Shown one piece after another: positions 1 through 64,000 of a stretch of 64,000 nt of DNA (the stretch's first letter is position 1; every line of letters starts with the position of its first letter). This DNA comes from Lentilactobacillus diolivorans DSM 14421 (lineage in GTDB: Bacteria; Bacillota; Bacilli; Lactobacillales; Lactobacillaceae). Below the pieces are notes generated by a model, which did not search any database, was not told the origin of the DNA, and saw only the letters and a program-made list of their open reading frames with translations. Both the position numbers and the translations under genes were made by a program. The stretch lies in the NCBI RefSeq assembly GCF_001434255.1, contig NZ_AZEY01000098.1, forward strand, positions 62,001 through 126,000. The letters run 5' to 3'.

Positions 1-222
1 CCCAAGTATTTTAGGGGTTCGAATTTGGAAGATCACACTGGTAATTGCAAAAATCAGGACTAAGATTAAGCCAACAATTCGGTCTGACATATAGTGCATG
101 AGACGGGCAGTCGTGCCCCAGAAATTCTTTGGCTTTTCAACGACACCTTGATAACCACCAGGACCTCCCCGACGACCACCTGGGCCAGCTGTTGACTGGT
201 TTTCAGATTTATCTTCTGCCAT
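1..222 (-). CDS. ABC exporter subunit, N-terminal part only (LmrD/YheH-like)
   Basis: Partial gene; only the first 74 residues lie in the window. The start reads MAEDKSENQSTAGPGGRRGG, followed by a short Gly/Pro-rich cytoplasmic stretch and then a hydrophobic helix (IVGLILVLIFAITSVIF). Its ATG overlaps the stop codon of the upstream ABC half-transporter (TAATG), so the two are translationally coupled. This arrangement is typical of heterodimeric type IV ABC exporters of the LmrCD/YheIH kind, which extrude drugs or lipids. The second-subunit assignment rests on this gene order and the N-terminal shape; the ATPase domain is outside the window. Because the partner is frameshifted, this gene may also be non-functional. 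Confidence 0.7.
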   Translation of the reverse strand, partial: MAEDKSENQSTAGPGGRRGGPGGYQGVVEKPKNFWGTTARLMHYMSDRIVGLILVLIFAITSVIFQIRTPKILG

Positions 223-1983
223 TATTTGTCAGCCTCCTTCCTGATTTGAGATTTGATGATTTCTTGATAAACTTTGTTAGTCTTTCGTAATTCGTCGTGA
301 GTACCTTTACCAACTAATTTCCCATTATCCAGGACAAGGATGAGGTCGGCATCAGCAACGGTTGCAATTCGCTGGGCAACGATAATGGTGATACTTTTTT
401 GAATATGGGGATCGTTTCGCAATTCACCCCGTAGTTCAGCATCAGTTTTAAAATCAAGGGCTGAGAAAGAATCATCAAAAATATAAACGATCGCTTGTTT
501 GACCAATGCTCTGGCAATCGCCAGTCGTTGCCGCTGGCCGCCTGAGAAGTTGCCGCCGCCTTGTTCAACGTGTAAATCCAACCCTTCTGGATCTTCGGCA
601 ACAAAGTCCTTGGCGCGGGCTAACTCTAAAGCGTGCCAGATCTCATCATCTGTGGCGTCATCTTTTCCGTATCTCATGTTGTCATGTTCCGGTGAATAGA
701 GTTGCTTTTTGGGGAACCAGAGAAACGGCTTTTCGAAGTTGATCTAATGACATATCAGCAACGTTGGTGTTATCCAATTTGATAGCACCATCTTCAACGT
801 CGTAAAAACGGGGAATCAGGTTGATTAATGATGTTTTTCCAGACCCCGTCCCACCGATAATGGCAACTGTCTGGCCACTTTTTGCTTGAAAATCAATATC
901 GTTTAGCGCGGGCATTTCAGCTTTTCGATATCGATACGTGACATGATCAAAAGAAAGGGTGTGGGTTGTGGCATCAGGATTGATTTTCTCAGGGGTATCA
1001 GCCACTTTAAGTGCGGAATGTAAGTTTAAGACTTCTTGAATTCGTTTAGCGGATGCTTGAGCTCTGGGAATGAAAACAAAGACCATTGACATCATCATAA
1101 AGCTCATTAGAATCTGCATGGCGTAAGTCATAAAGGCAATTAAGTTACCAACCTGCATTGATTGGGTGCCAATTAATTTTGCCCCGAACCAGATAATGGC
1201 GATATTGGTCCCGCTCATAATCATGGTCATGACCGGAAAGGCAAGCGCCATTAAAACGTTGACGTTAATGGCATTTTTGGTATAGTCTTGGTTGGCATCT
1301 TCAAATCGATCCTGTTCAAACTGATCTTGTCGGAAGGCTCGGATGACTCGAACACCAGTTAAACCCTCACGAAAAATCCGGTTGATTCTATCAGTCTTTG
1401 TCTGCATTGCCCGAAACATGGGAACGGCAAAGTAAAGTAGAAAACCGATAAAGAGCGCCATAATTGGTAGGACAACCAGGAAGACAGTTGTTAATTGATG
1501 ATCCTTGTTGTAGGCCAGAAAGCTCGCACCAATCAGCATGATCGGTGCCATTAACATCATTCGTAACATGATGATCCCAACGTTTTGAATTTGGACCACG
1601 TCATTGGTAGTTCGAGTGATCAAAGAAGACGTTTCGATCTGATCATATTCATCATTTGAGAAATTGATGACCTTGTGGTAAATGTCGGTTCGCAAATTTT
1701 TCCCAAGCATCTGAGAGGTTCGGGCAGCGAGAAAAACGTTGCAGATCGCCGCGGCAATGCTGATCAGAGAAAAGCCAACCATTTGAATCCCGATTTTCCA
1801 AATGTAGCCAATGTCACCGGTGGCAACCCCGTTATTAACAATGTTGGAAGTTAAACTGGGCAAGGTTAAATTGGCAGTCACTTGAATGGCCATAAAAAAG
1901 ACAGCCCCGAGGACTGCGAGATAGGATATTCGGCCCTTAGCAATTTTTAGCAATGCAGAAAGCTCCTTTCGATTTTCCTTCAT
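222..1983 (-). pseudogene. ABC exporter half-transporter with a frameshift in its ATPase domain (LmrC/YheI-like)
   Basis: Two adjacent frames together make a normal ABC half-transporter of about 585 residues: a six-helix membrane domain (residues 1-310), Walker A (GGTGSGKTS), Q-loop (LVPQ), then signature FSGGQ and Walker B (IYIFDDSFSALD) in the second frame. The first frame stops at TGA (682-684) directly after LFTGT; the second resumes at DNMRYGK. The family usually reads GTIRDN here, so about 5 bases are missing (or the net shift is +1) between 681 and 687. Without repair the ATPase lacks its signature and Walker B. The ATG at 1983 has a weak ribosome site; a TTG at 1953 has AAAGGAG at good spacing and may be the real start. 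A sequencing error is an alternative explanation. Confidence 0.8.
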
Positions 1984-2073
1984 TTTTAGAAACCCTATAA
2001 TGAAGAAAATTTGTTAAACAATAAGCTAGTTTACTACCAAAATGGGAAAAAGAAAATCATTTTGGTACAAAGA

Positions 2074-2460
2074 GTGCGAAAAGCCGCGTTTAGCTTCCAG
2101 AATATAAGAGCCTTACCCCAATATCCCCGAACCTGGGATATTGGGGTAAGGCTCTTATATGGCCGGAAGCTGCGGCTTTTCGCACGTTTAGGCTCGGTAA
2201 AATTGGTGACTTTTGTAAAGAATGGGCAACCAAGTAATTTTATATGGCCGGAAGTTGCGGCTTTTCGCACGTTTAGGCTCGGTAAATTGGTGACTTCTGT
2301 AAAGAATGGGCAGCCAAGTAATTTTATATCCCCGGAAGCTGCGGCTTTTCGCATGTTTAAACTAGGTAATATTGATGATTGCTGGCATGAACAAGTAATT
2401 AAGGGATTCATATGGCCAAAAACTACGGCGATACACTTATTTGAACTTAGTAACCTTGAG
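2074..2460 (+). repeat. Palindromic intergenic repeat, locus A, with tandem right arms
   Basis: A near-perfect 112-bp palindrome (2074-2185) has outer arms GTGCGAAAAGCCGC / GCGGCTTTTCGCAC, conserved inner tips CCAGAATATAAG / CTTATATGGCCGG, and a private stem AGAGCCTTACCCCAATATCC with its complement. It is followed by three further copies of the right arm, with their TATAT/CATAT boxes at 2156, 2241, 2325 and 2409 (period 84-85 bp, last copy degenerate). Open frames run through this stretch but only because the repeat lacks stops. It fills the gap between the ABC exporter start and the aldo/keto reductase end. Confidence 0.85.
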
Positions 2461-2539
2461 GAAGTTGGCACGAATCTAGAAAACAGGCACCTAATATAAC
2501 CAATATTTATCCTAATTCAATGAGGCTCATTTTTCCGTA

Positions 2540-2583
2540 AAAAAACGCCCATTAGTCGCAACCAATCTGCAACTGATGGGCGA
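2540..2583 (-). terminator. Rho-independent terminator of the aldo/keto reductase gene
   Basis: On the minus strand CGCCCATCAGTTGCA pairs with TTGCGACTAATGGGCG and is followed by a T run, 23 bases after the reductase stop codon. Confidence 0.8.
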
Positions 2584-2605
2584 ATGTTTAGTTTCTGATT
2601 CAATA

Positions 2606-3523
2606 TTAGAATTCTGAAAATAAGCTGTCGATTTGTTCAAATTCAGCTTTGCTTAATTGAACATCTAAGGCCTTGACGTTACTTTTAACTTGATCAGCAA
2701 TTCGAGCGCCGGGAATGACAACACTAATGTCTGGGTCGGCGATGTACCAGGCAAGAATTGCTTGAGCAACTGTGGCTGAGTGTTTGTCGGCAATTTGCTT
2801 CACTTGATCAAGGGCCTTCATGATCTTGGTATATTGATCGGCGGAAAATTGGCTGAACTTCCCTTGGTCGCCTTGGGTATATTTACCGGTCAACAAGCCT
2901 GAAGCAAGTGGAAAGTATGGGACAAATGAAATCTGGTTTTGCTTTAAGTATGGGAATAATGCTTTTTCAGCATGTCGATGAGTTAGGCTGTAATTGTCTT
3001 CAACAATATCGACTTGGCCATCAGCGTTAGCTTCTCTGATTTGGTCCAAGGAAAAGTTGGAAACACCAATCGCCTTAATCTTACCAGCCTTCTTTTCCTC
3101 GGCTAAAGCGGCGACGGCTTCGGCTTTAGGTGTTTTATCATCTGGAAAATGAATGTAGAAAATATCGATATAGTCAGTTTGCAGACGATTTAACGCATCG
3201 TCAACCGATTTTTTCAAAAATGCCGGATCGTTATTGGGCTCTAAGTGATTATTGGGATCCTGGGCAGCCTTTGAAGCAATCACAAATTTTGAACGATCAT
3301 AGTTTTGAGTTACTTCGCCAATAATTTCCTCGGAACGACCAAGTCCGTACATATACGCAGTGTCAAGTAACGAGATGCCGCTATCTAAGGCTGCTTTAAC
3401 AACTTGTTTACCGTTCTCATCTTTTAAGCCATCAAACAAATTGTGACCACCAACTTTGTTAGTTCCCAGACCAAGTGGGGTGGTTGTGACATCACTTTTG
3501 CCAATTTTAACTGATTCTGCCAT
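2606..3523 (-). CDS. Aldo/keto reductase
   Basis: 305 residues, normal for the family. It reduces aldehydes or ketones with NADPH in the cytoplasm. The (beta/alpha)8 barrel shows the catalytic tetrad context: D and Y in LLDTAYMYGLGRSEEIIGE, K in FVIASKAA, H in DIFYIHFPD. The C-terminal cofactor motif is VVIPGARIADQVKSN. The order matches the YajO/YccK-like and Tas-like bacterial reductases; the natural substrate cannot be read from sequence. The ATG has AAGGAGG at good spacing. It is a single-gene unit closed by its own terminator. An AT-rich region with TTGACA near 3570 lies upstream. Confidence 0.92.
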   Translation of the reverse strand: MAESVKIGKSDVTTTPLGLGTNKVGGHNLFDGLKDENGKQVVKAALDSGISLLDTAYMYGLGRSEEIIGEVTQNYDRSKFVIASKAAQDPNNHLEPNNDPAFLKKSVDDALNRLQTDYIDIFYIHFPDDKTPKAEAVAALAEEKKAGKIKAIGVSNFSLDQIREANADGQVDIVEDNYSLTHRHAEKALFPYLKQNQISFVPYFPLASGLLTGKYTQGDQGKFSQFSADQYTKIMKALDQVKQIADKHSATVAQAILAWYIADPDISVVIPGARIADQVKSNVKALDVQLSKAEFEQIDSLFSEF

Positions 3524-3707
3524 TGAGAAATTCCTCCTTATTTTTAATAAGTGTAACTAAGGTCATTTTAGCAGAGATGTCAATTAAGAAAAAAATAATT
3601 TAGTGGTTAAGAATTACCTTACAGTTATGGTTAATGAGATTGCGAATCGTTAAATAGTATGGCATAACAGATATAGAATAAGTAACGGGAAGGGAAGTGA
3701 AGCAGCA

Positions 3708-4037
3708 GTGAACTCTAGAAAAGGTAAATTGAAGAAGTGGTTATGGTCGTTAGGAATTCTTGTTGGGATTTTGATCTTGGCGGTCCTATCACTATCATTA
3801 TCGCCTCAGGGGGCAGTTCGACTCAGAGCTTTGGTTGATGGTCATCCGATGGTGGCACTGACCTGCCGTCCCTATCACGATAAAGATGAAGGTTGCTATA
3901 TTAATGCAACGGTTTATGATATTTCTACCAAAGATCAATATCTTTCAGTAGATGGTAGCTTTTACGTTAATATGTACCGGATTCATCACGCTACTTTTCT
4001 GTATTTTGCAACCGCGCAACCGGATATTTTAAAGTGA
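3708..4037 (+). CDS. Small membrane-anchored protein of unknown function, DGHP family
   Basis: 109 residues from a GTG start preceded by AGGGAAGTG. A basic N-terminus is followed by one hydrophobic helix (about residues 11-33) and an exported domain of about 75 residues beginning with AVRLRALVDGHPMVAL. I do not recognise a named domain. The same pattern (helix, then xVRLRxxxDGHPxxAL, a middle NAxxY motif and an aromatic C-terminus) recurs in the proteins at 21965 and, more diverged, 23025. In each place it lies next to a member of the secreted W-family (4822, 5637, 22314). The two cysteines could form a disulfide. The function is unknown; a role on the cell surface is inferred from the topology. 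Confidence 0.7.
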   Translation: MNSRKGKLKKWLWSLGILVGILILAVLSLSLSPQGAVRLRALVDGHPMVALTCRPYHDKDEGCYINATVYDISTKDQYLSVDGSFYVNMYRIHHATFLYFATAQPDILK

Positions 4038-4097
4038 TCTGCCCTTATTAAGCCTGTATCTGGTTGGTTTTCCATGGTTAAATACGATAAATAAAAA

Positions 4098-4129
4098 TGA
4101 AGCCACGTTAAGTTCCTTCGGTGGCTTCA
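4098..4129. terminator. Bidirectional terminator between the DGHP gene and dps
   Basis: TGAAGCCAC pairs with GTGGCTTCA across a 14-base loop, with A-rich and T-rich flanks suiting both converging genes. Confidence 0.7.
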
Positions 4130-4144
4130 TATCCATAAATTTAG

Positions 4145-4624
4145 TTATTCATCGTACGGCCCTTTTCCCAGGTAAGCATTGATCATCCAAATATTCTTAT
4201 CAGTTTCGTCCTTGAAGCCGTTTAACATATCCTGAGTTGGAAAGTCTTTCTCAGCGTCAGTGATTTCGATACCCTTTTGATATTGATCGCGCAAATATTT
4301 GAATTGATCGGACAACCGTTGCATAAAATCACGCATGGTTAATTGATCCCAAGTGACCTTATCATCGGGCAGGCCGGTGTTATCAATGAACTCATGGGTG
4401 GTTGAAAAAGGGGAACCGTTGATGGCAATGAGCCGCTCGGCAGCTTGATCAAGTTGGTCAGCCAGCTGATCATTATAATCGTCCATTAAGGGATGTAGTC
4501 TAAAGAAATTCTCGCCACGCATATACCAGTGGGTTTGCTGAATATTAACCTGTAATTGGCTTAAATCTGCGACCAACTGATTCAACTGAGCACGAGTCTT
4601 TGGAAAATCGTATTGTTCTGCCAT
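4145..4624 (-). CDS. dps: Dps-type ferritin-like DNA/iron protection protein
   Basis: 159 residues, usual for Dps. It forms dodecamers that oxidise Fe(II) with peroxide and store the iron, protecting DNA. The inter-subunit ferroxidase site is complete: H32, H44, D48, D59 and E63, with exactly the spacing (12, 4, 11, 4) of Escherichia coli Dps. There is no long lysine-rich tail, so DNA binding may be weak. The ATG is preceded by TAGGAGGC. It is a single gene converging on the small DGHP gene. No clear PerR or Fur box could be made out by eye. Confidence 0.95.
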   Translation of the reverse strand: MAEQYDFPKTRAQLNQLVADLSQLQVNIQQTHWYMRGENFFRLHPLMDDYNDQLADQLDQAAERLIAINGSPFSTTHEFIDNTGLPDDKVTWDQLTMRDFMQRLSDQFKYLRDQYQKGIEITDAEKDFPTQDMLNGFKDETDKNIWMINAYLGKGPYDE

Positions 4625-4821
4625 TTAAATAGCCTCCTATACTGTTATAAACGAATTCGCTTACATTACTAGTGTATCGGTTCTCCCTGGTGGATAGCAA
4701 GTGAAGTGATTTGCTTTACTGATAAGTATTTGAACAGAAAACATTCAAGGATAATTGGAACTTCAAGTTATAAAAACTATTACTGGCACAAATATGATTA
4801 GTGAAGGGAGTGCGAAGATCG

Positions 4822-5259
4822 ATGAAGAAGGTTTTAACCAGTGTATTATTTCTTGTTGTGATGTTTTTAATAATAGGTATATGTCAATGGTCTTATACAG
4901 ATTCTGCATATGCTAGCACATGGCATAAGTATAGTTCAAATATATTTGGAGTTGCAAAAAGGCAGCGAATACTAAAATATGCTGGAGCAAATTGGGGACA
5001 GTATGATGACTATGATCAAAAAGTGTATTTCAAGGATAATAAAGCAACGCAGTACAAGTATAGTAGGAAGACTCGAGTGATGCTTATTAGATATGTTAAT
5101 AAATCAAAGCGCCTCATGTCAGAATATAATTATCGTAAGTTAATTTTTACACACGGCTATAAAGAGCCAATTATTAAGTATTATTACAAACTTGGACAAG
5201 AAAAGTATAGCTATTTGTACACTGTAAAGTTTTGGATGATTCATCCTATTCGTTTTTAG
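4822..5259 (+). CDS. Small secreted basic protein, W-family member 1
   Basis: 145 residues from the ATG at 4822, with AGGGAG upstream; an in-frame GTG at 4801 is less likely. A signal peptide (MKKVLTSVLFLVVMFLIIG through AYAS) precedes a mature domain of about 110 residues, rich in Tyr, Lys and Arg, starting TWHKYSS. It is about 60 percent identical by eye to the protein at 22314 (shared RILKYAGANWGQY, LIRYVN, VKFWMIHPIRF) and more distantly related to 5637. No known domain is recognised. Export is clear from the signal peptide. The strong positive charge suggests binding to the anionic wall, but that is inference. Confidence 0.8.
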   Translation: MKKVLTSVLFLVVMFLIIGICQWSYTDSAYASTWHKYSSNIFGVAKRQRILKYAGANWGQYDDYDQKVYFKDNKATQYKYSRKTRVMLIRYVNKSKRLMSEYNYRKLIFTHGYKEPIIKYYYKLGQEKYSYLYTVKFWMIHPIRF

Positions 5260-5347
5260 AAAGATAGATACATTGGTCAATATAGTACTAGTGATAGACT
5301 GTATTGGCTAATATATAGTGGATTTGTGTTTGGGGTGATAATTATTT

Positions 5348-5554
5348 TTACTTTCGATGTTTTACACGATTTATTACTAACTTGTTTAGAGAGTATCCCG
5401 GTGAAAAGAAAATCGAAATAAATAACGCAAAGGAAATTATTCCCCAGAATAAAATTTGATTTCTCCTAACAGTAAACCAAGCAAGTATTATAACTAAGAT
5501 TACACTGCACCAAGAAAGATTGCTTATTAGTTTAGCCAATTTCTTATTATCCAT
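5348..5554 (-). CDS. Small membrane protein, two helices
   Basis: 68 residues with two hydrophobic helices (about 14-27 and 33-52) and a basic C-terminal tail (NRVKHRK). The ATG has GGGAAGGAAG at good spacing, which is the main support for it being real. It sits on the opposite strand between two W-family secreted protein genes. No family is recognised, and no function can be assigned. Confidence 0.6.
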   Translation of the reverse strand: MDNKKLAKLISNLSWCSVILVIILAWFTVRRNQILFWGIISFALFISIFFSPGYSLNKLVINRVKHRK

Positions 5555-5636
5555 TTGATTTCTTCCTTCCCAAATTAGTGAGGATAACTATAATATAAGT
5601 ATAACTCCAGGGGTGTAAACAAAGATTTCACGGGGG

Positions 5637-6086
5637 ATGTCAGCAACGGTTATAAAAAAGTGGTTTAATATATATCTTTCGCTGGTAATAGCAGTAGTTT
5701 TTGGAATGTTGTTTTTCACCCAAGTTAATACTAACGTGGAAGCAAGTTGGCGACACTTTAATGAAGGTGTTTTGGGTTATGCAAGCAGGCGAAAGGTATT
5801 AAAATATAGTCCCAGTGGCTGGGGAAATTTTGAAGCTGGGTATAAGAATGATTATTTTAAAAGTAATCGATATACACAGTATGTTTATTCAAAGAAAAGT
5901 CGAACAATGATCATCAGGTATAAGAATCGTGATAAAACCCTCAATGTTAAGTATAATTTCAGAAAAATAATCCTAAGACATGGTCATAAAACACCAACTT
6001 TTACTTACTACTACAAGGTTGGAAAGGATCGGTGGACCTATTGTTATACAATTAAGTATTGGCTTGATAAACCAACAAGATTTTGA
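5637..6086 (+). CDS. Small secreted basic protein, W-family member 2
   Basis: 149 residues. An N-terminal hydrophobic signal (about residues 10-30, ending near NVEAS) is followed by a mature domain starting WRHFNEGVLGYASRRKVLKY. It shares the frame of the family: RRKVLKY, GWG, TQYVY, MIIRYKN, YNFRKI, HGHKTP, YYYKVG, YTIKYW and a final RF. It is the most diverged of the three members. The ATG at 5637 lies unusually close to its GGGGG ribosome site, so the true start is uncertain by a few codons. Function unknown; secreted or surface-retained by inference. Confidence 0.75.
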   Translation: MSATVIKKWFNIYLSLVIAVVFGMLFFTQVNTNVEASWRHFNEGVLGYASRRKVLKYSPSGWGNFEAGYKNDYFKSNRYTQYVYSKKSRTMIIRYKNRDKTLNVKYNFRKIILRHGHKTPTFTYYYKVGKDRWTYCYTIKYWLDKPTRF

Positions 6087-6157
6087 AGAATACAAAGGTG
6101 TTCAATTAATATCTTTCACATCGTTCTTTATAAATTAACGGCTGAATTTTAGACACT

Positions 6158-6219
6158 TAAAAATAAACGTGGTAAACATCCAATAAATCTAGTCAGGATG
6201 TTTACCACGTTTATTTTTA
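6158..6219. terminator. Bidirectional terminator between W-family gene 2 and the MHS transporter
   Basis: A long perfect stem, AAATAAACGTGGTAAACATC and its complement ending TTTATTTTT, with a 14-base loop; it serves both converging genes. Confidence 0.85.
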
Positions 6220-6233
6220 GTGGATACTTTTAG

Positions 6234-7568
6234 CTACATCACATGTTCCTCTGGTTCGGTTTCACCAGTAGCTTTAGTCTCTTCGGTAGTGGTATCATTC
6301 AACGCTGAATGTTTAGATGTTTCCAACATTCGGACATAAACCAGGAAGCTGACAAAGGCAGCTGCTGAAACGTAATAGAAGAACCAATCTTCGTGACCGA
6401 TGTGCTTTAACCAAAGGGCCACGTACTCAACGGTGCCGCCAAAGATTGCCACGGTTAAGCCGTAAGGAAAGCCCACTCCCAAAGCCCGGATTTCAGTTGG
6501 AAATAATTCGGCCTTAACAATTGCATTGATTGACGTGTAACCACTAACGATTAAGAGGCCACCCAACATAAGCAGGAACGCTGCAATTGGGCTGTCGAAG
6601 AATTGTAAGCCCATGAAAATTGGAACCGTCAATAGCGTACCGCCAATCCCGAACCAGTAGAGCAATGGTTTACGACCGATTTTATCGGAAATATGGCCAA
6701 ATAATGGTTGAACTGACATAAAGATCAGCAGTGCCAAGAAATTAATCATGGTAACCAGCTTGGGTGCTAATCCTAATGAATTAATCATGTATTTCTGCAT
6801 ATAGGTTGTATACGTATAGAAGGCAATGGTACCACCAAAGGTTAGTCCCATAACCGTTAATACTTGATTAGGGTACTTTGCCAATTCACGCAGTGTGCCA
6901 CGAGCAGAAGTCTTTTTCGCTGTGCTTTTAAATTGATTTGTTTCATCCATTGAAAGTCGCAGGTACAAGACGATCAGCGCACCGACCGCACCGATGGCAA
7001 ACGGAATTCGCCAACCAAACGCGCGAAGTTGTGCGTCGGTGAAAACAAGTTGCAAGACGATTTGAACGACCAATGCCAGAAGCTGGCCACTAATCAATGT
7101 GACATATTGAAAGGAAGCGTAGTAGCCACGTCGGTTGGCCGTTGCCATTTCAGACAAATAAGTTGCAGAAATCCCATATTCGCCGCCCAGTGAAAGACCC
7201 TGGACCAAACGAATCAGAATTAATAAAATTGGTGAAAAGATGCCCACCATTCCATAAGTCGGAATCAAAGCAATCAGTAAAGAACCACCGGCCATGATAC
7301 TGACTGATAACGTTAAGGCGGAGCGGCGCCCATGCTGGTCAGCATACTTCCCCATGATGAAACTACCAAATGGTCGCATCAAGAAACCGACTGCGAAAAC
7401 GGCGGCGGTACTCAATAATTCAACCGTCTGATCACCATCTGGAAAGAAAGAATTTGCAAAATAGATTGCAAATGATGCATAAATATACCAATCAAACCAT
7501 TCAATCATGTTACCTAAAGATCCTTTAATAATATTGCTCGTAATTCGTTTTTGACTTAACGATTGCAT
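6234..7568 (-). CDS. MFS transporter, metabolite:H+ symporter (MHS) type
   Basis: 444 residues, 12 predicted membrane segments. The start (SLGNMIEWFDWYIYASFAIYF), the loop 2-3 motif GKYADQHGRRSAL and GLSLGGEYGISATYLSEMA place it in the MHS group with KgtP (2-oxoglutarate), ProP and citrate permeases, which import organic acids or zwitterions with protons. The acidic C-terminal tail (EETKATGETEPEEHVM) is cytoplasmic. It lies downstream of gltBD on the same strand but has its own promoter, and 2-oxoglutarate would be the glutamate synthase substrate, so KgtP-like transport is an attractive but unproven guess. The ATG has GGGAGG upstream. Confidence 0.85.
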   Translation of the reverse strand: MQSLSQKRITSNIIKGSLGNMIEWFDWYIYASFAIYFANSFFPDGDQTVELLSTAAVFAVGFLMRPFGSFIMGKYADQHGRRSALTLSVSIMAGGSLLIALIPTYGMVGIFSPILLILIRLVQGLSLGGEYGISATYLSEMATANRRGYYASFQYVTLISGQLLALVVQIVLQLVFTDAQLRAFGWRIPFAIGAVGALIVLYLRLSMDETNQFKSTAKKTSARGTLRELAKYPNQVLTVMGLTFGGTIAFYTYTTYMQKYMINSLGLAPKLVTMINFLALLIFMSVQPLFGHISDKIGRKPLLYWFGIGGTLLTVPIFMGLQFFDSPIAAFLLMLGGLLIVSGYTSINAIVKAELFPTEIRALGVGFPYGLTVAIFGGTVEYVALWLKHIGHEDWFFYYVSAAAFVSFLVYVRMLETSKHSALNDTTTEETKATGETEPEEHVM

Positions 7569-7633
7569 GTTAGCTACCTCCCTGTGGCGATCGAAACGGA
7601 CATTATGATGTGAACATATCTAATTAGATTCAT

Positions 7634-7662
7634 ATTATAATTTAATATTTAGTAAAATACAA
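7634..7662 (-). promoter_or_regulatory. Sigma-A promoter of the MHS transporter
   Basis: On the minus strand, TTGTAT and a perfect TATAAT are separated by 17 bases, 66 bases before the ATG. It sits in the gap after gltD, indicating separate transcription. Confidence 0.75.
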
Positions 7663-7751
7663 CGTTACTTGTCATTAAAGGTAACATGAATAATCATTCG
7701 AATCGCCGTAAGTAGCTAACCCCATTGCGTTTTTAGCTTTCAAAACTTTTT

Positions 7752-9188
7752 TCAAATTGTTTCAGTATTTGCTAATATTTTCAGAGAAGCGTCAACTTTT
7801 TCAGCACACATCCTGCCTTCATGGATTCCCCAAATCACTAAACTTTGGCCACGGCGACAATCGCCCGCCAGGAAAATTTGGCCGTCATTGGTTGCGTAAC
7901 TGTGAGCCTTTTTTATCACGCCAAATTCGTCAAACAACCACTGCTCTGCACCGGTAAATCCCATGGCTAAAAGGACCAGATCAGCCTTAATTTGTTTTTG
8001 AGTGCCGGCAATTGGCTTGTAGTGGTCAACTGTGCTCATTTCGGCTTCCTGGACGTGACCGTTTTTGCCAAAGAAGGCCGTTGCGGTGGCATCATACGTG
8101 GTGACGTCACCAAATAAAGTGCGGGCCTCTTTTTGACCGTAACCATTCTTTTGAACCATTGGCCATTCCGGCCACTGATTCTCTGGGCGTCGTTCATGAG
8201 GTAGGGCGGGATTGATTTCCAACTGGGTAATCCCGGCACATCCCTGACGAATCACAGTGCCGATGCAGTCATTTCCCGTATCACCACCACCGAGAACCAA
8301 AACGTGTTTGCCCTTTAGTTTAGTTGTTGCATGAACGCCGTCATTAATAACTGATTGGGTTGCCAGTCTTAAATAATCAACGGCTTGATAAATACCATCT
8401 AATTGACGGCCAGAAACGTCGATGTCACGGGCTTGACGGGCTCCCGTACAGATAACAATTCGATCAAATTGTTCTTTCAGATCTGCAGCTGAAATATCGG
8501 TGCCCACCTCGGTGTTGGCAACTAATTCAATGCCGACTTTTCGTAGGGTATTGATCCGGCGTTCAACAATTTCCTTAGGCAGTTTCATGTTGGGAATGCC
8601 GTACATGAGTAATCCGCCGAATCGGTCGTCCCGCTCGAAAATGGTAACGGAGTGGCCAAGCTGATTAAGTCGCCAAGCAGCTGAAATGCCGGCCGGACCA
8701 CTGCCGATAACAGCAATCTTTTTACCGGTTCGATGGAGTGGTTTGCCTGAGTCAACGACCCAACCGTTTTTGAACGCCTGCTCGATAATGAACTTTTCAT
8801 TGTTACGAATTGTGATCCCGGGGCCATTTAACGCTTGAACACAGGAAACTTCACAGGGAGCTGGGCATACACGACCCGTCATTTCCGGTAAATAATTGGT
8901 TTTGGTAAGTCGTTCAAAGGCCTGTTGATCCCGTTGCTGATAGACCAGATCATTCCACTCGGGAATCAAGTTGTCATTGGGGCAGCCACTGACTGCCCGG
9001 CCGCCGCTATAAAAAATGCCGTGATGACAGAAGGGAATCCCGCAATTCATACAGCGGGCCGCTTGCTGACGGCGATCAGTATCGCCTAAATTCAATTCCA
9101 TCACGTTGAAATCTTTAATCCGCTGCATAATTGGCCGCATTGGATTGTCTTTACGTGGATATTTTAAAAAACCTTTTGGGTCTGCCAT
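7752..9188 (-). CDS. gltD: Glutamate synthase (NADPH), small subunit
   Basis: 478 residues from the ATG at 9188 (AAAGGAG 8 bases upstream); a GTG at 9197 is too close to that site. The subunit oxidises NAD(P)H and passes electrons to GltB through FAD and iron-sulfur clusters. Visible are the N-terminal cysteine clusters (CMNCGIPFCH, CPNDN, CPAPCEVSC), the FAD motif VIGSGPAGISAAWRL, the NADPH motif VLGGGDTGNDC and the C-terminal FAD motif FLAGDCRRGQSLVIWGIHEG. It follows gltB by 5 bases in one operon. Length is as in other GltD proteins. Confidence 0.97.
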   Translation of the reverse strand: MADPKGFLKYPRKDNPMRPIMQRIKDFNVMELNLGDTDRRQQAARCMNCGIPFCHHGIFYSGGRAVSGCPNDNLIPEWNDLVYQQRDQQAFERLTKTNYLPEMTGRVCPAPCEVSCVQALNGPGITIRNNEKFIIEQAFKNGWVVDSGKPLHRTGKKIAVIGSGPAGISAAWRLNQLGHSVTIFERDDRFGGLLMYGIPNMKLPKEIVERRINTLRKVGIELVANTEVGTDISAADLKEQFDRIVICTGARQARDIDVSGRQLDGIYQAVDYLRLATQSVINDGVHATTKLKGKHVLVLGGGDTGNDCIGTVIRQGCAGITQLEINPALPHERRPENQWPEWPMVQKNGYGQKEARTLFGDVTTYDATATAFFGKNGHVQEAEMSTVDHYKPIAGTQKQIKADLVLLAMGFTGAEQWLFDEFGVIKKAHSYATNDGQIFLAGDCRRGQSLVIWGIHEGRMCAEKVDASLKILANTETI

Positions 9189-9193
9189 TTTGC

Positions 9194-12100
9194 TCACTCC
9201 TTTGTTGCGGTATAAAATGCTTTTTCAATAACAGCCTCTTTATCGATTCCCGGTTGCGTGTATTTAGCGATCAGATCTCGCATCTTATGGAAATCGCGTG
9301 GATAGACTTTAACAAACTTTTGTTTTTCACTGTCCCAGTTATCCAGGATTTCTTTGGCAGTTTCCGAATGGGTGTAGTCGTAATGTTTTTTAAGCAGATC
9401 CTTTAGGATGCTGTCATCGCCAGTTTCTCCCAGTTTGTAGAGGTCGACCAGTTCTTCATTACATTTTTGCCTGAAGTCATGGGTCCAGTCATAAACGTAG
9501 GCAACCCCACCAGACATGCCGGCTGCGAAGTTGCGACCTGTCCGGCCTAGAATAACCGCGACACCGCCGGTCATGTATTCGCAGCCATTGTTACCAATAC
9601 CTTCAACAACGACCTTGGCACCTGAGTTACGGACACAGAAACGTTCACCTGCGCGACCATTGAAGTAGGCTTCACCACCGGTGGCACCAAAACAGGCAAC
9701 GTTACCGATAATTGGTGAGTGCGTATATAAGACTCTGGCCTGGCGAGGCGATGTGACGATTAATCGACCACCTGATAATCCTTTACCAACGTAATCGTTT
9801 GCTTCACCGACTAATTGGATTTCCATTCCTTGAGTAATAAAGGCGCCAAAGCTTTGGCCGGCTGTCCCACGATAGTGAAATTTCATCGCACCGGGTTTAA
9901 GGCCGTAGTTGCCAAAGTGAGCCCCAATCCAACCGCCCATTCTGGTACCGACTGCCCGCATGGTGTTATTGATCGGCAGGCTGACAGTTGTTGAATTACC
10001 GTTTTGCAAGCTTGTTTTGGCGAACTGGTCAAGATCCGGCCAGTTGTATTTTGGCTTAAATGGATTGGTGACTTTTCGCTCAATTGGAATGGTTTTATTG
10101 ATAATTCGGTCGTAGTTCAGGGTTTTAGCCTTACCTGCCGGTACATATCGTGGTTGGAGGTGCTCACCATGACCAACCATTTCGTCGATTGTCCGGTAAC
10201 CCAAAGCGGCCATTTGTTCACGCAAATCCTGAGCTAAGAAATGCATCATATTGATGATATAGTCGGGCTTGCCCGCATATAGTTTCCGTAATGCCGGATT
10301 TTGGCTGGTGATGCCAACTGGGCAAGTGTTTAGGTTACATTTCCGCATCATGATGCAGCCAATTGAGACCATCGTTAGGGTGCCAAAACTAAATTCTTCA
10401 GCACCGAGCATGATGGCTACCGCAATATCCCGGCCGGTTAGCAGTTTGCCGTCAACTTCCAGAGTTGTTCGTTGTCGTAAGTGATTGAGGGCCAATGTTT
10501 GGTGCGCATCTGCCAAGCCCATTTCCCAAGGTAGGCCACAATCTCGGGTTGAATTTCGGGGTGCCGCACCGGTTCCGCCATCGTAGCCGGCGATGACAAC
10601 CGTATTTGCCCCAGCCTTAACCACACCTGCGGCGACGGTTCCCACACCTGTCGATGATACTAGTTTGACGTTAATTTTGGCATACGGATTGACCTGCTTG
10701 AGATCATAAATAAGTTGGGCTAAATCCTCAATTGAGTAAATATCATGATGAGGCGGTGGTGAAATTAATTGAACCCCGGCAATTGAACCTCGGATACTGG
10801 CAACCCACGGATAAGCCTTCCCGGCTGGCAGCTGACCGCCTTCACCAGGCTTGGCACCTTGGGCCATTTTAATTTGAATTTCTTCGGCGCTCATCAAGTA
10901 TTCCGTGTTGACGCCAAAGCGGGCTGTCGAGACCTGTTTGATTTTGCTATTGCGATCCAAACCGTCGGCCCCGACTTTAAACCGTCGCCGGTCCTCGCCA
11001 CCCTCACCAGTGTTGCTGCGGGCGCCAAGTTTGTTCATCGCGATCGCAATCGTTTCGTGGGCTTCTTGCGAAAGAGCACCAAAGCTCATCGCGCCGGCTT
11101 TAAACCGCTTGACGATGGTACTGACCGGCTCGACTTCACTCAAAGGAACCGGTTGTTTGCCCGTCGCCTTGATGTCCCACATTGAGCGAAGGGTAACCGG
11201 ATTTTCAGATGCCTCCTGATTCATTTGGGCGGCGTATTTTTGATAGTCATGGTAGCTGCCAACGCGGACAGCCTTTTGGAATTGATAAATTGATTTTGGA
11301 TTATATAGGTGATGTTCACCGTCAACTTTGTATTGGAAACTACCACCGGATTGAAGGTCATCAATGGCATGATTACCATAGGCCGACTGATATTTTTGTT
11401 CGTATTCGGCTTCAATTTGATTGAGGTTAATTCCCTCGATTCGGCTTGGTGTGCCAGTGAAATACTGGTTAATGACGTTATCAGCCAAACCAACGGCTTC
11501 AAACAGTTGGGCACCCTTATAACCGGCGACTGTCGAAATCCCCATCCGGCTCATAATTTTGATAATGCCTTTGGTGGAAGCTTTGCAATAGCTGTCAAGT
11601 TGTTTGCCATAGCCGCGTTCTGTAAGGGTTGCAAAAGCACCATAGGGATGAATGGCAGCTGCGCCATAACCAACCAGGCAGGCAAAATGGTGAATTTCAC
11701 ACGCTTCGGCAGTATCAACCACAATTGAGGCGTCGGTTCCCTTTCCTTGGCGAACCAAGTAGTTATTAAGGCCGGCAACTGCCAAAAGAACGGGAATTGT
11801 CATCTGATTTTTGGTTACTGGCCGATCGGATAGAATTAAAATTGTTGCGCCATCGTCGATCGCATTTTCAGCTTGTTTAAATAACCGTTCGAGAACGTGA
11901 GCGAGTCGGTCCGGCGTTTCTGTCAATTCATAGGCTAATGAAAGTTTGACAACCTTGAGAGCGGGTAAGTCCAAACTTGTTATTTTTGCATACTGCTGAT
12001 CATCAAGAATGGGACTGCTGATCTTTAGTTTTTGACAGTTTTTAGCAACATCTTTGGTGACATCAGCATCCCGGCCGAGGAATAGGGTCGTGCTAATGAC

Positions 12101-13654
12101 GATCTTTTCACGTAAAGGATCAATTGGCGGATTGGTAACTTGAGCAAAGGACTGTTTAAAGTAAGTAAAAAGGGATTCTGATTTATGACTTAAGACGGCT
12201 AGTGGGGAATCAAATCCCATTGCCACGACTGGTTCACCACCATTTTCAGCCATCGGGATTAAGGCTGTTTCAATGACTTCGTGAGTATAACCATTTCGCC
12301 GCCAAAGCTTTTCCAATTGATCACCGGCAACTTTTTCTTCCGGCTTGACATCTGGCAAATGATCTAAAGTGAGCCGATTAGCAGCGAGCCATTGTTGATA
12401 CGGATGGGCTTTGGCATATTGATGTTTTAAATCAGCTGACTTATAAATATGACCGTTACTGGTATCAACCAGCAGCATTTCCGCCGGGGCTAGAATGCCC
12501 TTATCAACAATATCTTGGGGAGCGATGTCGACCACGCCCGATTCTGAAGCGACGACCAATTGATTATTTTTGGTTAACGTGTAACGGGAAGGCCGCAAGC
12601 CGTTTCGATCCAGAAAAGCGCCAACTTGGATCCCGTCGGTAAAACAGAGTGCTGCCGGGCCGTCCCATGGTGCCATAAATGACGTATTGTATTCATCAAA
12701 GGCCCGCTGGTTGTCAGGCATGTCGGTGCCCTTACCGGATGCCTCGGGAATCATCATCATTAATGATTGTGGGATGCTGCGGCCATGACGGTACAGATAC
12801 TCCATGCAGTTTTCCAGCTTGGCCGAGTCGGAGTCGTCTTCATCATAAATTTCGATTTGATGACTGGTCATCCAATTTTCAGCACCCTTTAGCGTATTAA
12901 TTTCGCCGTTATGAGCGAGAAATCTGAACGGTTGGGCCCGATCCCAGCTTGGAAATGTGTTGGTTGAAAATCGGGAATGGATTAAACAAATGGCGCTCTT
13001 CATTTCGGGATCATGTAAGTCCGGATAGAAGTGGGCAACCTGATAAGCGTGTAGCATACCCTTGTAAATCAGCGTTCGGCTGGATAATGAGCAAATATAC
13101 ATGGCTTGTCGATCGAACGTTTTTTCTAAAGAACGGCGGAGTTCATACAACCGATCTTCAAAATCCTGACCGGATTGCATGTCAACAGACCGCTGTAAAA
13201 TGACTTGGACAAAGCCCGGCATTGATTTTTGAGCGGCTGGGCCACAACTTTCGTAAACAAAGGGAACCGATCGGCAAAAAAGGACGGTAAATCCAGCTGC
13301 TTCAATTCGTTCTGTGACGGCTTTTAACATCGCTGCCTTTTTATCCGGTTCATGTGGCAGGAATAATTGAGCTACCGCGTAATCACCGGCTTTAGGTAAT
13401 GAAATGTCATTTTTAGCCAGTTCATTGCGAAAGAAGGCATCCGGCATTGCCATTAAAATTCCTGCACCATCACCGGTATCCGGCTCAGCACCAGTTCCAC
13501 CACGATGGTTCATTCGTTGTAACATCGTCAGGGCCTTTTCAACAAGTTCGTGGCTTGGTTGGCCGTCAACCTGAGTGATAAAGCCCATTCCACAAGCGTC
13601 GTGTTCAAATTTAGGATCATACATTAATTTTTCTGAGTGTGCTAAATGACTCAT
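9194..13654 (-). CDS. gltB: Glutamate synthase (NADPH), large subunit
   Basis: 1486 residues from the ATG at 13654 (AGGTGA ribosome site); a TTG at 13672 is in frame but poorer. It converts glutamine and 2-oxoglutarate into two glutamates. Domains in order: class II glutamine amidotransferase whose nucleophile is C21 after removal of a 20-residue propeptide (DACGMGF), a central linker, the FMN barrel (around 830-1200, with MAQGAKPGEGGQLPAGK) and the 3Fe-4S cysteines in CIMMRKCNLNTCPVGI, then the C-terminal GXGXG beta-helix. All motifs are intact. Upstream it is divergent from the suf operon with about 500 bases between. Confidence 0.97.
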   Translation of the reverse strand: MSHLAHSEKLMYDPKFEHDACGMGFITQVDGQPSHELVEKALTMLQRMNHRGGTGAEPDTGDGAGILMAMPDAFFRNELAKNDISLPKAGDYAVAQLFLPHEPDKKAAMLKAVTERIEAAGFTVLFCRSVPFVYESCGPAAQKSMPGFVQVILQRSVDMQSGQDFEDRLYELRRSLEKTFDRQAMYICSLSSRTLIYKGMLHAYQVAHFYPDLHDPEMKSAICLIHSRFSTNTFPSWDRAQPFRFLAHNGEINTLKGAENWMTSHQIEIYDEDDSDSAKLENCMEYLYRHGRSIPQSLMMMIPEASGKGTDMPDNQRAFDEYNTSFMAPWDGPAALCFTDGIQVGAFLDRNGLRPSRYTLTKNNQLVVASESGVVDIAPQDIVDKGILAPAEMLLVDTSNGHIYKSADLKHQYAKAHPYQQWLAANRLTLDHLPDVKPEEKVAGDQLEKLWRRNGYTHEVIETALIPMAENGGEPVVAMGFDSPLAVLSHKSESLFTYFKQSFAQVTNPPIDPLREKIVISTTLFLGRDADVTKDVAKNCQKLKISSPILDDQQYAKITSLDLPALKVVKLSLAYELTETPDRLAHVLERLFKQAENAIDDGATILILSDRPVTKNQMTIPVLLAVAGLNNYLVRQGKGTDASIVVDTAEACEIHHFACLVGYGAAAIHPYGAFATLTERGYGKQLDSYCKASTKGIIKIMSRMGISTVAGYKGAQLFEAVGLADNVINQYFTGTPSRIEGINLNQIEAEYEQKYQSAYGNHAIDDLQSGGSFQYKVDGEHHLYNPKSIYQFQKAVRVGSYHDYQKYAAQMNQEASENPVTLRSMWDIKATGKQPVPLSEVEPVSTIVKRFKAGAMSFGALSQEAHETIAIAMNKLGARSNTGEGGEDRRRFKVGADGLDRNSKIKQVSTARFGVNTEYLMSAEEIQIKMAQGAKPGEGGQLPAGKAYPWVASIRGSIAGVQLISPPPHHDIYSIEDLAQLIYDLKQVNPYAKINVKLVSSTGVGTVAAGVVKAGANTVVIAGYDGGTGAAPRNSTRDCGLPWEMGLADAHQTLALNHLRQRTTLEVDGKLLTGRDIAVAIMLGAEEFSFGTLTMVSIGCIMMRKCNLNTCPVGITSQNPALRKLYAGKPDYIINMMHFLAQDLREQMAALGYRTIDEMVGHGEHLQPRYVPAGKAKTLNYDRIINKTIPIERKVTNPFKPKYNWPDLDQFAKTSLQNGNSTTVSLPINNTMRAVGTRMGGWIGAHFGNYGLKPGAMKFHYRGTAGQSFGAFITQGMEIQLVGEANDYVGKGLSGGRLIVTSPRQARVLYTHSPIIGNVACFGATGGEAYFNGRAGERFCVRNSGAKVVVEGIGNNGCEYMTGGVAVILGRTGRNFAAGMSGGVAYVYDWTHDFRQKCNEELVDLYKLGETGDDSILKDLLKKHYDYTHSETAKEILDNWDSEKQKFVKVYPRDFHKMRDLIAKYTQPGIDKEAVIEKAFYTATKE

Positions 13655-13700
13655 GAGGTCACCTACTTTCAAAAGTTTAGATTAAAAAAGGCAAATATAT

Positions 13701-13728
13701 TTATCATGATATTCTCATTTTGTGACAA
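13701..13728 (-). promoter_or_regulatory. Probable gltB promoter
   Basis: Minus-strand TTGTCA and TGATAA with a 16-base spacer, about 45 bases before the gltB ATG. The -10 lies in a short AT-rich imperfect dyad (AATATCATGATAAATATATT) that could hold a regulator, but no known box is identified. Confidence 0.5.
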
Positions 13729-14178
13729 AGCAATGTTTTTTTGTATTTTTTTCAGGGAAAAGCAGGAGAAGCTAATCAAAATTGGTTGAATTTTCTGGAT
13801 GAAACAAGGTATTAGGAAATATTTTTATTGATTTTAATAATTGAAAAAATTATGAATAAATATCCGACTGGAAAATCAAAAAACGATTTTGGTCTATTTT
13901 ATAGTTTTCCTTTTGTTAAGGGGATTGTCGATTGTTTTGTTAAGATTGGTTGAACGTTATGATTTAGTCGATATCCTGAATTTTCCTAAGAAGTTTTCTT
14001 ATATTATTAGAGTTTGCCATTGCATCGTGATGTTAATGGGGGTAAAGTAAAAATAATTTTTTAGAGTGTTCTGGAAGCCAACCGGCTGATATTTGGTTTT
14101 ACTGATCAGCTTGTAAGGATTGTGTCTTCCAGTGATGAATGATTGTTAGAACGTCACCATCAGAAAGGAACGAACATT
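13729..14178 (+). promoter_or_regulatory. gltB-sufC intergenic region with a folded suf leader
   Basis: AT-rich spacer between divergent operons. A possible plus-strand promoter is TTGATT-17-TATGAA near 13827. Just before sufC two nested stems can form: CTGGAAG (14071) with CTTCCAG (14126) and GCTGAT (14085) with ATCAGC (14105). No T run follows, so it is not an ordinary terminator. No match to a known riboswitch consensus was recognised. I see no gene here. Confidence 0.4.
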
Positions 14179-14997
14179 ATGGCAACTTTAAAAGTAACGG
14201 ACCTACACGTCAGCGTAACTGATGAAGAGGCCAAAACGAGCAAGGAAATTCTTAAAGGGGTAAATTTAACCATGAATACCGGGGAAACTCACGCAATCAT
14301 GGGCCCCAACGGAACCGGTAAATCAACCTTGTCGGAAACCATTATGGGAAATCCCCATTATCAGGTCACCCAAGGCAATATCATGCTGGACGGTGTCAGC
14401 CTGCTTGGAAAAACTGTTGACGCTCGGGCTCGGGCCGGGTTGTTTTTAGCCATGCAGTATCCAGCAGAAATCAAAGGCATTACCAACATGGAATTTATGC
14501 GGGCAGCGGTAAACGCAACCCGACCGGCGGATGATCCAATTTCAGTTCGGGCATTCTTAAAAGAGCTGGATAAGAACCTTGAAGTCCTTAATATGTCGGA
14601 TGATATGGCCGAACGCTACTTAAATGAAGGATTCTCTGGCGGTGAAAAAAAGCGAAATGAAATTCTTCAATTGATGATGATTAAGCCGAAATTTGCTATT
14701 TTGGATGAAATCGATTCTGGTTTGGATATTGATGCGTTACAAGTGGTGGCCAAAGGCGTTAATCAAATGCAGAGCCCGGATTTTGGCGTTCTGATGATTA
14801 CCCACTATCAACGGCTGCTTAACTACATTCACCCCGATCAGGTTCATGTCATGATGGGTGGTCGAATTGTTAAGACTGGGGATGCAACGCTGGCAACGGA
14901 ACTCGAAGCCAAGGGATACGCTGGTTTGCGCGATGAACTTGGGTTGGATGTTGATTTGGTTGATGAGGATGTGACTACCGGAAACGGGGGTCGATAA
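14179..14997 (+). CDS. sufC: Fe-S assembly ATPase SufC
   Basis: 272 residues from the ATG at 14179 (AAAGGAACG upstream); an earlier TTG is unlikely. SufC is the ABC-type ATPase of the SufBCD scaffold that builds iron-sulfur clusters in the cytoplasm. Walker A is GPNGTGKST (42-50), followed by the signature FSGGEKKR and Walker B FAILDEIDSGLDID with the SufC-typical ID after the D-loop, and the switch histidine in MITHYQR. It is the first gene of sufC-D-S-U-B, the order usual in Firmicutes. The C-terminus carries an acidic extension (DVDLVDEDVTTGNGG). Confidence 0.97.
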   Translation: MATLKVTDLHVSVTDEEAKTSKEILKGVNLTMNTGETHAIMGPNGTGKSTLSETIMGNPHYQVTQGNIMLDGVSLLGKTVDARARAGLFLAMQYPAEIKGITNMEFMRAAVNATRPADDPISVRAFLKELDKNLEVLNMSDDMAERYLNEGFSGGEKKRNEILQLMMIKPKFAILDEIDSGLDIDALQVVAKGVNQMQSPDFGVLMITHYQRLLNYIHPDQVHVMMGGRIVKTGDATLATELEAKGYAGLRDELGLDVDLVDEDVTTGNGGR

Positions 14998-14998
14998 G

Positions 14999-16291
14999 AT
15001 GGTTAAATCAATGACGTTGACGATGAATCCAGCCCTATTGGAAAATGCTAAACTGGCTAATGAACCAAGATGGTTAAGCGATCTTCGTCAACAAGCCTGG
15101 CAGAAAATCGCAACGCTTCCGATGCCAATTTTTGCAAAGATTAATTATCATCACTGGCCACTGTTGGATTTTGCTTCGGAATCAGTGGTTAACGTCACAG
15201 TTCCCGAAAGTGTGCAGTCCCAGCTGGCAAGTTATCAATTTGCCAGTGTTGGCCAAGTGGTTGCAAAGATTGCTCTAGATGAGGATTTGATGGCGAAGGG
15301 CGTGATCTTGTGCGATTTGCAGACAGCGATCCGTCAGCATAGTGACCTGGTAGCCAATTACTTTTTCAAGCAAGCCATTCAGTTTGATGAGAATCGACTA
15401 ACGGCCATTAACGCCGCGTTGGTTAATGGCGGTGCATTTCTTTACGTTCCGGCAAATGTAGAAGTTACTGAACCAATCAATTTACTGCAAGTTCAAGATA
15501 GCCGACAGTCAACGAATTTTGTGAATCACACGTTAATTGTTGCTGGAGCAAACAGTCGGTTTAAAGTTCTTCAGCGATCCCAGACAGTTGGTGAGGTTGC
15601 CAATCCAGCTCATACTATGGTAGAGATCGTTGCCGAGGCCGGCAGTTACGTCAAATTTTCAGCGTTGGATTCGTTTGCGAAACAAACGCACGCTTACATT
15701 AATCGGCGTGGTTATTTAGCAAATGATGCCCGCATTGATTGGGCAGTCGGTGTGATGAACGATGGTAATACGATTGCCGATTTTGATTCTAATTTAGTTG
15801 GTAACGGTTCCCATACGGAAATGCAGACTGTGGCCATTTCAACGGATCAACAAACTCAGGGCATTGACACGCAGGTGACCAATTATGGTCGTCATTCCGA
15901 GGGTAATATCCTGCAACGTGGGATTTTGCTTGGAAAATCAGCATTGGTTTTTAACGGTATTGGCAAGATTATCAAGGGTGCCCATGGCGCGAAGGCGCAA
16001 CAGGAGAATCGGGTATTGATGCTATCCCCCAAAGCCCGGGGTGATGCCAACCCAATTTTGCTGATTGACGAAAATGACGTGATTGCCGGCCATGCTGCCA
16101 GTGTTGGTCGAATTAACCAAGACCAGTTATATTATTTGATGAGTCGCGGGTTGACAAAGGAAATGGCGCAGCGGTTGGTTGCTCGAGGCTTTCTCGGCGT
16201 TGTTCTGCGTGATATTCCAGTCGCTGAGGTTCGAAGTCAGTTAGTTGATATGATTGAAAGGAAGCTTGCAAATGGACAGGGGACTGAATAA
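14999..16291 (+). CDS. sufD: Fe-S scaffold protein SufD
   Basis: 430 residues. SufD pairs with SufB and SufC to form the cluster assembly scaffold. The right-handed beta-helix core runs from about residue 145 (GGAFLYVPANVEVTEPINLL) to 370, ending with the conserved NYGRHSEGNILQRG and the C-terminal helical [23 protein letters not shown] shared with SufB. The ATG follows sufC by one base (TAAGATG) with no strong ribosome site of its own, suggesting coupled translation. The 3' end overlaps the start of sufS by 20 bases. Confidence 0.96.
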   Translation: MVKSMTLTMNPALLENAKLANEPRWLSDLRQQAWQKIATLPMPIFAKINYHHWPLLDFASESVVNVTVPESVQSQLASYQFASVGQVVAKIALDEDLMAKGVILCDLQTAIRQHSDLVANYFFKQAIQFDENRLTAINAALVNGGAFLYVPANVEVTEPINLLQVQDSRQSTNFVNHTLIVAGANSRFKVLQRSQTVGEVANPAHTMVEIVAEAGSYVKFSALDSFAKQTHAYINRRGYLANDARIDWAVGVMNDGNTIADFDSNLVGNGSHTEMQTVAISTDQQTQGIDTQVTNYGRHSEGNILQRGILLGKSALVFNGIGKIIKGAHGAKAQQENRVLMLSPKARGDANPILLIDENDVIAGHAASVGRINQDQLYYLMSRGLTKEMAQRLVARGFLGVVLRDIPVAEVRSQLVDMIERKLANGQGTE

Positions 16292-17510
16292 TTCAAGGGA
16301 TGATTTCCCGATTTTAGACCAACAGGTAAATGATGAACCGCTGGTTTATCTGGATAACGCCGCGACAACCCAAAAACCAATGCAAGTTCTAAATGCGATC
16401 ATGCACTATTACGAAACTGATAATGCAAATGTTCATCGTGGCGTGCACACGTTGGCAGAACGCGCAACTGAAAGCTATGAGGCGGCGCGCGATAAGGTGG
16501 CTGAGTTTATTAATGCAGCTAGTCGAAAATCAATTATCTACACGCGATCAACGACCGAAAGTTTAAATTGGATTGCCGCCAGTTTTGGTAATCAGGTTGT
16601 CCGGGAAGGCGATGAAATTGTGATTTCCCAGTTGGAACATCACAGTAATATTGTTCCTTGGCAGCAGGTGGCGCAGAAGCAACACGCTGTCTTGAAATAT
16701 ATTGATTTAACGCCGGACGGTCAGCTGGATATGGATAGTGCCCGCAAGCAAATTACTGATAAGACAAAAATTGTTTCAATTGCCCATGCCGCAAATGTGG
16801 TTGGGGTGGTAAATCCCATTAAGCAGTTAGCCCGATTGGCCCATCAGCACGGTGCTTATATGATTGCTGACGGCGCTCAGGCTGCACCACATATGAAAGT
16901 CGATGTCCAAGATCTTGATGTGGATTTTTATGCTTTTTCCGGGCATAAACTACTGGCACCAACCGGGATTGGCGTTCTATATGGCAAGGAAGAGTTATTA
17001 AATGCCATGGCACCGGCTCAATTTGGCGGTGAGATGATCGATTTTGTTCACCATCAAACTGCCTCATGGAAGCAATTGCCTTGGAAGTTTGAGGCCGGGA
17101 CACCCAATATTAGCGGTGCAATTGCCCTGGGTAGTGCGATTGATTACTTAAATCAATTGGGGATGGCTAACATCCAAGCCTATGAACATGAATTAGTGGC
17201 AGCAACGTTGCCAAGACTGTTGAAAATTGAAGGTCTGACGGTTTATGGCCCTCACGATCCCAATCAGCATACCGGCGTGATTGCGTTTAATCTGGATGGG
17301 CTACATCCACATGATTTGGCAACCGGGTTGGATATGGAAGGCATCGCGGTTCGGGCCGGCCACCATTGTGCACAGCCATTAATGACCTATTTAAACGTTA
17401 ACGCGACTGCCCGAGCAAGCTTTTATTTTTACAATACGTTTGAAGATGCCGATAGATTAGTTAGTGGTATTCAAGCAGTAAAGGAGTTTTTCGCCGATGG
17501 GATTAGCTAA
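16272..17510 (+). CDS. sufS: Cysteine desulfurase SufS
   Basis: 412 residues from the ATG at 16272 (AAAGGAAG ribosome site). A PLP enzyme that takes sulfur from cysteine as a persulfide for cluster building. PLP-binding lysine K226 lies in FYAFSGHKLLAPTG. The catalytic cysteine C366 is in RAGHHCAQPLM, the group II desulfurase motif. The N-terminal LDNAATTQKP is typical. It is encoded inside the suf operon and its end overlaps the sufU start by 14 bases, in line with SufU being its sulfur-accepting partner. Confidence 0.97.
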   Translation: MDRGLNNSRDDFPILDQQVNDEPLVYLDNAATTQKPMQVLNAIMHYYETDNANVHRGVHTLAERATESYEAARDKVAEFINAASRKSIIYTRSTTESLNWIAASFGNQVVREGDEIVISQLEHHSNIVPWQQVAQKQHAVLKYIDLTPDGQLDMDSARKQITDKTKIVSIAHAANVVGVVNPIKQLARLAHQHGAYMIADGAQAAPHMKVDVQDLDVDFYAFSGHKLLAPTGIGVLYGKEELLNAMAPAQFGGEMIDFVHHQTASWKQLPWKFEAGTPNISGAIALGSAIDYLNQLGMANIQAYEHELVAATLPRLLKIEGLTVYGPHDPNQHTGVIAFNLDGLHPHDLATGLDMEGIAVRAGHHCAQPLMTYLNVNATARASFYFYNTFEDADRLVSGIQAVKEFFADGIS

Positions 17511-17952
17511 ATTAAATCAGTTATATCGGGAGGTTATTTTGGACCATGCCCAGAATCCCCGGCACCACGGCGATTTAACCAAAGCGTCCGGAACACTGAC
17601 ATTAAGGAATCCGACTTGTGGTGATGTGATCAACGTGAGTGTGTTGATCCGAGATAACCAAATTGCCGACGTGACATTTTCCGGAACCGGCTGCACGATT
17701 TCACAAGCTTCGGCGAGTTTGATGACGACAGTTTTAATTCACCAGCCGGTTGATCAGGCCCGACAATTAATTCTGGCATTCTCGCATTTAATTACGGGAC
17801 AACCAATTAGTGAGCAACTCGAAGAGCAGCTTGGGGATGCCGTCTTGGTTGGTTCCGTTGCGGAATTTCCGACCCGAATCAAATGTGCGGCACTGGCTTG
17901 GCACGCGTTGGATAATCTACTTGCCCAGAAAGGAGTTGGCAATCATGACTGA
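17497..17952 (+). CDS. sufU: Sulfur acceptor protein SufU
   Basis: 151 residues. SufU takes the persulfide from SufS in Gram-positive bacteria and binds zinc. The metal and active residues are visible: C41 and D43 (NPTCGDVI), C66 ([10 protein letters not shown]) and C130 (RIKCAALAW). The insertion between C66 and C130 that separates SufU from IscU is present. The start overlaps sufS and the end overlaps sufB by 8 bases, so translation is tightly coupled through the operon. Confidence 0.96.
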
Positions 17953-19348
17953 TGTTTCAGAAATTGTTAAGGATACTGATTATGAATATGGTTTTCATGA
18001 TGATGTCAAGCCGGTTTATTCGACCGGTAAAGGCTTAACAGAGGCGATCGTTCGTGAAATTTCTGCCGAAAAGCATGAACCTAAATGGATGCTGGATTAC
18101 CGACTAGCAGCTTATCGGACTTATTTAAAGATGGCCGAGCCGGATTTTGGCCCCGACCTAACCAAATTGGATCTGGATAATATGACCTATTACCAAAAGG
18201 CAACCGATAAAAAGTATCGGGACTGGGATGATGTTCCAGAGAAAATTAAGACCACTTTTGATCGATTAGGGGTCCCAGAAGCCGAAAGAAAGTATTTAGC
18301 CGGTTCTTCCGCCCAGTATGAATCGGAAGTGGTTTATCACAATATGATGGACCAATTCGAAAAGCTGGGAATTATCTTTACGGATACGGATACGGCGCTG
18401 CAGAAGTATCCTAAACTATTTAAAAAGTGGTTTGGTAAATTAGTTAAGCCGACTAATAATAAATATGCCGCGCTAAATTCGGCGGTTTGGTCTGGTGGGA
18501 CTTTTATTTATGTTCCAAAGGGGGTCACGGTTACCACGCCAATTCAGGCCTATTTCCGGCTAAATGCTGAAAAGTCTGGCCAATTTGAACGTACTTTAAT
18601 TATTGTCGATGAAGGGGCTCATGTGGAATACGTTGAGGGATGTACCGCGCCAACCTACAAGAGTGATAGTTTGCACGCGGCGGTCGTTGAGGTAAATGTA
18701 TTGCCTCACGCGTATTGTCGGTATACCACCATTCAAAATTGGTCCAACAATGTTTATAGCTTGGAAACTAAACGTGCCCAAGCTTTGGAAGGTGCCATTA
18801 TGGAATGGGTCGATGGTAATTTGGGGTCTAAAATTACGATGAAATACCCCTCTGTTTATTTGAACGGTGAGGGCGCCCGGGGAACGATGCTGTCGATCGC
18901 GGTGGCCGGAAAGAATATTGATTCGGATACGGGTGCTCAAATGATTCATAACGCGCCAAATACGTCTTCGTCTGTTATTTCAAAATCAATTGCCAAGGAC
19001 GGTGGGGCGGTGGATTACCGTGGCAAGATTAAATTCGGTCGTCATTCGGATGGTTCATTTGCGCATGTGGAATGTGACACGATTATTATGGATGACCAAT
19101 CGTCCAGCGATACAATTCCGTATAATGAAATTTTGAATAATAACGTTTCGATGGAGCATGAGGCAAAGGTTTCAAAAATTTCTGAGGAGCAACTCTATTA
19201 TCTAATGAGCAGGGGAATCCCGGAGGCCAAGGCAACGGAAATGATTATTATGAGCTTTGTGGAACCTTTTACAAAGGAGTTGCCAATGGAGTATGCGGTG
19301 GAATTGAACCGGTTGATTAGCTTTGAGATGGAGGGGAGCATTGGATAG
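17945..19348 (+). CDS. sufB: Fe-S scaffold protein SufB
   Basis: 467 residues from the ATG at 17945 (AAAGGAG 8 bases upstream). SufB is the scaffold subunit on which the iron-sulfur cluster is assembled. Typical features are [26 protein letters not shown], the conserved YVEGCTAP cysteine, [13 protein letters not shown], and the C-terminal [23 protein letters not shown]. The length is normal. It closes the five-gene suf operon and is followed by a palindromic repeat locus rather than a clear terminator. Confidence 0.97.
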
Positions 19349-19356
19349 TAGACAGA

Positions 19357-19735
19357 GTGCGCCAACAAGCGGTTAGATCCCAGAATATAAGCACCCTAAA
19401 CCCAATATTTCGGGTTTGAATATTGGGTTTAGGGTGCTTATATGGCCGGGATCTGCTTGTTGGCACACGTTTCAGCTAGATAGCAGTGATAAATTCCGGT
19501 TCTGAATAGTAGGCTTAACTGCCTTATATGGCCGGGATCTGCTTGTTGGCACACGTTTCGGCTAGATAGCAGTGATAAATTCCGGTTCTGAATAGTAGGC
19601 TTAACTGCCTTATATGGCCGGGATCTGCCTTCTTTCACACGTTTCAGCTAGGTAGCAGGGATAAAAAAATATTCCGGGTTAAAATATTGGGCCTAGGGTG
19701 TTTATATGGCCGGGATCTGCCGTCCTTCACAGTTT
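19357..19735 (+). repeat. Palindromic intergenic repeat, locus B, with 86-bp tandem arms
   Basis: A 112-bp palindrome (19357-19468) with outer arms GTGCGCCAACAAGCGG / CTGCTTGTTGGCAC, tips CCCAGAATATAAG / CTTATATGGCCGGG and a private stem GCACCCTAAACCCAATATT with its complement. The right arm recurs with TATAT boxes at 19439, 19525, 19611 and 19703. The first two 86-bp units differ at one visible base, implying recent duplication. It lies between sufB and the sufT-like gene. Confidence 0.88.
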
Positions 19736-19805
19736 TTGATTGAGCAGAAACTGTTTCATAAATTGTATAACTATCAGTCACGCTAAGAGAAAGGAAATGA
19801 TCAAA

Positions 19806-20117
19806 ATGGCTGAACAACGCGCCTTCAAAGAACAAGCCATGATGGCATTGGAAAATGTGGTCGATCCAGAATTGGCGGTCGATATTGTTAATTTGGGATT
19901 GATTTATAACGTTGAACTAGACGATCAAGGATTATGTACAGTGACGATGACATTAACAATCGCGGGATGCCCACTGACCGATTATCTATATGAAGCGATC
20001 AATGAAGAATTAATGGGATTTGATCAGGTTGACAAAGTTAAAATTAATTTGGTGTGGGAACCAGCATGGTCGATTGATAAAATGTCCCGAGAAGCGAGAT
20101 TGGAGCTTGGCGTATGA
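19806..20117 (+). CDS. sufT: SufT/MIP18-family (DUF59) Fe-S maturation protein
   Basis: 103 residues from the ATG at 19806; the earlier ATG at 19797 is too close to the AGAAAGGA site. The single DUF59 domain shows DPELAVDIVNLGLIYNVEL and the conserved cysteine C55 in TIAGCPLTDYL. Members help insert iron-sulfur clusters into target proteins; in Staphylococcus aureus the homologue SufT supports Fe-S maturation. Position after sufCDSUB supports this, though a repeat locus separates them. The stop overlaps the next start (ATGA), pairing it with an Nramp-like transporter. Confidence 0.88.
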   Translation: MAEQRAFKEQAMMALENVVDPELAVDIVNLGLIYNVELDDQGLCTVTMTLTIAGCPLTDYLYEAINEELMGFDQVDKVKINLVWEPAWSIDKMSREARLELGV

Positions 20118-21400
20118 AAGAAAAAGAGCTTTTGATGGATCCGGCAGCTACTAATTCAAACATTGCTGAAAAAGTGGGCCATTGGTTAAAAATCTGGGGA
20201 CCTGGGTTAATTGTGATGCTGGCTGATACTGATGCGGGTTGTTTAATTACAGCGGCACAGTCTGGTGCTCAGTGGGGTTACGCAATGGTATTACCCCAAG
20301 TTCTGCTGATCCCTATTTTATATATGGCTCAAGAAATGACTGTTCGCCTGGGAATTGTGACTGGTAAAGGTCATGGTGAGCTTATCCGGGAGAATTTTGG
20401 TAAAGGTTGGGCTTGGTTATCGGCCGGAACGTTAGCCGTTTCATCAATTGGCGCGTTATTGACCGAGTTTGTCGGGGTCGCCGGCGTTGGTGAATTGTTT
20501 GGCATTTCTAAATGGATTACGATTCCAATTGCAACGGTTTTACTGATTGGGATTGCTTTTAGCGGCAGTTATCGGCGGACAGAACGGGCCGGCGTTATTA
20601 TTGGCTTGGCTGAACTGGCTTTTATTGGAGCAGTTTTCCTAATCCATCCCAACACCTCTGACATGATCCAAGGTCTATTCACGGTTCCGTGGCAACATTC
20701 TTCATACATATATTTGGTTGCGGCAAATGTTGGAGCGGTCGTTATGCCGTGGATGATTTTTTACCAACAGAGTGCCGTAGTTGATAAACAGTTAACGACT
20801 GATTCAATTAAAAAAGAGAAACATGATACGTTAGTTGGTACGTTTATGACCCAAGGCATTATGATCCTCTTTGTGGTCGTTTTTGCAGCGACAGTTGGCA
20901 GCCACGGCAATCACGCACCGCTTAACACGGTCGGTGATTTGGCATCTGCCTTGAGCCCATTTATGGGTGTTTTCAATTCTAAATTATTAGTTGGTGTCAG
21001 CCTGTTAGGTGGTTCGTTAGTGGCAGCATTAGTGGTTGCATTAGCCGGAACATGGGGAATTACCGAAGTTTTAAACTGGAAACATAGTTTAAATGAACCG
21101 TTCGATAGGAAAAACATGGGCTTTTACATCATTTATTGTTTAGCACATATTGTTGGTGCTGTCCTTGTATTGGCAAATGTTCAATTAGTTGCAATGGCAG
21201 TGGCTGTTGAAGTAATGAATGCGTTATTGTTGCCGATTGTGTTGGGATTGCTGCTGATGCTGGAAGCGAAGGCGCTGCCGAAGAAGTATCAAATGCATGG
21301 ATTTTATAAGTACTTGGTGACAAGTCTTTGCTTAGTGGTATGGCGTTTGGTCTGTATATGGTGGGGCCAACGACAGGGTTATGGTGAATGTAGCAGTTGA
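20114..21400 (+). CDS. Nramp-related divalent metal transporter with altered motif
   Basis: 428 residues, about 11 membrane segments, Nramp superfamily by the layout GPGLIVMLADTDAGC (helix 1) and GAVVMPWMIFYQQSAV (helix 6). In canonical Nramp proteins these read DPGN and MPHN. Here D40 is kept, but the site is DAGC and MPWM, so metal choice may differ from the usual Mn/Fe. It is translationally coupled to the SufT-like gene, which suggests an iron or metal supply role (inference). The last 19 residues (WRLVCIWWGQRQGYGECSS) look out of frame; reading one frame over from about 21339 gives MAFGLYMVGPTTGLW and a stop at 21387, so a 1-base deletion at the 3' end is likely. Confidence 0.82.
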   Translation: MKEKELLMDPAATNSNIAEKVGHWLKIWGPGLIVMLADTDAGCLITAAQSGAQWGYAMVLPQVLLIPILYMAQEMTVRLGIVTGKGHGELIRENFGKGWAWLSAGTLAVSSIGALLTEFVGVAGVGELFGISKWITIPIATVLLIGIAFSGSYRRTERAGVIIGLAELAFIGAVFLIHPNTSDMIQGLFTVPWQHSSYIYLVAANVGAVVMPWMIFYQQSAVVDKQLTTDSIKKEKHDTLVGTFMTQGIMILFVVVFAATVGSHGNHAPLNTVGDLASALSPFMGVFNSKLLVGVSLLGGSLVAALVVALAGTWGITEVLNWKHSLNEPFDRKNMGFYIIYCLAHIVGAVLVLANVQLVAMAVAVEVMNALLLPIVLGLLLMLEAKALPKKYQMHGFYKYLVTSLCLVVWRLVCIWWGQRQGYGECSS

Positions 21401-21410
21401 AAGTAGCTGG

Positions 21411-21526
21411 GACATAAGTCAAAAATTTCATCTCAATTCAAAATAAAGATCCTGTCAATCAGCTTTTCTATGAACTGGTTGAAAGGATCTTTTTGAAAAT
21501 GCTTTTTTTCGGACATTTGTCCCAAC
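21411..21526 (+). terminator. Terminator within a GGGACA-type intergenic element
   Basis: Hairpin AAAGATCCT...AGGATCTTTTT (21446-21496, also CAATCAG/CTGGTTG) downstream of the Nramp-like gene, enclosed by an outer GCTGGGACA / TGTCCCAAC pair. The GCTGGGACA opening resembles the elements at 27331, 29653, 32764 and 36526. Confidence 0.75.
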
Positions 21527-21647
21527 CGCTTTAGTTTTATAAGTTGAAATAAGGAAATATAGTCCAAAAGTCAGATTACTCCAAAAATATGGGTAAAAAT
21601 TGGACTATACTTTGAAATAGAAATGTTATTAAGTTGGGGTGTGATTT

Positions 21648-21917
21648 ATGATGAAACTGAAAAAAAGGATAATGTTTGTTTCGTGGTTAATCTCACTAAT
21701 TATAGTTGGAGGTGGCGTTTATCTTTTGGCCCAGATTGATCATACAGGCATAACGAGTTCTGCGTTTGCGTTATTGATCATATTTATTTTGCCATCTTTT
21801 AGAGTTGGACATCCAATGAACAGCAAATGTTATCAAATATTAGTTAAGAGAACTGGAAGACGGTTCTTCAAATACTGGATTTTAAAACTAATCAGTTTTT
21901 CCGTGATAACACTGTAA
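21648..21917 (+). CDS. Small membrane protein of unknown function
   Basis: 89 residues with two hydrophobic helices (about 8-28 and 37-52) and a basic C-terminus (KRTGRRFFKYWILK). A GGGGTG ribosome site precedes the ATG. It heads a cluster of four small plus-strand genes encoding membrane or secreted proteins (21648-23381). I do not recognise a family. Because it is AT-rich and has no visible relative here, the gene itself is only moderately certain. Confidence 0.5.
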   Translation: MMKLKKRIMFVSWLISLIIVGGGVYLLAQIDHTGITSSAFALLIIFILPSFRVGHPMNSKCYQILVKRTGRRFFKYWILKLISFSVITL

Positions 21918-21964
21918 TTATCATATAAGGCAATATAAATCTTGATATGTAAATTTGAAAGAAG

Positions 21965-22270
21965 ATGGTCATTAAATTATTTAAACTTTCAGGTATTATA
22001 TGGGTTGTCTTTATCATTTTTGCAGCGACAATCTCTGTTTCTAAAAATGAATCTGTTCGTTTGCGGATTGCGATGGATGGTCATCCGGTAATTGCTTTGA
22101 AATATAATCCTACGCGGAGTCCGTTTCTTAGCCAGCAAATGAATGCCGATATTTACATGATTGCTTATAAGTATAATTATGATCACTTAGGAATGGCGCA
22201 CGTTGTTTTGTTTAAAATTAAAACAATTTTTATCTTCCATAATGCGACCAGCACCTACCGATATGCTTAA
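21965..22270 (+). CDS. Small membrane-anchored protein, DGHP family
   Basis: 101 residues: one N-terminal helix (about 9-24) then ESVRLRIAMDGHPVIALKYNPT, which closely matches AVRLRALVDGHPMVALTCRP in the protein at 3708. The middle MNADIYMIAYKYN corresponds to INATVYDISTKDQ there. The C-terminus is aromatic (VLFKIKTIFIFHNATSTYRY). Its ATG follows GAAAGAAG. It lies 43 bases before a W-family secreted protein, the same pairing as at 3.7-5.3 kb. Function unknown. Confidence 0.68.
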   Translation: MVIKLFKLSGIIWVVFIIFAATISVSKNESVRLRIAMDGHPVIALKYNPTRSPFLSQQMNADIYMIAYKYNYDHLGMAHVVLFKIKTIFIFHNATSTYRYA

Positions 22271-22313
22271 TTATTTGCAGCTGAATCAGCCTGAGTAAGG
22301 GGGATAAAGGCTA

Positions 22314-22745
22314 ATGAAAAAGATCTTATTAAGAGTGTTCTTTTTAACTATTGGTATGTATACATTATTACTATTCACATCATCGTTGACAACTCATGCA
22401 GCAATTTGGCATCGATATAATCCAAGCCTTTTAGGTGTTGCAAGAGACCAGCGGATTCTTAAATATGCAGGGGCTAATTGGGGGCAGTACGAAGGCTATG
22501 ATCAAAAAAGGTATTTTAAGGATTCCAATACCACTTGTTATCGTTATGATGCACGAAGACGACTCATGGTTATTCGGTACGTCAACCATGATAAACGACT
22601 GAAGGTGAACTATAATTATCGAAAATTGGTGTTTAGACATGGCCAAAAAACCCCAATTATTGCATATTACTACAGACTTGGACATCAAGCGTTTGCCTAT
22701 CTTTACACGATAAAGTTTTGGATGATTCACCCAATTCGATTTTGA
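22314..22745 (+). CDS. Small secreted basic protein, W-family member 3
   Basis: 143 residues. A signal peptide (MKKILLRVFFLTIGMYTLLL to THAA) precedes a mature domain of about 115 residues starting IWHRYNPSLLGVARDQRILK. Shared with member 1 (4822): RILKYAGANWGQY, YFKD, IRYVN, YNYRKL, and the final VKFWMIHPIRF or IKFWMIHPIRF. Such close identity between loci 17 kb apart means recent duplication or strong constraint. Tyrosine- and arginine-rich; no known domain seen. Secreted or wall-bound by inference from the signal peptide and charge. Confidence 0.8.
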   Translation: MKKILLRVFFLTIGMYTLLLFTSSLTTHAAIWHRYNPSLLGVARDQRILKYAGANWGQYEGYDQKRYFKDSNTTCYRYDARRRLMVIRYVNHDKRLKVNYNYRKLVFRHGQKTPIIAYYYRLGHQAFAYLYTIKFWMIHPIRF

Positions 22746-23024
22746 ACCTGAAATTTTCCTGGTGAACGAGTTATTTTACGATAACATAGAAAATTTTGAT
22801 ATTTCAAAAAGAAGGAGCCATATATCATTATTTAAATCGATAAGCTGTCGATAGTGATTTATGGTATCGCAAAAGAAAAAATAACATATTTTGGTGTCAT
22901 GTTGGAGCAACCTTGGTTTCCGGGCTACTTGATGTCCTTTCTTAGTTCTTGATATATTTCAAGTTATCTTGGTTTGTCATAGACGATGACTATAAATAGT
23001 TAAAATGAAGGTGACGGAAGAGCA

Positions 23025-23381
23025 ATGTTCAGAAGAAAGAACCGGAACAGAAGTTTTAATGGTGTTTCCTCGGATGATAACCTTAAAAGGTTTGGAAATA
23101 TTTTAGCAAAAATAACCGGGGTTATTGTTTTGATATTCCTTTTAATCTCAGTCTCTCCCACAAATGCCATTAGAATGACAATGATGTTAACAGGTGCCGG
23201 CCCTGTGCAAGCCATAAAAAGTACACCAACCCATTGTGAAGAGGGGAGCTATAATGCAGGAGCCGATATGTATGGCCTTCCCGAAAAACAGGCATACACC
23301 TTTGATGTTGATAAGATTCAATACTTTAGAGTTTATACGTTTCTTATTTTTCACTTTGCTTTTCCCACACCAGTGTATTAG
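23025..23381 (+). CDS. Small membrane-anchored protein, diverged DGHP family member
   Basis: 118 residues with a longer basic N-terminal segment (MFRRKNRNRSFNGV), one helix (about 30-46) and an outer domain NAIRMTMMLTGAGPVQAIKSTPT that aligns with the VRLR...DGHP region of the two relatives, although DGHP itself has become TGAG. NAGADMY and FRVYTFLIFHFAFPTP fit the middle and C-terminal motifs. A GTGACGGAAGAGCA region serves as a weak ribosome site. It ends the small-protein cluster before a terminator. Function unknown. Confidence 0.6.
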   Translation: MFRRKNRNRSFNGVSSDDNLKRFGNILAKITGVIVLIFLLISVSPTNAIRMTMMLTGAGPVQAIKSTPTHCEEGSYNAGADMYGLPEKQAYTFDVDKIQYFRVYTFLIFHFAFPTPVY

Positions 23382-23395
23382 TTGATTTAATAAAC

Positions 23396-23447
23396 GAAAA
23401 AAGAGACCTAACTGCCCGCGTAATTGCGTACAAGTAGGTCTTTTTAA
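23396..23447. terminator. Bidirectional terminator after the small-protein cluster
   Basis: AAAAAGAGACCTA pairs with TAGGTCTTTTT; A and T runs on both sides serve the converging HAD gene as well. Confidence 0.75.
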
Positions 23448-23471
23448 AATTACAAGTATCCTTAAAATTTA

Positions 23472-24152
23472 TTAGACAATGTTTTCTAATTCCATTAAAC
23501 CGGCAATTTCATAAGTGGGATTTATCAGGGTCGAATTTTGCTGATGAGCTGGATTGAACCACACTGAATCAAGGCCATAATTGGCGGCACCAAGAATGTC
23601 TGAGGTTAATGAATCACCGACAACTAATGATTGCTGCTTATCAAAATGATCAATACTTTCAGCTACGTAGTCAAAGAATTGAGGTTCGGGTTTAGGATGG
23701 CCAACTGTTTCTGAGACAAACATTTTTGTGATATATTTTGTCATTCTGGATTCACGAAGTCGGCGTTTTTGAGTCGCTGCGATTCCGTTGGTTACAATAT
23801 AGAGTTGATGGTGATGACTCAAATCGTTTAGCAATTGGACAGCGTTTGGGATTGGATCATGACCTGCCGATAAAAATTGGCGATATTGTTTCTCATAGGC
23901 CACGCCATCAACATCCAAACCGTATTGGCTGAAGAATATTTGGAATCGGGTATTCAGTAATGTCTCTCGTGAAATCTCGCCACGCTCTAAACGGCGCCAA
24001 AGCCCTTCATTCATTTGATGATAGTTTTGATAGGCTTTGGAAGTTAGTGGTCGATTGATTTGGTTAAACAGTTTTTGAATGGCCTGATGTTCTGATGCCT
24101 GAAAGTTAAGCAGGGTATCGTCAACATCGAATAAAAGGGTCGGATAGTTCAC
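23472..24152 (-). CDS. HAD-family hydrolase, YjjG/YfnB-type nucleotidase-like
   Basis: 226 residues from the GTG at 24152 (AAGGAG 6 bases upstream). A phosphatase of HAD subfamily IA: motif I DVDDTLLNF near the N-terminus, helical cap, motif II VTNG, motif III lysine in VGHPKPEPQFF, motif IV VGDSLTSDILGAANYGLDSVW. The length and cap resemble YjjG pyrimidine 5'-nucleotidases, which clean up non-canonical nucleotides; the substrate is inferred only. It follows the MarR gene with a 4-base gap, so the two are co-transcribed. Confidence 0.88.
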   Translation of the reverse strand: MNYPTLLFDVDDTLLNFQASEHQAIQKLFNQINRPLTSKAYQNYHQMNEGLWRRLERGEISRETLLNTRFQIFFSQYGLDVDGVAYEKQYRQFLSAGHDPIPNAVQLLNDLSHHHQLYIVTNGIAATQKRRLRESRMTKYITKMFVSETVGHPKPEPQFFDYVAESIDHFDKQQSLVVGDSLTSDILGAANYGLDSVWFNPAHQQNSTLINPTYEIAGLMELENIV

Positions 24153-24156
24153 AAAA

Positions 24157-24585
24157 TCACTCCTTGTCGTCACTAGTAATGACTTTGACTACTTTTTCGA
24201 TGGCTGCAACTAAAGGACTGTCTGGTGAAATACCAGTTTCGGAAAAACGGGATTGCCACCATTCTTTACGAATATCATTGATAATGGGAACAATTTTCTT
24301 ACCGGTACCGGTTAAATTTAAATTAATTGCCTTACCGGTGCCGGAAGTCTTGGTGAGGTAGTCTAATTGCTCCATCTTTTTTATTTCTCGGGTTGCCAGA
24401 CCCTTATCAATAACCAGCGATTTAGCAACCTGATTTTGGTTAATGTCTGGATGATCGCGGACAGTTAACAAAATACAGGCAGCAGTTGGATTTAGATGAT
24501 GTTTTTTGAATTGTTTCCCAGTATCTTTGTAGTATTGACGATGTAAAATCGAAATATCTTGTGCCAGGTAACCGATATCTTTCAA
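24157..24585 (-). CDS. MarR-family transcriptional regulator
   Basis: 142 residues from a TTG start (GAAAGGAC 7 bases upstream). Winged helix-turn-helix in the middle: NPTAACILLTVRDHPDINQNQVAKSLVIDKGLATREIKKMEQLDYL, then the wing KTSGTGKAINLNLTGTGK. MarR proteins act as dimers that respond to small ligands. It starts an operon with the HAD gene and faces alsS across 312 bases, so it could control either; no box was matched. Confidence 0.88.
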   Translation of the reverse strand: MKDIGYLAQDISILHRQYYKDTGKQFKKHHLNPTAACILLTVRDHPDINQNQVAKSLVIDKGLATREIKKMEQLDYLTKTSGTGKAINLNLTGTGKKIVPIINDIRKEWWQSRFSETGISPDSPLVAAIEKVVKVITSDDKE

Positions 24586-24733
24586 TGTAAAAGTCCTTTC
24601 AAATTAGTGTTTAAAAATAAGGGAATAAAATCGATCATTATTGACACTTTGTAAGCTGTGTAAATTTCTTTCAAAGTGGGAATCTGTCGAAACTTCAGTT
24701 AATTTAAACAATTCTAGAATAATATATCAGCAC

Positions 24734-24747
24734 GGTTAGCGCTTTCA
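24734..24747 (-). promoter_or_regulatory. Putative CcpA (cre) site upstream of alsS
   Basis: Minus-strand TGAAAGCGCTAACC matches 13 of 14 positions of the cre consensus TGWAANCGNTNWCA. It lies 70 bases before the alsS -35, and about 150 bases before the MarR start. Confidence 0.5.
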
Positions 24748-24815
24748 TTGCGATACCACCGCTGAATTTGTTGAAAATTATTTATTACTTACTTGATAAA
24801 GTCTACTGTTTTTTT

Positions 24816-24874
24816 GTTGACAATTCAACATAACGTGTCTATTATTTTGGTAAAGATTAAGTTGAATTGTCAAC
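24816..24874 (+). promoter_or_regulatory. alsS promoter with two paired operators
   Basis: TTGACA (24817-24822), 17-base spacer, TATTAT (24840-24845). The -35 sits inside a 14-bp dyad GTTGACAATTCAAC (24816-24829). Its exact inverse GTTGAATTGTCAAC lies at 24861-24874, in the leader. Each half is a 5-4-5 dyad (GTTGA-N4-TCAAC), as expected for a dimeric repressor, and their centres are 45 bases apart. Together they could instead fold as a leader hairpin. Confidence 0.75.
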
Positions 24875-24897
24875 ATAGAAAAGATGAGGTGCTTGAT

Positions 24898-26574
24898 ATG
24901 AGTAATGAAAAACGTGGATCCCAAGCTTTAATTCAAACGATGATTAACCAGGGTGTTAAATATGTTTTTGGTATTCCGGGTGCTAAGGTTGACCAATTAT
25001 TTGAGGATTTAACATATAGTGATGATCCCAGAACGCCCAAGCTAATTGTGGCGCGTCATGAACAAAATGCCGCCTTTATTGCGGCGGGAATTGGGCGATT
25101 GACTGGTAAACCGGGAGTGGTTGCCACCACATCGGGACCAGGGGTTTCCAACCTTGTAACGGGTTTAATTACGGCTACCACTGAGGCTGATCCCGTAGTC
25201 GCTTTGGGAGGCCAAGTGCCTCGTGACGATCTTGCACGATTAACTCATCAAAGTATTCCCAGTAAGGAACTAATGGCTAACGCAACTAAGAGCAGTGTTG
25301 AAGTTCAGGATGCAAATAATTTATCAGAAGCATTTGCCAACGCTTATCAATCAGCCATTTCACCCAAAGCAGGGGCTGCCTTCATCTCATTACCTGCTGA
25401 TGTATTGAGCGATAAGGTAGATCGGCCTGAGGTAAAGCCGTTGACGAAACATGAAAATGGTCGGGCTGCAGATGCAACTCTTGATCAAATTATTGAGTTG
25501 TTGAAACACGCGAAGTTACCGGTTATCTTGGCCGGCATGCGGGCTTCAACACCGGAAAACACGGCTGCAATTCGCAGTTTGCTTAAGAAGTTTCCGTTAC
25601 CGGTTGTTGAAACTTATCAGGGTGCGGGGATTATCTCTCATGAGCTTGAAGATGATTTCTTTGGCCGGGTGGGCCTCTTTAGAAACCAAATTGGTGATAC
25701 ACTCCTCAAACGAAGCGATTTAGTTGTTTCGATTGGTTACGATCCGGTTGAGTATGAAGCCCGTAATTGGAATGTTGATCGAACTGGTAAAGTGGTTAAT
25801 ATTGACGATGTTGCCCCCGAAATTAGTAAAGATTATCAACCGGATGTAATTGTGGTTGCAGATATTGCGGGTAGTCTGGATGCTTTGGCCGACCGCTTAC
25901 CTGGCGAATTCAAATTATCAGCAGATACTTCCAAAACGTTGGATAATTTACGACAGGAATTTGATTCTGAAAACAAAGTACCAACCGATGTCAAACCGGG
26001 AACGGTTCATCCATTGGCAATCGTCCGGGCACTTCAGGAACGGGTTGACGATGATACGACTGTTACGGTTGATGTTGGTAGTCATTATATTTGGATGGCA
26101 AGGCATTTCCGGATTTATGAACCACGTCATTTGCTATTCAGCAATGGAATGCAAACCTTAGGTGTTTCTTTACCATGGGCGATTGCAGCAGCATTGGTTC
26201 GGCCCGGCAAGCCTGTCGTTTCCGTTTCCGGTGATGGGGGTTTCCTGTTTTCGGGTCAGGAATTGGAAACCGCAGTGCGTCTTAATCTAAATATTGTGCA
26301 GTTGATCTGGAACGACGGTTACTACGACATGGTTAAATTTCAAGAAATTGCCAAGTACGGGAAACCAGCCGGTGTTCAATTTGGTCCGGTTGACTACGTT
26401 AAATACGCCGAAAGTTTTGGTGCTCGTGGCTTGCGGGTAACCAGTCCGGATGATCTTGGTACAACCTTGGATCAAGCATTTAAGACAAAGGGTCCGGTAA
26501 TTGTTGACATTCCAGTCGATTATAGTGATAACATTAAGTTAAAGTCAGCTTTATTGAAAGATATTTTAAACTAA
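24898..26574 (+). CDS. alsS: Acetolactate synthase, catabolic
   Basis: 558 residues from the ATG at 24898 (GAGGTG ribosome site). A thiamine-diphosphate enzyme joining two pyruvates into 2-acetolactate with CO2 release. The catalytic glutamate E55 is in ARHEQNAAF. The ThDP/metal motif is GDGGFLFSGQELETAVRLNL followed by WNDGYYDM. It lacks the FAD-binding pattern and partner small subunit of biosynthetic enzymes, and pairs with alsD 19 bases downstream, so it belongs to the acetoin pathway that removes excess pyruvate and acid. Control is by the paired operators upstream. Confidence 0.96.
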   Translation: MSNEKRGSQALIQTMINQGVKYVFGIPGAKVDQLFEDLTYSDDPRTPKLIVARHEQNAAFIAAGIGRLTGKPGVVATTSGPGVSNLVTGLITATTEADPVVALGGQVPRDDLARLTHQSIPSKELMANATKSSVEVQDANNLSEAFANAYQSAISPKAGAAFISLPADVLSDKVDRPEVKPLTKHENGRAADATLDQIIELLKHAKLPVILAGMRASTPENTAAIRSLLKKFPLPVVETYQGAGIISHELEDDFFGRVGLFRNQIGDTLLKRSDLVVSIGYDPVEYEARNWNVDRTGKVVNIDDVAPEISKDYQPDVIVVADIAGSLDALADRLPGEFKLSADTSKTLDNLRQEFDSENKVPTDVKPGTVHPLAIVRALQERVDDDTTVTVDVGSHYIWMARHFRIYEPRHLLFSNGMQTLGVSLPWAIAAALVRPGKPVVSVSGDGGFLFSGQELETAVRLNLNIVQLIWNDGYYDMVKFQEIAKYGKPAGVQFGPVDYVKYAESFGARGLRVTSPDDLGTTLDQAFKTKGPVIVDIPVDYSDNIKLKSALLKDILN

Positions 26575-26593
26575 ACGATAAGGAAGTCTTACG

Positions 26594-27304
26594 ATGGCAA
26601 AACACACAACTTTATATCAACATGGCACGCTGGCCTTACTAGTACCAGGCTTGTTAACCGGGACGATTACGATGGCCGATTTACTGAAGCACGGTGATAC
26701 GGGAATTGGAACCGGTGATGGCCTCGACGGTGAGCTTATTATTTTGGATGGTAAGCCGTATCAAGTCGATCATAGCGGCAAGGTGAATGTTGTCCCAAAG
26801 TCGTTTACGCTGCCATTTGCTAATAGTCATTTTGCAAGATATGCGCCACTTGCCGAATTAGAAAATGTTGATCAGGATGAATTGGATAAGCAAATGCTCT
26901 CGTTAAGTCGAGCGGCCAATACCTTCTTTTCTGTTGAAGTGAAGGGGACGTTCGCTAATATCAAAACACGGGCAGTCGAAAAGTCGACGCCGCCTTACGA
27001 TACATTGGCTAAAACTGCGGAGAATCAAAGCATTTTTACTCGCGATCAAATTGACGGCACACTATTAGGCTACTACTCGCCACAACTGTTCGATGGTGCG
27101 GCTGTTGCCGGTTTTCATGAACACTTCTTATCAGACGACCATTCTTTCGGTGGTCATGTCTTGGGCTTTCATTTAGTCAAGGGTGAAGTCACCTACCAGC
27201 TATTTGATACGCTTGAACAACATTTACCAGTCAATAACAAAGCCTATATGGCCCATGATTTTTCGAAAGATGATATTCTTGGAAGCATTCATAAAGCTGA
27301 GTAA
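26594..27304 (+). CDS. alsD: Alpha-acetolactate decarboxylase
   Basis: 236 residues. It decarboxylates 2-acetolactate to acetoin. The zinc ligands are H175, H177 and H188 in GFHEHFLSDDHSFGGHVLGF, with the same 2 and 11 spacing as the characterised Bacillus enzymes. The rest (TLYQHGTLALLVPGLLTGT, GDGLDGELIILDG) is typical. AAGGAAG precedes the ATG. It forms an operon with alsS and ends at a strong terminator. Confidence 0.96.
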   Translation: MAKHTTLYQHGTLALLVPGLLTGTITMADLLKHGDTGIGTGDGLDGELIILDGKPYQVDHSGKVNVVPKSFTLPFANSHFARYAPLAELENVDQDELDKQMLSLSRAANTFFSVEVKGTFANIKTRAVEKSTPPYDTLAKTAENQSIFTRDQIDGTLLGYYSPQLFDGAAVAGFHEHFLSDDHSFGGHVLGFHLVKGEVTYQLFDTLEQHLPVNNKAYMAHDFSKDDILGSIHKAE

Positions 27305-27330
27305 CAATAGCTAAGCAGTTTTAAACTAAA

Positions 27331-27372
27331 GGGGGCTGGGACAAAAGTAATTTTGTCCCAGTCTCTATTTGT
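27331..27372 (+). terminator. Terminator of alsSD in a GGGACAAAA element
   Basis: GGCTGGGACAAAA pairs perfectly with TTTTGTCCCAGTC around a GTAA loop, 27 bases after alsD. It is followed by the phrase TGTAATCACGATTATTACC that is repeated after 32764. Confidence 0.85.
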
Positions 27373-27394
27373 GTAATCACGATTATTACCAGGT

Positions 27395-27603
27395 AAAAAC
27401 GCGGGACAAAAGGCAACTTTCGGTCGTGTAACCGAATTATCCAAATATTCAAGATCAGAATATCTCGCTGAACTTGTTACTTAGTTAAAACATGGGCCAG
27501 CAAGCAGACCCCGGCCATACAAGCCTCCTAACTTGACATTCCAAAATCGGGAATATCAAGTTAGGAGGCTTATATTCTGGGGTCTAACCGCTTACCGGCC
27601 CAC
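27395..27603 (-). repeat. Palindromic intergenic repeat, locus C (reverse orientation)
   Basis: The complete copy spans 27491-27603: outer arms GGGCCAGCAAGCAGACC / GGTCTAACCGCTTACCGGCCC, tips GGCCATACAAG / CTTATATTCTGGGG, private stem GCCTCCTAACTTGA and complement. A degenerate arm (27400-27490) with a small hairpin precedes it. The rest of this 873-base gap holds AT-rich sequence and the symporter promoter. Confidence 0.8.
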
Positions 27604-27935
27604 TCTGTTTTGTGTTGCAAAGCTGCCAACCTTAACGGACAGGTGGTGATCTGTTTTGTAGTTAGCTATTCTTGTTCATCCGTTAAATTTTTTCACAGAA
27701 TTTTCATGATTTTTCCAAACCTATTTGCTATCTTTATCATTACTGATAATAGATAATCTTATTGGAAAATAGATTTGGAGGTGAAGTCAATAGAGAATGA
27801 TATTAATTAATAAACACTAAACAATACTAAAATTTATTCTAATATTAGTAAAATAATGTTGGTCGATCAATCCGCGGTATATTAGGCTTTAAATTCGATA
27901 ATAAAATTTATTTGTCGGATAACAAATCTTTACAG

Positions 27936-28037
27936 TTGATTTATACGGATGAATACGTTAATATAACTTTCTGTAAGCGTTACAAGATTCGTTATTTTTC
28001 AATTTATTTTATTTAAAAAGTCTTGTAAGCGCTGCTA
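27936..28037 (+). promoter_or_regulatory. Promoter and two operator-like sites of the sugar symporter
   Basis: TTGATT-17-TAATAT (27936-27964) is followed at once by a perfect 13-bp dyad TGTAAGCGTTACA (27972-27984), and by a related TGTAAGCGCTGCTA at 28024. LacI-family repressors and CcpA use such GCG-centred dyads. Sites at and after the likely start of transcription suggest repression. The leader to the ATG is about 205 bases. Confidence 0.55.
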
Positions 28038-28177
28038 TTAAAGAGTTCTTAACTGACTGTTCAGAATTTGTAGTTTTGTAGATTTATACGATTTGTTATG
28101 TAACCCCTTTCAACCCTATGAAATGGGAAGCCAATAACTTCAGTCGTATGACACTGAGTTTTATAAGGAGAGAGAGA

Positions 28178-29569
28178 ATGGATAAAGCTGCTGTTACAGA
28201 AAAGAAGATTTCAAGCAAGTTTATTTACTTCTTCGGTTCATTCGGAGGAATCTTGTTTGGTTATGATATTGGTGTGATGACAGGTGCGCTACCGTTTTTG
28301 CAAATTGATTGGGGCCTTCAAAACCAAGCGGGGATTGTTGGCTGGATTACGTCATCAGTTATGTTAGGTGCGATTTTTGGTGGAGCGATTGCCGGCCAGT
28401 TATCGGATAAACTTGGCCGTCGTAAAATGATTTTAATTTCTGCCATTATTTTTGCCCTTGGCTCCTTACTTTCAGGAATTTCTCCAAATAACCAAGGTGA
28501 ATATTACTTAATTGCTGTTCGTGTCTTTCTTGGACTGGCTGTTGGGGCTGCTTCTGCGTTAGTGCCGGCCTATATGTCTGAGATGGCGCCCGCTAAAGCG
28601 CGTGGCAGTCTATCCGGATTGAATCAGACGATGATTGTGAGTGGGATGCTTCTATCTTATATCATTGATTTCTTACTTAAAGATTTACCGGAAAACTGGG
28701 CATGGCGATTAATGTTGGGTCTTGCCGCTGTCCCTGCCATTATCTTATTCTTTGGGGTTTATAAACTACCCGAATCACCACGGTTCCTTGTTAAATCAGG
28801 TCGTGAAGATGATGCTCGAAAAGTTTTAAGCTATATTCGTCAAAACGAAAATGAAATTAATACTGAATTAGATCAAATCAAGAAAACTGCTAACGAAGAA
28901 AAAAGTGTTTCCAAAGCAACATCATGGGCCACGGTCTTTAGTGGTAAATATCGTTACTTGGCTATTGCCGGAATTGGGGTTGCTGCTTTCCAACAATTCC
29001 AAGGTGCCAACGCAATCTTCTACTATATTCCGTTGATTGTTGAAAAGGCAACTGGTAAAGCTGCAAGTTCTGCTTTAATGTGGCCAATTATTCAAGGGGC
29101 AATCTTAGTCATTGGGTCACTGGTTTACATTGCGATTGCTGAGAAATTTAATCGTCGGACGCTGTTAATTATGGGTGGTACAGTAATGGGATTATCATTC
29201 TTGTTACCAACAGTTATTAACATGTTGATGCCAAATGCCAGCCCGATGATGATCGTGATTTTCCTTAGTATCTATGTTGCTGCCTATTCATTTACTTGGG
29301 CACCATTGACTTGGGTACTGGTAGGTGAGGTCTTCCCGTTAGCTATTCGAGGCCGTGCATCCGGTGCCGCTTCATCAGCTAACTGGATCGGATCATTTGC
29401 TGTTGGGTTGTTGTTCCCAATTATGACCGCACATATGCCACAGGATGCTGTATTTGCAATCTTTGGAGTGATCTGTCTCTTAGGTGTTTGGTTCATTCTT
29501 AAGGCCGTTCCCGAAACAAAGGGCCGTTCACTTGAGGAAATTGAGGAACAAGGAACTAGAAACAAATAA
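28178..29569 (+). CDS. Sugar:H+ symporter, XylT/AraE type
   Basis: 463 residues from the ATG at 28178 (AAGGAGAGAG). MFS sugar porter family with 12 helices: FGGILFGYDIGVMTGALPFL in helix 1, DKLGRRKMI loop, PESPRFLVKSGR after helix 6, QQFQGANAIFYY in helix 7, and the final PETKGRSLEEIE signature. It imports a pentose or related sugar with protons; lactobacillar XylT is the closest described relative I know of, but xylose, arabinose and inositol carriers cannot be told apart here. No catabolic genes adjoin it. LacI- or CcpA-like sites upstream point to sugar control. Confidence 0.9.
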   Translation: MDKAAVTEKKISSKFIYFFGSFGGILFGYDIGVMTGALPFLQIDWGLQNQAGIVGWITSSVMLGAIFGGAIAGQLSDKLGRRKMILISAIIFALGSLLSGISPNNQGEYYLIAVRVFLGLAVGAASALVPAYMSEMAPAKARGSLSGLNQTMIVSGMLLSYIIDFLLKDLPENWAWRLMLGLAAVPAIILFFGVYKLPESPRFLVKSGREDDARKVLSYIRQNENEINTELDQIKKTANEEKSVSKATSWATVFSGKYRYLAIAGIGVAAFQQFQGANAIFYYIPLIVEKATGKAASSALMWPIIQGAILVIGSLVYIAIAEKFNRRTLLIMGGTVMGLSFLLPTVINMLMPNASPMMIVIFLSIYVAAYSFTWAPLTWVLVGEVFPLAIRGRASGAASSANWIGSFAVGLLFPIMTAHMPQDAVFAIFGVICLLGVWFILKAVPETKGRSLEEIEEQGTRNK

Positions 29570-29652
29570 ACTTAGTCGTTCATAGGTAAGCTTCCAATTA
29601 AAGAGTGAGGCAAAAAAACGCTTAGCTTCCACTCGGCAATAATCATGATGAT

Positions 29653-29697
29653 ACAAAACAGGACTGGACAAAATTACTTTTGTCTCAGCCCTGTTTT
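29653..29697 (-). terminator. Terminator of the S53 protease in a GGGACAAAA-type element
   Basis: AAAACAGGACTGGACAAAA pairs with TTTTGTCTCAGCCCTGTTTT. Oriented with the minus-strand protease gene whose stop is at 29718. The downstream arm (29604-29650) ends in GTGAGGC/CACTC like the relatives. Confidence 0.8.
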
Positions 29698-29717
29698 TGT
29701 GAGTTGAATTCTATAAT

Positions 29718-31646
29718 TTATTTATATTCTTCGAATAATTTTTCAAAATTAACCGTCCCTAATCCTGAAGCTTGATTATAGACAGTGCCAGGCTGTCCGG
29801 TATAATACATGTTATTGTTATCAACCGTACTGTTTAAAGGATTAAACGGGGAATCTTGTGTTGTTGCCAATTGATAGATTTGTGCATTTAAGAATCCCAT
29901 ACGTGTATTTCGACCACTGTTTAAATCAGCAATTGCTCCTGCCATTTGTGGTCCAACAATACTGGTACCTGCTCTTAAAACCCAAGGGCTCCGTCTTTTT
30001 TCCTTTTGATATACAATATAAGGCGTCAAAACATCTGCATTAGCAGAGATATCTGGAAAGTTTCTTCCTTGACCCGTACCCGAAATAAGCGGTGCATTAA
30101 AGATTGGATAATTGTATTTTGTAAGTAATTTTCGAGCATTAAATGTATTCACACCAGGAACGCTTTGTTGATAGCTCGGTGTTGCATATGATTCGGAAAA
30201 TCCGCCACCATCACCGACCGTGAGTCTAAGTCTAATCATAGGATTCTTTTTTACTAATTCAGGTTTACTTTGTAAAGGTTTCATGAGGCTTGATCCCCAT
30301 GCCCGTTCAGTTTTGTTACTAATGTTTCCGAATTCTGAATATCCTAGCGTGGATCCCTTGTAAGAATAAGGTAACGTTGTGCCGCCACAACTTGTCAGCC
30401 AAGGGTTGGTAGTAACAATATCATTAGAATGCTGACTATATCCTAAGGTCGCATAATTTTTCTTGATTCGTTTCACATAATAATTTCCCGCGCCCGTATC
30501 ACCGCTACCAACAAATGTCGAGATTCCTTGAAGATCACCTTGCGCAAATGTTAAGCTAAGAATTTTTAGATAGGCTTTAGGAAGCATTCCATACTTTTCC
30601 ATTAAAGCATTAGTTTTGCTACTTTGAAGTCCCCAACTCATAGATAGAGAGCTGACTTTATTTTCATCATAAGCAGTGTTAAATAAACTTACAGTATTAA
30701 GAAGGCTTGGTACTGCACTTTTTTCGCGATACATTCGAATATTGGCTTGTGGTGCAACCGATCCTGCATATTCAACATCCATGGTAGCTTCCATACTGTC
30801 GTTTGAAACCATCTTTGGATTAAAGAAACTTCCTTGGACATTTTTTACCGTAAAACGATCTGGGGAAAGACCGGCGTGCTCATGCTTCCAAAAATGAAAC
30901 ACATTGCTTCTATGGATTTCCTCAAAAGAAACGATACCAACAGTGTTTCCTTTACCGTTAAAACCTCTTTCAAGCAATGAATTTAGATGATAAGTTTTTG
31001 TGAAGCGATTCGTATAACCACCCATCTTATGAACCAGAGAACTTGTTTTAGTTAACTGATCTGTATTAGGAAAGACATTATTATGACTATGGTCAGTCAT
31101 TCCCACGATTGCTAATAAGCTGTTAGAAAGACTTTTAGGAAATTTGGGTCTCACTTTTCCGAATTGAAGTGGATTATGGTGATACTTAGCAGAATTTAAA
31201 TTTGTTTTGAAAAGTTTACCGATTGTACCGGCTTTTCCGGACACAAAAATAACCCGTTTATTCTTTGATATGGTAGTTTTTAAACCATGTTTTTTCAAAA
31301 AAGATGTCCAGTCACTTATGACTGAATTTGATTGCCCGAATTTATTGCCGATTTCAGTTGGCGTCAGATAGTGCTTAAATTGACCATTCCCAGGAGTATT
31401 GACATCAAGTGATTCTTGGAAATATTGATGCTCGTGTTTAGGCTTTAAGAAAACATCAAAGGTAGTTTCTTGATCTGATTTGATTTTTGATGGTCGTTGT
31501 AGTTTCGATTTAGTTAAAATCTCATTAACTTGTGTATTATTTAACTGTTTTGCCTTTGCATTTACTTGAACATTGTTCATAATAATTCCGGTAATTACAG
31601 TTGAAATTGCCAGTATCGATAGCCAAAAACGCTTCATCTTATTCAT
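29718..31646 (-). CDS. Secreted S53 (sedolisin/kumamolisin-like) serine-carboxyl protease
   Basis: 642 residues from the ATG at 31646 (GGGGGAG, spacing 6). An acid-type endopeptidase acting outside the cell. A signal peptide (MNKMKRFWLSILAIS to VNA) is followed by a pro-kumamolisin domain (about 50-190, with FKHYLTPTEIGNKFG style motif) and the catalytic domain from about 205. The triad is E286 and D290 (SMEATMDVEYAGSVAP) with S562 (AGTSIVGPQ), and the oxyanion aspartate is D383 (GSGDTGAG). The C-terminal GQPGTVYNQASGLG region is the usual calcium site. No wall anchor is seen, so it is probably released. Monocistronic with its own terminator. Confidence 0.92.
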   Translation of the reverse strand: MNKMKRFWLSILAISTVITGIIMNNVQVNAKAKQLNNTQVNEILTKSKLQRPSKIKSDQETTFDVFLKPKHEHQYFQESLDVNTPGNGQFKHYLTPTEIGNKFGQSNSVISDWTSFLKKHGLKTTISKNKRVIFVSGKAGTIGKLFKTNLNSAKYHHNPLQFGKVRPKFPKSLSNSLLAIVGMTDHSHNNVFPNTDQLTKTSSLVHKMGGYTNRFTKTYHLNSLLERGFNGKGNTVGIVSFEEIHRSNVFHFWKHEHAGLSPDRFTVKNVQGSFFNPKMVSNDSMEATMDVEYAGSVAPQANIRMYREKSAVPSLLNTVSLFNTAYDENKVSSLSMSWGLQSSKTNALMEKYGMLPKAYLKILSLTFAQGDLQGISTFVGSGDTGAGNYYVKRIKKNYATLGYSQHSNDIVTTNPWLTSCGGTTLPYSYKGSTLGYSEFGNISNKTERAWGSSLMKPLQSKPELVKKNPMIRLRLTVGDGGGFSESYATPSYQQSVPGVNTFNARKLLTKYNYPIFNAPLISGTGQGRNFPDISANADVLTPYIVYQKEKRRSPWVLRAGTSIVGPQMAGAIADLNSGRNTRMGFLNAQIYQLATTQDSPFNPLNSTVDNNNMYYTGQPGTVYNQASGLGTVNFEKLFEEYK

Positions 31647-31865
31647 ATCCCACTCCCCCATTCTCCTATAATTCGTTTTCAGTATACATCAAATCAAATA
31701 ATTTCTATAAAAGATACTCGTCATAAATCAATTCAATTAAAGGGCAATTCTGTATATACCTATTACTATTGTCTAAGAAATAAATAAGATCCATCCGAAG
31801 TAATCTCTCAATCCCGTTCAACATGTTACAACTGAGCCAGTAAAAACTATTCGGGGGATATCTTG

Positions 31866-32696
31866 ATGAAACATCGTAAACTTATTTTTGGAGGTCTGGG
31901 AATCGCTGCACTTATCGGGATTGGATTGGTTTTTGTCAAAGCGACTTGGAGTCCCAACGAGGTACCAACTTCTGTCACCGAGGTTAAACAAACTGTGGCG
32001 CCAAATCACATTTACCAATCATATCGATTCCCATATAAACTAACTATTTCGACCCCAAAAGCCAAACTATACACTGCGCCTGCCGGAACTAAGGGGTCGC
32101 AATACTTGGGAACAGTCGGCACCAAACATCTCCAGAACCACATTACGGGTCGGATAAGAGATGATTTGAATCATAATCAGCGCGCTGGTTATATCAAGTT
32201 TAAGCAGGATGGTCACACCTATTGGATTAGCGCACAGCAAACGCGATTTCGCGGTTTAAATGCACTCAAAGGACATAACAAATCAATTGAAACAGCCATT
32301 AACGCCGGTCTAAAACTTGTTGGTCATTCTAAATACGACTATGGCGGCGGTCGAAATTCAGCCGATATCCGTCATCATCGCTTTGACTGCTCATCATTTG
32401 TGAGATATTGCTACGGTAAGGCTGGCATCACACTTGGAAATCTGGATAGCGTAACGACTTTTACGCTGGTTACAATGGGCAAGCCGGTTGGTTTTAATCA
32501 TATGAAACGCGGCGATTTGTTCTTCTTCACAAATGCAAAGGGCCAAGTGAACTCACACGTTGCCATTTATTTAGGCGATCATTTATTCTTGCATGATCAT
32601 GGTCAATCAGATACCGGTGGTGTCGGCATTACCTCGCTTAATGCACCCAGCTGGCGAAAAGAAACAAACGGAACGGTTAGACGAATTGTTAATTAG
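31866..32696 (+). CDS. NlpC/P60 cell-wall hydrolase with N-terminal anchor
   Basis: 276 residues from the ATG at 31866. One N-terminal helix (about 6-24) anchors or exports it. A central SH3-like segment (60-130, SYRFPYKLTISTPKAKLYT) precedes the NlpC/P60 domain. Catalytic residues: C175 (FDCSSFVRYC), H231 (NSHVAIYLGDH) and a third polar residue near H243. The family cleaves peptides of peptidoglycan stems. A GGGGATATCTTG region serves as ribosome site. It is divergent from the S53 protease. Confidence 0.88.
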   Translation: MKHRKLIFGGLGIAALIGIGLVFVKATWSPNEVPTSVTEVKQTVAPNHIYQSYRFPYKLTISTPKAKLYTAPAGTKGSQYLGTVGTKHLQNHITGRIRDDLNHNQRAGYIKFKQDGHTYWISAQQTRFRGLNALKGHNKSIETAINAGLKLVGHSKYDYGGGRNSADIRHHRFDCSSFVRYCYGKAGITLGNLDSVTTFTLVTMGKPVGFNHMKRGDLFFFTNAKGQVNSHVAIYLGDHLFLHDHGQSDTGGVGITSLNAPSWRKETNGTVRRIVN

Positions 32697-32763
32697 TCAA
32701 TACTCATTTATGTCTCCTTCACTCGGAAAGAATGTTTTAATTAATCTAATTTGGGTTATAAAG

Positions 32764-32806
32764 AAGAGGCTGAGGCAAAAATAATTTTGTCCCAGTCCTG
32801 TTTTGT
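32764..32806 (+). terminator. Terminator in a GGGACAAAA-type element after the NlpC/P60 gene
   Basis: AGGCTGAGGCAAAA...TTTTGTCCCAGTCCTGTTTTG, followed by TGTAATCACGATTATTACCG as after alsD. Confidence 0.75.
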
Positions 32807-32836
32807 GTAATCACGATTATTACCGAGTGGAAACGT

Positions 32837-32946
32837 GCGCCAAAAGGCAACTTCCTGCCGCGTAACCGAATTATCCAAACATTCAAGCCCGGAATATTCG
32901 GATAATCCAATTACGCTCTGGAAGTTAACCGCCTTTCGTCCCACTC
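32837..32946 (-). repeat. Degenerate palindromic repeat copy
   Basis: Outer arms GTGCGCCAAAAGGC-AACTTCC and GGAAGTTAACCGCC..CCCAC flank an inner stem AATTATCC...GGATAATC. The arms match those of loci A and D, but the usual CCATATAAG / CTTATATTC tips have diverged to CCGCGTAAC / TTACGCTC. Confidence 0.6.
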
Positions 32947-33017
32947 TCTTTGTTTATTATTGGGCTAAATGGGGACAAGACCTTTTTGCCTATCCGTAAG
33001 CCGACAATCATTTTTTA

Positions 33018-33311
33018 TTAGCTTCTTTTTTGGAAAAACATGAAAACCTCAAACAGAAATAGGACGCCTACAAGAATCCCAATTACGCCAATAATTAGTG
33101 CATAGCCAAAGTTATGAAAGGGAGAAATTAGAAAAATAACGCCCAATCCATTCGAAGCCAATCCGATAAGCGTTAGTAAAACTTCCAAACCGATTTTCAA
33201 TGGCTGACTCTCGGTTACGTGAACCCACTTTGATAAAAGTAACCATGTGATACCGCCGAGAAGAATCACTAAAATTAATAAATAGAGCGTGAAATCACTC
33301 CAGATTTGCAT
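33018..33311 (-). CDS. Small membrane protein, probably three helices
   Basis: 97 residues with three hydrophobic segments (about 5-26, 36-60, 66-90) and a basic end (FQKRS). AGGAGG sits at ideal spacing before the ATG, so the gene is very likely real. No family is recognised and the neighbours give no clue: a repeat locus lies upstream and the NlpC/P60 gene on the opposite strand. Confidence 0.7.
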   Translation of the reverse strand: MQIWSDFTLYLLILVILLGGITWLLLSKWVHVTESQPLKIGLEVLLTLIGLASNGLGVIFLISPFHNFGYALIIGVIGILVGVLFLFEVFMFFQKRS

Positions 33312-33407
33312 GATAGGCCTCCTGTGGTTATTATAGCAAATCCTGGACGTTTTCCTTGATGATCGGAAATCCGTGTTGAGGGTAAATGTACAAAAAGTGT
33401 CAGTAAC

Positions 33408-33750
33408 GTTTGGCCATATAAGGTACTTAGTCCCAGATATCCTCTGTGGTTAATGTTTTGGGTTACAGAGATTAAACGTGTAAAAGAGCCGCAACTTCCG
33501 GCCAGATATCCCAATATGGTTAATGTTTTGGGCTACCCAGCCAAAATGAGCAAAAGAGCCACAACCCTCGGCCATATAAGCTACTTAGTCCCAGCTGTCC
33601 TCTGTGGTTAATGTTTTGGGTTACCGAGACTAAACGTGCAAAAGAGCCGCAACTTCCGGCCATATAAGCTCCTCAAACTAATATCCCCCAAAAACGGGAA
33701 TATTAGTTTGAGGAGCTTATATTCTGGAAGCTACCCGCGGCTTTTTGCAC
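33408..33750 (-). repeat. Palindromic intergenic repeat, locus D (reverse), with tandem arms
   Basis: The complete palindrome is 33636-33750: outer arms GTGCAAAAGAGCCGC / GCGGCTTTTTGCAC, tips CCGGCCATATAAG / CTTATATTCTGG, private stem CTCCTCAAACTAATATCCC and complement. Extra arms with GCCATATA-type boxes at 33413, 33501 and 33571 precede it (steps 88, 70, 88 bp to 33659). It ends 4 bases before the DJ-1 gene stop and fills the gap to the small membrane protein. Confidence 0.85.
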
Positions 33751-33754
33751 TCTC

Positions 33755-34441
33755 CTACTTCAGCAACGCCTTAATCACCGCTTCGCCCACACCCGTTGCC
33801 GAATTTGGGTTTTGGCCCGTAATTAGTTTGCCGTCCGTTACCACATTGGGTTGGAACGGATCACTCTTTGAAAAATCCGCTCCCGATTTTTTTAACTCAT
33901 CCTCTGGTAGAAACGCGACATCATTAGTTAAGCCGTTTAGTGCCTCTTCGTCATTTGTAAAGCTGGTTAGTTTTTTGCCATGGACGAATCGTTTGCCGTC
34001 AGTTGTTCGCATTGCCAGCAATCCTGAAACGCCCACACAATTTGCAGATAAAACGCCGCCCCTTTCGTAGATTGATGACGCAATCTTTGCCAAGTCCTTA
34101 TTTTCAGGAAAATCATACATTGCACCGTGACCACCTGCGTAGTAGATGACTTGATAGTCGTCCGGATTGACATCAGCTGGCTTCAGCGAATTTGCCAAGT
34201 GGACGTTTCTGGTCTTATCGTCCAGATAGAAGTTCCAATCAATAGAATCCATATCATCTGGTGCTAAACTTAAAGGATCTATGGGGACGTAACCGCCATT
34301 TGGGCTGACATAGTCAACATCGATTTCATTTTCTTTCATCACATTATCGAAGTGGGCTGCCTCGTGAAACCATAAGCCGGTGGCTCGGTCCATTTCACCA
34401 AATTTGGGATGATTTGTGACGACAATTAATGCTTTCGTCAT
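33755..34441 (-). CDS. DJ-1/PfpI superfamily protein, Hsp31-like
   Basis: 228 residues from the ATG at 34441 (GAGGT upstream; earlier ATGs lack spacing). The family includes glyoxalase III, deglycase-like and chaperone proteins. The nucleophile elbow carries C135 (LSANCVGVSGLL), with the usual Glu near the N-terminus (E27 in GLWFHEAAHF) and YYAGGHGAMYDF. The extra cap PNGGYVPIDPLSL is typical of the Hsp31/YDR533C-like branch, which handles methylglyoxal. Cytoplasmic; no operon partner. Confidence 0.88.
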   Translation of the reverse strand: MTKALIVVTNHPKFGEMDRATGLWFHEAAHFDNVMKENEIDVDYVSPNGGYVPIDPLSLAPDDMDSIDWNFYLDDKTRNVHLANSLKPADVNPDDYQVIYYAGGHGAMYDFPENKDLAKIASSIYERGGVLSANCVGVSGLLAMRTTDGKRFVHGKKLTSFTNDEEALNGLTNDVAFLPEDELKKSGADFSKSDPFQPNVVTDGKLITGQNPNSATGVGEAVIKALLK

Positions 34442-34782
34442 ATATTGCATTACCTCACTTTGAATTCGTAGGTCTAACATTGTCCGTGGGAGATAATAAC
34501 CCTATTGACGAAATTAAGCAAATCTTAACTCTGAGTTCGCATAAATGTTATGAATAATATAGAAAGTTTCTGATTTTTGAGGTCAGGATAAACGATGTCT
34601 CAAAGCGCAATTCCAGTAAGAAATGCCATGTCGCTATTGTCTGGAAGCGGTTTAGTATGTTATTATCAGTGCAACTTGTACATATTAGTTATGGTTAACT
34701 TAGCTAAATAAAATAATGGCAAGTGATGACTTTTTGCGTATATAAGTATTGTAACCTTACCATCGTCCATAAGGAGGAAAAC

Positions 34783-35700
34783 ATGGCAGATACAGATACA
34801 ATTTTGCAAGTTGAGCATCTTAATAAGAGTTTTGGCTCTAAAAAAGTATTACAAGATGTTTCATTTACAGTTCAACGCGGACACATTGTTGGATTAGTAG
34901 GTCCTAACGGTGCCGGTAAATCAACAATCATGAAAGCTATTTTGGGCTTATTCAATTATTCAAGTGGTCATATCAGCATTGATGGTGAAGCTGTTTCACC
35001 AACTAGCCACAAAGCAATGGATAAAGTCGGGGCATTAATTGAATATCCAGGGATTTATCCGTTTTTAACCGGGTATCAGCATTTGAAATTATTTTCAAAA
35101 GATGGGACGCCTAAAGCTCAGATCATGGATATTGTTGATAAGATGAAAATGGGCGGTTACATTAATCGAAAGGCAAAGACCTATTCGCTGGGAATGAAAC
35201 AAAAGCTGGGGATTGCGTTGGCATTGGTTAATCGGCCGGACTTAGTTATCCTTGATGAACCAATGAACGGATTAGATCCACAAGCCAACAAGGACTTGCG
35301 GACAATTATTCTTGATTTGGCCAAACAAGGAACGACATTCTTAATTTCAAGTCATATTTTGAGTGAACTGGAAAAGTTGGTTGATGATTTAGTCGTGATT
35401 GATAAGGGCCAGATTGTTTATCAAGAAAGTATGGCAGCTTTGGAAAACGGCAGCGCTAAGTTATTGATTTTAAAGACATCCAACGATTCGAAGGCTAAAG
35501 ATATTTTAACGCAAAATGGTTACGAACTTAGTCAATCTGATCAAGTTGCAGTGGTGGAAAAAGCAGATACGAAGATGCCTGATATTATCAAACTATTATC
35601 AGCTAGTGACATTGATATCGATGATGTTCAGCATGTTCACAGCGACTTGGAAACTTCATTATTGAAACTGTTGCAAAACGATAAAGTAAAGGAGTCGTAG
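34783..35700 (+). CDS. ABC transporter ATP-binding protein, BcrA type
   Basis: 305 residues from the ATG at 34783 (AAGGAGG). Walker A GPNGAGKST, Q-loop EYPGIYPFLTG, signature YSLGMKQKLGIA, Walker B LVILDEPMNGLDP, switch ISSHILSE. The sequence after residue 220 is the BcrA-type C-terminal domain. With the permease 6 bases downstream it makes a two-gene exporter of the kind that gives resistance to bacitracin or lantibiotics. No two-component system adjoins, so the trigger is unknown. Confidence 0.9.
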   Translation: MADTDTILQVEHLNKSFGSKKVLQDVSFTVQRGHIVGLVGPNGAGKSTIMKAILGLFNYSSGHISIDGEAVSPTSHKAMDKVGALIEYPGIYPFLTGYQHLKLFSKDGTPKAQIMDIVDKMKMGGYINRKAKTYSLGMKQKLGIALALVNRPDLVILDEPMNGLDPQANKDLRTIILDLAKQGTTFLISSHILSELEKLVDDLVVIDKGQIVYQESMAALENGSAKLLILKTSNDSKAKDILTQNGYELSQSDQVAVVEKADTKMPDIIKLLSASDIDIDDVQHVHSDLETSLLKLLQNDKVKES

Positions 35701-35706
35701 GCTGAA

Positions 35707-36480
35707 ATGATAACTTTAATTAAAGAAGAGAGCTTTAAATTACTGCATAAACGAAGTACGCCGGCAATTACAATTATTTTGTTGGTCCTTATGACCGCCT
35801 TTGGCGTACTTGCTAAGTCTTATCCGAAGTTTTATTCGCCACGGACATTATTCGTGCAATCATTTACTGGTGATTCTTGGGTGGTTTTATTTATGATTGC
35901 GGCATGTAGTTCAATTATTGCCATGGAATTTCAATATGGGACGATTAAAGAGGTGCTTTATCGGAAATATTATCGTGGCCAAATTTTAGTTAGTAAATGG
36001 TTAACAATGCTGATTTATTCGATTTATCTCTTTGCCTTAGTGTTCGTTTATTCACTGATTTTGAAATTCGTTTTGTTTAACAATACGTTTGATCTTGGCA
36101 GGAAATACGGAGCTGAACATAGTGTCTTTACGTCATTTTCTTATACCTTAATTGGTGATTTTGTGGGTTTGTGGCTGATTTTAAGTTTGGTTTTGTTACT
36201 TGCTAATATCTTCAAGAGTTCGGCTGCTGCGATTTCGGTCGGAATTATCGGGTATTTTGCCCTTGGAGTTATTGCTGGTCTCATGACGTTAGCCATTCAA
36301 AAATGGAACTGGTTAAAATGGAATCCATTGAATATGATGAATTTGTCAGGTCAAATGAACACCCCATCAATGTCTAAGGTGACGATGTTGTCGACACCCG
36401 AATTGGCATGGGGAAGTTTGGCTTACACGGCGATCTTCTTGGCAATTAGTTACGTTGTCTTTAAGCGTCGCAGTGTTTAG
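35707..36480 (+). CDS. ABC-2 type permease, BcrB-like
   Basis: 257 residues, six predicted helices, first after a short basic N-terminus (MITLIKEESFKLLHKRSTP). The pattern EESFKLLHKRST...EFQYGTIKEVLYRKYYRG is the ABC-2 family motif near helix 2. It forms the membrane partner of the preceding ATPase. Substrate unknown; peptide antibiotics or lipid precursors are usual for the group. It ends at a terminator of the GGGACAAAA type. Confidence 0.85.
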   Translation: MITLIKEESFKLLHKRSTPAITIILLVLMTAFGVLAKSYPKFYSPRTLFVQSFTGDSWVVLFMIAACSSIIAMEFQYGTIKEVLYRKYYRGQILVSKWLTMLIYSIYLFALVFVYSLILKFVLFNNTFDLGRKYGAEHSVFTSFSYTLIGDFVGLWLILSLVLLLANIFKSSAAAISVGIIGYFALGVIAGLMTLAIQKWNWLKWNPLNMMNLSGQMNTPSMSKVTMLSTPELAWGSLAYTAIFLAISYVVFKRRSV

Positions 36481-36525
36481 TTATTTGATCATCTTGTGAA
36501 TCATTATTGAGTACTATTTAGAAAA

Positions 36526-36566
36526 GCGGGGCTGAGACAAAAGAAATTTTGTCCGGCCCCGTTTTG
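36526..36566 (+). terminator. Terminator of the BcrAB-like operon
   Basis: CGGGGCTGAGACAAAA pairs with TTTTGTCCGGCCCCG and is followed by TTTTG; a repeat-like arm ATCATGATTATTACTTAG follows, ending in ACACTCTG at 36631. Confidence 0.85.
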
Positions 36567-36664
36567 AGTTATCATGATTATTACTTAGTGGAACGTGAGG
36601 AAAAGAACAGCCCCCCTACACTCTGTTTTGATATTCGGGAACATTTATTAAATCTAGAATTCAG

Positions 36665-37195
36665 TTATGAACGATCACTGACCGAGTTAGATCGAGTCTT
36701 AAAAATAAGGTAAACCGTATACAGAACCAGCCAAATCAAAATATTGGTCAGTGTTCCCCCACCAAATAAACTAATTCCGGTAAGATTGAAAATCTGACTC
36801 GCAAATGATCCGATATAAGCGGCCACGATATAACCACCGTCAGCGATCAGGATTAATTTGAAGTTAGTCATATTGATGGCATCCAGAGTGGGCTGTTTAC
36901 GAAAATCATCCGTCAATCGAAACAACCCAAGGGCAACTCCAAACCGGGCTGCCAGGGTGATCAGTAGTATTAACCAAAAGAAGATAATCTCCCACAGGGA
37001 AGCGTCTGTCATACCAGCGTCGATTAGTTGTTGCATCATGAACGAGTGAATGGTTGGAATGGACATTAATAGGAAACCAAAGATGGAAATGAAGGTAAAC
37101 AAGACAAGTCGGATTCCGAGAATAATAGAAAAAACAGCAGCAATGCCATAAAGAATGTTCAGAGATTGGTTCGAGCGTTTAGCTGAAATCATCAT
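36665..37195 (-). CDS. Four-helix membrane protein of unknown function
   Basis: 176 residues with four hydrophobic helices (about 14-40, 66-92, 110-130, 142-165). The ATG pair is preceded by GGGAG. No catalytic or transport motif is seen and I do not recognise the family. It stands alone on the minus strand between the ABC operon and the SufD-like remnant. Confidence 0.75.
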   Translation of the reverse strand: MMISAKRSNQSLNILYGIAAVFSIILGIRLVLFTFISIFGFLLMSIPTIHSFMMQQLIDAGMTDASLWEIIFFWLILLITLAARFGVALGLFRLTDDFRKQPTLDAINMTNFKLILIADGGYIVAAYIGSFASQIFNLTGISLFGGGTLTNILIWLVLYTVYLIFKTRSNSVSDRS

Positions 37196-37505
37196 AAGTC
37201 ACTCCCTTCTTGTCGTTATTTTATGCCATTCGTTACTCTGCATAAAGAAATAACCACTTTTATATTTGAGGATAAAAGTTGAGAAGCCGATTTTGATATG
37301 TGCAGAATTTTCTTCGTTTATTTGAATAAAATCGAACTGATAATTCATGATTTGGAGAAAGCGACTTTCTGTTGCACCCACAATATATTGTGCCATAAAT
37401 GTACATAACACATATATATTGTATTTCAAGGCTTTCTTTTATTCTTTTATGAGATAAACTAAAGGGTAGTGAAATCGAATAAATAAGCAGAAAGCGGTGG
37501 GCGAA

Positions 37506-38272
37506 ATGGCTTCAGCAACATCATTATCAGAGGAACGAATAGCAAGGTTACCAAAATATGCCGGTGTTAAAGTTGCCACATCCCTATTTGATTGGCATCA
37601 GCTTGGTGAGACTTCCTGGAATTGGAATGTTAATCCAGCCGCCATGCAGGAATTAGCGTCTGTTGGTGGCCGGATTCCGTCATTCTCCGGTCATTTGTCA
37701 GATAAGACAATTCTCAAGTTGTTGGCCGCTCAAATGGAAAAAAGTAATCGGCGTTCGGCTTTATTGGCTCATTATCAACAGGCAATTAATTGCATTGCAG
37801 TGCAGTGCTTGTTCCTGATAATGTCCGGTTGCATCACAAGTTGAACTTAACTATTGATGCGGATAGCAGCCACCCGGAAGCTTTAACAGTAGTCACGGTG
37901 ATGGGAAGCAATAGTAGGCTCAGTTTAAATCAAGACATTGAAGTGAGTGGCATGGCGAACTGTGTCAGTGTCATTGTTGATGGTACGGTCGGCACGAGTA
38001 GTCAGTTAAATGCGACGACGATTGTCAGAAGTCACCAGCAGGTTGATATGACAATTGTCGCCAATCAAGAATTATCAGCCAAAGCATCCAATAATTGGTC
38101 AGTCATGGCAGCCACAAAGGGTGCGTTATTAGGAGATGTTAAAGTTAACTTGAACCAAACGGGCAGTCGAGCTGAACTGAGTACATTGGGAATCAGTGAA
38201 GATCAAGAGGTTGGTCTACCGACAGAAGTGAACCATTTGGCACCGCATACGGTTAGCAAGGTAAATGTTTAG
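37506..38272 (+). pseudogene. Frameshifted, truncated SufD/SufB-family gene
   Basis: Two frames, 37506-37844 and the continuation from about 37800 to 38272, together give a SufD-like protein of about 255 residues. The second part (VLVPDNVRLHHKLNLTIDAD...SNSRLSLNQDIEV...SGMANC) aligns with the beta-helix core of the local SufD (YVPANVEVTEPINLLQVQD...GANSRFKVL) and stops where SufD continues with NYGRHSEG. A TGCAGTGCAGTGC duplication marks the frameshift near 37795. The C-terminal half that meets SufC is missing, so it could not build the scaffold even if read through. It may be a lactobacillar stand-alone SufD-like gene that has decayed. Confidence 0.72.
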
Positions 38273-38328
38273 ACGATCTAATCAGACCATTTATTTGTGA
38301 TATTCTGTGGAGCGAAGAAAAAATGGAA

Positions 38329-38389
38329 AAGGCGAGACGGTGATAGATGGGGGATTTCCCCCACCTGTCACTGTCTCGCTTTTTTTTAT
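38329..38389. terminator. Strong bidirectional terminator
   Basis: AAGGCGAGACGGTGATAG...CTGTCACTGTCTCGC with GTGGGGGATTTCCCCCAC-like tip and an eight-base T run; it serves the DHA2 gene on the minus strand as well. Confidence 0.85.
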
Positions 38390-38404
38390 TTCAAAATGTG
38401 ATGA

Positions 38405-40108
38405 TTATTTAAGATAGTTCCGTTTTCGTTCAAATAAGAGACTGGCAAGTGCTGCAATAACAGCAAATGGAAGTGCCGTTTTATACAGTTTCATAAAGGC
38501 GTTTGTCATGTTTTGCTTAGTGTTGGACTTGATTACTTTTGCAATTGCGCTAATTTGAAGATTTTGTTTTGCGACCGTCTTTTTGACAAGTTTTGCAATT
38601 TTGGTGTGAATCAAGGCTTTTTGTTTTTTTGGCATCATTTTAGCATTTGGAATTTTGGCAATGGCTTGTTGATAATTGGATTGAATGAGTTGGCTGGTCT
38701 TTTTAGGCGTGATGCCCTGAGCACTATTTGAATCAGTTGTCTTACCATTGTCTGAGATGGCTTTTTTGACGTTAGCTGCGACATCGGTTTTTGCTTTGGT
38801 AGATAGCTGAGTGGTCTCAATTTGGGTGTTGGCTTGAGTGATGGACTGACTTCTTGCAGTAGCCAAGTTCGCGGTTAGAGCAGAAACAAAGATGGCGACT
38901 GCAAGTAACGTGCCAACTTGGCGAAACACGCCAAGGACGCTTTGGGAGGCGGAAAGGAGTTTTCCAGTAAAATTTGAAGCGCCCAAAACAACGAGGGGAC
39001 CGGCGATAATGCCAAAACCACCACCAATTAACACTAGACTAATTATTGTTTGACCATAGTTTGCCGGATTGATAACTGAAAGGACAATGTAGCCGATGAT
39101 TATTTGAAGAAAGCCTACCGAAACTAGTAACCGAGGCCCAATTTTATCGTTTAATAAACCGCCAATTGGTGAAAAAATAAAAATCATGAGTGATGTTGGC
39201 GTAATCATAAAGGCAGCAATAAGCTCTGATTTATTAAGAATATTCGTGAAAAAAGTGGGCATGATGACCAAGACCGCGACTAAGAAAATTTCTGTTAAAA
39301 CGGTGACAAGAGAAGCGCCGGTGAATTGACGGCTTTTGAATAGCGTTAATGGGACCATCGGATCTTTGGTAAAATGTTCAGCGACAATAAAACCAATCAG
39401 AGAAATAACAGCCGCTATAAATAATCCAACGATAATATGGCTGGACCATCCCCAGTCATTGCCTTTAACTAAGGCCAAAGTTAAGCTGAATAATGTGCCC
39501 ATTGAAAATAACATGCCCCAGAGATCGATCTTGGCCTTAAATTGGTGTTCGTTTTTTAACGGTAGTAGGACAACACATAGAATTAGAACGATTAAAATGA
39601 GTGGCAGGTTGATCAGGAAGACGTAGCGCCAACCCAGATATTGAGTGACAACACCACCAATGGTCGGGCCAAAGGCTGAGGCGAATCCTTGGGTTACACC
39701 CAGTGCGGCTAGAATGCCTGTTCGATGTTTCACGTCGGCTGTTGAAATACCGATAGTCATGCTTGCGGGAAAGATAATTGCAGCGCCCAGACTTTGGATA
39801 CCTCGACCGGTGATTAAGAATCCGGCACGATTAGCTGATCCGGATAGTAGAGATCCCAGTGCGAAAAGAATTAAACCAAATACGTACATCTTATTTCGTC
39901 CCACAATGTCGGCAATTCGACCAAATGGAATAGTAAAAACCGCAAATGTGATTGTGTAGATATTTAAAGCCCATGATAAGTTCCCCAAGTTTACCTTGAG
40001 GTCGCTCTGAATGGCTGGCAACGCAATATTCATAACAGTTGTATCCAGCATACATAAGAAGATACCGATCATCATGGAAAAGATAATGAGTTTTTGTTTT
40101 TTGTGCAT
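38405..40108 (-). CDS. MFS efflux transporter, DHA2 (EmrB/QacA) family
   Basis: 567 residues from the ATG at 40108 (GGGAGA ribosome site). Fourteen helices, DHA2 markers LDTTVMNIALPAIQSDL in helix 1, GRIADIVGRNKMY loop, and the antiporter motif ALGVTQGFASAFGPTIGG. A long loop between the last helices (about 435-540, rich in Lys, Gln and Thr, NTQIETTQLSTKAKTD) is like those of LmrB or YhgE-type fusions. It pumps out drugs or lipophilic compounds with proton antiport. A divergent TetR gene 140 bases away is its likely repressor. Confidence 0.9.
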   Translation of the reverse strand: MHKKQKLIIFSMMIGIFLCMLDTTVMNIALPAIQSDLKVNLGNLSWALNIYTITFAVFTIPFGRIADIVGRNKMYVFGLILFALGSLLSGSANRAGFLITGRGIQSLGAAIIFPASMTIGISTADVKHRTGILAALGVTQGFASAFGPTIGGVVTQYLGWRYVFLINLPLILIVLILCVVLLPLKNEHQFKAKIDLWGMLFSMGTLFSLTLALVKGNDWGWSSHIIVGLFIAAVISLIGFIVAEHFTKDPMVPLTLFKSRQFTGASLVTVLTEIFLVAVLVIMPTFFTNILNKSELIAAFMITPTSLMIFIFSPIGGLLNDKIGPRLLVSVGFLQIIIGYIVLSVINPANYGQTIISLVLIGGGFGIIAGPLVVLGASNFTGKLLSASQSVLGVFRQVGTLLAVAIFVSALTANLATARSQSITQANTQIETTQLSTKAKTDVAANVKKAISDNGKTTDSNSAQGITPKKTSQLIQSNYQQAIAKIPNAKMMPKKQKALIHTKIAKLVKKTVAKQNLQISAIAKVIKSNTKQNMTNAFMKLYKTALPFAVIAALASLLFERKRNYLK

Positions 40109-40248
40109 AAGATTTTCTCCCTGTAAAGTAAGTATGGTTAAGCGGAGAATGACGTTATCTGTCTTTGACCCTCGCTTGCTTTCATACATTAACATGCTGT
40201 ATCCTTATCAGAAATAAATAGGTTACAAAAGGGAGGGAATTGTAAACC

Positions 40249-40758
40249 ATGTCTCCACACGAAGTTAAAGAACAAAAACTAACAGCGACATTTAAGGCAT
40301 TAATAAAGTTACTAAAATCAAAGCGGTTTGAGGATATTTCAATCACGGAGTTGACTCGAACGGCCGGTGTATCGCGGACTTATTACTATCGTAATTTTAA
40401 AACATTGGATGATGTGATATCAGCTTATGAAATGCTGAGGATTATTCAGTATCTTCGGCAGTTACCAAATAATCCCGTAAAATTAACTTTCGAGACGATG
40501 ATGACCCACTATTTTCAATTAGTTGCCGATGATGCGGATGATCAGCTTACTTTAATTGCTGCTGGTAAGGAACAAGTGATTATTAAGGCGTTTAATACGT
40601 CTTATCATTATTTGCAAAAAGATAATGTTGAGCAAATTGATGAATATGACTATGATTTCCTATCCGGAGCGGTTGTTAATGTTTCAATTCACTGGTTGAA
40701 AAATGGCATGGTTGAATCGGCCGAACTAATGGGGAAAAAGATTCGGCAGTTCCTGTAG
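40249..40758 (+). CDS. TetR/AcrR-family regulator, divergent from the DHA2 pump
   Basis: 169 residues. The N-terminal helix-turn-helix reads KRFEDISITELTRTAGVSRTYYYRNFKTLDDV, the standard TetR signature. The C-terminal ligand domain is unassigned. It faces the DHA2 transporter gene, and such pairs are usually repressor and efflux target. The ATG is preceded by AAGGGAGGG. The 140-base shared promoter region lies at 40109-40248; no perfect dyad was identified by eye. Confidence 0.88.
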   Translation: MSPHEVKEQKLTATFKALIKLLKSKRFEDISITELTRTAGVSRTYYYRNFKTLDDVISAYEMLRIIQYLRQLPNNPVKLTFETMMTHYFQLVADDADDQLTLIAAGKEQVIIKAFNTSYHYLQKDNVEQIDEYDYDFLSGAVVNVSIHWLKNGMVESAELMGKKIRQFL

Positions 40759-40921
40759 TTGCTAATTCTCTTATTAAAAATAGAAGAGTTAGCCGTTACT
40801 TATCAGCTGTCGTTGACCTGATTTTTGAGTATAATAAATTGTGCTAAACGTTTTCGGCTTATTTAGAGTGACCATTAGCCATTGTTTTGACAGATCAACC
40901 GAGGGGAGTTTGATTATTACC

Positions 40922-41371
40922 ATGACCTTTTACACCTATAATTATTTGCACGCGACTCAGCACACTTGGCAGTACGCGCGGGTAATTGTGATCAGTATTT
41001 TAGTCGTTATCTTTATTCTATTCATGCTTCATTATCTACGAAACAAAATGGATATTAAATATAAAGACCTAAGTGTGATTATCGCAACGTTGCTTTTATT
41101 AATTTTGGGGATGCAGTATGACGATTACAGCAACATCAAGTCATCGTCGCAGCAGACCGGCCAGATGACAACTTTAGTTAAGGAAGTTGCCAAACGGTTG
41201 GATGTCCAGACAGATGAAGTAAGCGTGAATGCCACGTCTCAAAATCAAAACTTGTTGGTAAAGACGCCAAAGGGGTACTATCGAGTTGATTTTAATACTG
41301 ATGGCAGCCAGTTTGTTCTTGAAAAGGTGGATTTACACCAGGCAAATAATATTCAAGTGGAGGATAAATAA
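40922..41371 (+). CDS. DUF3290-family membrane protein
   Basis: 149 residues with two N-terminal helices (about 18-40 and 50-62) and an outer or cytoplasmic C-terminal domain (KEVAKRLDVQTDEVSVNAT...GYYRVDFN). DUF3290 proteins are found next to DUF421 proteins in lactobacilli, as here. The ATG at 40922 is 13 bases from GAGGGGAG; a TTG at 40910 is too close, so the start is a little uncertain. The stop overlaps the next start (TAATG). Function unknown. Confidence 0.82.
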   Translation: MTFYTYNYLHATQHTWQYARVIVISILVVIFILFMLHYLRNKMDIKYKDLSVIIATLLLLILGMQYDDYSNIKSSSQQTGQMTTLVKEVAKRLDVQTDEVSVNATSQNQNLLVKTPKGYYRVDFNTDGSQFVLEKVDLHQANNIQVEDK

Positions 41372-42003
41372 TGTTTACATATTCAGATGTCACAATGAAG
41401 TTAATTGTTGGATTTGCATTTATCACCGTCCTGATTAACTTGACCGGAAAGGGAAATCTCGCGCCAACTTCGGCAATGGACCAGCTGCAAAACTATGTCC
41501 TTGGTGGCATTATCGGTGGTGTGCTCTATAACCCGGCAATTACAATGGCCCAATTTGTGGTTGTTTTGCTGCTTTGGTCATTGTTGATTTTGGTGACTCG
41601 CTATTTAAAAACTCATATTCACTGGTTTGGCAAGTTTGTTGAAGGTGAGCCGATTACAATTGTTCGAAACGGCGAACTGTTGGTTGAAAATTGTTTAAGA
41701 GCTAATTTATCAGCCAAGGATGTTGATTTTAAATTGCGAACGGCTGGTGTTTATGACTTTTCAGAGGTTAAACGGGCAATTGTGGAACAAAACGGTTCGC
41801 TAACAGTTTTGCGTCATGGTGACGGTAGTATTCGCTACCCGGTCATTGTCGACGGTCAGATTGATCCCGATGTCCTTGATATTATGGAAAAAGACGAAGA
41901 CTGGTTGATGAGGATGTTGAAGCAACAGGGAATCGATAATGTTAAGGATGTCTATATGGCAACTTACCGGGATAATAAGATGACAATTGTGAGTTATAAA
42001 TAA
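41371..42003 (+). CDS. DUF421/YetF-family membrane protein
   Basis: 210 residues: three N-terminal helices (about 7-24, 40-56, 60-75) and the cytoplasmic DUF421 domain with GEPITIVRNGELLVENCLRANLSAKDVDFKLRTAGVYDFSEVKRAIVEQNGSLTVL. Proteins of this family resemble Bacillus YetF and YdfS; a link to spore or stress membranes exists there, but no general function is established. It is translationally coupled to the DUF3290 gene, which suggests a complex. Confidence 0.88.
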   Translation: MFTYSDVTMKLIVGFAFITVLINLTGKGNLAPTSAMDQLQNYVLGGIIGGVLYNPAITMAQFVVVLLLWSLLILVTRYLKTHIHWFGKFVEGEPITIVRNGELLVENCLRANLSAKDVDFKLRTAGVYDFSEVKRAIVEQNGSLTVLRHGDGSIRYPVIVDGQIDPDVLDIMEKDEDWLMRMLKQQGIDNVKDVYMATYRDNKMTIVSYK

Positions 42004-42483
42004 AGATTCGTTTGGATAAGCATTGCCAATTAAGCCATTTTAAGCGGTCATCAACAATAGATAAAAAATCAGACCCTCAATTTAGAATCCTGAAGTTTAC
42101 TAAGCTGACTTTCCGTTACATTTCTTCAAAGTTCCACATGAAACATTGCTTGAATCAGTTATTTTTCAATGGATTAGCTTATTTTTCCAAACTAACAGGC
42201 TGATCCCTTTTTGCTTGACCGGCTTGTTATAAAATCTAACACTACGAAAATTTGAAGTTGAAGTGAGACCTAAGAAAAACTGTATGAATAAACAATGAAA
42301 GCGATAGAAATGATTGAGTATTGACGTGAAGATGTCATAAACGTATTTTTATGCAAATTTTCTTGGTTGAACACATTGACTTCTCATCATTTTGTTATAT
42401 GATTAAGTTTAACTTTTAGCAAGATCGTTGGAAGTCAATTCGGTGTTGATTTATCAACAAACTAAACTCTCGGAGGTAGTAAA
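42004..42483 (+). promoter_or_regulatory. Gene-free region with the aminotransferase promoter
   Basis: TTGACT (42376-42381), 16-base spacer, TATGAT (42398-42403), about 80 bases before the ATG. The rest is AT-rich, without repeats or a convincing gene; a weak hairpin near 42195-42230 (AACAGGC / GCTTGTT) might end the DUF421 transcript. Confidence 0.55.
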
Positions 42484-43656
42484 ATGGAATTAGATGAAAT
42501 TAATCCAAACGTGTTAAATGTCAAACCATCTGCCATGCGAAAATTTGATCATGATATTAGTTCAGATCCTCAAATCGTTAAGTTAACGCTGGGCGAACCA
42601 AACTTTAATGTTCCAGAGCATATTAAAAAAGCAGCTCATGAGGCCATTGATAAAAACGAATCTCATTATGCGTACTATTGGGGTGTTGAAGAGCTTCGCG
42701 AAGCAGCATCTAATTACTACCGAGATAAATTTGGCTACCATTACACGAAGGATCAAATTGTGGTTACGGTTGGCGCAACTGAAGCTTTATCGTCAACGGT
42801 TAAGACTTTGTTTAAACCTGGCGATGCTGTTATTTTACCAACGCCGGCTTACCCACTCTATAACGCGCTATTAACATTAAACGATTTAAAGACGATCTTA
42901 ATTGATACGAGTGATTCTGGATTTGTATTAACCCCGGAAAAAGTGCAACAGGCGATTTCTGATTATCCCGATTACAATATTAAAGGGTTGATTTTGACTG
43001 ATCCCAACAATCCAACCGGTGTGGCTTACACGCAAGAGCAGATTGAAAATTTGGCACCTGTCTTAAAAGACAATGGTATCTGGGTGATTAGTGATGAAAT
43101 TTATGGTGAACTGACTTATGGTCAAGCACACTATTCGATTTCGAAGCTATTGCCGGATCAAACCATTGTGATTAATGGTTTATCCAAGTCACACGCAATG
43201 ACCGGCTGGCGGATTGGTTTTGTTTTTGGCCCAACTGGGTTTATTGATCAAATTGCCAAGGTGCACCAATTTACGGTCACGACACCAACTTCAATTGTTC
43301 AATATGCATCGATTGAGGCACTGACAAATGGTCAAAACGATGCGGCAGCGATGAGAAAAGAATATCTGAAGCGGCGGGACTTTGTCGCAAAAGAGATGAA
43401 AGAAGCCGGTTTTGATGTTGTCCATCCCGGTGGGGCATTCTACGTCTTTGCCAAGATTCCGGCTGGATTGCATATGGATAGTTGGGATTTTGTGAAGACA
43501 TTAGCCAAGGAATATCATATCGGCTTAATGCCTGGGGATGCTTTTGGCGATAACGCGTATATCCGAATTAGTTATGCTGCTAGTGATGAAGCATTAAGTA
43601 CCGCAATGAAAGCCATTAAACAGATGGTAAAAGATAAGACAAAGGAAAAAGTATAG
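42484..43656 (+). CDS. PLP-dependent class I/II aminotransferase
   Basis: 390 residues, fold type I. PLP lysine K235 (NGLSKSHAMTGWRIGF), the NNPTG motif (DPNNPTGVAYT), GATEALSSTVKTLFKPGD and the C-terminal YIRISYAAS with the arginine that binds the carboxylate. It most resembles the PatA/AraT group acting on aromatic amino acids, lysine-pathway intermediates or similar; the substrate cannot be settled by reading. GGAGG precedes the ATG. Single-gene unit with its own promoter and terminator. Confidence 0.92.
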   Translation: MELDEINPNVLNVKPSAMRKFDHDISSDPQIVKLTLGEPNFNVPEHIKKAAHEAIDKNESHYAYYWGVEELREAASNYYRDKFGYHYTKDQIVVTVGATEALSSTVKTLFKPGDAVILPTPAYPLYNALLTLNDLKTILIDTSDSGFVLTPEKVQQAISDYPDYNIKGLILTDPNNPTGVAYTQEQIENLAPVLKDNGIWVISDEIYGELTYGQAHYSISKLLPDQTIVINGLSKSHAMTGWRIGFVFGPTGFIDQIAKVHQFTVTTPTSIVQYASIEALTNGQNDAAAMRKEYLKRRDFVAKEMKEAGFDVVHPGGAFYVFAKIPAGLHMDSWDFVKTLAKEYHIGLMPGDAFGDNAYIRISYAASDEALSTAMKAIKQMVKDKTKEKV

Positions 43657-43693
43657 GATTCCAGTCATTATAAAATCAACTTACCTTTAGAAA

Positions 43694-43746
43694 AAAAGAC
43701 CGTTGCAGTTGATGTCAGTTTGTGACACTCACTGCAACGGTCTTTT
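43694..43746 (+). terminator. Terminator of the aminotransferase gene
   Basis: AAAAGACCGTTGCAGT pairs with ACTGCAACGGTCTTTT; loop of about 20 bases. Confidence 0.85.
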
Positions 43747-43829
43747 AAAATATTAAAAATTAATGGTGGACGGGTACATGGGACTGTTGATAAGGTACAT
43801 GTGATGAAACAGGCCTTAGAGATACGTTA

Positions 43830-43997
43830 ATTGGAAAAATGTATTGGGATGGAACCGATTTTGATCAAACCCCTATTCTCAATAATGATTGGACACAGTC
43901 GTTAACAGAAATTGAGAATTTGCAAATCTTCGGTGATGAATTGTATATTACGGTGACTCAGCATCAAAGCCCAACGAAAGTTACGTATATCGAGTAG
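43830..43997 (+). pseudogene. 3' remnant of an unknown secreted or surface protein gene
   Basis: A 55-codon open end (IGKMYWDGTDFDQTPILNND ... QIFGDELYITVTQHQSPTK ... IE then TAG) with coding-like composition. It lacks a start and ribosome site, and reads like the C-terminus of a larger protein. The upstream 80 bases give no continuation. A terminator follows. Probably the tail of a deleted gene; origin unknown. Confidence 0.45.
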
Positions 43998-44037
43998 ACA
44001 AATCTGATTTTTAACTATTACTTTTAGCTTTTAATCC

Positions 44038-44082
44038 AAAGAAGCCAGAAATGGACTGTTTATCCATTCCTGGCTTCTTTGT
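44038..44082. terminator. Bidirectional terminator
   Basis: AAAGAAGCCAGAAATGG pairs with CCATTCCTGGCTTCTTT; it ends the remnant and the converging secreted-protein gene region. Confidence 0.8.
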
Positions 44083-44161
44083 TTTGTAATAAAAAAGAAT
44101 TTCTAAATCGATTTTGTCACAAATAAATACATTTAAATCAAGATAAAACTAATAATGGCGA

Positions 44162-44920
44162 TTAGTTCTTTGGTGGCATTAATATTAATGCACCAGATCC
44201 GTAATAGCTGCTTGAGTATGGATAAGCATAGATCCCCATTCGCCAATTTTGTAGATCATTAATTGACTTTCCCAGTTTGGTTTGCAAAGCATTTGTGATT
44301 GCGGTTTTTACGTAAGGGCCATAGTTTTGTGGGCTTTGAAGGAGAGGATTGACTGATTGATCATCAAAGATAACCAGTTTGTGTTGTGGCCCTAATACAC
44401 GGTCTAGCATGTTAGAATATTCGTCGAAATCATCGCCCGTTATATTCTCACCATAGGCGTTGGCTAGTGATTGAAGCTGTTGATCGGATTCTAATCCAGG
44501 GAGTTGATTAATAAGTTGTTGCTCTAATTCAGCGGAATTATTTAGGCTGCGAGCAGGGTTCCATCCCTTGGTTAAGTAGCCTCGATAAATATAGCCGTTA
44601 ACATTACCGATACTAGATACACGATAGAATATTTTACGTTTTGTGCCTTGTCTTAGTTCAACACTCTTTTCAAGCCAAAAACTAGTTCGAGGGTAATTTT
44701 TTAAATTATGAAGTCGCTTGGTATGATGCAGGTTCCACATGTATACATTACCCTTTTTATTGACATAATATGGCGTGGATAAAGCTGATCGTGAATGAGT
44801 GTAATCCCTGGTTTTAATCACCTGCCAGGCAGCCGCATCAGCAGGTTGTTGGTTGGCGATAAATCCTAAGCAACTTGTTAAACCACCTAATGTTAAAGCG
44901 ATTAAGAATGTTTTTTTCAT
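44162..44920 (-). CDS. Secreted protein with SLAP/GW-like region
   Basis: 252 residues from the ATG at 44920 (GAGATGAT upstream). A signal peptide (MKKTFLIALTLGGLTSCLG to ADAAA) precedes a mature protein. Residues 30-110 (YYVNKKGNVYMWNLHH...FYRVSSIGNVNGYIYRGYLTKG) look like the wall-binding segments in lactobacillar surface proteins: alternating aromatic strands with KGWxxxR-like ends. The C-terminal part (MLDRVLGPQHKLVIFDDQS ... GIYAYPYSSSYYGSGALIL) has no recognised domain. It is exported; a wall-associated role is inferred. Confidence 0.78.
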   Translation of the reverse strand: MKKTFLIALTLGGLTSCLGFIANQQPADAAAWQVIKTRDYTHSRSALSTPYYVNKKGNVYMWNLHHTKRLHNLKNYPRTSFWLEKSVELRQGTKRKIFYRVSSIGNVNGYIYRGYLTKGWNPARSLNNSAELEQQLINQLPGLESDQQLQSLANAYGENITGDDFDEYSNMLDRVLGPQHKLVIFDDQSVNPLLQSPQNYGPYVKTAITNALQTKLGKSINDLQNWRMGIYAYPYSSSYYGSGALILMPPKN

Positions 44921-44985
44921 TTCTATCATCTCAGCTTTCAAATCCATTATATCGCTAATTAAGGTGGTTATTCATTTTGGTTAGC

Positions 44986-45019
44986 AAAAACCGTTTCCCA
45001 GTTAAACGAGAAACGGTTT
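44986..45019 (-). terminator. Terminator downstream of the orphan antitoxin
   Basis: Minus-strand AACCGTTTC ... GAAACGGTT followed by TTTTTG. The stretch 45020-45228 holds no gene that I can support apart from the short overlapping frame noted under the antitoxin. Confidence 0.6.
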
Positions 45020-45228
45020 GGGATTTGATATTAACGATGGCGATTATTTATCTTATTTTAGACGATGATAATTGTGAGAACGTGTTTAAGGCTACGTATA
45101 TCAATTCTAGTCAAGTTCTCAATCGCCTCTAAGCTTGCCGATCATTCGTTATAATTACTTAGAACCAAAGTTGGTCGTCTTTTGCACCATTTTCTTGGAC
45201 AAAGGCAACATACAAGGTATCGAACGGC

Positions 45229-45528
45229 TTAGTAATCATGTCTTGGATCGTTAAACCAATCTTCTATTTTTTGGGGGGTATCTAAACGTTCTACAGGAGT
45301 ATTTTTTGAAAGCTGCTGGATTTCATAGGCATCTTTATCATCTTGATTCGGTGTTAAGTCAAATGGAATTCCGCCGGTGCTAATGACCTTTCGATAAAAG
45401 GCGTTGATCGCTGCGGTGGGAGTTAAACCGACCTTATTAAAGATATCTTCTGCTTGATTGGCAACGGTTTGATTAATACGAATTTGAATGAGCTGATTGG
45501 GTTCTTGTTTTTGGGGCTTAGGGTCCAT
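45229..45528 (-). CDS. RelB/DinJ-family antitoxin, apparently orphan
   Basis: 99 residues from the ATG at 45528 (AAAGGA 8 bases upstream). The ribbon-helix-helix N-terminus (IQIRINQTVANQAEDIFNKVGLTPTAAINAFYRKVISTGGIPFDL) is the classic DinJ pattern; the C-terminus (IEDWFNDPRHDY) would wrap a toxin. No YafQ/RelE toxin follows. Overlapping its stop is a 26-codon frame (ATG at 45239, ends QLWF) and then non-coding sequence, so the toxin seems lost. It could still repress its own promoter or neutralise a toxin elsewhere. Confidence 0.85.
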   Translation of the reverse strand: MDPKPQKQEPNQLIQIRINQTVANQAEDIFNKVGLTPTAAINAFYRKVISTGGIPFDLTPNQDDKDAYEIQQLSKNTPVERLDTPQKIEDWFNDPRHDY

Positions 45529-45673
45529 TACGAATATTCCTTTCATCTTTTATTTCCAAGACTATGATGTGTTATTGGTAACAAAATATGTTGCTGGTTT
45601 CCTGCCGATATGGAACCAGTTAAGCTGTTTAGAAAACAGTTTGCTCACTGATGATCATACAATACGTAAAGGA

Positions 45674-45949
45674 CTAAATGACCATCACCAAAAGTAATAT
45701 TAGAAAACAGATTTCAATAAAAGCCACAGAAAGGATACCACCGTCGTCATAAAATTTGCTGAAGACAATGCCACTTATTGTTTTGAAAATGCTGTATAGG
45801 AAGATGATGATATAAAGCCCAAGAATCACTCTACTGATCCCTTCGTTGACATCAAAAGCTGAAAGAATGCTAAATGACAAGATACAAAAGAAGTCCAGCA
45901 GTCCCCAAAGATAGATATTTTTGGAAGTTGGACGACTGATTTTATTCAT
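45674..45949 (-). CDS. Small three-helix membrane protein
   Basis: 91 residues from the ATG at 45949, with GGAGGAG at good spacing. Hydrophobic segments near 17-35, 43-63 and 72-90. It starts MNKISRPTSKNIYLWGLLDF. No family recognised. Neighbouring genes are the DinJ antitoxin (downstream, same strand) and a decayed small gene (opposite strand). Confidence 0.68.
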   Translation of the reverse strand: MNKISRPTSKNIYLWGLLDFFCILSFSILSAFDVNEGISRVILGLYIIIFLYSIFKTISGIVFSKFYDDGGILSVAFIEICFLILLLVMVI

Positions 45950-46249
45950 AGTGATCTCCTCCAAACTATTCGGTTACTTTTTCTTCAGAATATACCCATT
46001 GTGAAATATGTTCAAATAAATAGGTCTATAAATTGTCTATCTATTTGAAGAGGGGTTCTGAGCAATTAACGTTATTGGTCCGTCGAAAGTTATTGATTAA
46101 CTTTGTCACAATTTAAAGATTTGATAACCTTTTTGCTGAACTTGAATTAGAACCTGATCTATCCTGTAAAAGTTGTTAGACTGTGATTAACGATTGAGAA
46201 TATTTTGAGATTACAATTGAAGGATAAACAGAAGAGGGGGTTAATAGTC

Positions 46250-46624
46250 GTGCTTAAAAACGGCGAACATAAAAAGTTGAAACTTACATTAATAACATTA
46301 TTTGTTATTGCGGCTGGTGTCGTCTTTTTGTTTTTTTACATGGGCTTTAACGTGAAATATGATTTACGTTGTCAAGTTAACTCATACTTGGCAACCCCTA
46401 CAAAAAGGAATCACAGAATTCTAAAGAAGATATCCGCTAATTGAAGCACCTTTATTTTCTTAAAAAACGCTCCCGGTAACAAAGTTAGCAGCCTTTCAGA
46501 TGCGAAGGGTGGCGATTTCAACGATGAATACTTTGCCTGTTCAATTAACGATAAACAAACAGATTTAGTGATGACCAAGAAAAATGGATACTGGCATGTG
46601 ACATCAATTCAAGTATCCAGGTAA
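46250..46624 (+). pseudogene. Decayed small membrane-anchored protein gene
   Basis: A GTG start with GAGGGGG upstream opens a 64-codon frame having one helix (KLKLTLITLFVIAAGVVFLF) that stops at 46442-46444. From about 46460 another frame continues GNKVSSLSDAKGGDFNDEYF, then VMTKKNGYWHVTSIQVSR and a stop at 46622-46624. The second part is protein-like (N-terminal anchor plus a small outer domain would be natural), so a frameshift and possibly a stop split one gene. The original would be about 120 residues, unknown function. Confidence 0.5.
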
Positions 46625-46659
46625 CAAAAGTTGGAAAGTGATGAAATCAAATCAAAATT

Positions 46660-46706
46660 AGATCCGGCCAAAAACTGATTAAACAGTCTTAACCGGATCT
46701 AATTTT
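46660..46706. terminator. Bidirectional terminator
   Basis: AATTAGATCCGG pairs with CCGGATCTAATT; it serves the decayed gene and the converging S-layer-like gene. Confidence 0.8.
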
Positions 46707-46740
46707 AGATTATTTTTTTACGTATGTTCTATAACAGAAA

Positions 46741-48075
46741 TTATTTGATAAGATTTTCAGCATAGTACAGTTTGATTGTATCGCCGTACTTGGCATTAGC
46801 ATTGGCTTGCTTAGTTTTATTAGCATCAAATTTCCAACTTGGCGTAACGAGTTGGCCGTTGGCGCTTACTTGATTGCCAGTTAAAGCGGCTAATCTTCCA
46901 GTCGTGAAGATGCTGTTATCAAACAACGTTGGTGCAATTGTAGCTTGGGTTGAACTGCTGAAGAGACCCTGTTCAGTTGTGGTTAATTGTGGATATGAAT
47001 TTTCAACCAGTGCTGAATTTGGAATCGGATTACCTGTGTTTGAATCATAGTATGTCAGTTGTGATGCATACTTTTGAACCGCTTGATCAACATAAACCGA
47101 GTAGGTGCTGCCAACGGTAACATTGGTGTAAGGATGACTTGGATCTTGCGTCTTACTTACTGTATAGCCGGTAGGAACGTTCTTATTGGCAACATCTTCA
47201 AGTTGAGTGGCATTGGTTAAGATATCAGTTAGTTTAGCACCATTAGTTAGCTTAGCGCCACTTCTCAAGTCACTGTTTTGGATAATCCAGTTGTATGTTT
47301 GACCAACCTGTTGACCTGAAGCATTTAAATAATTAATTTGAACGCTATTATCTTTGGTAGGTGTCGTAGTTGGTGTCGTTGGCGTTATCGGTGTTGTACT
47401 TGTTGGTGCGGTCAGGCCGCCAGCAAATACCCAACCAGTAACCGCTGAATTGTTGTCATCTGTGACTTGATAATATAACCAACCTTCACGGGTTTTGGTT
47501 GCAGCACCGGTAATGGTAAAGGTATCGCCGGTTTTGTAGCCGCTCATATCAGCTGCCTGAGCTTTATACTGGCTCCACTTTGGATTAACCCAGAGTGAAT
47601 TCTTGGCGGCGTTCGTTAAAGTATATCCCTTGGTGATAGTTGGTAGACCAGCTTGGGTCATTGTGTTTGTGGATGAGATACCACCGCCAAAGGTGTTTGT
47701 ACTTTTGCCGCCGTAGATCCAGCCACGAAGATTACCATTGAAGGAGACAACCTTGTAATAAACAGAACCGCGGTTGGTTGTTGCGACCCGGTATGCCCGG
47801 AAATATTGTTGCGAACTATTTGAGCTGCCATATGATGATAAGGTCCCCTTACCAGCAATGACTCGGGCACCACGTAAGGTACCAGCTTTAGTATACAAAG
47901 CGTTGGTGCCGTTTGTCGCCACGTTGCGGGTGGTTGGGTCAGTTGTTAATGTTGAGTTCGAATTCACAGTTGCGTAAGTTTTGGCACTAGCGTTGGTTGC
48001 GGCAAAACCCGTTGCGGTAACCATGGAGAGTGCGGCCAAGCCAACGTAAAGTGACTTTTTTAAATTAGATTTCAT
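46741..48075 (-). CDS. S-layer-like surface protein
   Basis: 444 residues from the ATG at 48075 (GGGGG upstream); earlier in-frame codons read through a non-coding stretch. A signal peptide (MKSNLKKSLYVGLAALSMVT to ASA) is followed by two or three GW/SLAP-like wall-binding repeats (YYKVVSFNGNLRGWIYGGK; LYYQVTDDNNSAVTGWVFAGG), a Thr/Pro linker (TPITPTTPTTTPT), and an unknown C-terminal region from about 260 (VQINYLNASGQQVGQTYNW). The N-terminal wall-binding part resembles S-layer proteins of the L. brevis/L. buchneri group. No LPXTG is present. Lysine is plentiful but the C-terminal region is not strongly basic. Confidence 0.82.
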   Translation of the reverse strand: MKSNLKKSLYVGLAALSMVTATGFAATNASAKTYATVNSNSTLTTDPTTRNVATNGTNALYTKAGTLRGARVIAGKGTLSSYGSSNSSQQYFRAYRVATTNRGSVYYKVVSFNGNLRGWIYGGKSTNTFGGGISSTNTMTQAGLPTITKGYTLTNAAKNSLWVNPKWSQYKAQAADMSGYKTGDTFTITGAATKTREGWLYYQVTDDNNSAVTGWVFAGGLTAPTSTTPITPTTPTTTPTKDNSVQINYLNASGQQVGQTYNWIIQNSDLRSGAKLTNGAKLTDILTNATQLEDVANKNVPTGYTVSKTQDPSHPYTNVTVGSTYSVYVDQAVQKYASQLTYYDSNTGNPIPNSALVENSYPQLTTTEQGLFSSSTQATIAPTLFDNSIFTTGRLAALTGNQVSANGQLVTPSWKFDANKTKQANANAKYGDTIKLYYAENLIK

Positions 48076-48211
48076 ATTCTTTATGCCCCCATATCTGATT
48101 TGCGCGATATTTCTATCACAACTCCAATGTAACACCAGGTAGAAACGAAGGCCTAATTTTAACACTGAGTTTAGCCAAATGGGCATTTTCTTGGGATAAT
48201 CTTAAGAAGTG

Positions 48212-48273
48212 TGACAGATAAAAATCCGCTGGTCAACGAATTTCATAACTCGTTTAGATCAGCGGATTTTTAT
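48212..48273. terminator. Bidirectional hairpin before the S-layer-like gene
   Basis: GATAAAAATCCGCTG pairs with CAGCGGATTTTTATC; it ends the minus-strand transporter gene (48282) on its downstream side. Confidence 0.75.
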
Positions 48274-48281
48274 CTGATTCA

Positions 48282-49712
48282 TTAAGCGTGGTTTTCTTTA
48301 ATGGTTAATGACAGGCTAAGCGCCAAAATTGCAAATACTAATGGGAAAATGAGACCGACGTGGACACCGGTTGTAAAAGCAACCTGATGACTGGCGGTAC
48401 TAGATAATTGTTGACCAAATGCCAGTAAACTAGTCGCGATCGCGGTGGCAATCGCACCAACAATTTGTTGAAAGGTATTCATAATTGTGCTGCCGTCACT
48501 GGAAGTTCGTTGATCTAATGCACCGAGGCCAAACGTTTGGGCCGGCGACATCGATAGTGGGACACCGACCATCATAATGATGTGTGCCATGATGACATAC
48601 CAAACCGGTGATGTCGAAGTGGCGAATAATAAGGCGATGATCCCAATAATGGTGATGCCAAATCCCAATGTGGTTAGTAATCGTGGGCTGACTGTATCAG
48701 AAGATCGACCGGCGATCGCGGAAACAATTGCGTTGACGATGCCACCAGGCAGCATGACAATTCCAGTTAACGCAACCGGGATGGCTAATCCATTTTGCCA
48801 GAACATTGGTAGAAGGTACATCGATGATAAAATGATCCCGAAGTCCAACATAACCAGAATGGCACCGGTCCGGAACTGTTTGTTGGCAAAAACTTTGAAG
48901 TTTAATATTGGCGTGGCTGATTTAACTTGGCGATGAATATACCAGCCAAGTAAAATAACCGCAACAACAAGGGTTCCCAGCACACTGGGGGAAGTCCAGC
49001 CGGAGTCGCTGGCCAGGCTGACGCCAGTTACCAGGCCGCCAAATCCCAGTGTTGATAGTAAAATTGAAAAACTGTCAATTTTTGGTTTCGTAATGGTTCC
49101 GACGTTTGGCAGATATTTGAAAGCCAAAAAAAAGCCAATTAATAAAAATGGGACGAACAACCAAAAAATCCACTGCCATGAAAGGATTCCTAAGATCATT
49201 CCGGCCAAAGTCGGGCCAATGGCTGGGGCAAACATAATGACCAAGCCAATCATCCCCATTGCGGATCCTAATTTATAAGGTGGGAAAATTAAGGTTGCAA
49301 CTGTGAACATTAACGGTAAAATCAAGCCGGTCGCAATTCCTTGAATCATTCGACCAATTAGCAGCATGCCAAAGCTGGGAGCCAGTGCAGAAATGGTGGC
49401 TCCAACCATGAAGTCAATTAAAGCGAATAGAATAATTTGACGAGTCGAGAAAATTCGGCTGAGTAGACTTGATAATGGCAAAACAATTCCAATAATGAGC
49501 ATGTAGCCAGTAACCAACCATTGGATAGTCCCAATATTGACGTGCAACTGAGTCATTAAGGTTGGCAGGGCGATGTTGAGGGATGTTTCGCTGAGCATTC
49601 CCACAAAGCCACCAATCAGCATTCCCAGCATGGCCAGAAACGGGCGGGTAACCGGTTTGGCAGCTTGTTTTGGCTCTGCAGCTTCATCGGCTGTATTTAA
49701 AGATTTTTCCAT
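48282..49712 (-). CDS. MFS transporter, DHA2 family (EmrB/LmrB-like)
   Basis: 476 residues, about 14 helices. DHA2 motifs: TSLNIALPTLMTQLHVNIGTIQWLVTGY, LIGRMIQGIATGLILPLMF, and motif C GPTLAGMILGILSWQWIFW. It exports drugs or other lipophilic molecules. The C-terminus is short, without the long loop of the transporter at 38405. AAAAGGAG lies 13 bases before the ATG, a little long. It is divergent from the TetR gene at 50351, but a repeat locus and MITE separate them. Confidence 0.9.
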   Translation of the reverse strand: MEKSLNTADEAAEPKQAAKPVTRPFLAMLGMLIGGFVGMLSETSLNIALPTLMTQLHVNIGTIQWLVTGYMLIIGIVLPLSSLLSRIFSTRQIILFALIDFMVGATISALAPSFGMLLIGRMIQGIATGLILPLMFTVATLIFPPYKLGSAMGMIGLVIMFAPAIGPTLAGMILGILSWQWIFWLFVPFLLIGFFLAFKYLPNVGTITKPKIDSFSILLSTLGFGGLVTGVSLASDSGWTSPSVLGTLVVAVILLGWYIHRQVKSATPILNFKVFANKQFRTGAILVMLDFGIILSSMYLLPMFWQNGLAIPVALTGIVMLPGGIVNAIVSAIAGRSSDTVSPRLLTTLGFGITIIGIIALLFATSTSPVWYVIMAHIIMMVGVPLSMSPAQTFGLGALDQRTSSDGSTIMNTFQQIVGAIATAIATSLLAFGQQLSSTASHQVAFTTGVHVGLIFPLVFAILALSLSLTIKENHA

Positions 49713-49809
49713 TTAAGTAATGACGCTCCTTTTCTGAAAACAATTCTGTAACGACAATTGATTACATTACCATAGTTGGGAGTTTTTCGTAAGTGTTTTC
49801 TGGTATAGA

Positions 49810-50167
49810 GTGTGACAGCAAGCGGTTAACTCCCAGAATATAAGCCCCTTAATCGAATAATCTGGGTCTGAATATTGGATTAAGGGGCTTATATGGCCGG
49901 GATCTGCTTTCTGTCGGCTCTTTCCATGCTTCAACGAGCAGGTAAGGATATTTAGACCACAAAAATCACGAAAACGCTATGGAATCCTTTTTACATTTTG
50001 AAATCTTATTTGTAAAACCATTAAATAAGAATGTCGCTCAACCGTGGAAAGAGCCTTTCTGTCACACGTTTCAGCCAAGTAAACAGGCCACCGAACATTC
50101 AAAGTTTGAATATTGAGTTAAGGGCTTATATGATTGGGAGATAGTCGTCCTTTGTCACCCATTTCAG
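49810..50167 (+). repeat. Palindromic intergenic repeat, locus E, split by a MITE
   Basis: Left arm GTGTGACAGCAAGCGGTTA, tips CCCAGAATATAAG / CTTATATGGCCGGG, private stem GCCCCTTAATCGAAT...ATTGGATTAAGGGGC. The right arm is interrupted after GCTTTCTGTC by a 140-bp insertion and resumes as TTTCTGTCACAC at 50056. A further degenerate arm (50068-50167, box TTATATGATTGGGAG) follows. It lies between the DHA2 and TetR genes. Confidence 0.85.
49916..50055. mobile_element. 140-bp MITE, probably derived from an ISL3-family element
   Basis: Ends GGCTCTTTCCA (49916) and its exact complement TGGAAAGAGCC (50045-50055), extending imperfectly to about 22 bp. The 8-bp duplication TTTCTGTC flanks both sides (49908-49915, 50056-50063). 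No transposase frame is inside. The GGCTCTT start and 8-bp duplications are known for ISL3-family elements, hence the assignment. Interior is AT-rich and includes ACCACAAAAATCACGAAAAC. Confidence 0.82.
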
Positions 50168-50350
50168 CGCTGTAACTTGGGGAACATGGAGATTTCAAAA
50201 TTAAAAGCTTTGCCGATTAAGGGCTACACGTGGCAGTTTCAATTAATAAAAAATTTGATTGAAAAAATGATTACGCCAAAAAATCCTTTTTATCCTGTCA
50301 TAATTGCCGGCTATAATATAGGTAAATATCCAACTCAGGGAGGGATGCAG

Positions 50351-50923
50351 ATGGCTAAACAAGCGACGAAATGGAAACTGGCTGAAACGTTAAAAACAAT
50401 GATGTTAACGACGTCCGTTGACCATATCACGATTGAAATGCTGACAAAAAAGGCGAAGCTGACCCGAAATACGTTTTATTATCATTTTGATGATATCTAT
50501 TCATTGCTAGAGTGGATTTATAAGCAGGAATTATTGGCAAACATTGAAGCTTATACAAAGATTGAGGATTGGAAAATTGCCTATCGATTGATTCTTGATT
50601 ACATTGAAGATAACCAACAATTTTGTCTGGAAACATTTCGTTCGGTTGCCCGTGATCTGCTTGAAAACTTTTTGTATTCAGTTGCCCGTGATTTAGTGAA
50701 AAAAGTGATTGTTCATTCTCAGTTGACGGTTTCACCCAAGCTTCAAAAGTCGATTACCAATTTCTATGGATGGGCGTTGGTGATGCAAGTTGTTCAGTGG
50801 TTGGCCAATGGTTTGAAGGAGCCTAAGGGGGCAGTTGTCTTACGGGCAGAAATTATGCTAACCGGTGGAATCGAAAACGCGATTCAAAATGGTCGTCAAT
50901 TCCCTGATTTTGGGCAAAGTTAA
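50351..50923 (+). CDS. TetR-family regulator near oleate hydratase
   Basis: 190 residues from the ATG at 50351 (GGGAGGG). N-terminal helix-turn-helix DHITIEMLTKKAKLTRNTFYYHFDDIYSLLEWIY; the C-terminal domain resembles the DhaS-like TetR group (KITNFYGWALVMQVVQWLANG-type end). It precedes the tiny membrane gene and oleate hydratase on the same strand with 109 bases between, so control of these genes or of the divergent transporter is likely, but unproven. Confidence 0.85.
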   Translation: MAKQATKWKLAETLKTMMLTTSVDHITIEMLTKKAKLTRNTFYYHFDDIYSLLEWIYKQELLANIEAYTKIEDWKIAYRLILDYIEDNQQFCLETFRSVARDLLENFLYSVARDLVKKVIVHSQLTVSPKLQKSITNFYGWALVMQVVQWLANGLKEPKGAVVLRAEIMLTGGIENAIQNGRQFPDFGQS

Positions 50924-51031
50924 CCAATTGACCATTTATTTTCGATTGGAAACCTTTACAATGATAGGTAGAACAAATTAGTAACATTTAAAACGATGAC
51001 TGCAAGGCGTCATGTTTGAGGAGGCTTTCCG

Positions 51032-51163
51032 ATGAAACATAAAAAATTAGTTGTTACCGGTGTGGGAGTTATCATGCTGGGCGTTTATTTCTTAAAATCA
51101 ATTGGCTGGTTTGAAAATGATGCTCATTTATACGATCAGTTTGAAGATTCCGATAATCGATAA
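51032..51163 (+). CDS. Tiny single-helix membrane protein before oleate hydratase
   Basis: 43 residues: basic start MKHKKLVV, one helix (about 7-22, VVTGVGVIMLGVYFLKSIGW) and an acidic tail (ENDAHLYDQFEDSDNR). GAGGAGG stands before the ATG and the stop is followed by the AAGGAGGAG site of oleate hydratase 15 bases on, so the two form a unit. Oleate hydratase acts at membranes, so the peptide might help localise it; that is speculation. Confidence 0.68.
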   Translation: MKHKKLVVTGVGVIMLGVYFLKSIGWFENDAHLYDQFEDSDNR

Positions 51164-51177
51164 GGAGGAGTTCACAT

Positions 51178-52872
51178 ATGACAAAAAGTAAAGCCATTAT
51201 GATTGGTGCCGGTCTGGCAAATATGGCTGCCGCTGTTTACTTAATTCAAGAAGGTCATTGGCAGGGTAATCAAATCACCTTTTATTCAATTGATGATCAT
51301 GGTTCCAATGATGGTTCGGCTGCCGATGAAGCTGCTGACGAATATTGGAACAAGAATCATCCCTTAGATAATACAAAAGGGTTTATTGCTCGTGGTGGTC
51401 GGATGCTTAATTACCGGACATACGTTGATTTGATGGATCTGTTGGATCGGGTACCATCAGCTACTGAACCGGCAATGACGGCCGCTGAAGATACTCGTGA
51501 TTTTGATGCCCATCACCGGACCTTTGATAAAGCCCGGTTGATGGAAGGCGGCAAGGGCATTATTGACGGCGGTAAGTTGGGTCTCAACAACAAGGATCGT
51601 TGGTACCTGACGAAACTAATTCTGATGCCGGATTCTAAGGAAGAAGAACTTGATAACGTCACGATTGCTGATTATTTCAAAGAAGATCAACATATCTTCC
51701 AAACTAATTTCTGGTATATGTGGGAAACAACCTTTGCTTTTCGAACTCAGAGTTCAGCTCAAGAGTTACGTCGATATATGCACCAAATGATCTATGAATT
51801 TACTCAAATTGAGCATTTGGTTGGGGTTAACCGAACCCGATATAATCAGTATGAGAGTATGATGCTGCCGCTAATTAACTATTTGAAAGAGCAGGGCGTC
51901 AATATTGTTTTGAACCGACGAGTAACGGATTTTGAATTTAAGGACACGCCAATGCAGGATCAAATTACTGTTACTGGCTTAAAAATGACAAATACTGAAA
52001 CAGATGAAGTCGAACATGTCGATGTTGATGATGACACCGCCGTTATCTTCACCAATGGGTCAATTACTGATTCTGCAACGTTAGGTGATTATAATACGCC
52101 TGCTGCGGAAAATATGGATTATGGGGCCGCTGCCAGTTTATGGAAGAAAGCAACCGATCGTTTCTACAACTTGGGCAATCCTGATAAGTTCTTCGCGGAT
52201 CGGGATGCCAGCGAATGGGTTAGTTTCACATTAACCACCAAGAATCATACGTTGTTAAATGAAATTACCCGAATCACAACGCAGGTTCCTGGGAATGCGT
52301 TAAATTCGTTCTTATCAACATCTCCAATTACGCCGTTAGGTAACAAGGATGTCAATATGTCGATTGTGGTTCATCATCAACCACATTTTACAACCCAAAA
52401 GCCAAATGAATCGGTAATCTGGGGGTATTTCTTGTATCCACGCCGTCGGGGCGAATTTGTTGAAAAACCGTATATTGAAATGACGGGTAAAGAAATGGCC
52501 GAGGAGTTAATTGGCCAATTATCCAAGGTTGATCCAGGTCCGGGTAATATTATGGATAAAAAGCAGGAAATTTTGGATAGTATTATCAATAATATTCCGT
52601 CATATATGCCATATGCGTCCGCTCTATTTAATAATCGGGCAAAGGCAGATCGCCCGTTGGTCATTCCGGCTCATTCAACAAACCTAGCCTTCACGGGTGA
52701 ATTTGCGGAACAGCCATATCAAATGGTCTTCACGGAGCAGAGTGCGGTTCGATCCGGTGAAATTGCCGCATATCACTTTGCGGGCATCCCAATGTCTAAG
52801 TTAGTGAAAAATCCAAGGTACGATAAGGATCCAAAGACATTAGCGAGAGCAACGCGGAAGATGTTTAGGTAA
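51178..52872 (+). CDS. ohyA: Oleate hydratase (myosin-cross-reactive antigen family)
   Basis: 564 residues, FAD protein that adds water to unsaturated fatty acids such as oleate, giving hydroxy acids and detoxifying them. FAD motif GAGLANMAAAVYL near the N-terminus; GFIARGGRML around 69-77; NQYESMMLPLINYLKEQGV; C-terminal AFTGEFAEQPYQMVFTEQSAVRSGE. In the well-studied enzymes the loop reads RGGREM, with the Glu aiding catalysis. Here it is RGGRML, so M76 stands in that position, as reported for a Rhodococcus erythropolis enzyme group. The rest is intact and normal length. Strong AAGGAGGAG site. Confidence 0.93.
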   Translation: MTKSKAIMIGAGLANMAAAVYLIQEGHWQGNQITFYSIDDHGSNDGSAADEAADEYWNKNHPLDNTKGFIARGGRMLNYRTYVDLMDLLDRVPSATEPAMTAAEDTRDFDAHHRTFDKARLMEGGKGIIDGGKLGLNNKDRWYLTKLILMPDSKEEELDNVTIADYFKEDQHIFQTNFWYMWETTFAFRTQSSAQELRRYMHQMIYEFTQIEHLVGVNRTRYNQYESMMLPLINYLKEQGVNIVLNRRVTDFEFKDTPMQDQITVTGLKMTNTETDEVEHVDVDDDTAVIFTNGSITDSATLGDYNTPAAENMDYGAAASLWKKATDRFYNLGNPDKFFADRDASEWVSFTLTTKNHTLLNEITRITTQVPGNALNSFLSTSPITPLGNKDVNMSIVVHHQPHFTTQKPNESVIWGYFLYPRRRGEFVEKPYIEMTGKEMAEELIGQLSKVDPGPGNIMDKKQEILDSIINNIPSYMPYASALFNNRAKADRPLVIPAHSTNLAFTGEFAEQPYQMVFTEQSAVRSGEIAAYHFAGIPMSKLVKNPRYDKDPKTLARATRKMFR

Positions 52873-52876
52873 CAGA

Positions 52877-53100
52877 GTGTGACAGAAAGCGGTTAGATCC
52901 CAGAATATAAAGCCCCTCAACCGGATACCCAGAACTTAGGGTATCCGGTTGAGGGGCTTTATATGGCCGGGATCTGCTTTCAGTCACACGTTTTGACTAG
53001 GTAAAAAAAGATATCCCAGAACTTGGGGTATCGGGCCGAATGGCTTTATATGGTCGGGATCTGCTTGTGGTCACACGTTTTAGCCGGGTAAAAAAGGATA
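52877..53100 (+). repeat. Palindromic intergenic repeat, locus F
   Basis: A 113-bp palindrome (52877-52989): outer arms GTGTGACAGAAAGCGGTTAG / CTGCTTTCAGTCACAC, tips CCCAGAATATAAAG / CTTTATATGGCCGGG, private 20-bp stem GCCCCTCAACCGGATACCC and complement, loop AGAACTTA. One more right arm with TTTATATGG follows (53046-53090). It starts 5 bases after ohyA. Confidence 0.9.
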
Positions 53101-53276
53101 TGCAAAACTAGGAGCACTCAGCCAAGAGTTATCTTCCAAAACATGTCCTTATTCAGCAAAAATTAGTGCTTAATTTTTAAGACTTTCCAATTTAGCCTGA
53201 ACAAATCGAAACTAATCTTCTCCTAAATCTTCAGTTTCGTGTTATAAATGTGGGTGAAAAGAAGGGGGAGTTCATT

Positions 53277-54710
53277 ATGGCTGAGAGTAGAGGGAAAAAT
53301 CTTTCTGTGATTGGCGTGCTGGGGATGTTTTCATTTCTAACAGCACTTTCAGGTTCGAGTACAAGTTTAGCAATTCCCAAAATTGCGGTTACGATGGACG
53401 TATCGAGTAGTGCTGCTACCTGGGTTGTTCAAACCGGATTAATTACAACTGCCATTTTATTAGTTATGTTTGGTCATTTAGGTGATATTTTATCCAAAAA
53501 TTGTGTCTTTTTAGCCGGTGGTTCTATTTTTGTTCTTGGTGCTGCGATAACTGGGCTTGCACCAAGTTTTGTTATTTTGCTATTTGGCCGAGTGATCGAA
53601 GCGATTGGATCGGCGATGATTATGGCCAATTCGATGGGGATTGTGACGCAATACTTTCCAAACGACCGGCGTGCTGAAGCATTGGCAATGATCTCAATGT
53701 TTATTTCGGTGGGATCAATATCCGGTCCAGGGATTGGCGACTTCATTATGTCAATTTCGAGTTGGCGATGGATTTATCTATTTAACGTGCCATTCGGCCT
53801 GTTTGTCTTATGGCTGGGATTCAAATTTTTGCCCATTCCAAGAGAAACTTGGTCAAATATTCTAAAGGTAACCAAGGGAGCTAATTGGACTGGCCAAAAT
53901 CTGTTTACAATTGGTATTATCTTATTTTTCTTGAGTGGTACTTTTTTCCAAAGTGGTAGATCCGGGCTGCTGATGGGGTTAGGATTCTTCGTGGTTGGTG
54001 GTGCAATTACGATTTACTCGTTTTTCCAAGATGACAAGGCAAATTTGCCATGGATTGCCCCCGAAGTGATTCGAAACTGGGGGTTTATGACGTCAATTTT
54101 AGCGCTGATGCTGGTCATGCTGGTAAATGCAATTTCAAATATCCTGTTGCCATTTTATTTCCAAAGCTTCAATGGGATGACGCCTTTTACCAGTGGTCTG
54201 ATTATTATGTTGCAATCCGTTGCGATGCTGGTTACGACGCCTTTTACCGGTTTCCTGGCCGATCGAATTAATCGTGAACTAATGACCGTCATTGGGCTGG
54301 CAGTGTTGATGATTTCTCAAATCGGTTACGCACTGTTTCCGGAAGGGTTGAACATGTATCGTATTATTCCCGCAATTTTATTAAATGGGATTGGCATGTC
54401 AATTTTCTTATCACCCAACAATGCCTTAACAATGGGAATGGTTGATAAAAAATTAGCCGGGGTTGCTGGCTCATTTAACTCATTTGCCCGGACACTGGGG
54501 TTGACGATCGGGATTAGTTTTGGCTCCGCAATCCTGTTCTTCCAGCTTCCAGGAGTTGGTCGAATTACGTCAACTTTAGGTAATCGGTTTATGCAGGCTT
54601 TCACCAATGTCTTCTGGGTTGCAACGACGGTTTCCGCGATTGCATTGGTCATTGTTTTAGTAAGATATCTGAGTTCGAAACGTCATCCCGAGAAAGCTGT
54701 CAACCAGTAG
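53277..54710 (+). CDS. MFS transporter, DHA2 family
   Basis: 477 residues from the ATG at 53277 (AAGGGGGAG). Around 14 helices: SSTSLAIPKIAVTMDVSSSAATWVVQTGL in helices 1-2, GHLGDILSKNCV loop, GPGIGDFIMSISSWRWIYL in helix 5. DHA2 drug or solute efflux group; substrate unknown. Following oleate hydratase on the same strand, but a repeat locus lies between, so co-transcription is not assured. Confidence 0.88.
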   Translation: MAESRGKNLSVIGVLGMFSFLTALSGSSTSLAIPKIAVTMDVSSSAATWVVQTGLITTAILLVMFGHLGDILSKNCVFLAGGSIFVLGAAITGLAPSFVILLFGRVIEAIGSAMIMANSMGIVTQYFPNDRRAEALAMISMFISVGSISGPGIGDFIMSISSWRWIYLFNVPFGLFVLWLGFKFLPIPRETWSNILKVTKGANWTGQNLFTIGIILFFLSGTFFQSGRSGLLMGLGFFVVGGAITIYSFFQDDKANLPWIAPEVIRNWGFMTSILALMLVMLVNAISNILLPFYFQSFNGMTPFTSGLIIMLQSVAMLVTTPFTGFLADRINRELMTVIGLAVLMISQIGYALFPEGLNMYRIIPAILLNGIGMSIFLSPNNALTMGMVDKKLAGVAGSFNSFARTLGLTIGISFGSAILFFQLPGVGRITSTLGNRFMQAFTNVFWVATTVSAIALVIVLVRYLSSKRHPEKAVNQ

Positions 54711-54856
54711 CAACTGTATCCAAGTTACAGCGGTTATTAGTTCGTTGAGAAAATTATTATTAACGCTTGATTAACGTCAGCTTTGCGAGTAAATTAGTCG
54801 TTAAAACATTATTTAGATTGATACTATTTTTGGACGATTAGAGGTTGAATTAAGCA

Positions 54857-55018
54857 GTGACAATTTATCAGAAAATTTTCGCAATTTGGGTGATTCTTTT
54901 GGTAGGTTTGCTTTATGCAATTGTTCGAAAAAATAAAACGCAAATTGCTTTTTGTGCAGTGGCGTGGGTTGGCTTTACATTATCCACGTTTGCTGGGGTT
55001 GTGTTGGTGTTAAAATAG
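54857..55018 (+). CDS. Small two-helix membrane protein
   Basis: 53 residues from a GTG start. Two hydrophobic helices (about 6-23 and 30-52) joined by RKNKT. AGAGG lies 12 bases upstream, which is long. Composition and hairpin topology look real, and a strong terminator follows at 55052, which supports a transcribed unit. No family recognised. Confidence 0.5.
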   Translation: MTIYQKIFAIWVILLVGLLYAIVRKNKTQIAFCAVAWVGFTLSTFAGVVLVLK

Positions 55019-55051
55019 TTTTTGAATACACACAGTCATCGTAATCAAGTT

Positions 55052-55099
55052 GATCGGCCGCCGAAGATTATTGAAAGATGATCTTTGGCGGCCGATTTT
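55052..55099 (+). terminator. Strong terminator
   Basis: GATCGGCCGCCGAAGAT pairs with ATCTTTGGCGGCCGAT followed by TTTT. The next 240 bases to gdh are AT-rich and hold only its promoter region. Confidence 0.88.
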
Positions 55100-55310
55100 T
55101 GATGTAAATGGAATGATTGTTTTTAATCCGATGTTATTTTACGTGTGTTTCAATCAAAGGATATATTATGTTTCAATTTGCCTTTGGAGATAGTTTTGAT
55201 ATGTTTAGTAAAAAATTCATAAAGTGAGAAGATTTTTCATAATAATTCTGATAATATAGATAACATACCGACGTAAGTTATCTTTAGTAAGCTGTATGTT
55301 GGTCTGTTGA

Positions 55311-56687
<1,377 letters not shown>

Positions 56688-56695
56688 GCTAACCA

Positions 56696-56741
56696 TTAAA
56701 AATCATTTAGACGCCTCAAGCTCGCGTTTGGATGATTTTTT
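56696..56741. terminator. Terminator of gdhA
   Basis: AAAAATCAT...ATGATTTTTTA with inner GACGC/GCGTTT pairing. Followed by about 240 AT-rich bases before the ABC gene; no gene seen there. Confidence 0.65.
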
Positions 56742-56982
56742 ATTTTGGCAGTAAATGTGATGTTTTATGTCATCCAAGGCATTAAATGTATTAATATTTT
56801 AAAAGGTGAATAAAAAAATAGCTAAAATTAGAGAAACACTCATAAGAATTGTTATTACAAGTGTTTGTTTGATAAAAAAACGTCATTTATATAGTAAAAA
56901 AGTAAATAAAAAAATGATTTCACTTCCTATAAGGCTGATATAATGCTATATTTTATAAAACGACTTTTAAGGAGTGGGTATT

Positions 56983-58446
56983 TTGAAGTGGATTAGAAAA
57001 ATCCTAATTTCAGGATTGATAATTTTTGCGTCGATGTTTTTAATGAATAATATTGCATCCGCAAAATCAGCAGAACATTATACGATTGGTGTGGGGCCAA
57101 CCTTTGTACCATTTGAAATTCAGAATAAGCAAGGATCTTATAATACGAAGCATCCGGGCTTAGATGTTGAAATTTTGCGGGCAATTGCCAAGAAGGAAAA
57201 TTTTACATATACGTTTAAGATTATGAACTTTGCCGGTGCGGTTCAAGCGCTTGAGGGTAATCAGGTAGATGGTGTTATCGCTGCAATGATGGCGACTCCT
57301 GAACGGGCAGAGAAAATTGATTTTTCCAAACCTTATTACAATGTTGGTTTGGCATTAGCCGTTCCTAAAAACAGTGACGTTAAGAGCTACAAAGACTTGA
57401 AAGGAAAGGTAGTGGCTGTTAAAACCGGGTCAACTTCGGAACAATATGCTGAAAGCGTCCAGAAGAAATATGGGTTTCGGGTTCAGCGGTTTAATGATAG
57501 TAACACGGAGTTGAGCAATGTATTAGTTGGTAATTCGGATGCAGCAATTGATTCGACTGCCACATTATTGTACTCGATAAAAAACCACATGAATTTAAAA
57601 TTGGTTGGCGCCGCCAAGAATAAAAATCCAGTTGCTTTTGGTGTTAAAAAGGGTCAAAACGCTGAACTGTTGAAGCGGTTTAACGCTGGCTTGGCCGCCA
57701 TTAAGAAAGATGGCACGTATGCTAAAATTGTCCACTTTTATACTGGTGAAAAGAGTAAGTCAGCGATTCCGGTTGAATCTAAATCGGATCGAACTTACTT
57801 TGGCTTATTAAAGAGTAACTCAACGTCATTTATTAACGGTATCAAAATGACGCTGGAAATTACGGTTGTGGCCATCTTTTTTGCGACGATTATTGGGATC
57901 ATTTTAGGTGTCCTAGGTTCACTGCCAAGTAAACTCTTACGGGGGATTTCATCGACGTATGCGTTTGTTTTTAAGAGTATTCCCGTCATGGTTCTGGCCT
58001 TCTTCGTTTATATTGGGATTCCGAACTTAACAGGTGAAAAAATTCCATTATTTATCGCTGGGGTGATTACCATTGTTATGGAGAACAGCGCCTATACGGC
58101 ATCGTTTGTTAGAGGTGGCATTGAGGCGGTTGATTCAGGACAAATGGAGGCCGCACAGTCGAACGGAATGTCTTATTGGCAGGCAATGCGATACATTGTT
58201 TTACCACAGGCATTGCGAATTATGGCACCGTCGTTCATTAATCAATTTATTATTGCATTGAAAGGAACCTCAGTATTATCGGCCATTGGGGTTGCTGAAT
58301 TAACGCAACAAGGGACCATTATCATTTCACGAAATATGGAGGGCTTTAAAGTCTGGTTGTTAGTATCGCTGATGTATTTGGCCATGATCGGACTATTGTC
58401 TTACCTATCAAACTTGGTGAAGAAGCATTATCAATTGGATAAATAA
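56983..58446 (+). CDS. Amino-acid ABC transporter: fused substrate-binding and permease protein
   Basis: 487 residues from a TTG start (AAGGAG, spacing 8); a GTG at 56974 is too near. A signal peptide (to about residue 28, IASAKSAE) leads into the substrate-binding domain (30-260, HYTIGVGPTFVPFEIQNKQG; PERAEKIDFSKPYY), followed by the HisM-type permease (280-485, MTLEITVVAIFFATIIGI; EAAQSNGMSYWQAMRYIVLPQALR is the EAA loop). GlnPH/GlnP-like fusions take up glutamine, glutamate or basic amino acids. No ATPase gene adjoins, so one elsewhere must serve it. Confidence 0.9.
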   Translation: MKWIRKILISGLIIFASMFLMNNIASAKSAEHYTIGVGPTFVPFEIQNKQGSYNTKHPGLDVEILRAIAKKENFTYTFKIMNFAGAVQALEGNQVDGVIAAMMATPERAEKIDFSKPYYNVGLALAVPKNSDVKSYKDLKGKVVAVKTGSTSEQYAESVQKKYGFRVQRFNDSNTELSNVLVGNSDAAIDSTATLLYSIKNHMNLKLVGAAKNKNPVAFGVKKGQNAELLKRFNAGLAAIKKDGTYAKIVHFYTGEKSKSAIPVESKSDRTYFGLLKSNSTSFINGIKMTLEITVVAIFFATIIGIILGVLGSLPSKLLRGISSTYAFVFKSIPVMVLAFFVYIGIPNLTGEKIPLFIAGVITIVMENSAYTASFVRGGIEAVDSGQMEAAQSNGMSYWQAMRYIVLPQALRIMAPSFINQFIIALKGTSVLSAIGVAELTQQGTIIISRNMEGFKVWLLVSLMYLAMIGLLSYLSNLVKKHYQLDK

Positions 58447-58473
58447 GTAAAATGAGGCTTGATAACAAAATTA

Positions 58474-58525
58474 AAATCGGTAACTAATCAGAAAGTAAGT
58501 GATTGATTAGTTGCCGATTTTTTGG
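58474..58525 (+). terminator. Terminator of the amino-acid ABC gene
   Basis: AATCGGTAACTAATCA pairs with TGATTAGTTGCCGATT followed by TTTT. Confidence 0.88.
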
Positions 58526-58587
58526 GAGATGAAAGGTGATTTATAGGGAAAGTGAACAATCCGTTTTCAATAAATGAGAACTTAAAA

Positions 58588-58621
58588 GAAACCAGTTTTC
58601 ATTTATTGAAAACTGGTTTCT
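58588..58621 (-). terminator. Terminator of the M20 hydrolase pair
   Basis: Minus-strand AGAAACCAGTTTTCA pairs with TGAAAACTGGTTTCTTTT, a few bases after the stop at 58627. Confidence 0.8.
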
Positions 58622-58626
58622 GATGA

Positions 58627-59883
58627 CTATTTTAAATATTGGCTGCCAATTTCTTGATAAGTATCAATCATGTTAAAGTATGTGTTTAAGTCGACATACT
58701 CATCGTGTTGGTGGCTGGTGGTGTTTCCTGGTCCTAAGACAACCACGTCCATTTTAGGATTTACCCGAGTATATTCTGAAGCGTCGGTTCCCAGTGATAC
58801 CCCAATCGTTGGTAAATCAAGTGATTCATGAAGATGGTGTTTCCCGGCTGCTTGCGCAATATCAATAATCTTTGAACCTGGATGGTTAATGACAGGTCGT
58901 TTACTGGCAATTTCAATTGACAGATTGTAGCCAGGTCGCTGATTGAGTTCGGTGATCATTTCATGAAGTTTGTTGATGATTGTCTGGTTATCGAATTCGG
59001 GGATTGTTCGAATTTTAACTTGGAGAGTTGCTTTGTCAGGAATACTGTTAATTTGTTTCCCACCCTGAATAATTGTTGGTGCATAGACTGTCTCACCTAA
59101 AACCGGATCTGAAGCTTTAATCGTTTGATAAAATTGCTTTTCTTTTAAGTAGTAATTAATCAGCATATCAATTGCGTTAACGCCCATTTTAGGCATTGAG
59201 GAATGAGCGGCTTTACCATGCGCCGTTACTTTATACATGAGCCAGCCCTTATGAGCGTAAAAAATAAAATGTTGTTCTGCGGCGCCATTATCGTGGCTGA
59301 CTTGATGAAGCTGGGCTGCTAATTTTGATGGGAACTTAGCCCCGCCGCTGTCAACATAGTCATCTAAACGTTCTTTTGAAACACCGCTGGGTTCACCAAT
59401 TACAACCGCATCCAAGTCATCAACCAAGCCGTCGTCGGCTAAAAGTTTAGAACCGAGTTCACCGACCTCTTCACCCATTGTAACGTAAAGTCGCAATTTT
59501 CCCTTTTTGATTTGATGTGCTTCAATTAATTCAATAAACGCAATTGTTAACCCGGCTGTACCGCCTTTCATGTCAGAAGTGCCCCGACCATACAAACGAT
59601 TATCGCGAACACTGGGTTCGAATGGCGGTGTGGTCCAAGTTGAAAGGGCTCCCTCATGGACAACATCAGCATGACCGGAAAAACCAAGAACCGGGCCAGG
59701 GTTTCCAGTATCAAATTCTGCGACTAAATTATCCCGACCCTCGGCATATTGAACATATTTGGATGGGATACCATGATTAGCTAACAGATCGTGTAAATAG
59801 CTGGTCACTAAATGTTCATTATCGTTAACAGTCCGGAATGAAATGAGATCTTCTAATATTTGTAGTTTTTCACTTTTATCCAT
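58627..59883 (-). CDS. M20-family metallohydrolase, ArgE/DapE type
   Basis: 418 residues. A di-zinc amide hydrolase: metal motifs GFSGHADVVHEG and YGRGTSDMKGG, the glutamate in MGEEVGELGSK, and the C-terminal HQHDEYVD histidine. The family deacylates N-acyl amino acids or succinyl-diaminopimelate; lactobacillar members of this branch are often annotated DapE or ArgE without test. The partner gene encodes an M20D amidohydrolase 5 bases upstream, so a shared peptide or N-acyl amino-acid salvage role is likely. The start is ATG at 59883. Confidence 0.9.
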   Translation of the reverse strand: MDKSEKLQILEDLISFRTVNDNEHLVTSYLHDLLANHGIPSKYVQYAEGRDNLVAEFDTGNPGPVLGFSGHADVVHEGALSTWTTPPFEPSVRDNRLYGRGTSDMKGGTAGLTIAFIELIEAHQIKKGKLRLYVTMGEEVGELGSKLLADDGLVDDLDAVVIGEPSGVSKERLDDYVDSGGAKFPSKLAAQLHQVSHDNGAAEQHFIFYAHKGWLMYKVTAHGKAAHSSMPKMGVNAIDMLINYYLKEKQFYQTIKASDPVLGETVYAPTIIQGGKQINSIPDKATLQVKIRTIPEFDNQTIINKLHEMITELNQRPGYNLSIEIASKRPVINHPGSKIIDIAQAAGKHHLHESLDLPTIGVSLGTDASEYTRVNPKMDVVVLGPGNTTSHQHDEYVDLNTYFNMIDTYQEIGSQYLK

Positions 59884-59888
59884 TATGG

Positions 59889-61058
59889 TTAGTCCCTCTC
59901 AAAACTTTCGTGATGGTTTAATGCATTAAGCAGTGCTAATGCGGCCTGTTCATGATATTTGGCAGCATATTGAAGTCCGTCTGGATTAGCGATCATGTCA
60001 GGATGATGGAGATTTGACTGTCCCTGACTTCCCATGAACGCGTAGCAGCCGGGAACATATTCTTCATAGGTAGCGAAATCGTCGTCAGCATTTGAAGGAA
60101 TTGCGGGGACAACATCCATGAAGGTTTCTGCTGCATGCTGGATAATATCAGTCACGTCTTCATTATTATCAACTGGTGCCGGTCCCTGGTCCCAACTGAT
60201 GGCAGCTGACTGATCATAGGCAGCAGCAGTCTGATTGACAATTTCGTAAAATCGTTTTTTAGCAAGTTTGCGGTCGGTTGCCGAAAAGGCTCGGATAGTT
60301 CCCTTAAAACCAGCCGTCTCAGGAATGACGTTATTGGTGTGACCACCACGAATTTGGCCAACGGTTAATACTAACCGATCCGAGGGTGAAATATTTCTGC
60401 TGACGATGGTTTGCAATAGCATGATAATACTGGCAGTAGCAACAATTGGATCGCGACCAGTCTGTGGCATGGCAGCGTGAGAGCCAATTCCAGTAATCGT
60501 GACGTCAAAATTATCGTTTGAAGCCATCAATTTACCAGTCTTAATGCCCACTGTTCCAACTGGTAGGGTGGGCATATTATGGATGCCTGAAATGGCCTTA
60601 ACATCCTTTAAAACGCCAGCAGCAATCATTTCGACTGCCCCGACGTGTCGTTCTTCACCAGGTTCGAAGATGAAACGAATTCGCCCCTTTAATTGCGATT
60701 CTTGCGTTTTAAGTAATTTTGCGGCACCAAGCAATGCCATGATATGAAAATCATGACCACAGGCATGGGCAACACCAGCAATTTTGGATTGATAAGGCAG
60801 ACCACTCTCCTCTTGAAGGGGCAGTGCATCAATATCTGCTCGCAGTGCGATGATTGGGCCATCGGTTCCAAGTTCCGCAACAACACCACTTTTGATCGGA
60901 AAGTCCAGCAATGGAATTCCGATCCGGGTTAATTCGGCCTTAATTCGTTTGGTTGTCCAAGATTCCTGATGACATAGTTCCGGATGTTCATGGAATTCTT
61001 TAAAAATTCGAATCATCCGTTTATTTAATTCCGGCGGCACTACAGTTTGCCCATTCAT
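59889..61058 (-). CDS. M20D-family amidohydrolase (hippurate hydrolase-like)
   Basis: 389 residues from the ATG at 61058 (AGGAG, spacing 8); an ATG 9 bases earlier is possible. Metal ligands: CGHDFHIMALLGAAKLL, EPGEERHVGA, and the late HHPDM. The branch includes hippurate hydrolase, N-acetyl-diaminopimelate deacetylase (DapL) and amino-acid amide hydrolases. It is the first gene of the two-gene operon. The substrate is not fixed; a role in N-acyl amino-acid or lysine-pathway hydrolysis is inferred. Confidence 0.9.
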   Translation of the reverse strand: MNGQTVVPPELNKRMIRIFKEFHEHPELCHQESWTTKRIKAELTRIGIPLLDFPIKSGVVAELGTDGPIIALRADIDALPLQEESGLPYQSKIAGVAHACGHDFHIMALLGAAKLLKTQESQLKGRIRFIFEPGEERHVGAVEMIAAGVLKDVKAISGIHNMPTLPVGTVGIKTGKLMASNDNFDVTITGIGSHAAMPQTGRDPIVATASIIMLLQTIVSRNISPSDRLVLTVGQIRGGHTNNVIPETAGFKGTIRAFSATDRKLAKKRFYEIVNQTAAAYDQSAAISWDQGPAPVDNNEDVTDIIQHAAETFMDVVPAIPSNADDDFATYEEYVPGCYAFMGSQGQSNLHHPDMIANPDGLQYAAKYHEQAALALLNALNHHESFERD

Positions 61059-61441
61059 GAAGGTCACTCCTAATAATTTTCTAATGCATATTTAATAATA
61101 CACTAAGAGTTCTATTCAGGATAGTCAAGGAAATTAGCTGTTATTATTAATTTTTGATAACTTATTATGTCAAAGCAGGTCAAATGAGTTTATACCAGAA
61201 AGCATAGCTATTTCTATCTATAAACAGACAAAGGAGTGTTTTTTTAATATCGTGTAAAGAAATAATTAAATGACGTGATTGTAAGGGTCATTTAACCCCT
61301 GGATGAAATCCTTGATTTACAATTAAGTTGTATACAAAAAAACAAGAATTAGTTAATTGTTAAGGTTAGCGGCCAAAGTATCTTTTCCGAACCACCCTGA
61401 TATGGTATGTTTGTAGTCAAATAGAACAAGGAGGACCCAAA
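61059..61441 (+). promoter_or_regulatory. Gene-free region before lemA
   Basis: AT-rich divergent promoter region. A weak possible promoter TTTTCC-17-TATGTT ends near 61410, about 30 bases before lemA. Nothing else is recognised; an AAAGGAGTG at 61232 has no start codon behind it. Confidence 0.3.
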
Positions 61442-61993
61442 ATGATATTATTAATTTCTGGAATTATCATCGTCATTATCATTTTCGCCGTGATTGCGTT
61501 GTATAACGGGCTGGTTAATCAGCGAAATCTGGTTGACGAAGCTGCCAGTCAAATCGACGTCCAATTGCAACGACGTGGCGATCTATTGCCCAATTTACTG
61601 GAAACAGTTAAAGGATATGCTAAGCATGAACAGGAAACTTTTACCAAGGTAACTGAAATGCGTTCACAGATTTCTGACCCGAACACGAGTTTAGGTGACA
61701 AAGTAAAAGCTGATAATGAATTGACCGGTGCCTTGAATCATTTGTTTGCCGTTTCAGAAAATTATCCAGAATTAAAAGCAAATCAAAACTTTCTTTCGTT
61801 ACAAGAGGAATTGTCTAATACGGAGAACAAGATCGCTTTTTCTCGGCAAAACTATAACAGCAATGTGATGGCTTATAATAATAAGCTACAGACTTTTCCA
61901 AGTAACTTAGTTGCCAAATTCGGAACCTTCCCTGCCCATAGTTATCTGGAAGTTCCCGAAGCATCTAAAGAAGTTCCTCAAATGAAATTTTAG
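61442..61993 (+). CDS. lemA: LemA-family membrane protein
   Basis: 183 residues. One N-terminal helix (about 3-22), a short outer turn, then the helical LemA domain (AASQIDVQLQRRGDLLPNLLETVKGYAKHEQETF), with the usual NPxL-like PNLLETVKGYAKHE. LemA proteins sit in the membrane with a coiled cytoplasmic part, role uncertain. AAGGAGG precedes the ATG. It is paired with htpX 17 bases downstream, the standard arrangement. Confidence 0.93.
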   Translation: MILLISGIIIVIIIFAVIALYNGLVNQRNLVDEAASQIDVQLQRRGDLLPNLLETVKGYAKHEQETFTKVTEMRSQISDPNTSLGDKVKADNELTGALNHLFAVSENYPELKANQNFLSLQEELSNTENKIAFSRQNYNSNVMAYNNKLQTFPSNLVAKFGTFPAHSYLEVPEASKEVPQMKF

Positions 61994-62010
61994 TTGAAGG
62001 GGGACTGATC

Positions 62011-63012
62011 ATGGATACCATAAATCAGCAGGTTAAACAAAATCGCTACCGCACGTGGTTTGTGATGAGTGGCTTTACTATTCTGATTGCGATCATTGGT
62101 TTTCTGATCGGTTGCATATTTGCGAATCAGAATGATTATTTTGATATTATGATTCCTATTTACACAATGCTGGGCTTTTTGGCTGGAGCAGCGATTTATT
62201 CAGTAATTGTGTACATGAGTGTTACCAATATTTTAATGCGATCAAGTAAGGCTGTTCAATTGCAGGAATCAGATGACCCACAGCTGTTTAATATTGTCAG
62301 TGATCTCGCAATGGTGGCCAACATACCAATGCCGGATATTTACTTAATGGATGACCCGGCACCGAATGCATTTGCGACCGGCCGCGATCCAAAACATGCA
62401 GCAGTTGCCGTTACAAGCGGGTTGCGAAAGATGATGGATCGAGAAGAACTTGAAGGGGTTTTAGCCCACGAAGTTTCTCACATTAAGAATTATGATATTC
62501 GAGTCTCTTCAATCACGGTTGCCCTAACCACCTTTATTGCTGGAGCAGGTGCGACATTAATTATTTTAGGTGTTAGTCTGATGCGTGGCGGTAATTGGAT
62601 GGGATTTTTCGGTGGCAATGATCGTGATAATGACTCAAAGAGCTCCTCTTACTTTTGGCTGGCAGTCTTAGGCTTTGGTTTTATCATCTGGATCGGTGGT
62701 TGGATTATTCGCATTATTGGGGTACCAATCGCACAAATTATGCAGTTTGCGGTTTCCAGACAACGAGAGTCGCTGGCAGATGTTTCCGGCGTTAACCTGA
62801 CGCGTGATCCGCAGGGCTTAATTGACGCGCTAACCCTACTGAAAGATGATACCACTCCAACATCTAATCCGGCGGCTAAAGGGGCGGCTCTTTACATCAA
62901 TGAACCGGTAACGAAACAAGGACGCACGCCGTTTTTAGTTAAAATGTTTGATACGCACCCACCTTTGGATGAACGAATTGCTCGTCTAAAACGGTTGTTG
63001 GGTGAAAATTAA
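62011..63012 (+). CDS. htpX: Membrane zinc protease HtpX
   Basis: 333 residues, integral membrane peptidase of M48 that degrades damaged membrane proteins. Two N-terminal helices, then the zinc site HEVSH (H153, E154, H157) in GVLAHEVSHIKNYD, and the third ligand in FAVSRQRESLADVSG. Two further helices lie near 165-190 and 215-240. The C-terminal THPPLDERIARLKRL is typical. Transcribed with lemA; a terminator follows. No heat-shock (CIRCE) box was recognised upstream. Confidence 0.95.
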   Translation: MDTINQQVKQNRYRTWFVMSGFTILIAIIGFLIGCIFANQNDYFDIMIPIYTMLGFLAGAAIYSVIVYMSVTNILMRSSKAVQLQESDDPQLFNIVSDLAMVANIPMPDIYLMDDPAPNAFATGRDPKHAAVAVTSGLRKMMDREELEGVLAHEVSHIKNYDIRVSSITVALTTFIAGAGATLIILGVSLMRGGNWMGFFGGNDRDNDSKSSSYFWLAVLGFGFIIWIGGWIIRIIGVPIAQIMQFAVSRQRESLADVSGVNLTRDPQGLIDALTLLKDDTTPTSNPAAKGAALYINEPVTKQGRTPFLVKMFDTHPPLDERIARLKRLLGEN

Positions 63013-63030
63013 ATCTATTTTTTGAAAAAT

Positions 63031-63078
63031 AATCTCGTTAAAATGTTAGTTTCCTTGGCATTTAACGGGATTCTTTTA
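63031..63078 (+). terminator. Terminator of lemA-htpX
   Basis: AATCTCGTTAAAATG pairs with CATTTAACGGGATT followed by CTTTT. Confidence 0.78.
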
Positions 63079-63119
63079 TATTAAAGGCCAACTAAAAACG
63101 ATTATTTTTAAAATTTATG

Positions 63120-63148
63120 TTGACAATTAAAATTTCATGGGTTAGATT
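63120..63148 (+). promoter_or_regulatory. Promoter of the T-box operon
   Basis: TTGACA, 17-base spacer, TAGATT, about 30 bases before the leader fold begins. Confidence 0.7.
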
Positions 63149-63177
63149 AAAGTCACATTAAAATTTGATTGAAAGAA

Positions 63178-63443
63178 ATGCAGCGATGAGGAGAGTAACT
63201 TTGCGAAATCATTTCAGGGAGTCCCGTTAAGTGAGAAGGGATAATGAGTCGTTAGGTGAAAGTAACCTCTAAGCAGTAAATGCGAAGAAATGAGTATTTA
63301 CGGTGGGCACCCCTTAAAGTGCTAGCGTATCGTCGTCTTAGACTGTACGCGAAGAGACGATTTGTGTGAGCAGATCGTGAATAAAGGTGGTACCACGCAT
63401 AAGCGCCCTTGATCTTATAAAAAGATCAAGGGCGCTTTTTTTA
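63178..63443 (+). ncRNA. T-box leader, valine type by its specifier
   Basis: Stem I opens at GATGAGGAGAGTAACTTTGCG and closes at CGTTAGGTGAAAGTAACCTC: GAGG pairs with CCTC and ACTTTGCGA with TCGTTAGGT. In the specifier loop GAAAGTAA the codon position (compare GAAAGGCA of the Bacillus subtilis glyQS leader) reads GTA, valine. The T-box AAAGGTGGTACCACGC follows, its UGGU matching an ACCA tRNA end. The terminator is AGCGCCCTTGATCTT / AAGATCAAGGGCGCT plus a T run (63401-63443). Uncharged tRNA(Val) would allow read-through into the next gene. Confidence 0.92.
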
Positions 63444-63478
63444 GTCAAAAATATATTAGAAAATGGAGAGTGATTTTT

Positions 63479-64000
63479 ATGAAGTTCGCAATGATTGGTG
63501 CAGGTGCAATGGGGTTACGTTACGGAATTTTACTGCAGGAGGCCGGCAACGATGTCACGTTTATTGATACTTGGCAACCACATATCGATAAAATCCGTGA
63601 GCAGGGCGGCGTCTACGTTATGCGGGATCATAAAGATCGCCACCTGACAAAGATTAAATTGGAAACTCCTGAAACTTATGATGATGATCCGGATATGCTG
63701 ATTTTCTTCACAAAGCAAATGCAGTTGGAAGATTACCTGAAACGCTGCGAGCACTTCTTTAATGATCGTCAGTATGCCTTTACCTGTATGAATGGGATGG
63801 GCCACATTGAAAAACTGCAGAAGTACTTTGCCGATGACAAAATCATTGGTGGCACTGCTTTAATTGCCACGGTTTTACCAGGTCCCGGTGAAGTTGATTT
63901 TATGGGCAAACGTGGTGCCGGTATGATGAACATGTGCCCGTTGAATGAAAAGCCGGATGACATGTGCTATCAACTATTCAATGAGTTAAAGAAGGCCCAA
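63479..64000 (+). CDS. Ketopantoate reductase/2-hydroxyacid dehydrogenase (PanE/ApbA family), partial
   Basis: 174 residues are visible, cut by the window edge (the family is about 310). The Rossmann start MKFAMIGAGAMGLRYGILL binds NADPH; the N-domain continues to EKLQKYFADDKIIGGTALIAT, where the catalytic-lysine-containing domain would follow. PanE makes pantoate for coenzyme A; in Lactococcus a PanE relative reduces branched-chain 2-oxoacids. Control by a valine T-box fits either, since ketopantoate and 2-oxoisovalerate belong to the valine branch. GGAGAG precedes the ATG. Confidence 0.88.
   Translation, partial: MKFAMIGAGAMGLRYGILLQEAGNDVTFIDTWQPHIDKIREQGGVYVMRDHKDRHLTKIKLETPETYDDDPDMLIFFTKQMQLEDYLKRCEHFFNDRQYAFTCMNGMGHIEKLQKYFADDKIIGGTALIATVLPGPGEVDFMGKRGAGMMNMCPLNEKPDDMCYQLFNELKKAQ

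Follow-up and report, generated by a model that had tools for sequence, protein, structure and literature searches.

BOX elements of Streptococcus pneumoniae are built from modules, the inner ones varying in number; REP/REPIN repeats carry a conserved GTAG beside a palindrome of 20–40 nt; and attC sites are recombined as a folded bottom strand. The hairpin family described here resembles BOX elements in its modular build, a likeness by description only. Like the REP/REPIN repeats associated with RAYT, its members are intergenic hairpin repeats present in many copies per genome (PMC3116915). They differ from those repeats in their length (~119 nt), in their variable stems, and in having conserved ends AGAGTG and CACGTTT around the unit in place of GTAG. 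Ten of the 16 genus genomes that carry elements (including G004, G006 and G014) yielded no cognate Y1 (RAYT-type) transposase, a gene whose co-occurrence had been raised in an initial annotation of this DNA; the Y1_Tnp domain (PF01797) was present in 7 of 24 genus genomes, with three in G000.

The ERIC elements of enterobacteria (IRU or RU-1; 127 bp) are likewise long stem-loops of similar size, dispersed in many copies beside genes (PMC2229807). In Yersinia they are reportedly co-transcribed and alter the stability of the upstream mRNA in an orientation-dependent, ribosome-linked manner; a table in the same review lists terminal inverted repeats and target-site duplications (PMC2229807). Unlike ERIC, the present elements display no detected duplication, have a stem private to nearly every copy, mostly start at a stop codon and are trailed by surplus right arms. 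MITEs in general have terminal inverted repeats; here the arms are inverted repeats throughout.

Two other comparisons concern structured RNA. The MRSC-65-2 motif, which covaries strongly along one long stem, is often found in dozens of copies per genome and thought to be selfish; it occurs in diverse phyla with a repeated UYCCGG, and the main text of its report contains no word beginning ‘lactobacill’ (PMC11109978). It is set apart from the present family by description only and could overlap with it. How long RNA stems originate and keep their pairing under random mutation has been a puzzle to theorists, and template switching has been proposed as a route by which stems are made and repaired (PMC8794818). 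The same route is proposed below; that work treats ancestral histories of RNA genes, whereas here more than 100 siblings stand in one genome with older arms beside current ones.

The family is missing from Rfam 15: no match at gathering score was found in the window. Scans of five loci at lax limits gave only matches below cut-off. At the elements most of these involved families of simple hairpins such as microRNA precursors, and they included the Enterococcus sRNA Ref64 at 30 of the 44.3 bits required. Searches of the openly readable literature on lactobacilli and on new structured RNAs showed no description of the family among the matches listed; stem-loop families listed for Lactobacillus johnsonii among 40 genomes (PMC2267715) may be kin to it.

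Architecture of the hairpin family

The window analyzed here is a 64,000-nucleotide stretch of the Lentilactobacillus diolivorans DSM 14421 genome. We searched it with a covariance model trained on 30 copies, including two from the window. Seven matches lie on the sense strand (Table 1); the other six score lower and correspond to these palindromes read on the opposite strand. The model and direct inspection bore out the places and orientations of the six full copies listed in the initial annotation, on both strands. A seventh, called degenerate there, proved to be a well-folded minus-strand member (−67.3 kcal/mol for 170 nt folded) with a different tip. The inner tip, described as always CTTATATGGCCGG, is nearly so, the exceptions being copy c (CTTGTATGGCCGG) and copy f (CCAGAATATAAAG/CTTTATATGGCCGG). 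The elements are confined to intergenic DNA, as stated there, only in a loose sense: of 100 copies, 8 contain the last 24 nt of the upstream frame and 5 more are overlapped by it over 5–15 nt.

Table 1. Hairpins and trailing right-half units in the window (L, left arm; R1, first right arm; gene types are from 10 window proteins that were typed).
Feature	Position	Strand	Remarks
Copy a, hairpin L+R1	2071..2189	+	131 bits; left arm AGAGTG...CCAGAATATAAG, private stem, right arm CTTATATGGCCGG...CACGTTT
Copy a, further right-half units	2190..2421	+	No left arm; ~85 nt each; families D3, D6, D13
Copy b, hairpin L+R1	19354..19472	+	Starts 5 nt past stop of SufBD-type gene 17810-19348
Copy b, three further right-half units	19473..19756	+	D1
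Copy c, hairpin L+R1	27488..27606	-	Next right unit of another tip subfamily (by eye)
Copy g, hairpin	32831..32947	-	Different tip subfamily (CCAGAGCGTAA/TTACGCGGCAGG); 92.5 bits
Copy d, hairpin L+R1	33632..33753	-	Starts 1 nt past stop codon of DJ-1/PfpI-type gene 33755-34480
Copy d, further right-half units	33405..33631	-	D8, D11
Copy e, hairpin L+R1	49807..49924	+	79.8 bits; D9
Copy f, hairpin L+R1	52874..52993	+	Starts 1 nt past TAA of MCRA-family gene 51178-52872
Copy f, one further right-half unit	53015..53100	+	D1

The unit is a ~119-nt hairpin of ~48 bp formed by a left arm (L) and a right arm (R1); additional right arms in a decayed state often trail behind it. What stays constant is an asymmetric internal loop (5' AGA / 3' GGCC, flanked by CC and GG), a GNTT bulge of 4 nt, the ends AGAGTG and CACGTTT, and a motif ..TAA/TTA..; most base pairs of the private stem are free to vary, and nearly every copy has its own. 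One stem cluster comprises 24 copies. The trailing right-half units of about 85–86 nt had gone unmentioned in the initial annotation. By eye, the outer arm of the first such unit behind copy b still matches L and those of the next two do not, and the right arm of copy e is split by a ~150-bp insert and resumes near 50055.

Across 30 copies and 48 pairs, 97.9% of cells are paired and 338 cells carry double changes, distributed over 34 of the 48 pairs; the stem differs from one copy to the next and remains paired. The covariation score was 0.660 against 0.170 after shuffling, a value that none of 500 shuffles reached. In the host genome the exact tips match 111 times and the reversed pattern not once. 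The copies are therefore not unrelated chance hairpins. L pairs to 98% with R1 and to 69% with R2 (n = 53), and R1 and R2 of one locus are more alike than permuted arms (inner part 63% versus 49%, outer part 75% versus 53%; n = 53, 0 of 1000 permutations).

Placement at gene ends and spread among genomes

We analyzed 100 of the 111 pattern copies by sequence. Sixty-four start between −24 and +6 nt from the stop codon that ends an upstream gene on their own strand; in the testable subset (n = 76), 61 start in this range where 7.9 would be expected under uniform placement. Among 50 loci from other genomes (the best-scoring ones and not a random draw, with L130 and L131 being one element) the figure was 30, and in other genera 13 of 17. 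A stop codon is not obligatory, since 20 of the 100 copies lie behind an opposite-strand gene and 16 farther from a stop. At least two of those 20 (L057 and L017) seem, by eye, to follow short frames, which fall below our 90-residue cut-off. In one case, found in both G011 and G016, the copy lies in a 5' leader, in sense direction between a T-box and serS; that T-box scores 87.4 bits, below the Rfam cut-off of 93, and is for this reason missing from the gathering-score scan.

Exact-tip copies number 28 in genome G005 and five or fewer in each of the other 58 genomes searched. The covariance model, run on lactobacillar genomes as had been suggested, extended the family beyond the window to several genera: it found elements in 16 genus genomes and gave hits in 164 of 397 genomes of the family Lactobacillaceae and in 36 genomes outside it. 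The hits outside the family, and much of the tally within it, score below ~80 bits and may represent unrelated long hairpins, because the antisense of a true copy itself receives ~31–78 bits from the model and any long perfect hairpin can score. Large-scale searches scored at most nine candidates per genome and small ones at most 150, and some relatives' copy counts include opposite-strand duplicates of one palindrome. Lactiplantibacillus plantarum and Loigolactobacillus backii carry copies on plasmids as well, and distant matches occur on 20 plasmid records; the phage and viral collections searched gave no match. At the MCRA locus presence is patchy within the genus (clear in 6 of 16). That locus hinted at species-specific tips, an idea that was not upheld: by eye, CCAGA/GGCCGG is the commonest tip among the loci viewed in several genera, with others beside it, a view biased by a model built on CCAGA copies.

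Wobble pairs, orthologous stems and competing explanations

The non-Watson–Crick pairs of the private stems are strongly strand-biased. In the 100 own-genome copies we counted 53 G.T and 4 A.C pairs on the gene-sense strand, with 23 other mismatches mostly at the two pairs beside the loop (51, 4 and 5 when loop-adjacent positions are left out). Foreign copies gave 55 G.T, 4 A.C and 7 other, a count that rests on 42 copies since eight of the 50 aligned badly and contributed almost no pairs; taking one representative per stem cluster (47 clusters) left 19 G.T and 2 A.C. Background sense-strand transitions (C/T:A/G) were 398:306 upstream and 71:66 downstream (total 469:372, about 1.3:1), and mutation bias therefore does not explain the G.T excess. 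Against this ratio P is about 1e-9 for each of the two counts, a value that is only indicative because the copies are related. By comparison of copies, then, selection is shown to keep the gene-sense strand folded, as expected of an RNA. The earlier proposal of selection for structure is thereby supported and made strand-specific.

G011 and G016, two genomes that are 94% identical, allow orthologous elements to be compared. Their stems differ in matched blocks, inner hairpins have been swapped whole with outer arms unchanged, and superseded right arms persist downstream. In 10 stems (260 pairs), 13 pairs changed on both sides, 12 of which keep a standard pair, and 14 changed on one side, 9 of them kept by wobble. 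These 10 are drawn from 16 ortholog pairs, leaving out L200 and L208 (inner hairpin replaced), L206 (length differs), L209 (N run), L210 (past the fetched end) and L212 (both arms rewritten). Of 15 orthologous elements, 4 have in G011 a right tip that complements the left one exactly, at places where G016 shows the usual asymmetric tip, which supports the suggested copying by fold-back as an added mutational process.

Such template switching is a published route for creating and maintaining stems (PMC8794818), and together with the matched block changes and exact-complement tips it might suggest that quasipalindrome correction alone matches the arms, without selection or function. The G.T excess speaks against this purely neutral account, as decay would be expected to give G.T and A.C near the background ratio; template switching should also have erased the GNTT bulge and the asymmetry of the tips, yet both persist. 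We regard it as very improbable. An intrinsic terminator, or a 3'-end signal replacing one, is also improbable, if a little less so. It would suit the placement right behind stop codons, the terminator-like hairpins seen by eye at the MCRA locus in most element-free relatives, and a suggestive, not decisive, shortage of terminator-like sites downstream of element genes (20 of 61 versus 18 of 37 controls). The elements lack the T run of terminators, as originally noted, with only a conserved CACGTTT followed by YRGCTARGTA (98 copies aligned), and the copy in the serS leader cannot be a terminator because one there would shut off serS.

The family may have been mobile in the past. Selfish DNA that folds as a single strand and prefers gene ends as targets (REP/REPIN, an IS200/IS605 derivative or MITE-like), with a fold serving transposition and not RNA, is a tentative alternative that we find somewhat unlikely. 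It is favored by the copy numbers in the host genome and G005, the 24-copy stem cluster, the patchiness at the MCRA locus and the plasmid matches, and selection on single-stranded DNA folded with this polarity would give an identical wobble signal. The lack of a Y1 transposase hit in 10 of 16 element-bearing genus genomes counts against it, as does the comparison of left flank with right tail, which revealed no target-site duplication between these two segments (likeness within copies no higher than between them, a level reached in 166 of 300 permutations). All 15 resolvable element sites are common to G011 and G016; 12 of the G016 stretches were chosen since G016 bears the element there, which leaves only three sites (L209, L211 and L258) as a fair test, and each of these is shared. 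A further 400 kb of G016, picked regardless of elements, held no G011 element site to compare. A search for empty sites, as earlier proposed, produced none with readable boundaries. For the recent copy L016 the candidate was G012, the one relative with both genes of the site side by side, where the boundaries are unreadable because identity is 67–78% and an ordinary two-way terminator hairpin is in place, a replacement that would also suit a terminator. The attC sites that mark gene cassettes are imperfect palindromes with variable stems and conserved unpaired positions, and a place directly behind stop codons would fit them. In the present family, where the upstream gene shares the strand of the element (n = 76), 42 of the next genes do so too and 34 face the other way, which is not cassette-like, and the selected strand is the gene-sense strand and not a bottom strand. 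We thus consider attC-like recombination sites hardly credible, and the likeness to attC, REP or retron DNA drawn in the initial annotation is unsupported given the selected strand, the unfixed orientation of the next gene and the Y1 survey.

Proposed role in 3' untranslated RNA

The reading we prefer, to which we give about an even chance, is that of a 3'-UTR RNA hairpin module, ERIC-like in action, kept by selection together with fold-back template switching and gene conversion. The ~119-nt modules would sit in 3' untranslated RNA, usually starting at the stop codon; their matched rewriting would come from quasipalindrome template switching during replication and gene conversion between copies, and selection for the fold would decide which rewritten stems persist. 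The folded strand would be RNA acting post-transcriptionally on the upstream message, its 3'-end stem possibly read at the constant internal loops by a double-strand-specific nuclease or another protein. Coupling to translation is proposed because a ribosome at the stop codon would cover the stem base. The strand-specific wobble bias fits an ERIC-type RNA effect on adjacent mRNA; transcription and molecular function are what we infer from these sequence patterns.

A bolder extension, which we think unlikely, combines two ideas. The palindrome might rewrite itself and leave a polarized fossil record: each rewriting of the left arm would place a new, matching right arm beside it and push the old one downstream, making the right-arm array an ordered series of earlier hairpin states. 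The L–R1 hairpin might in turn sense translation termination, with the terminating ribosome at the stop codon melting its base and so controlling message processing.

One genome with over a hundred sibling hairpins, constant in their recognition parts and varied in their stems, offers a natural test of how stem pairing is kept up. In close relatives, compensatory changes occur alongside signs that arms have been copied, and the superseded arms have not been lost. If transcribed, such a gene-end module, found in several genera of lactobacilli, would shape many mRNA ends per genome.

The copies behind opposite-strand genes were also considered as a relaxed class; stem mismatch is 1.09% in them versus 0.34%, with numbers too small to set them apart. 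Less direct transcription might be expected of these copies, yet their wobble preference is the same (10 G.T versus 1 A.C).

Structure, copy number and range of the hairpin family

All six full copies described in the initial annotation were found on inspection of the sequence, together with a seventh that had been called degenerate and proved to be a minus-strand member with a different tip and a stable fold. A covariance model built on 30 copies (119 positions, 48 pairs) gave seven sense-strand matches in the window, with scores of 79.8 to 131 bits; no Rfam 15 match was found there. The hairpin structure is backed by covariation far above the shuffled level: in the 30-copy alignment, 338 cells were changed on both sides (versus 93 in shuffles), the covariation score was 0.660 (versus 0.170; none of 500 shuffles reached the observed value), and paired cells fell from 97.9% to about 40% when the partner column was shifted by one.

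Folding indicated that the tips flanking the copy-specific 'private' stem (CCAGA and GGCCGG) are paired save for one internal loop. Among 100 host copies, 99 inner sequences were distinct and 43 private stems lacked any non-Watson–Crick pair. By a strict motif, 54 of the 100 copies are followed by one to four extra right-half units. Where compared (n=53), the second unit (R2) matched the right arm (R1) of its own locus at 63% of inner and 75% of outer positions, versus 49% and 53% at other loci (0 of 1000 permutations), and 69% of its positions pair with the left arm, versus 98% for R1. We read these extra units as probable superseded right arms.

The host genome has 111 occurrences of the pattern CCAGAATATAA-N20-50-TTATATGGCCGG, 63 of them forward and 48 reverse, whereas the reversed-pattern control gave none; with the covariance model it has at least 150 matches, as all of the 150 candidates scored there matched. 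Three close pairs of host copies lie on opposite strands. The exact pattern was present in seven of 60 genomes (host included), all of the host's genus, and, among the matches listed (at least 52 stretches), in named species of Lentilactobacillus, Secundilactobacillus, Paucilactobacillus and Levilactobacillus. Distant matches were found in 20 plasmid records from Lactiplantibacillus, Loigolactobacillus, Pediococcus and Levilactobacillus. Model matches at E<=1e-4 extend to 164 of 397 family genomes and 23 of 40 genera, the weaker of which may be generic long hairpins. The genus relative G016 has 138 model matches in 2.9 Mb of genome, with only three of 80 bits or more in one 400-kb stretch (L366-L385; contig C12, 20001-380000 and 400001-440000), so copies are distributed unevenly. 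Copies avoid some large regions. The same stretch was used to extend the unbiased comparison of sites with a second relative, G011, and contained the element site of none of 42 G011 loci.

Element parts, coordinates of features and changes between orthologous loci
Feature	Location	Details
Sense strand, 5' half		AGAGTG; variable outer arm; C-G-N-T-T-(A) with 4-nt bulge; short variable stretch; CCAGA; NNN-TAA
Centre		private stem about 20 bp; loop about 7 nt; complementary private stem
Sense strand, 3' half		TTA-N'N'N'; GGCCGG; CTGC; complementary outer arm; CACGTTT; YRGCTARGTA
Seventh window copy	32831-32947	minus strand
Insert in copy e	49916-50055	ends GGCTCTTTCCA/TGGAAAGAGCC; apparent 8-bp duplication TTTCTGTC (by eye)
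Hairpins with core GACTGGGACAAAATTANTTTTGTCCCAGTC	27334-27463, 29627-29717, 32768-32897, 36503-36593	
Direct repeat	4921-5257, 22407-22743	71-76% identical, 17.5 kb apart
Opposite-strand pairs, host	C60:34334-34605, C23:24112-24729, C23:34245-34716	
T-box leader, G011	L212:1832-2023	Rfam T-box 87.4 bits, E 1.3e-19; below Rfam cut-off 93
Element, G011	L212: about 2044-2160	sense strand, between T-box leader and serS
serS, G011	L212:2099-3499	open frame starting inside element; TIGR00414, E 4.9e-157
MCRA locus, clear element	G016, G011, G021, G009, G004, G013	
MCRA locus, ambiguous	G008, G014	
Orthologous change	L200/L268	inner hairpin swapped, outer arms retained; tip type altered
Orthologous change	L208/L267	inner hairpin swapped, outer arms retained; new stem resembles that of L210
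Orthologous change	L206/L214	one base pair gained or lost on both arms
Right tip	L208, L247, L248, L257	G011, TCTGG (exact complement of CCAGA); G016, GGCCGG-like
Orthologous change	L212/L215, L204/L280	left arm and R1 rewritten; old right arm retained as R2
Orthologous change	L260/L273	one right unit gained or lost

Position at gene ends, strand polarity and possible function

Counting upstream frames from 90 amino acids, the upstream gene lies on the same strand for 80 of 100 host copies and on the opposite strand for 20, two of which (L057 and L017) apparently follow shorter frames, as judged by eye. The element starts -24 to +6 nt from the same-strand stop codon in 64 of the 100 and farther off in 16; 61 of 76 fall within -24 to +7, versus 7.9 expected with uniform placement. 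Of 50 copies outside the host genome, taken as the best-scoring loci, 30 likewise abut a stop codon, as do 13 of 17 in other genera. On an L. plantarum plasmid an element starts at the stop codon that ends a symporter gene, and on an L. backii plasmid another lies just 3' of fabI. The host (L076), L116 and genomes from two further genera (L130 and L131) have the same fabI-end copy down to its private stem; a private stem is therefore able to travel with its gene. The fabI gene end and hairpin common to the host, the Loigolactobacillus backii plasmid and the two other genera indicate recent horizontal transfer, with the hairpin carried along.

In a neutral palindrome, transitions would give G.T and A.C mismatches at equal frequency, strand mutation bias aside. 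The host private stems contain 53 G.T, 4 A.C and 23 other mismatches (the last mainly beside the loop), copies of other genomes contain 55, 4 and 7, and one representative of each of 47 stem clusters gave 19 G.T versus 2 A.C. Sense-strand C/T versus A/G differences between two close relatives were 398:306 upstream and 71:66 downstream. Wobble is thus tolerated on the gene-sense strand and A.C is not, the pattern left by a folded RNA, or by single-stranded DNA with that polarity. This bias and the covariation both bear out the initial proposal of selection for structure.

An obligatory terminator is ruled out as a general role by the element inside the serS leader of G011, where serS expression needs transcription through it. 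The TIGR00414 match begins at serS residue 40, near 2216, and G016 (L215) has an element at the same T-box/serS site; the hairpin occurs there in two species. The element thus appears to be no terminator, at least not always, and the serS hairpin (L212:1832-2160, L215) offers a convenient test case for an effect on T-box control. We infer that the element may function as a 3'-end stem acting post-transcriptionally on the upstream gene; it would be recognised via its constant internal loops and could be coupled to translation through its position at the stop codon. Such a role has its nearest precedent in Yersinia, where ERIC reportedly changes how stable the upstream mRNA is, in an orientation-dependent and ribosome-linked manner (PMC2229807).

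Rewriting of stems and mobility

G011 and G016 are 94% identical over the gene of the MCRA family. Sixteen G011 elements have orthologous G016 sequence, and for all 15 that could be resolved the site is occupied in both genomes; 12 of those G016 stretches were chosen for a known element there, leaving L209, L211 and L258 as the unbiased test. Ten equal-length stems comprise 260 pairs, 233 of them unchanged, 14 changed on one side and 13 on both. A standard pair was retained in 9 of the 14 and in 12 of the 13 (11 Watson–Crick to Watson–Crick), with 4 and 5 of the both-side changes concentrated in single elements. The matched indels, the exact-complement right tips (direction of change, from GGCCGG-like to TCTGG, taken from the family consensus) and the changes in blocks suggest template switching inside the hairpin (quasipalindrome correction) and exchange between copies, in line with the copying by fold-back suggested initially. 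The wobble bias indicates that selection then filters the rewritten stems.

At the MCRA locus, a clear element directly follows the stop codon in 6 of 16 genus relatives, with differing tips; two are ambiguous, and most of the remaining relatives have terminator-like hairpins (all by eye). Such patchy presence over larger distances implies repeated gain or loss. No target duplication signal was detected, and a Y1 transposase, raised earlier as a possible partner of the family, was not found in 10 of the 16 element-bearing genus genomes. It is unlikely that a Y1 transposase moves the elements today; they may have been gained in some other way.

Other repeats were observed in the window. The right arm of copy e is split by an insert of ~150 bp (by eye), which looks like a miniature ISL3-type element. 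Members of a second hairpin family, which may act as two-way terminators, are in many cases fused to the right tail of palindrome-family copies. Two further segments, in direct orientation, lie within open frames.
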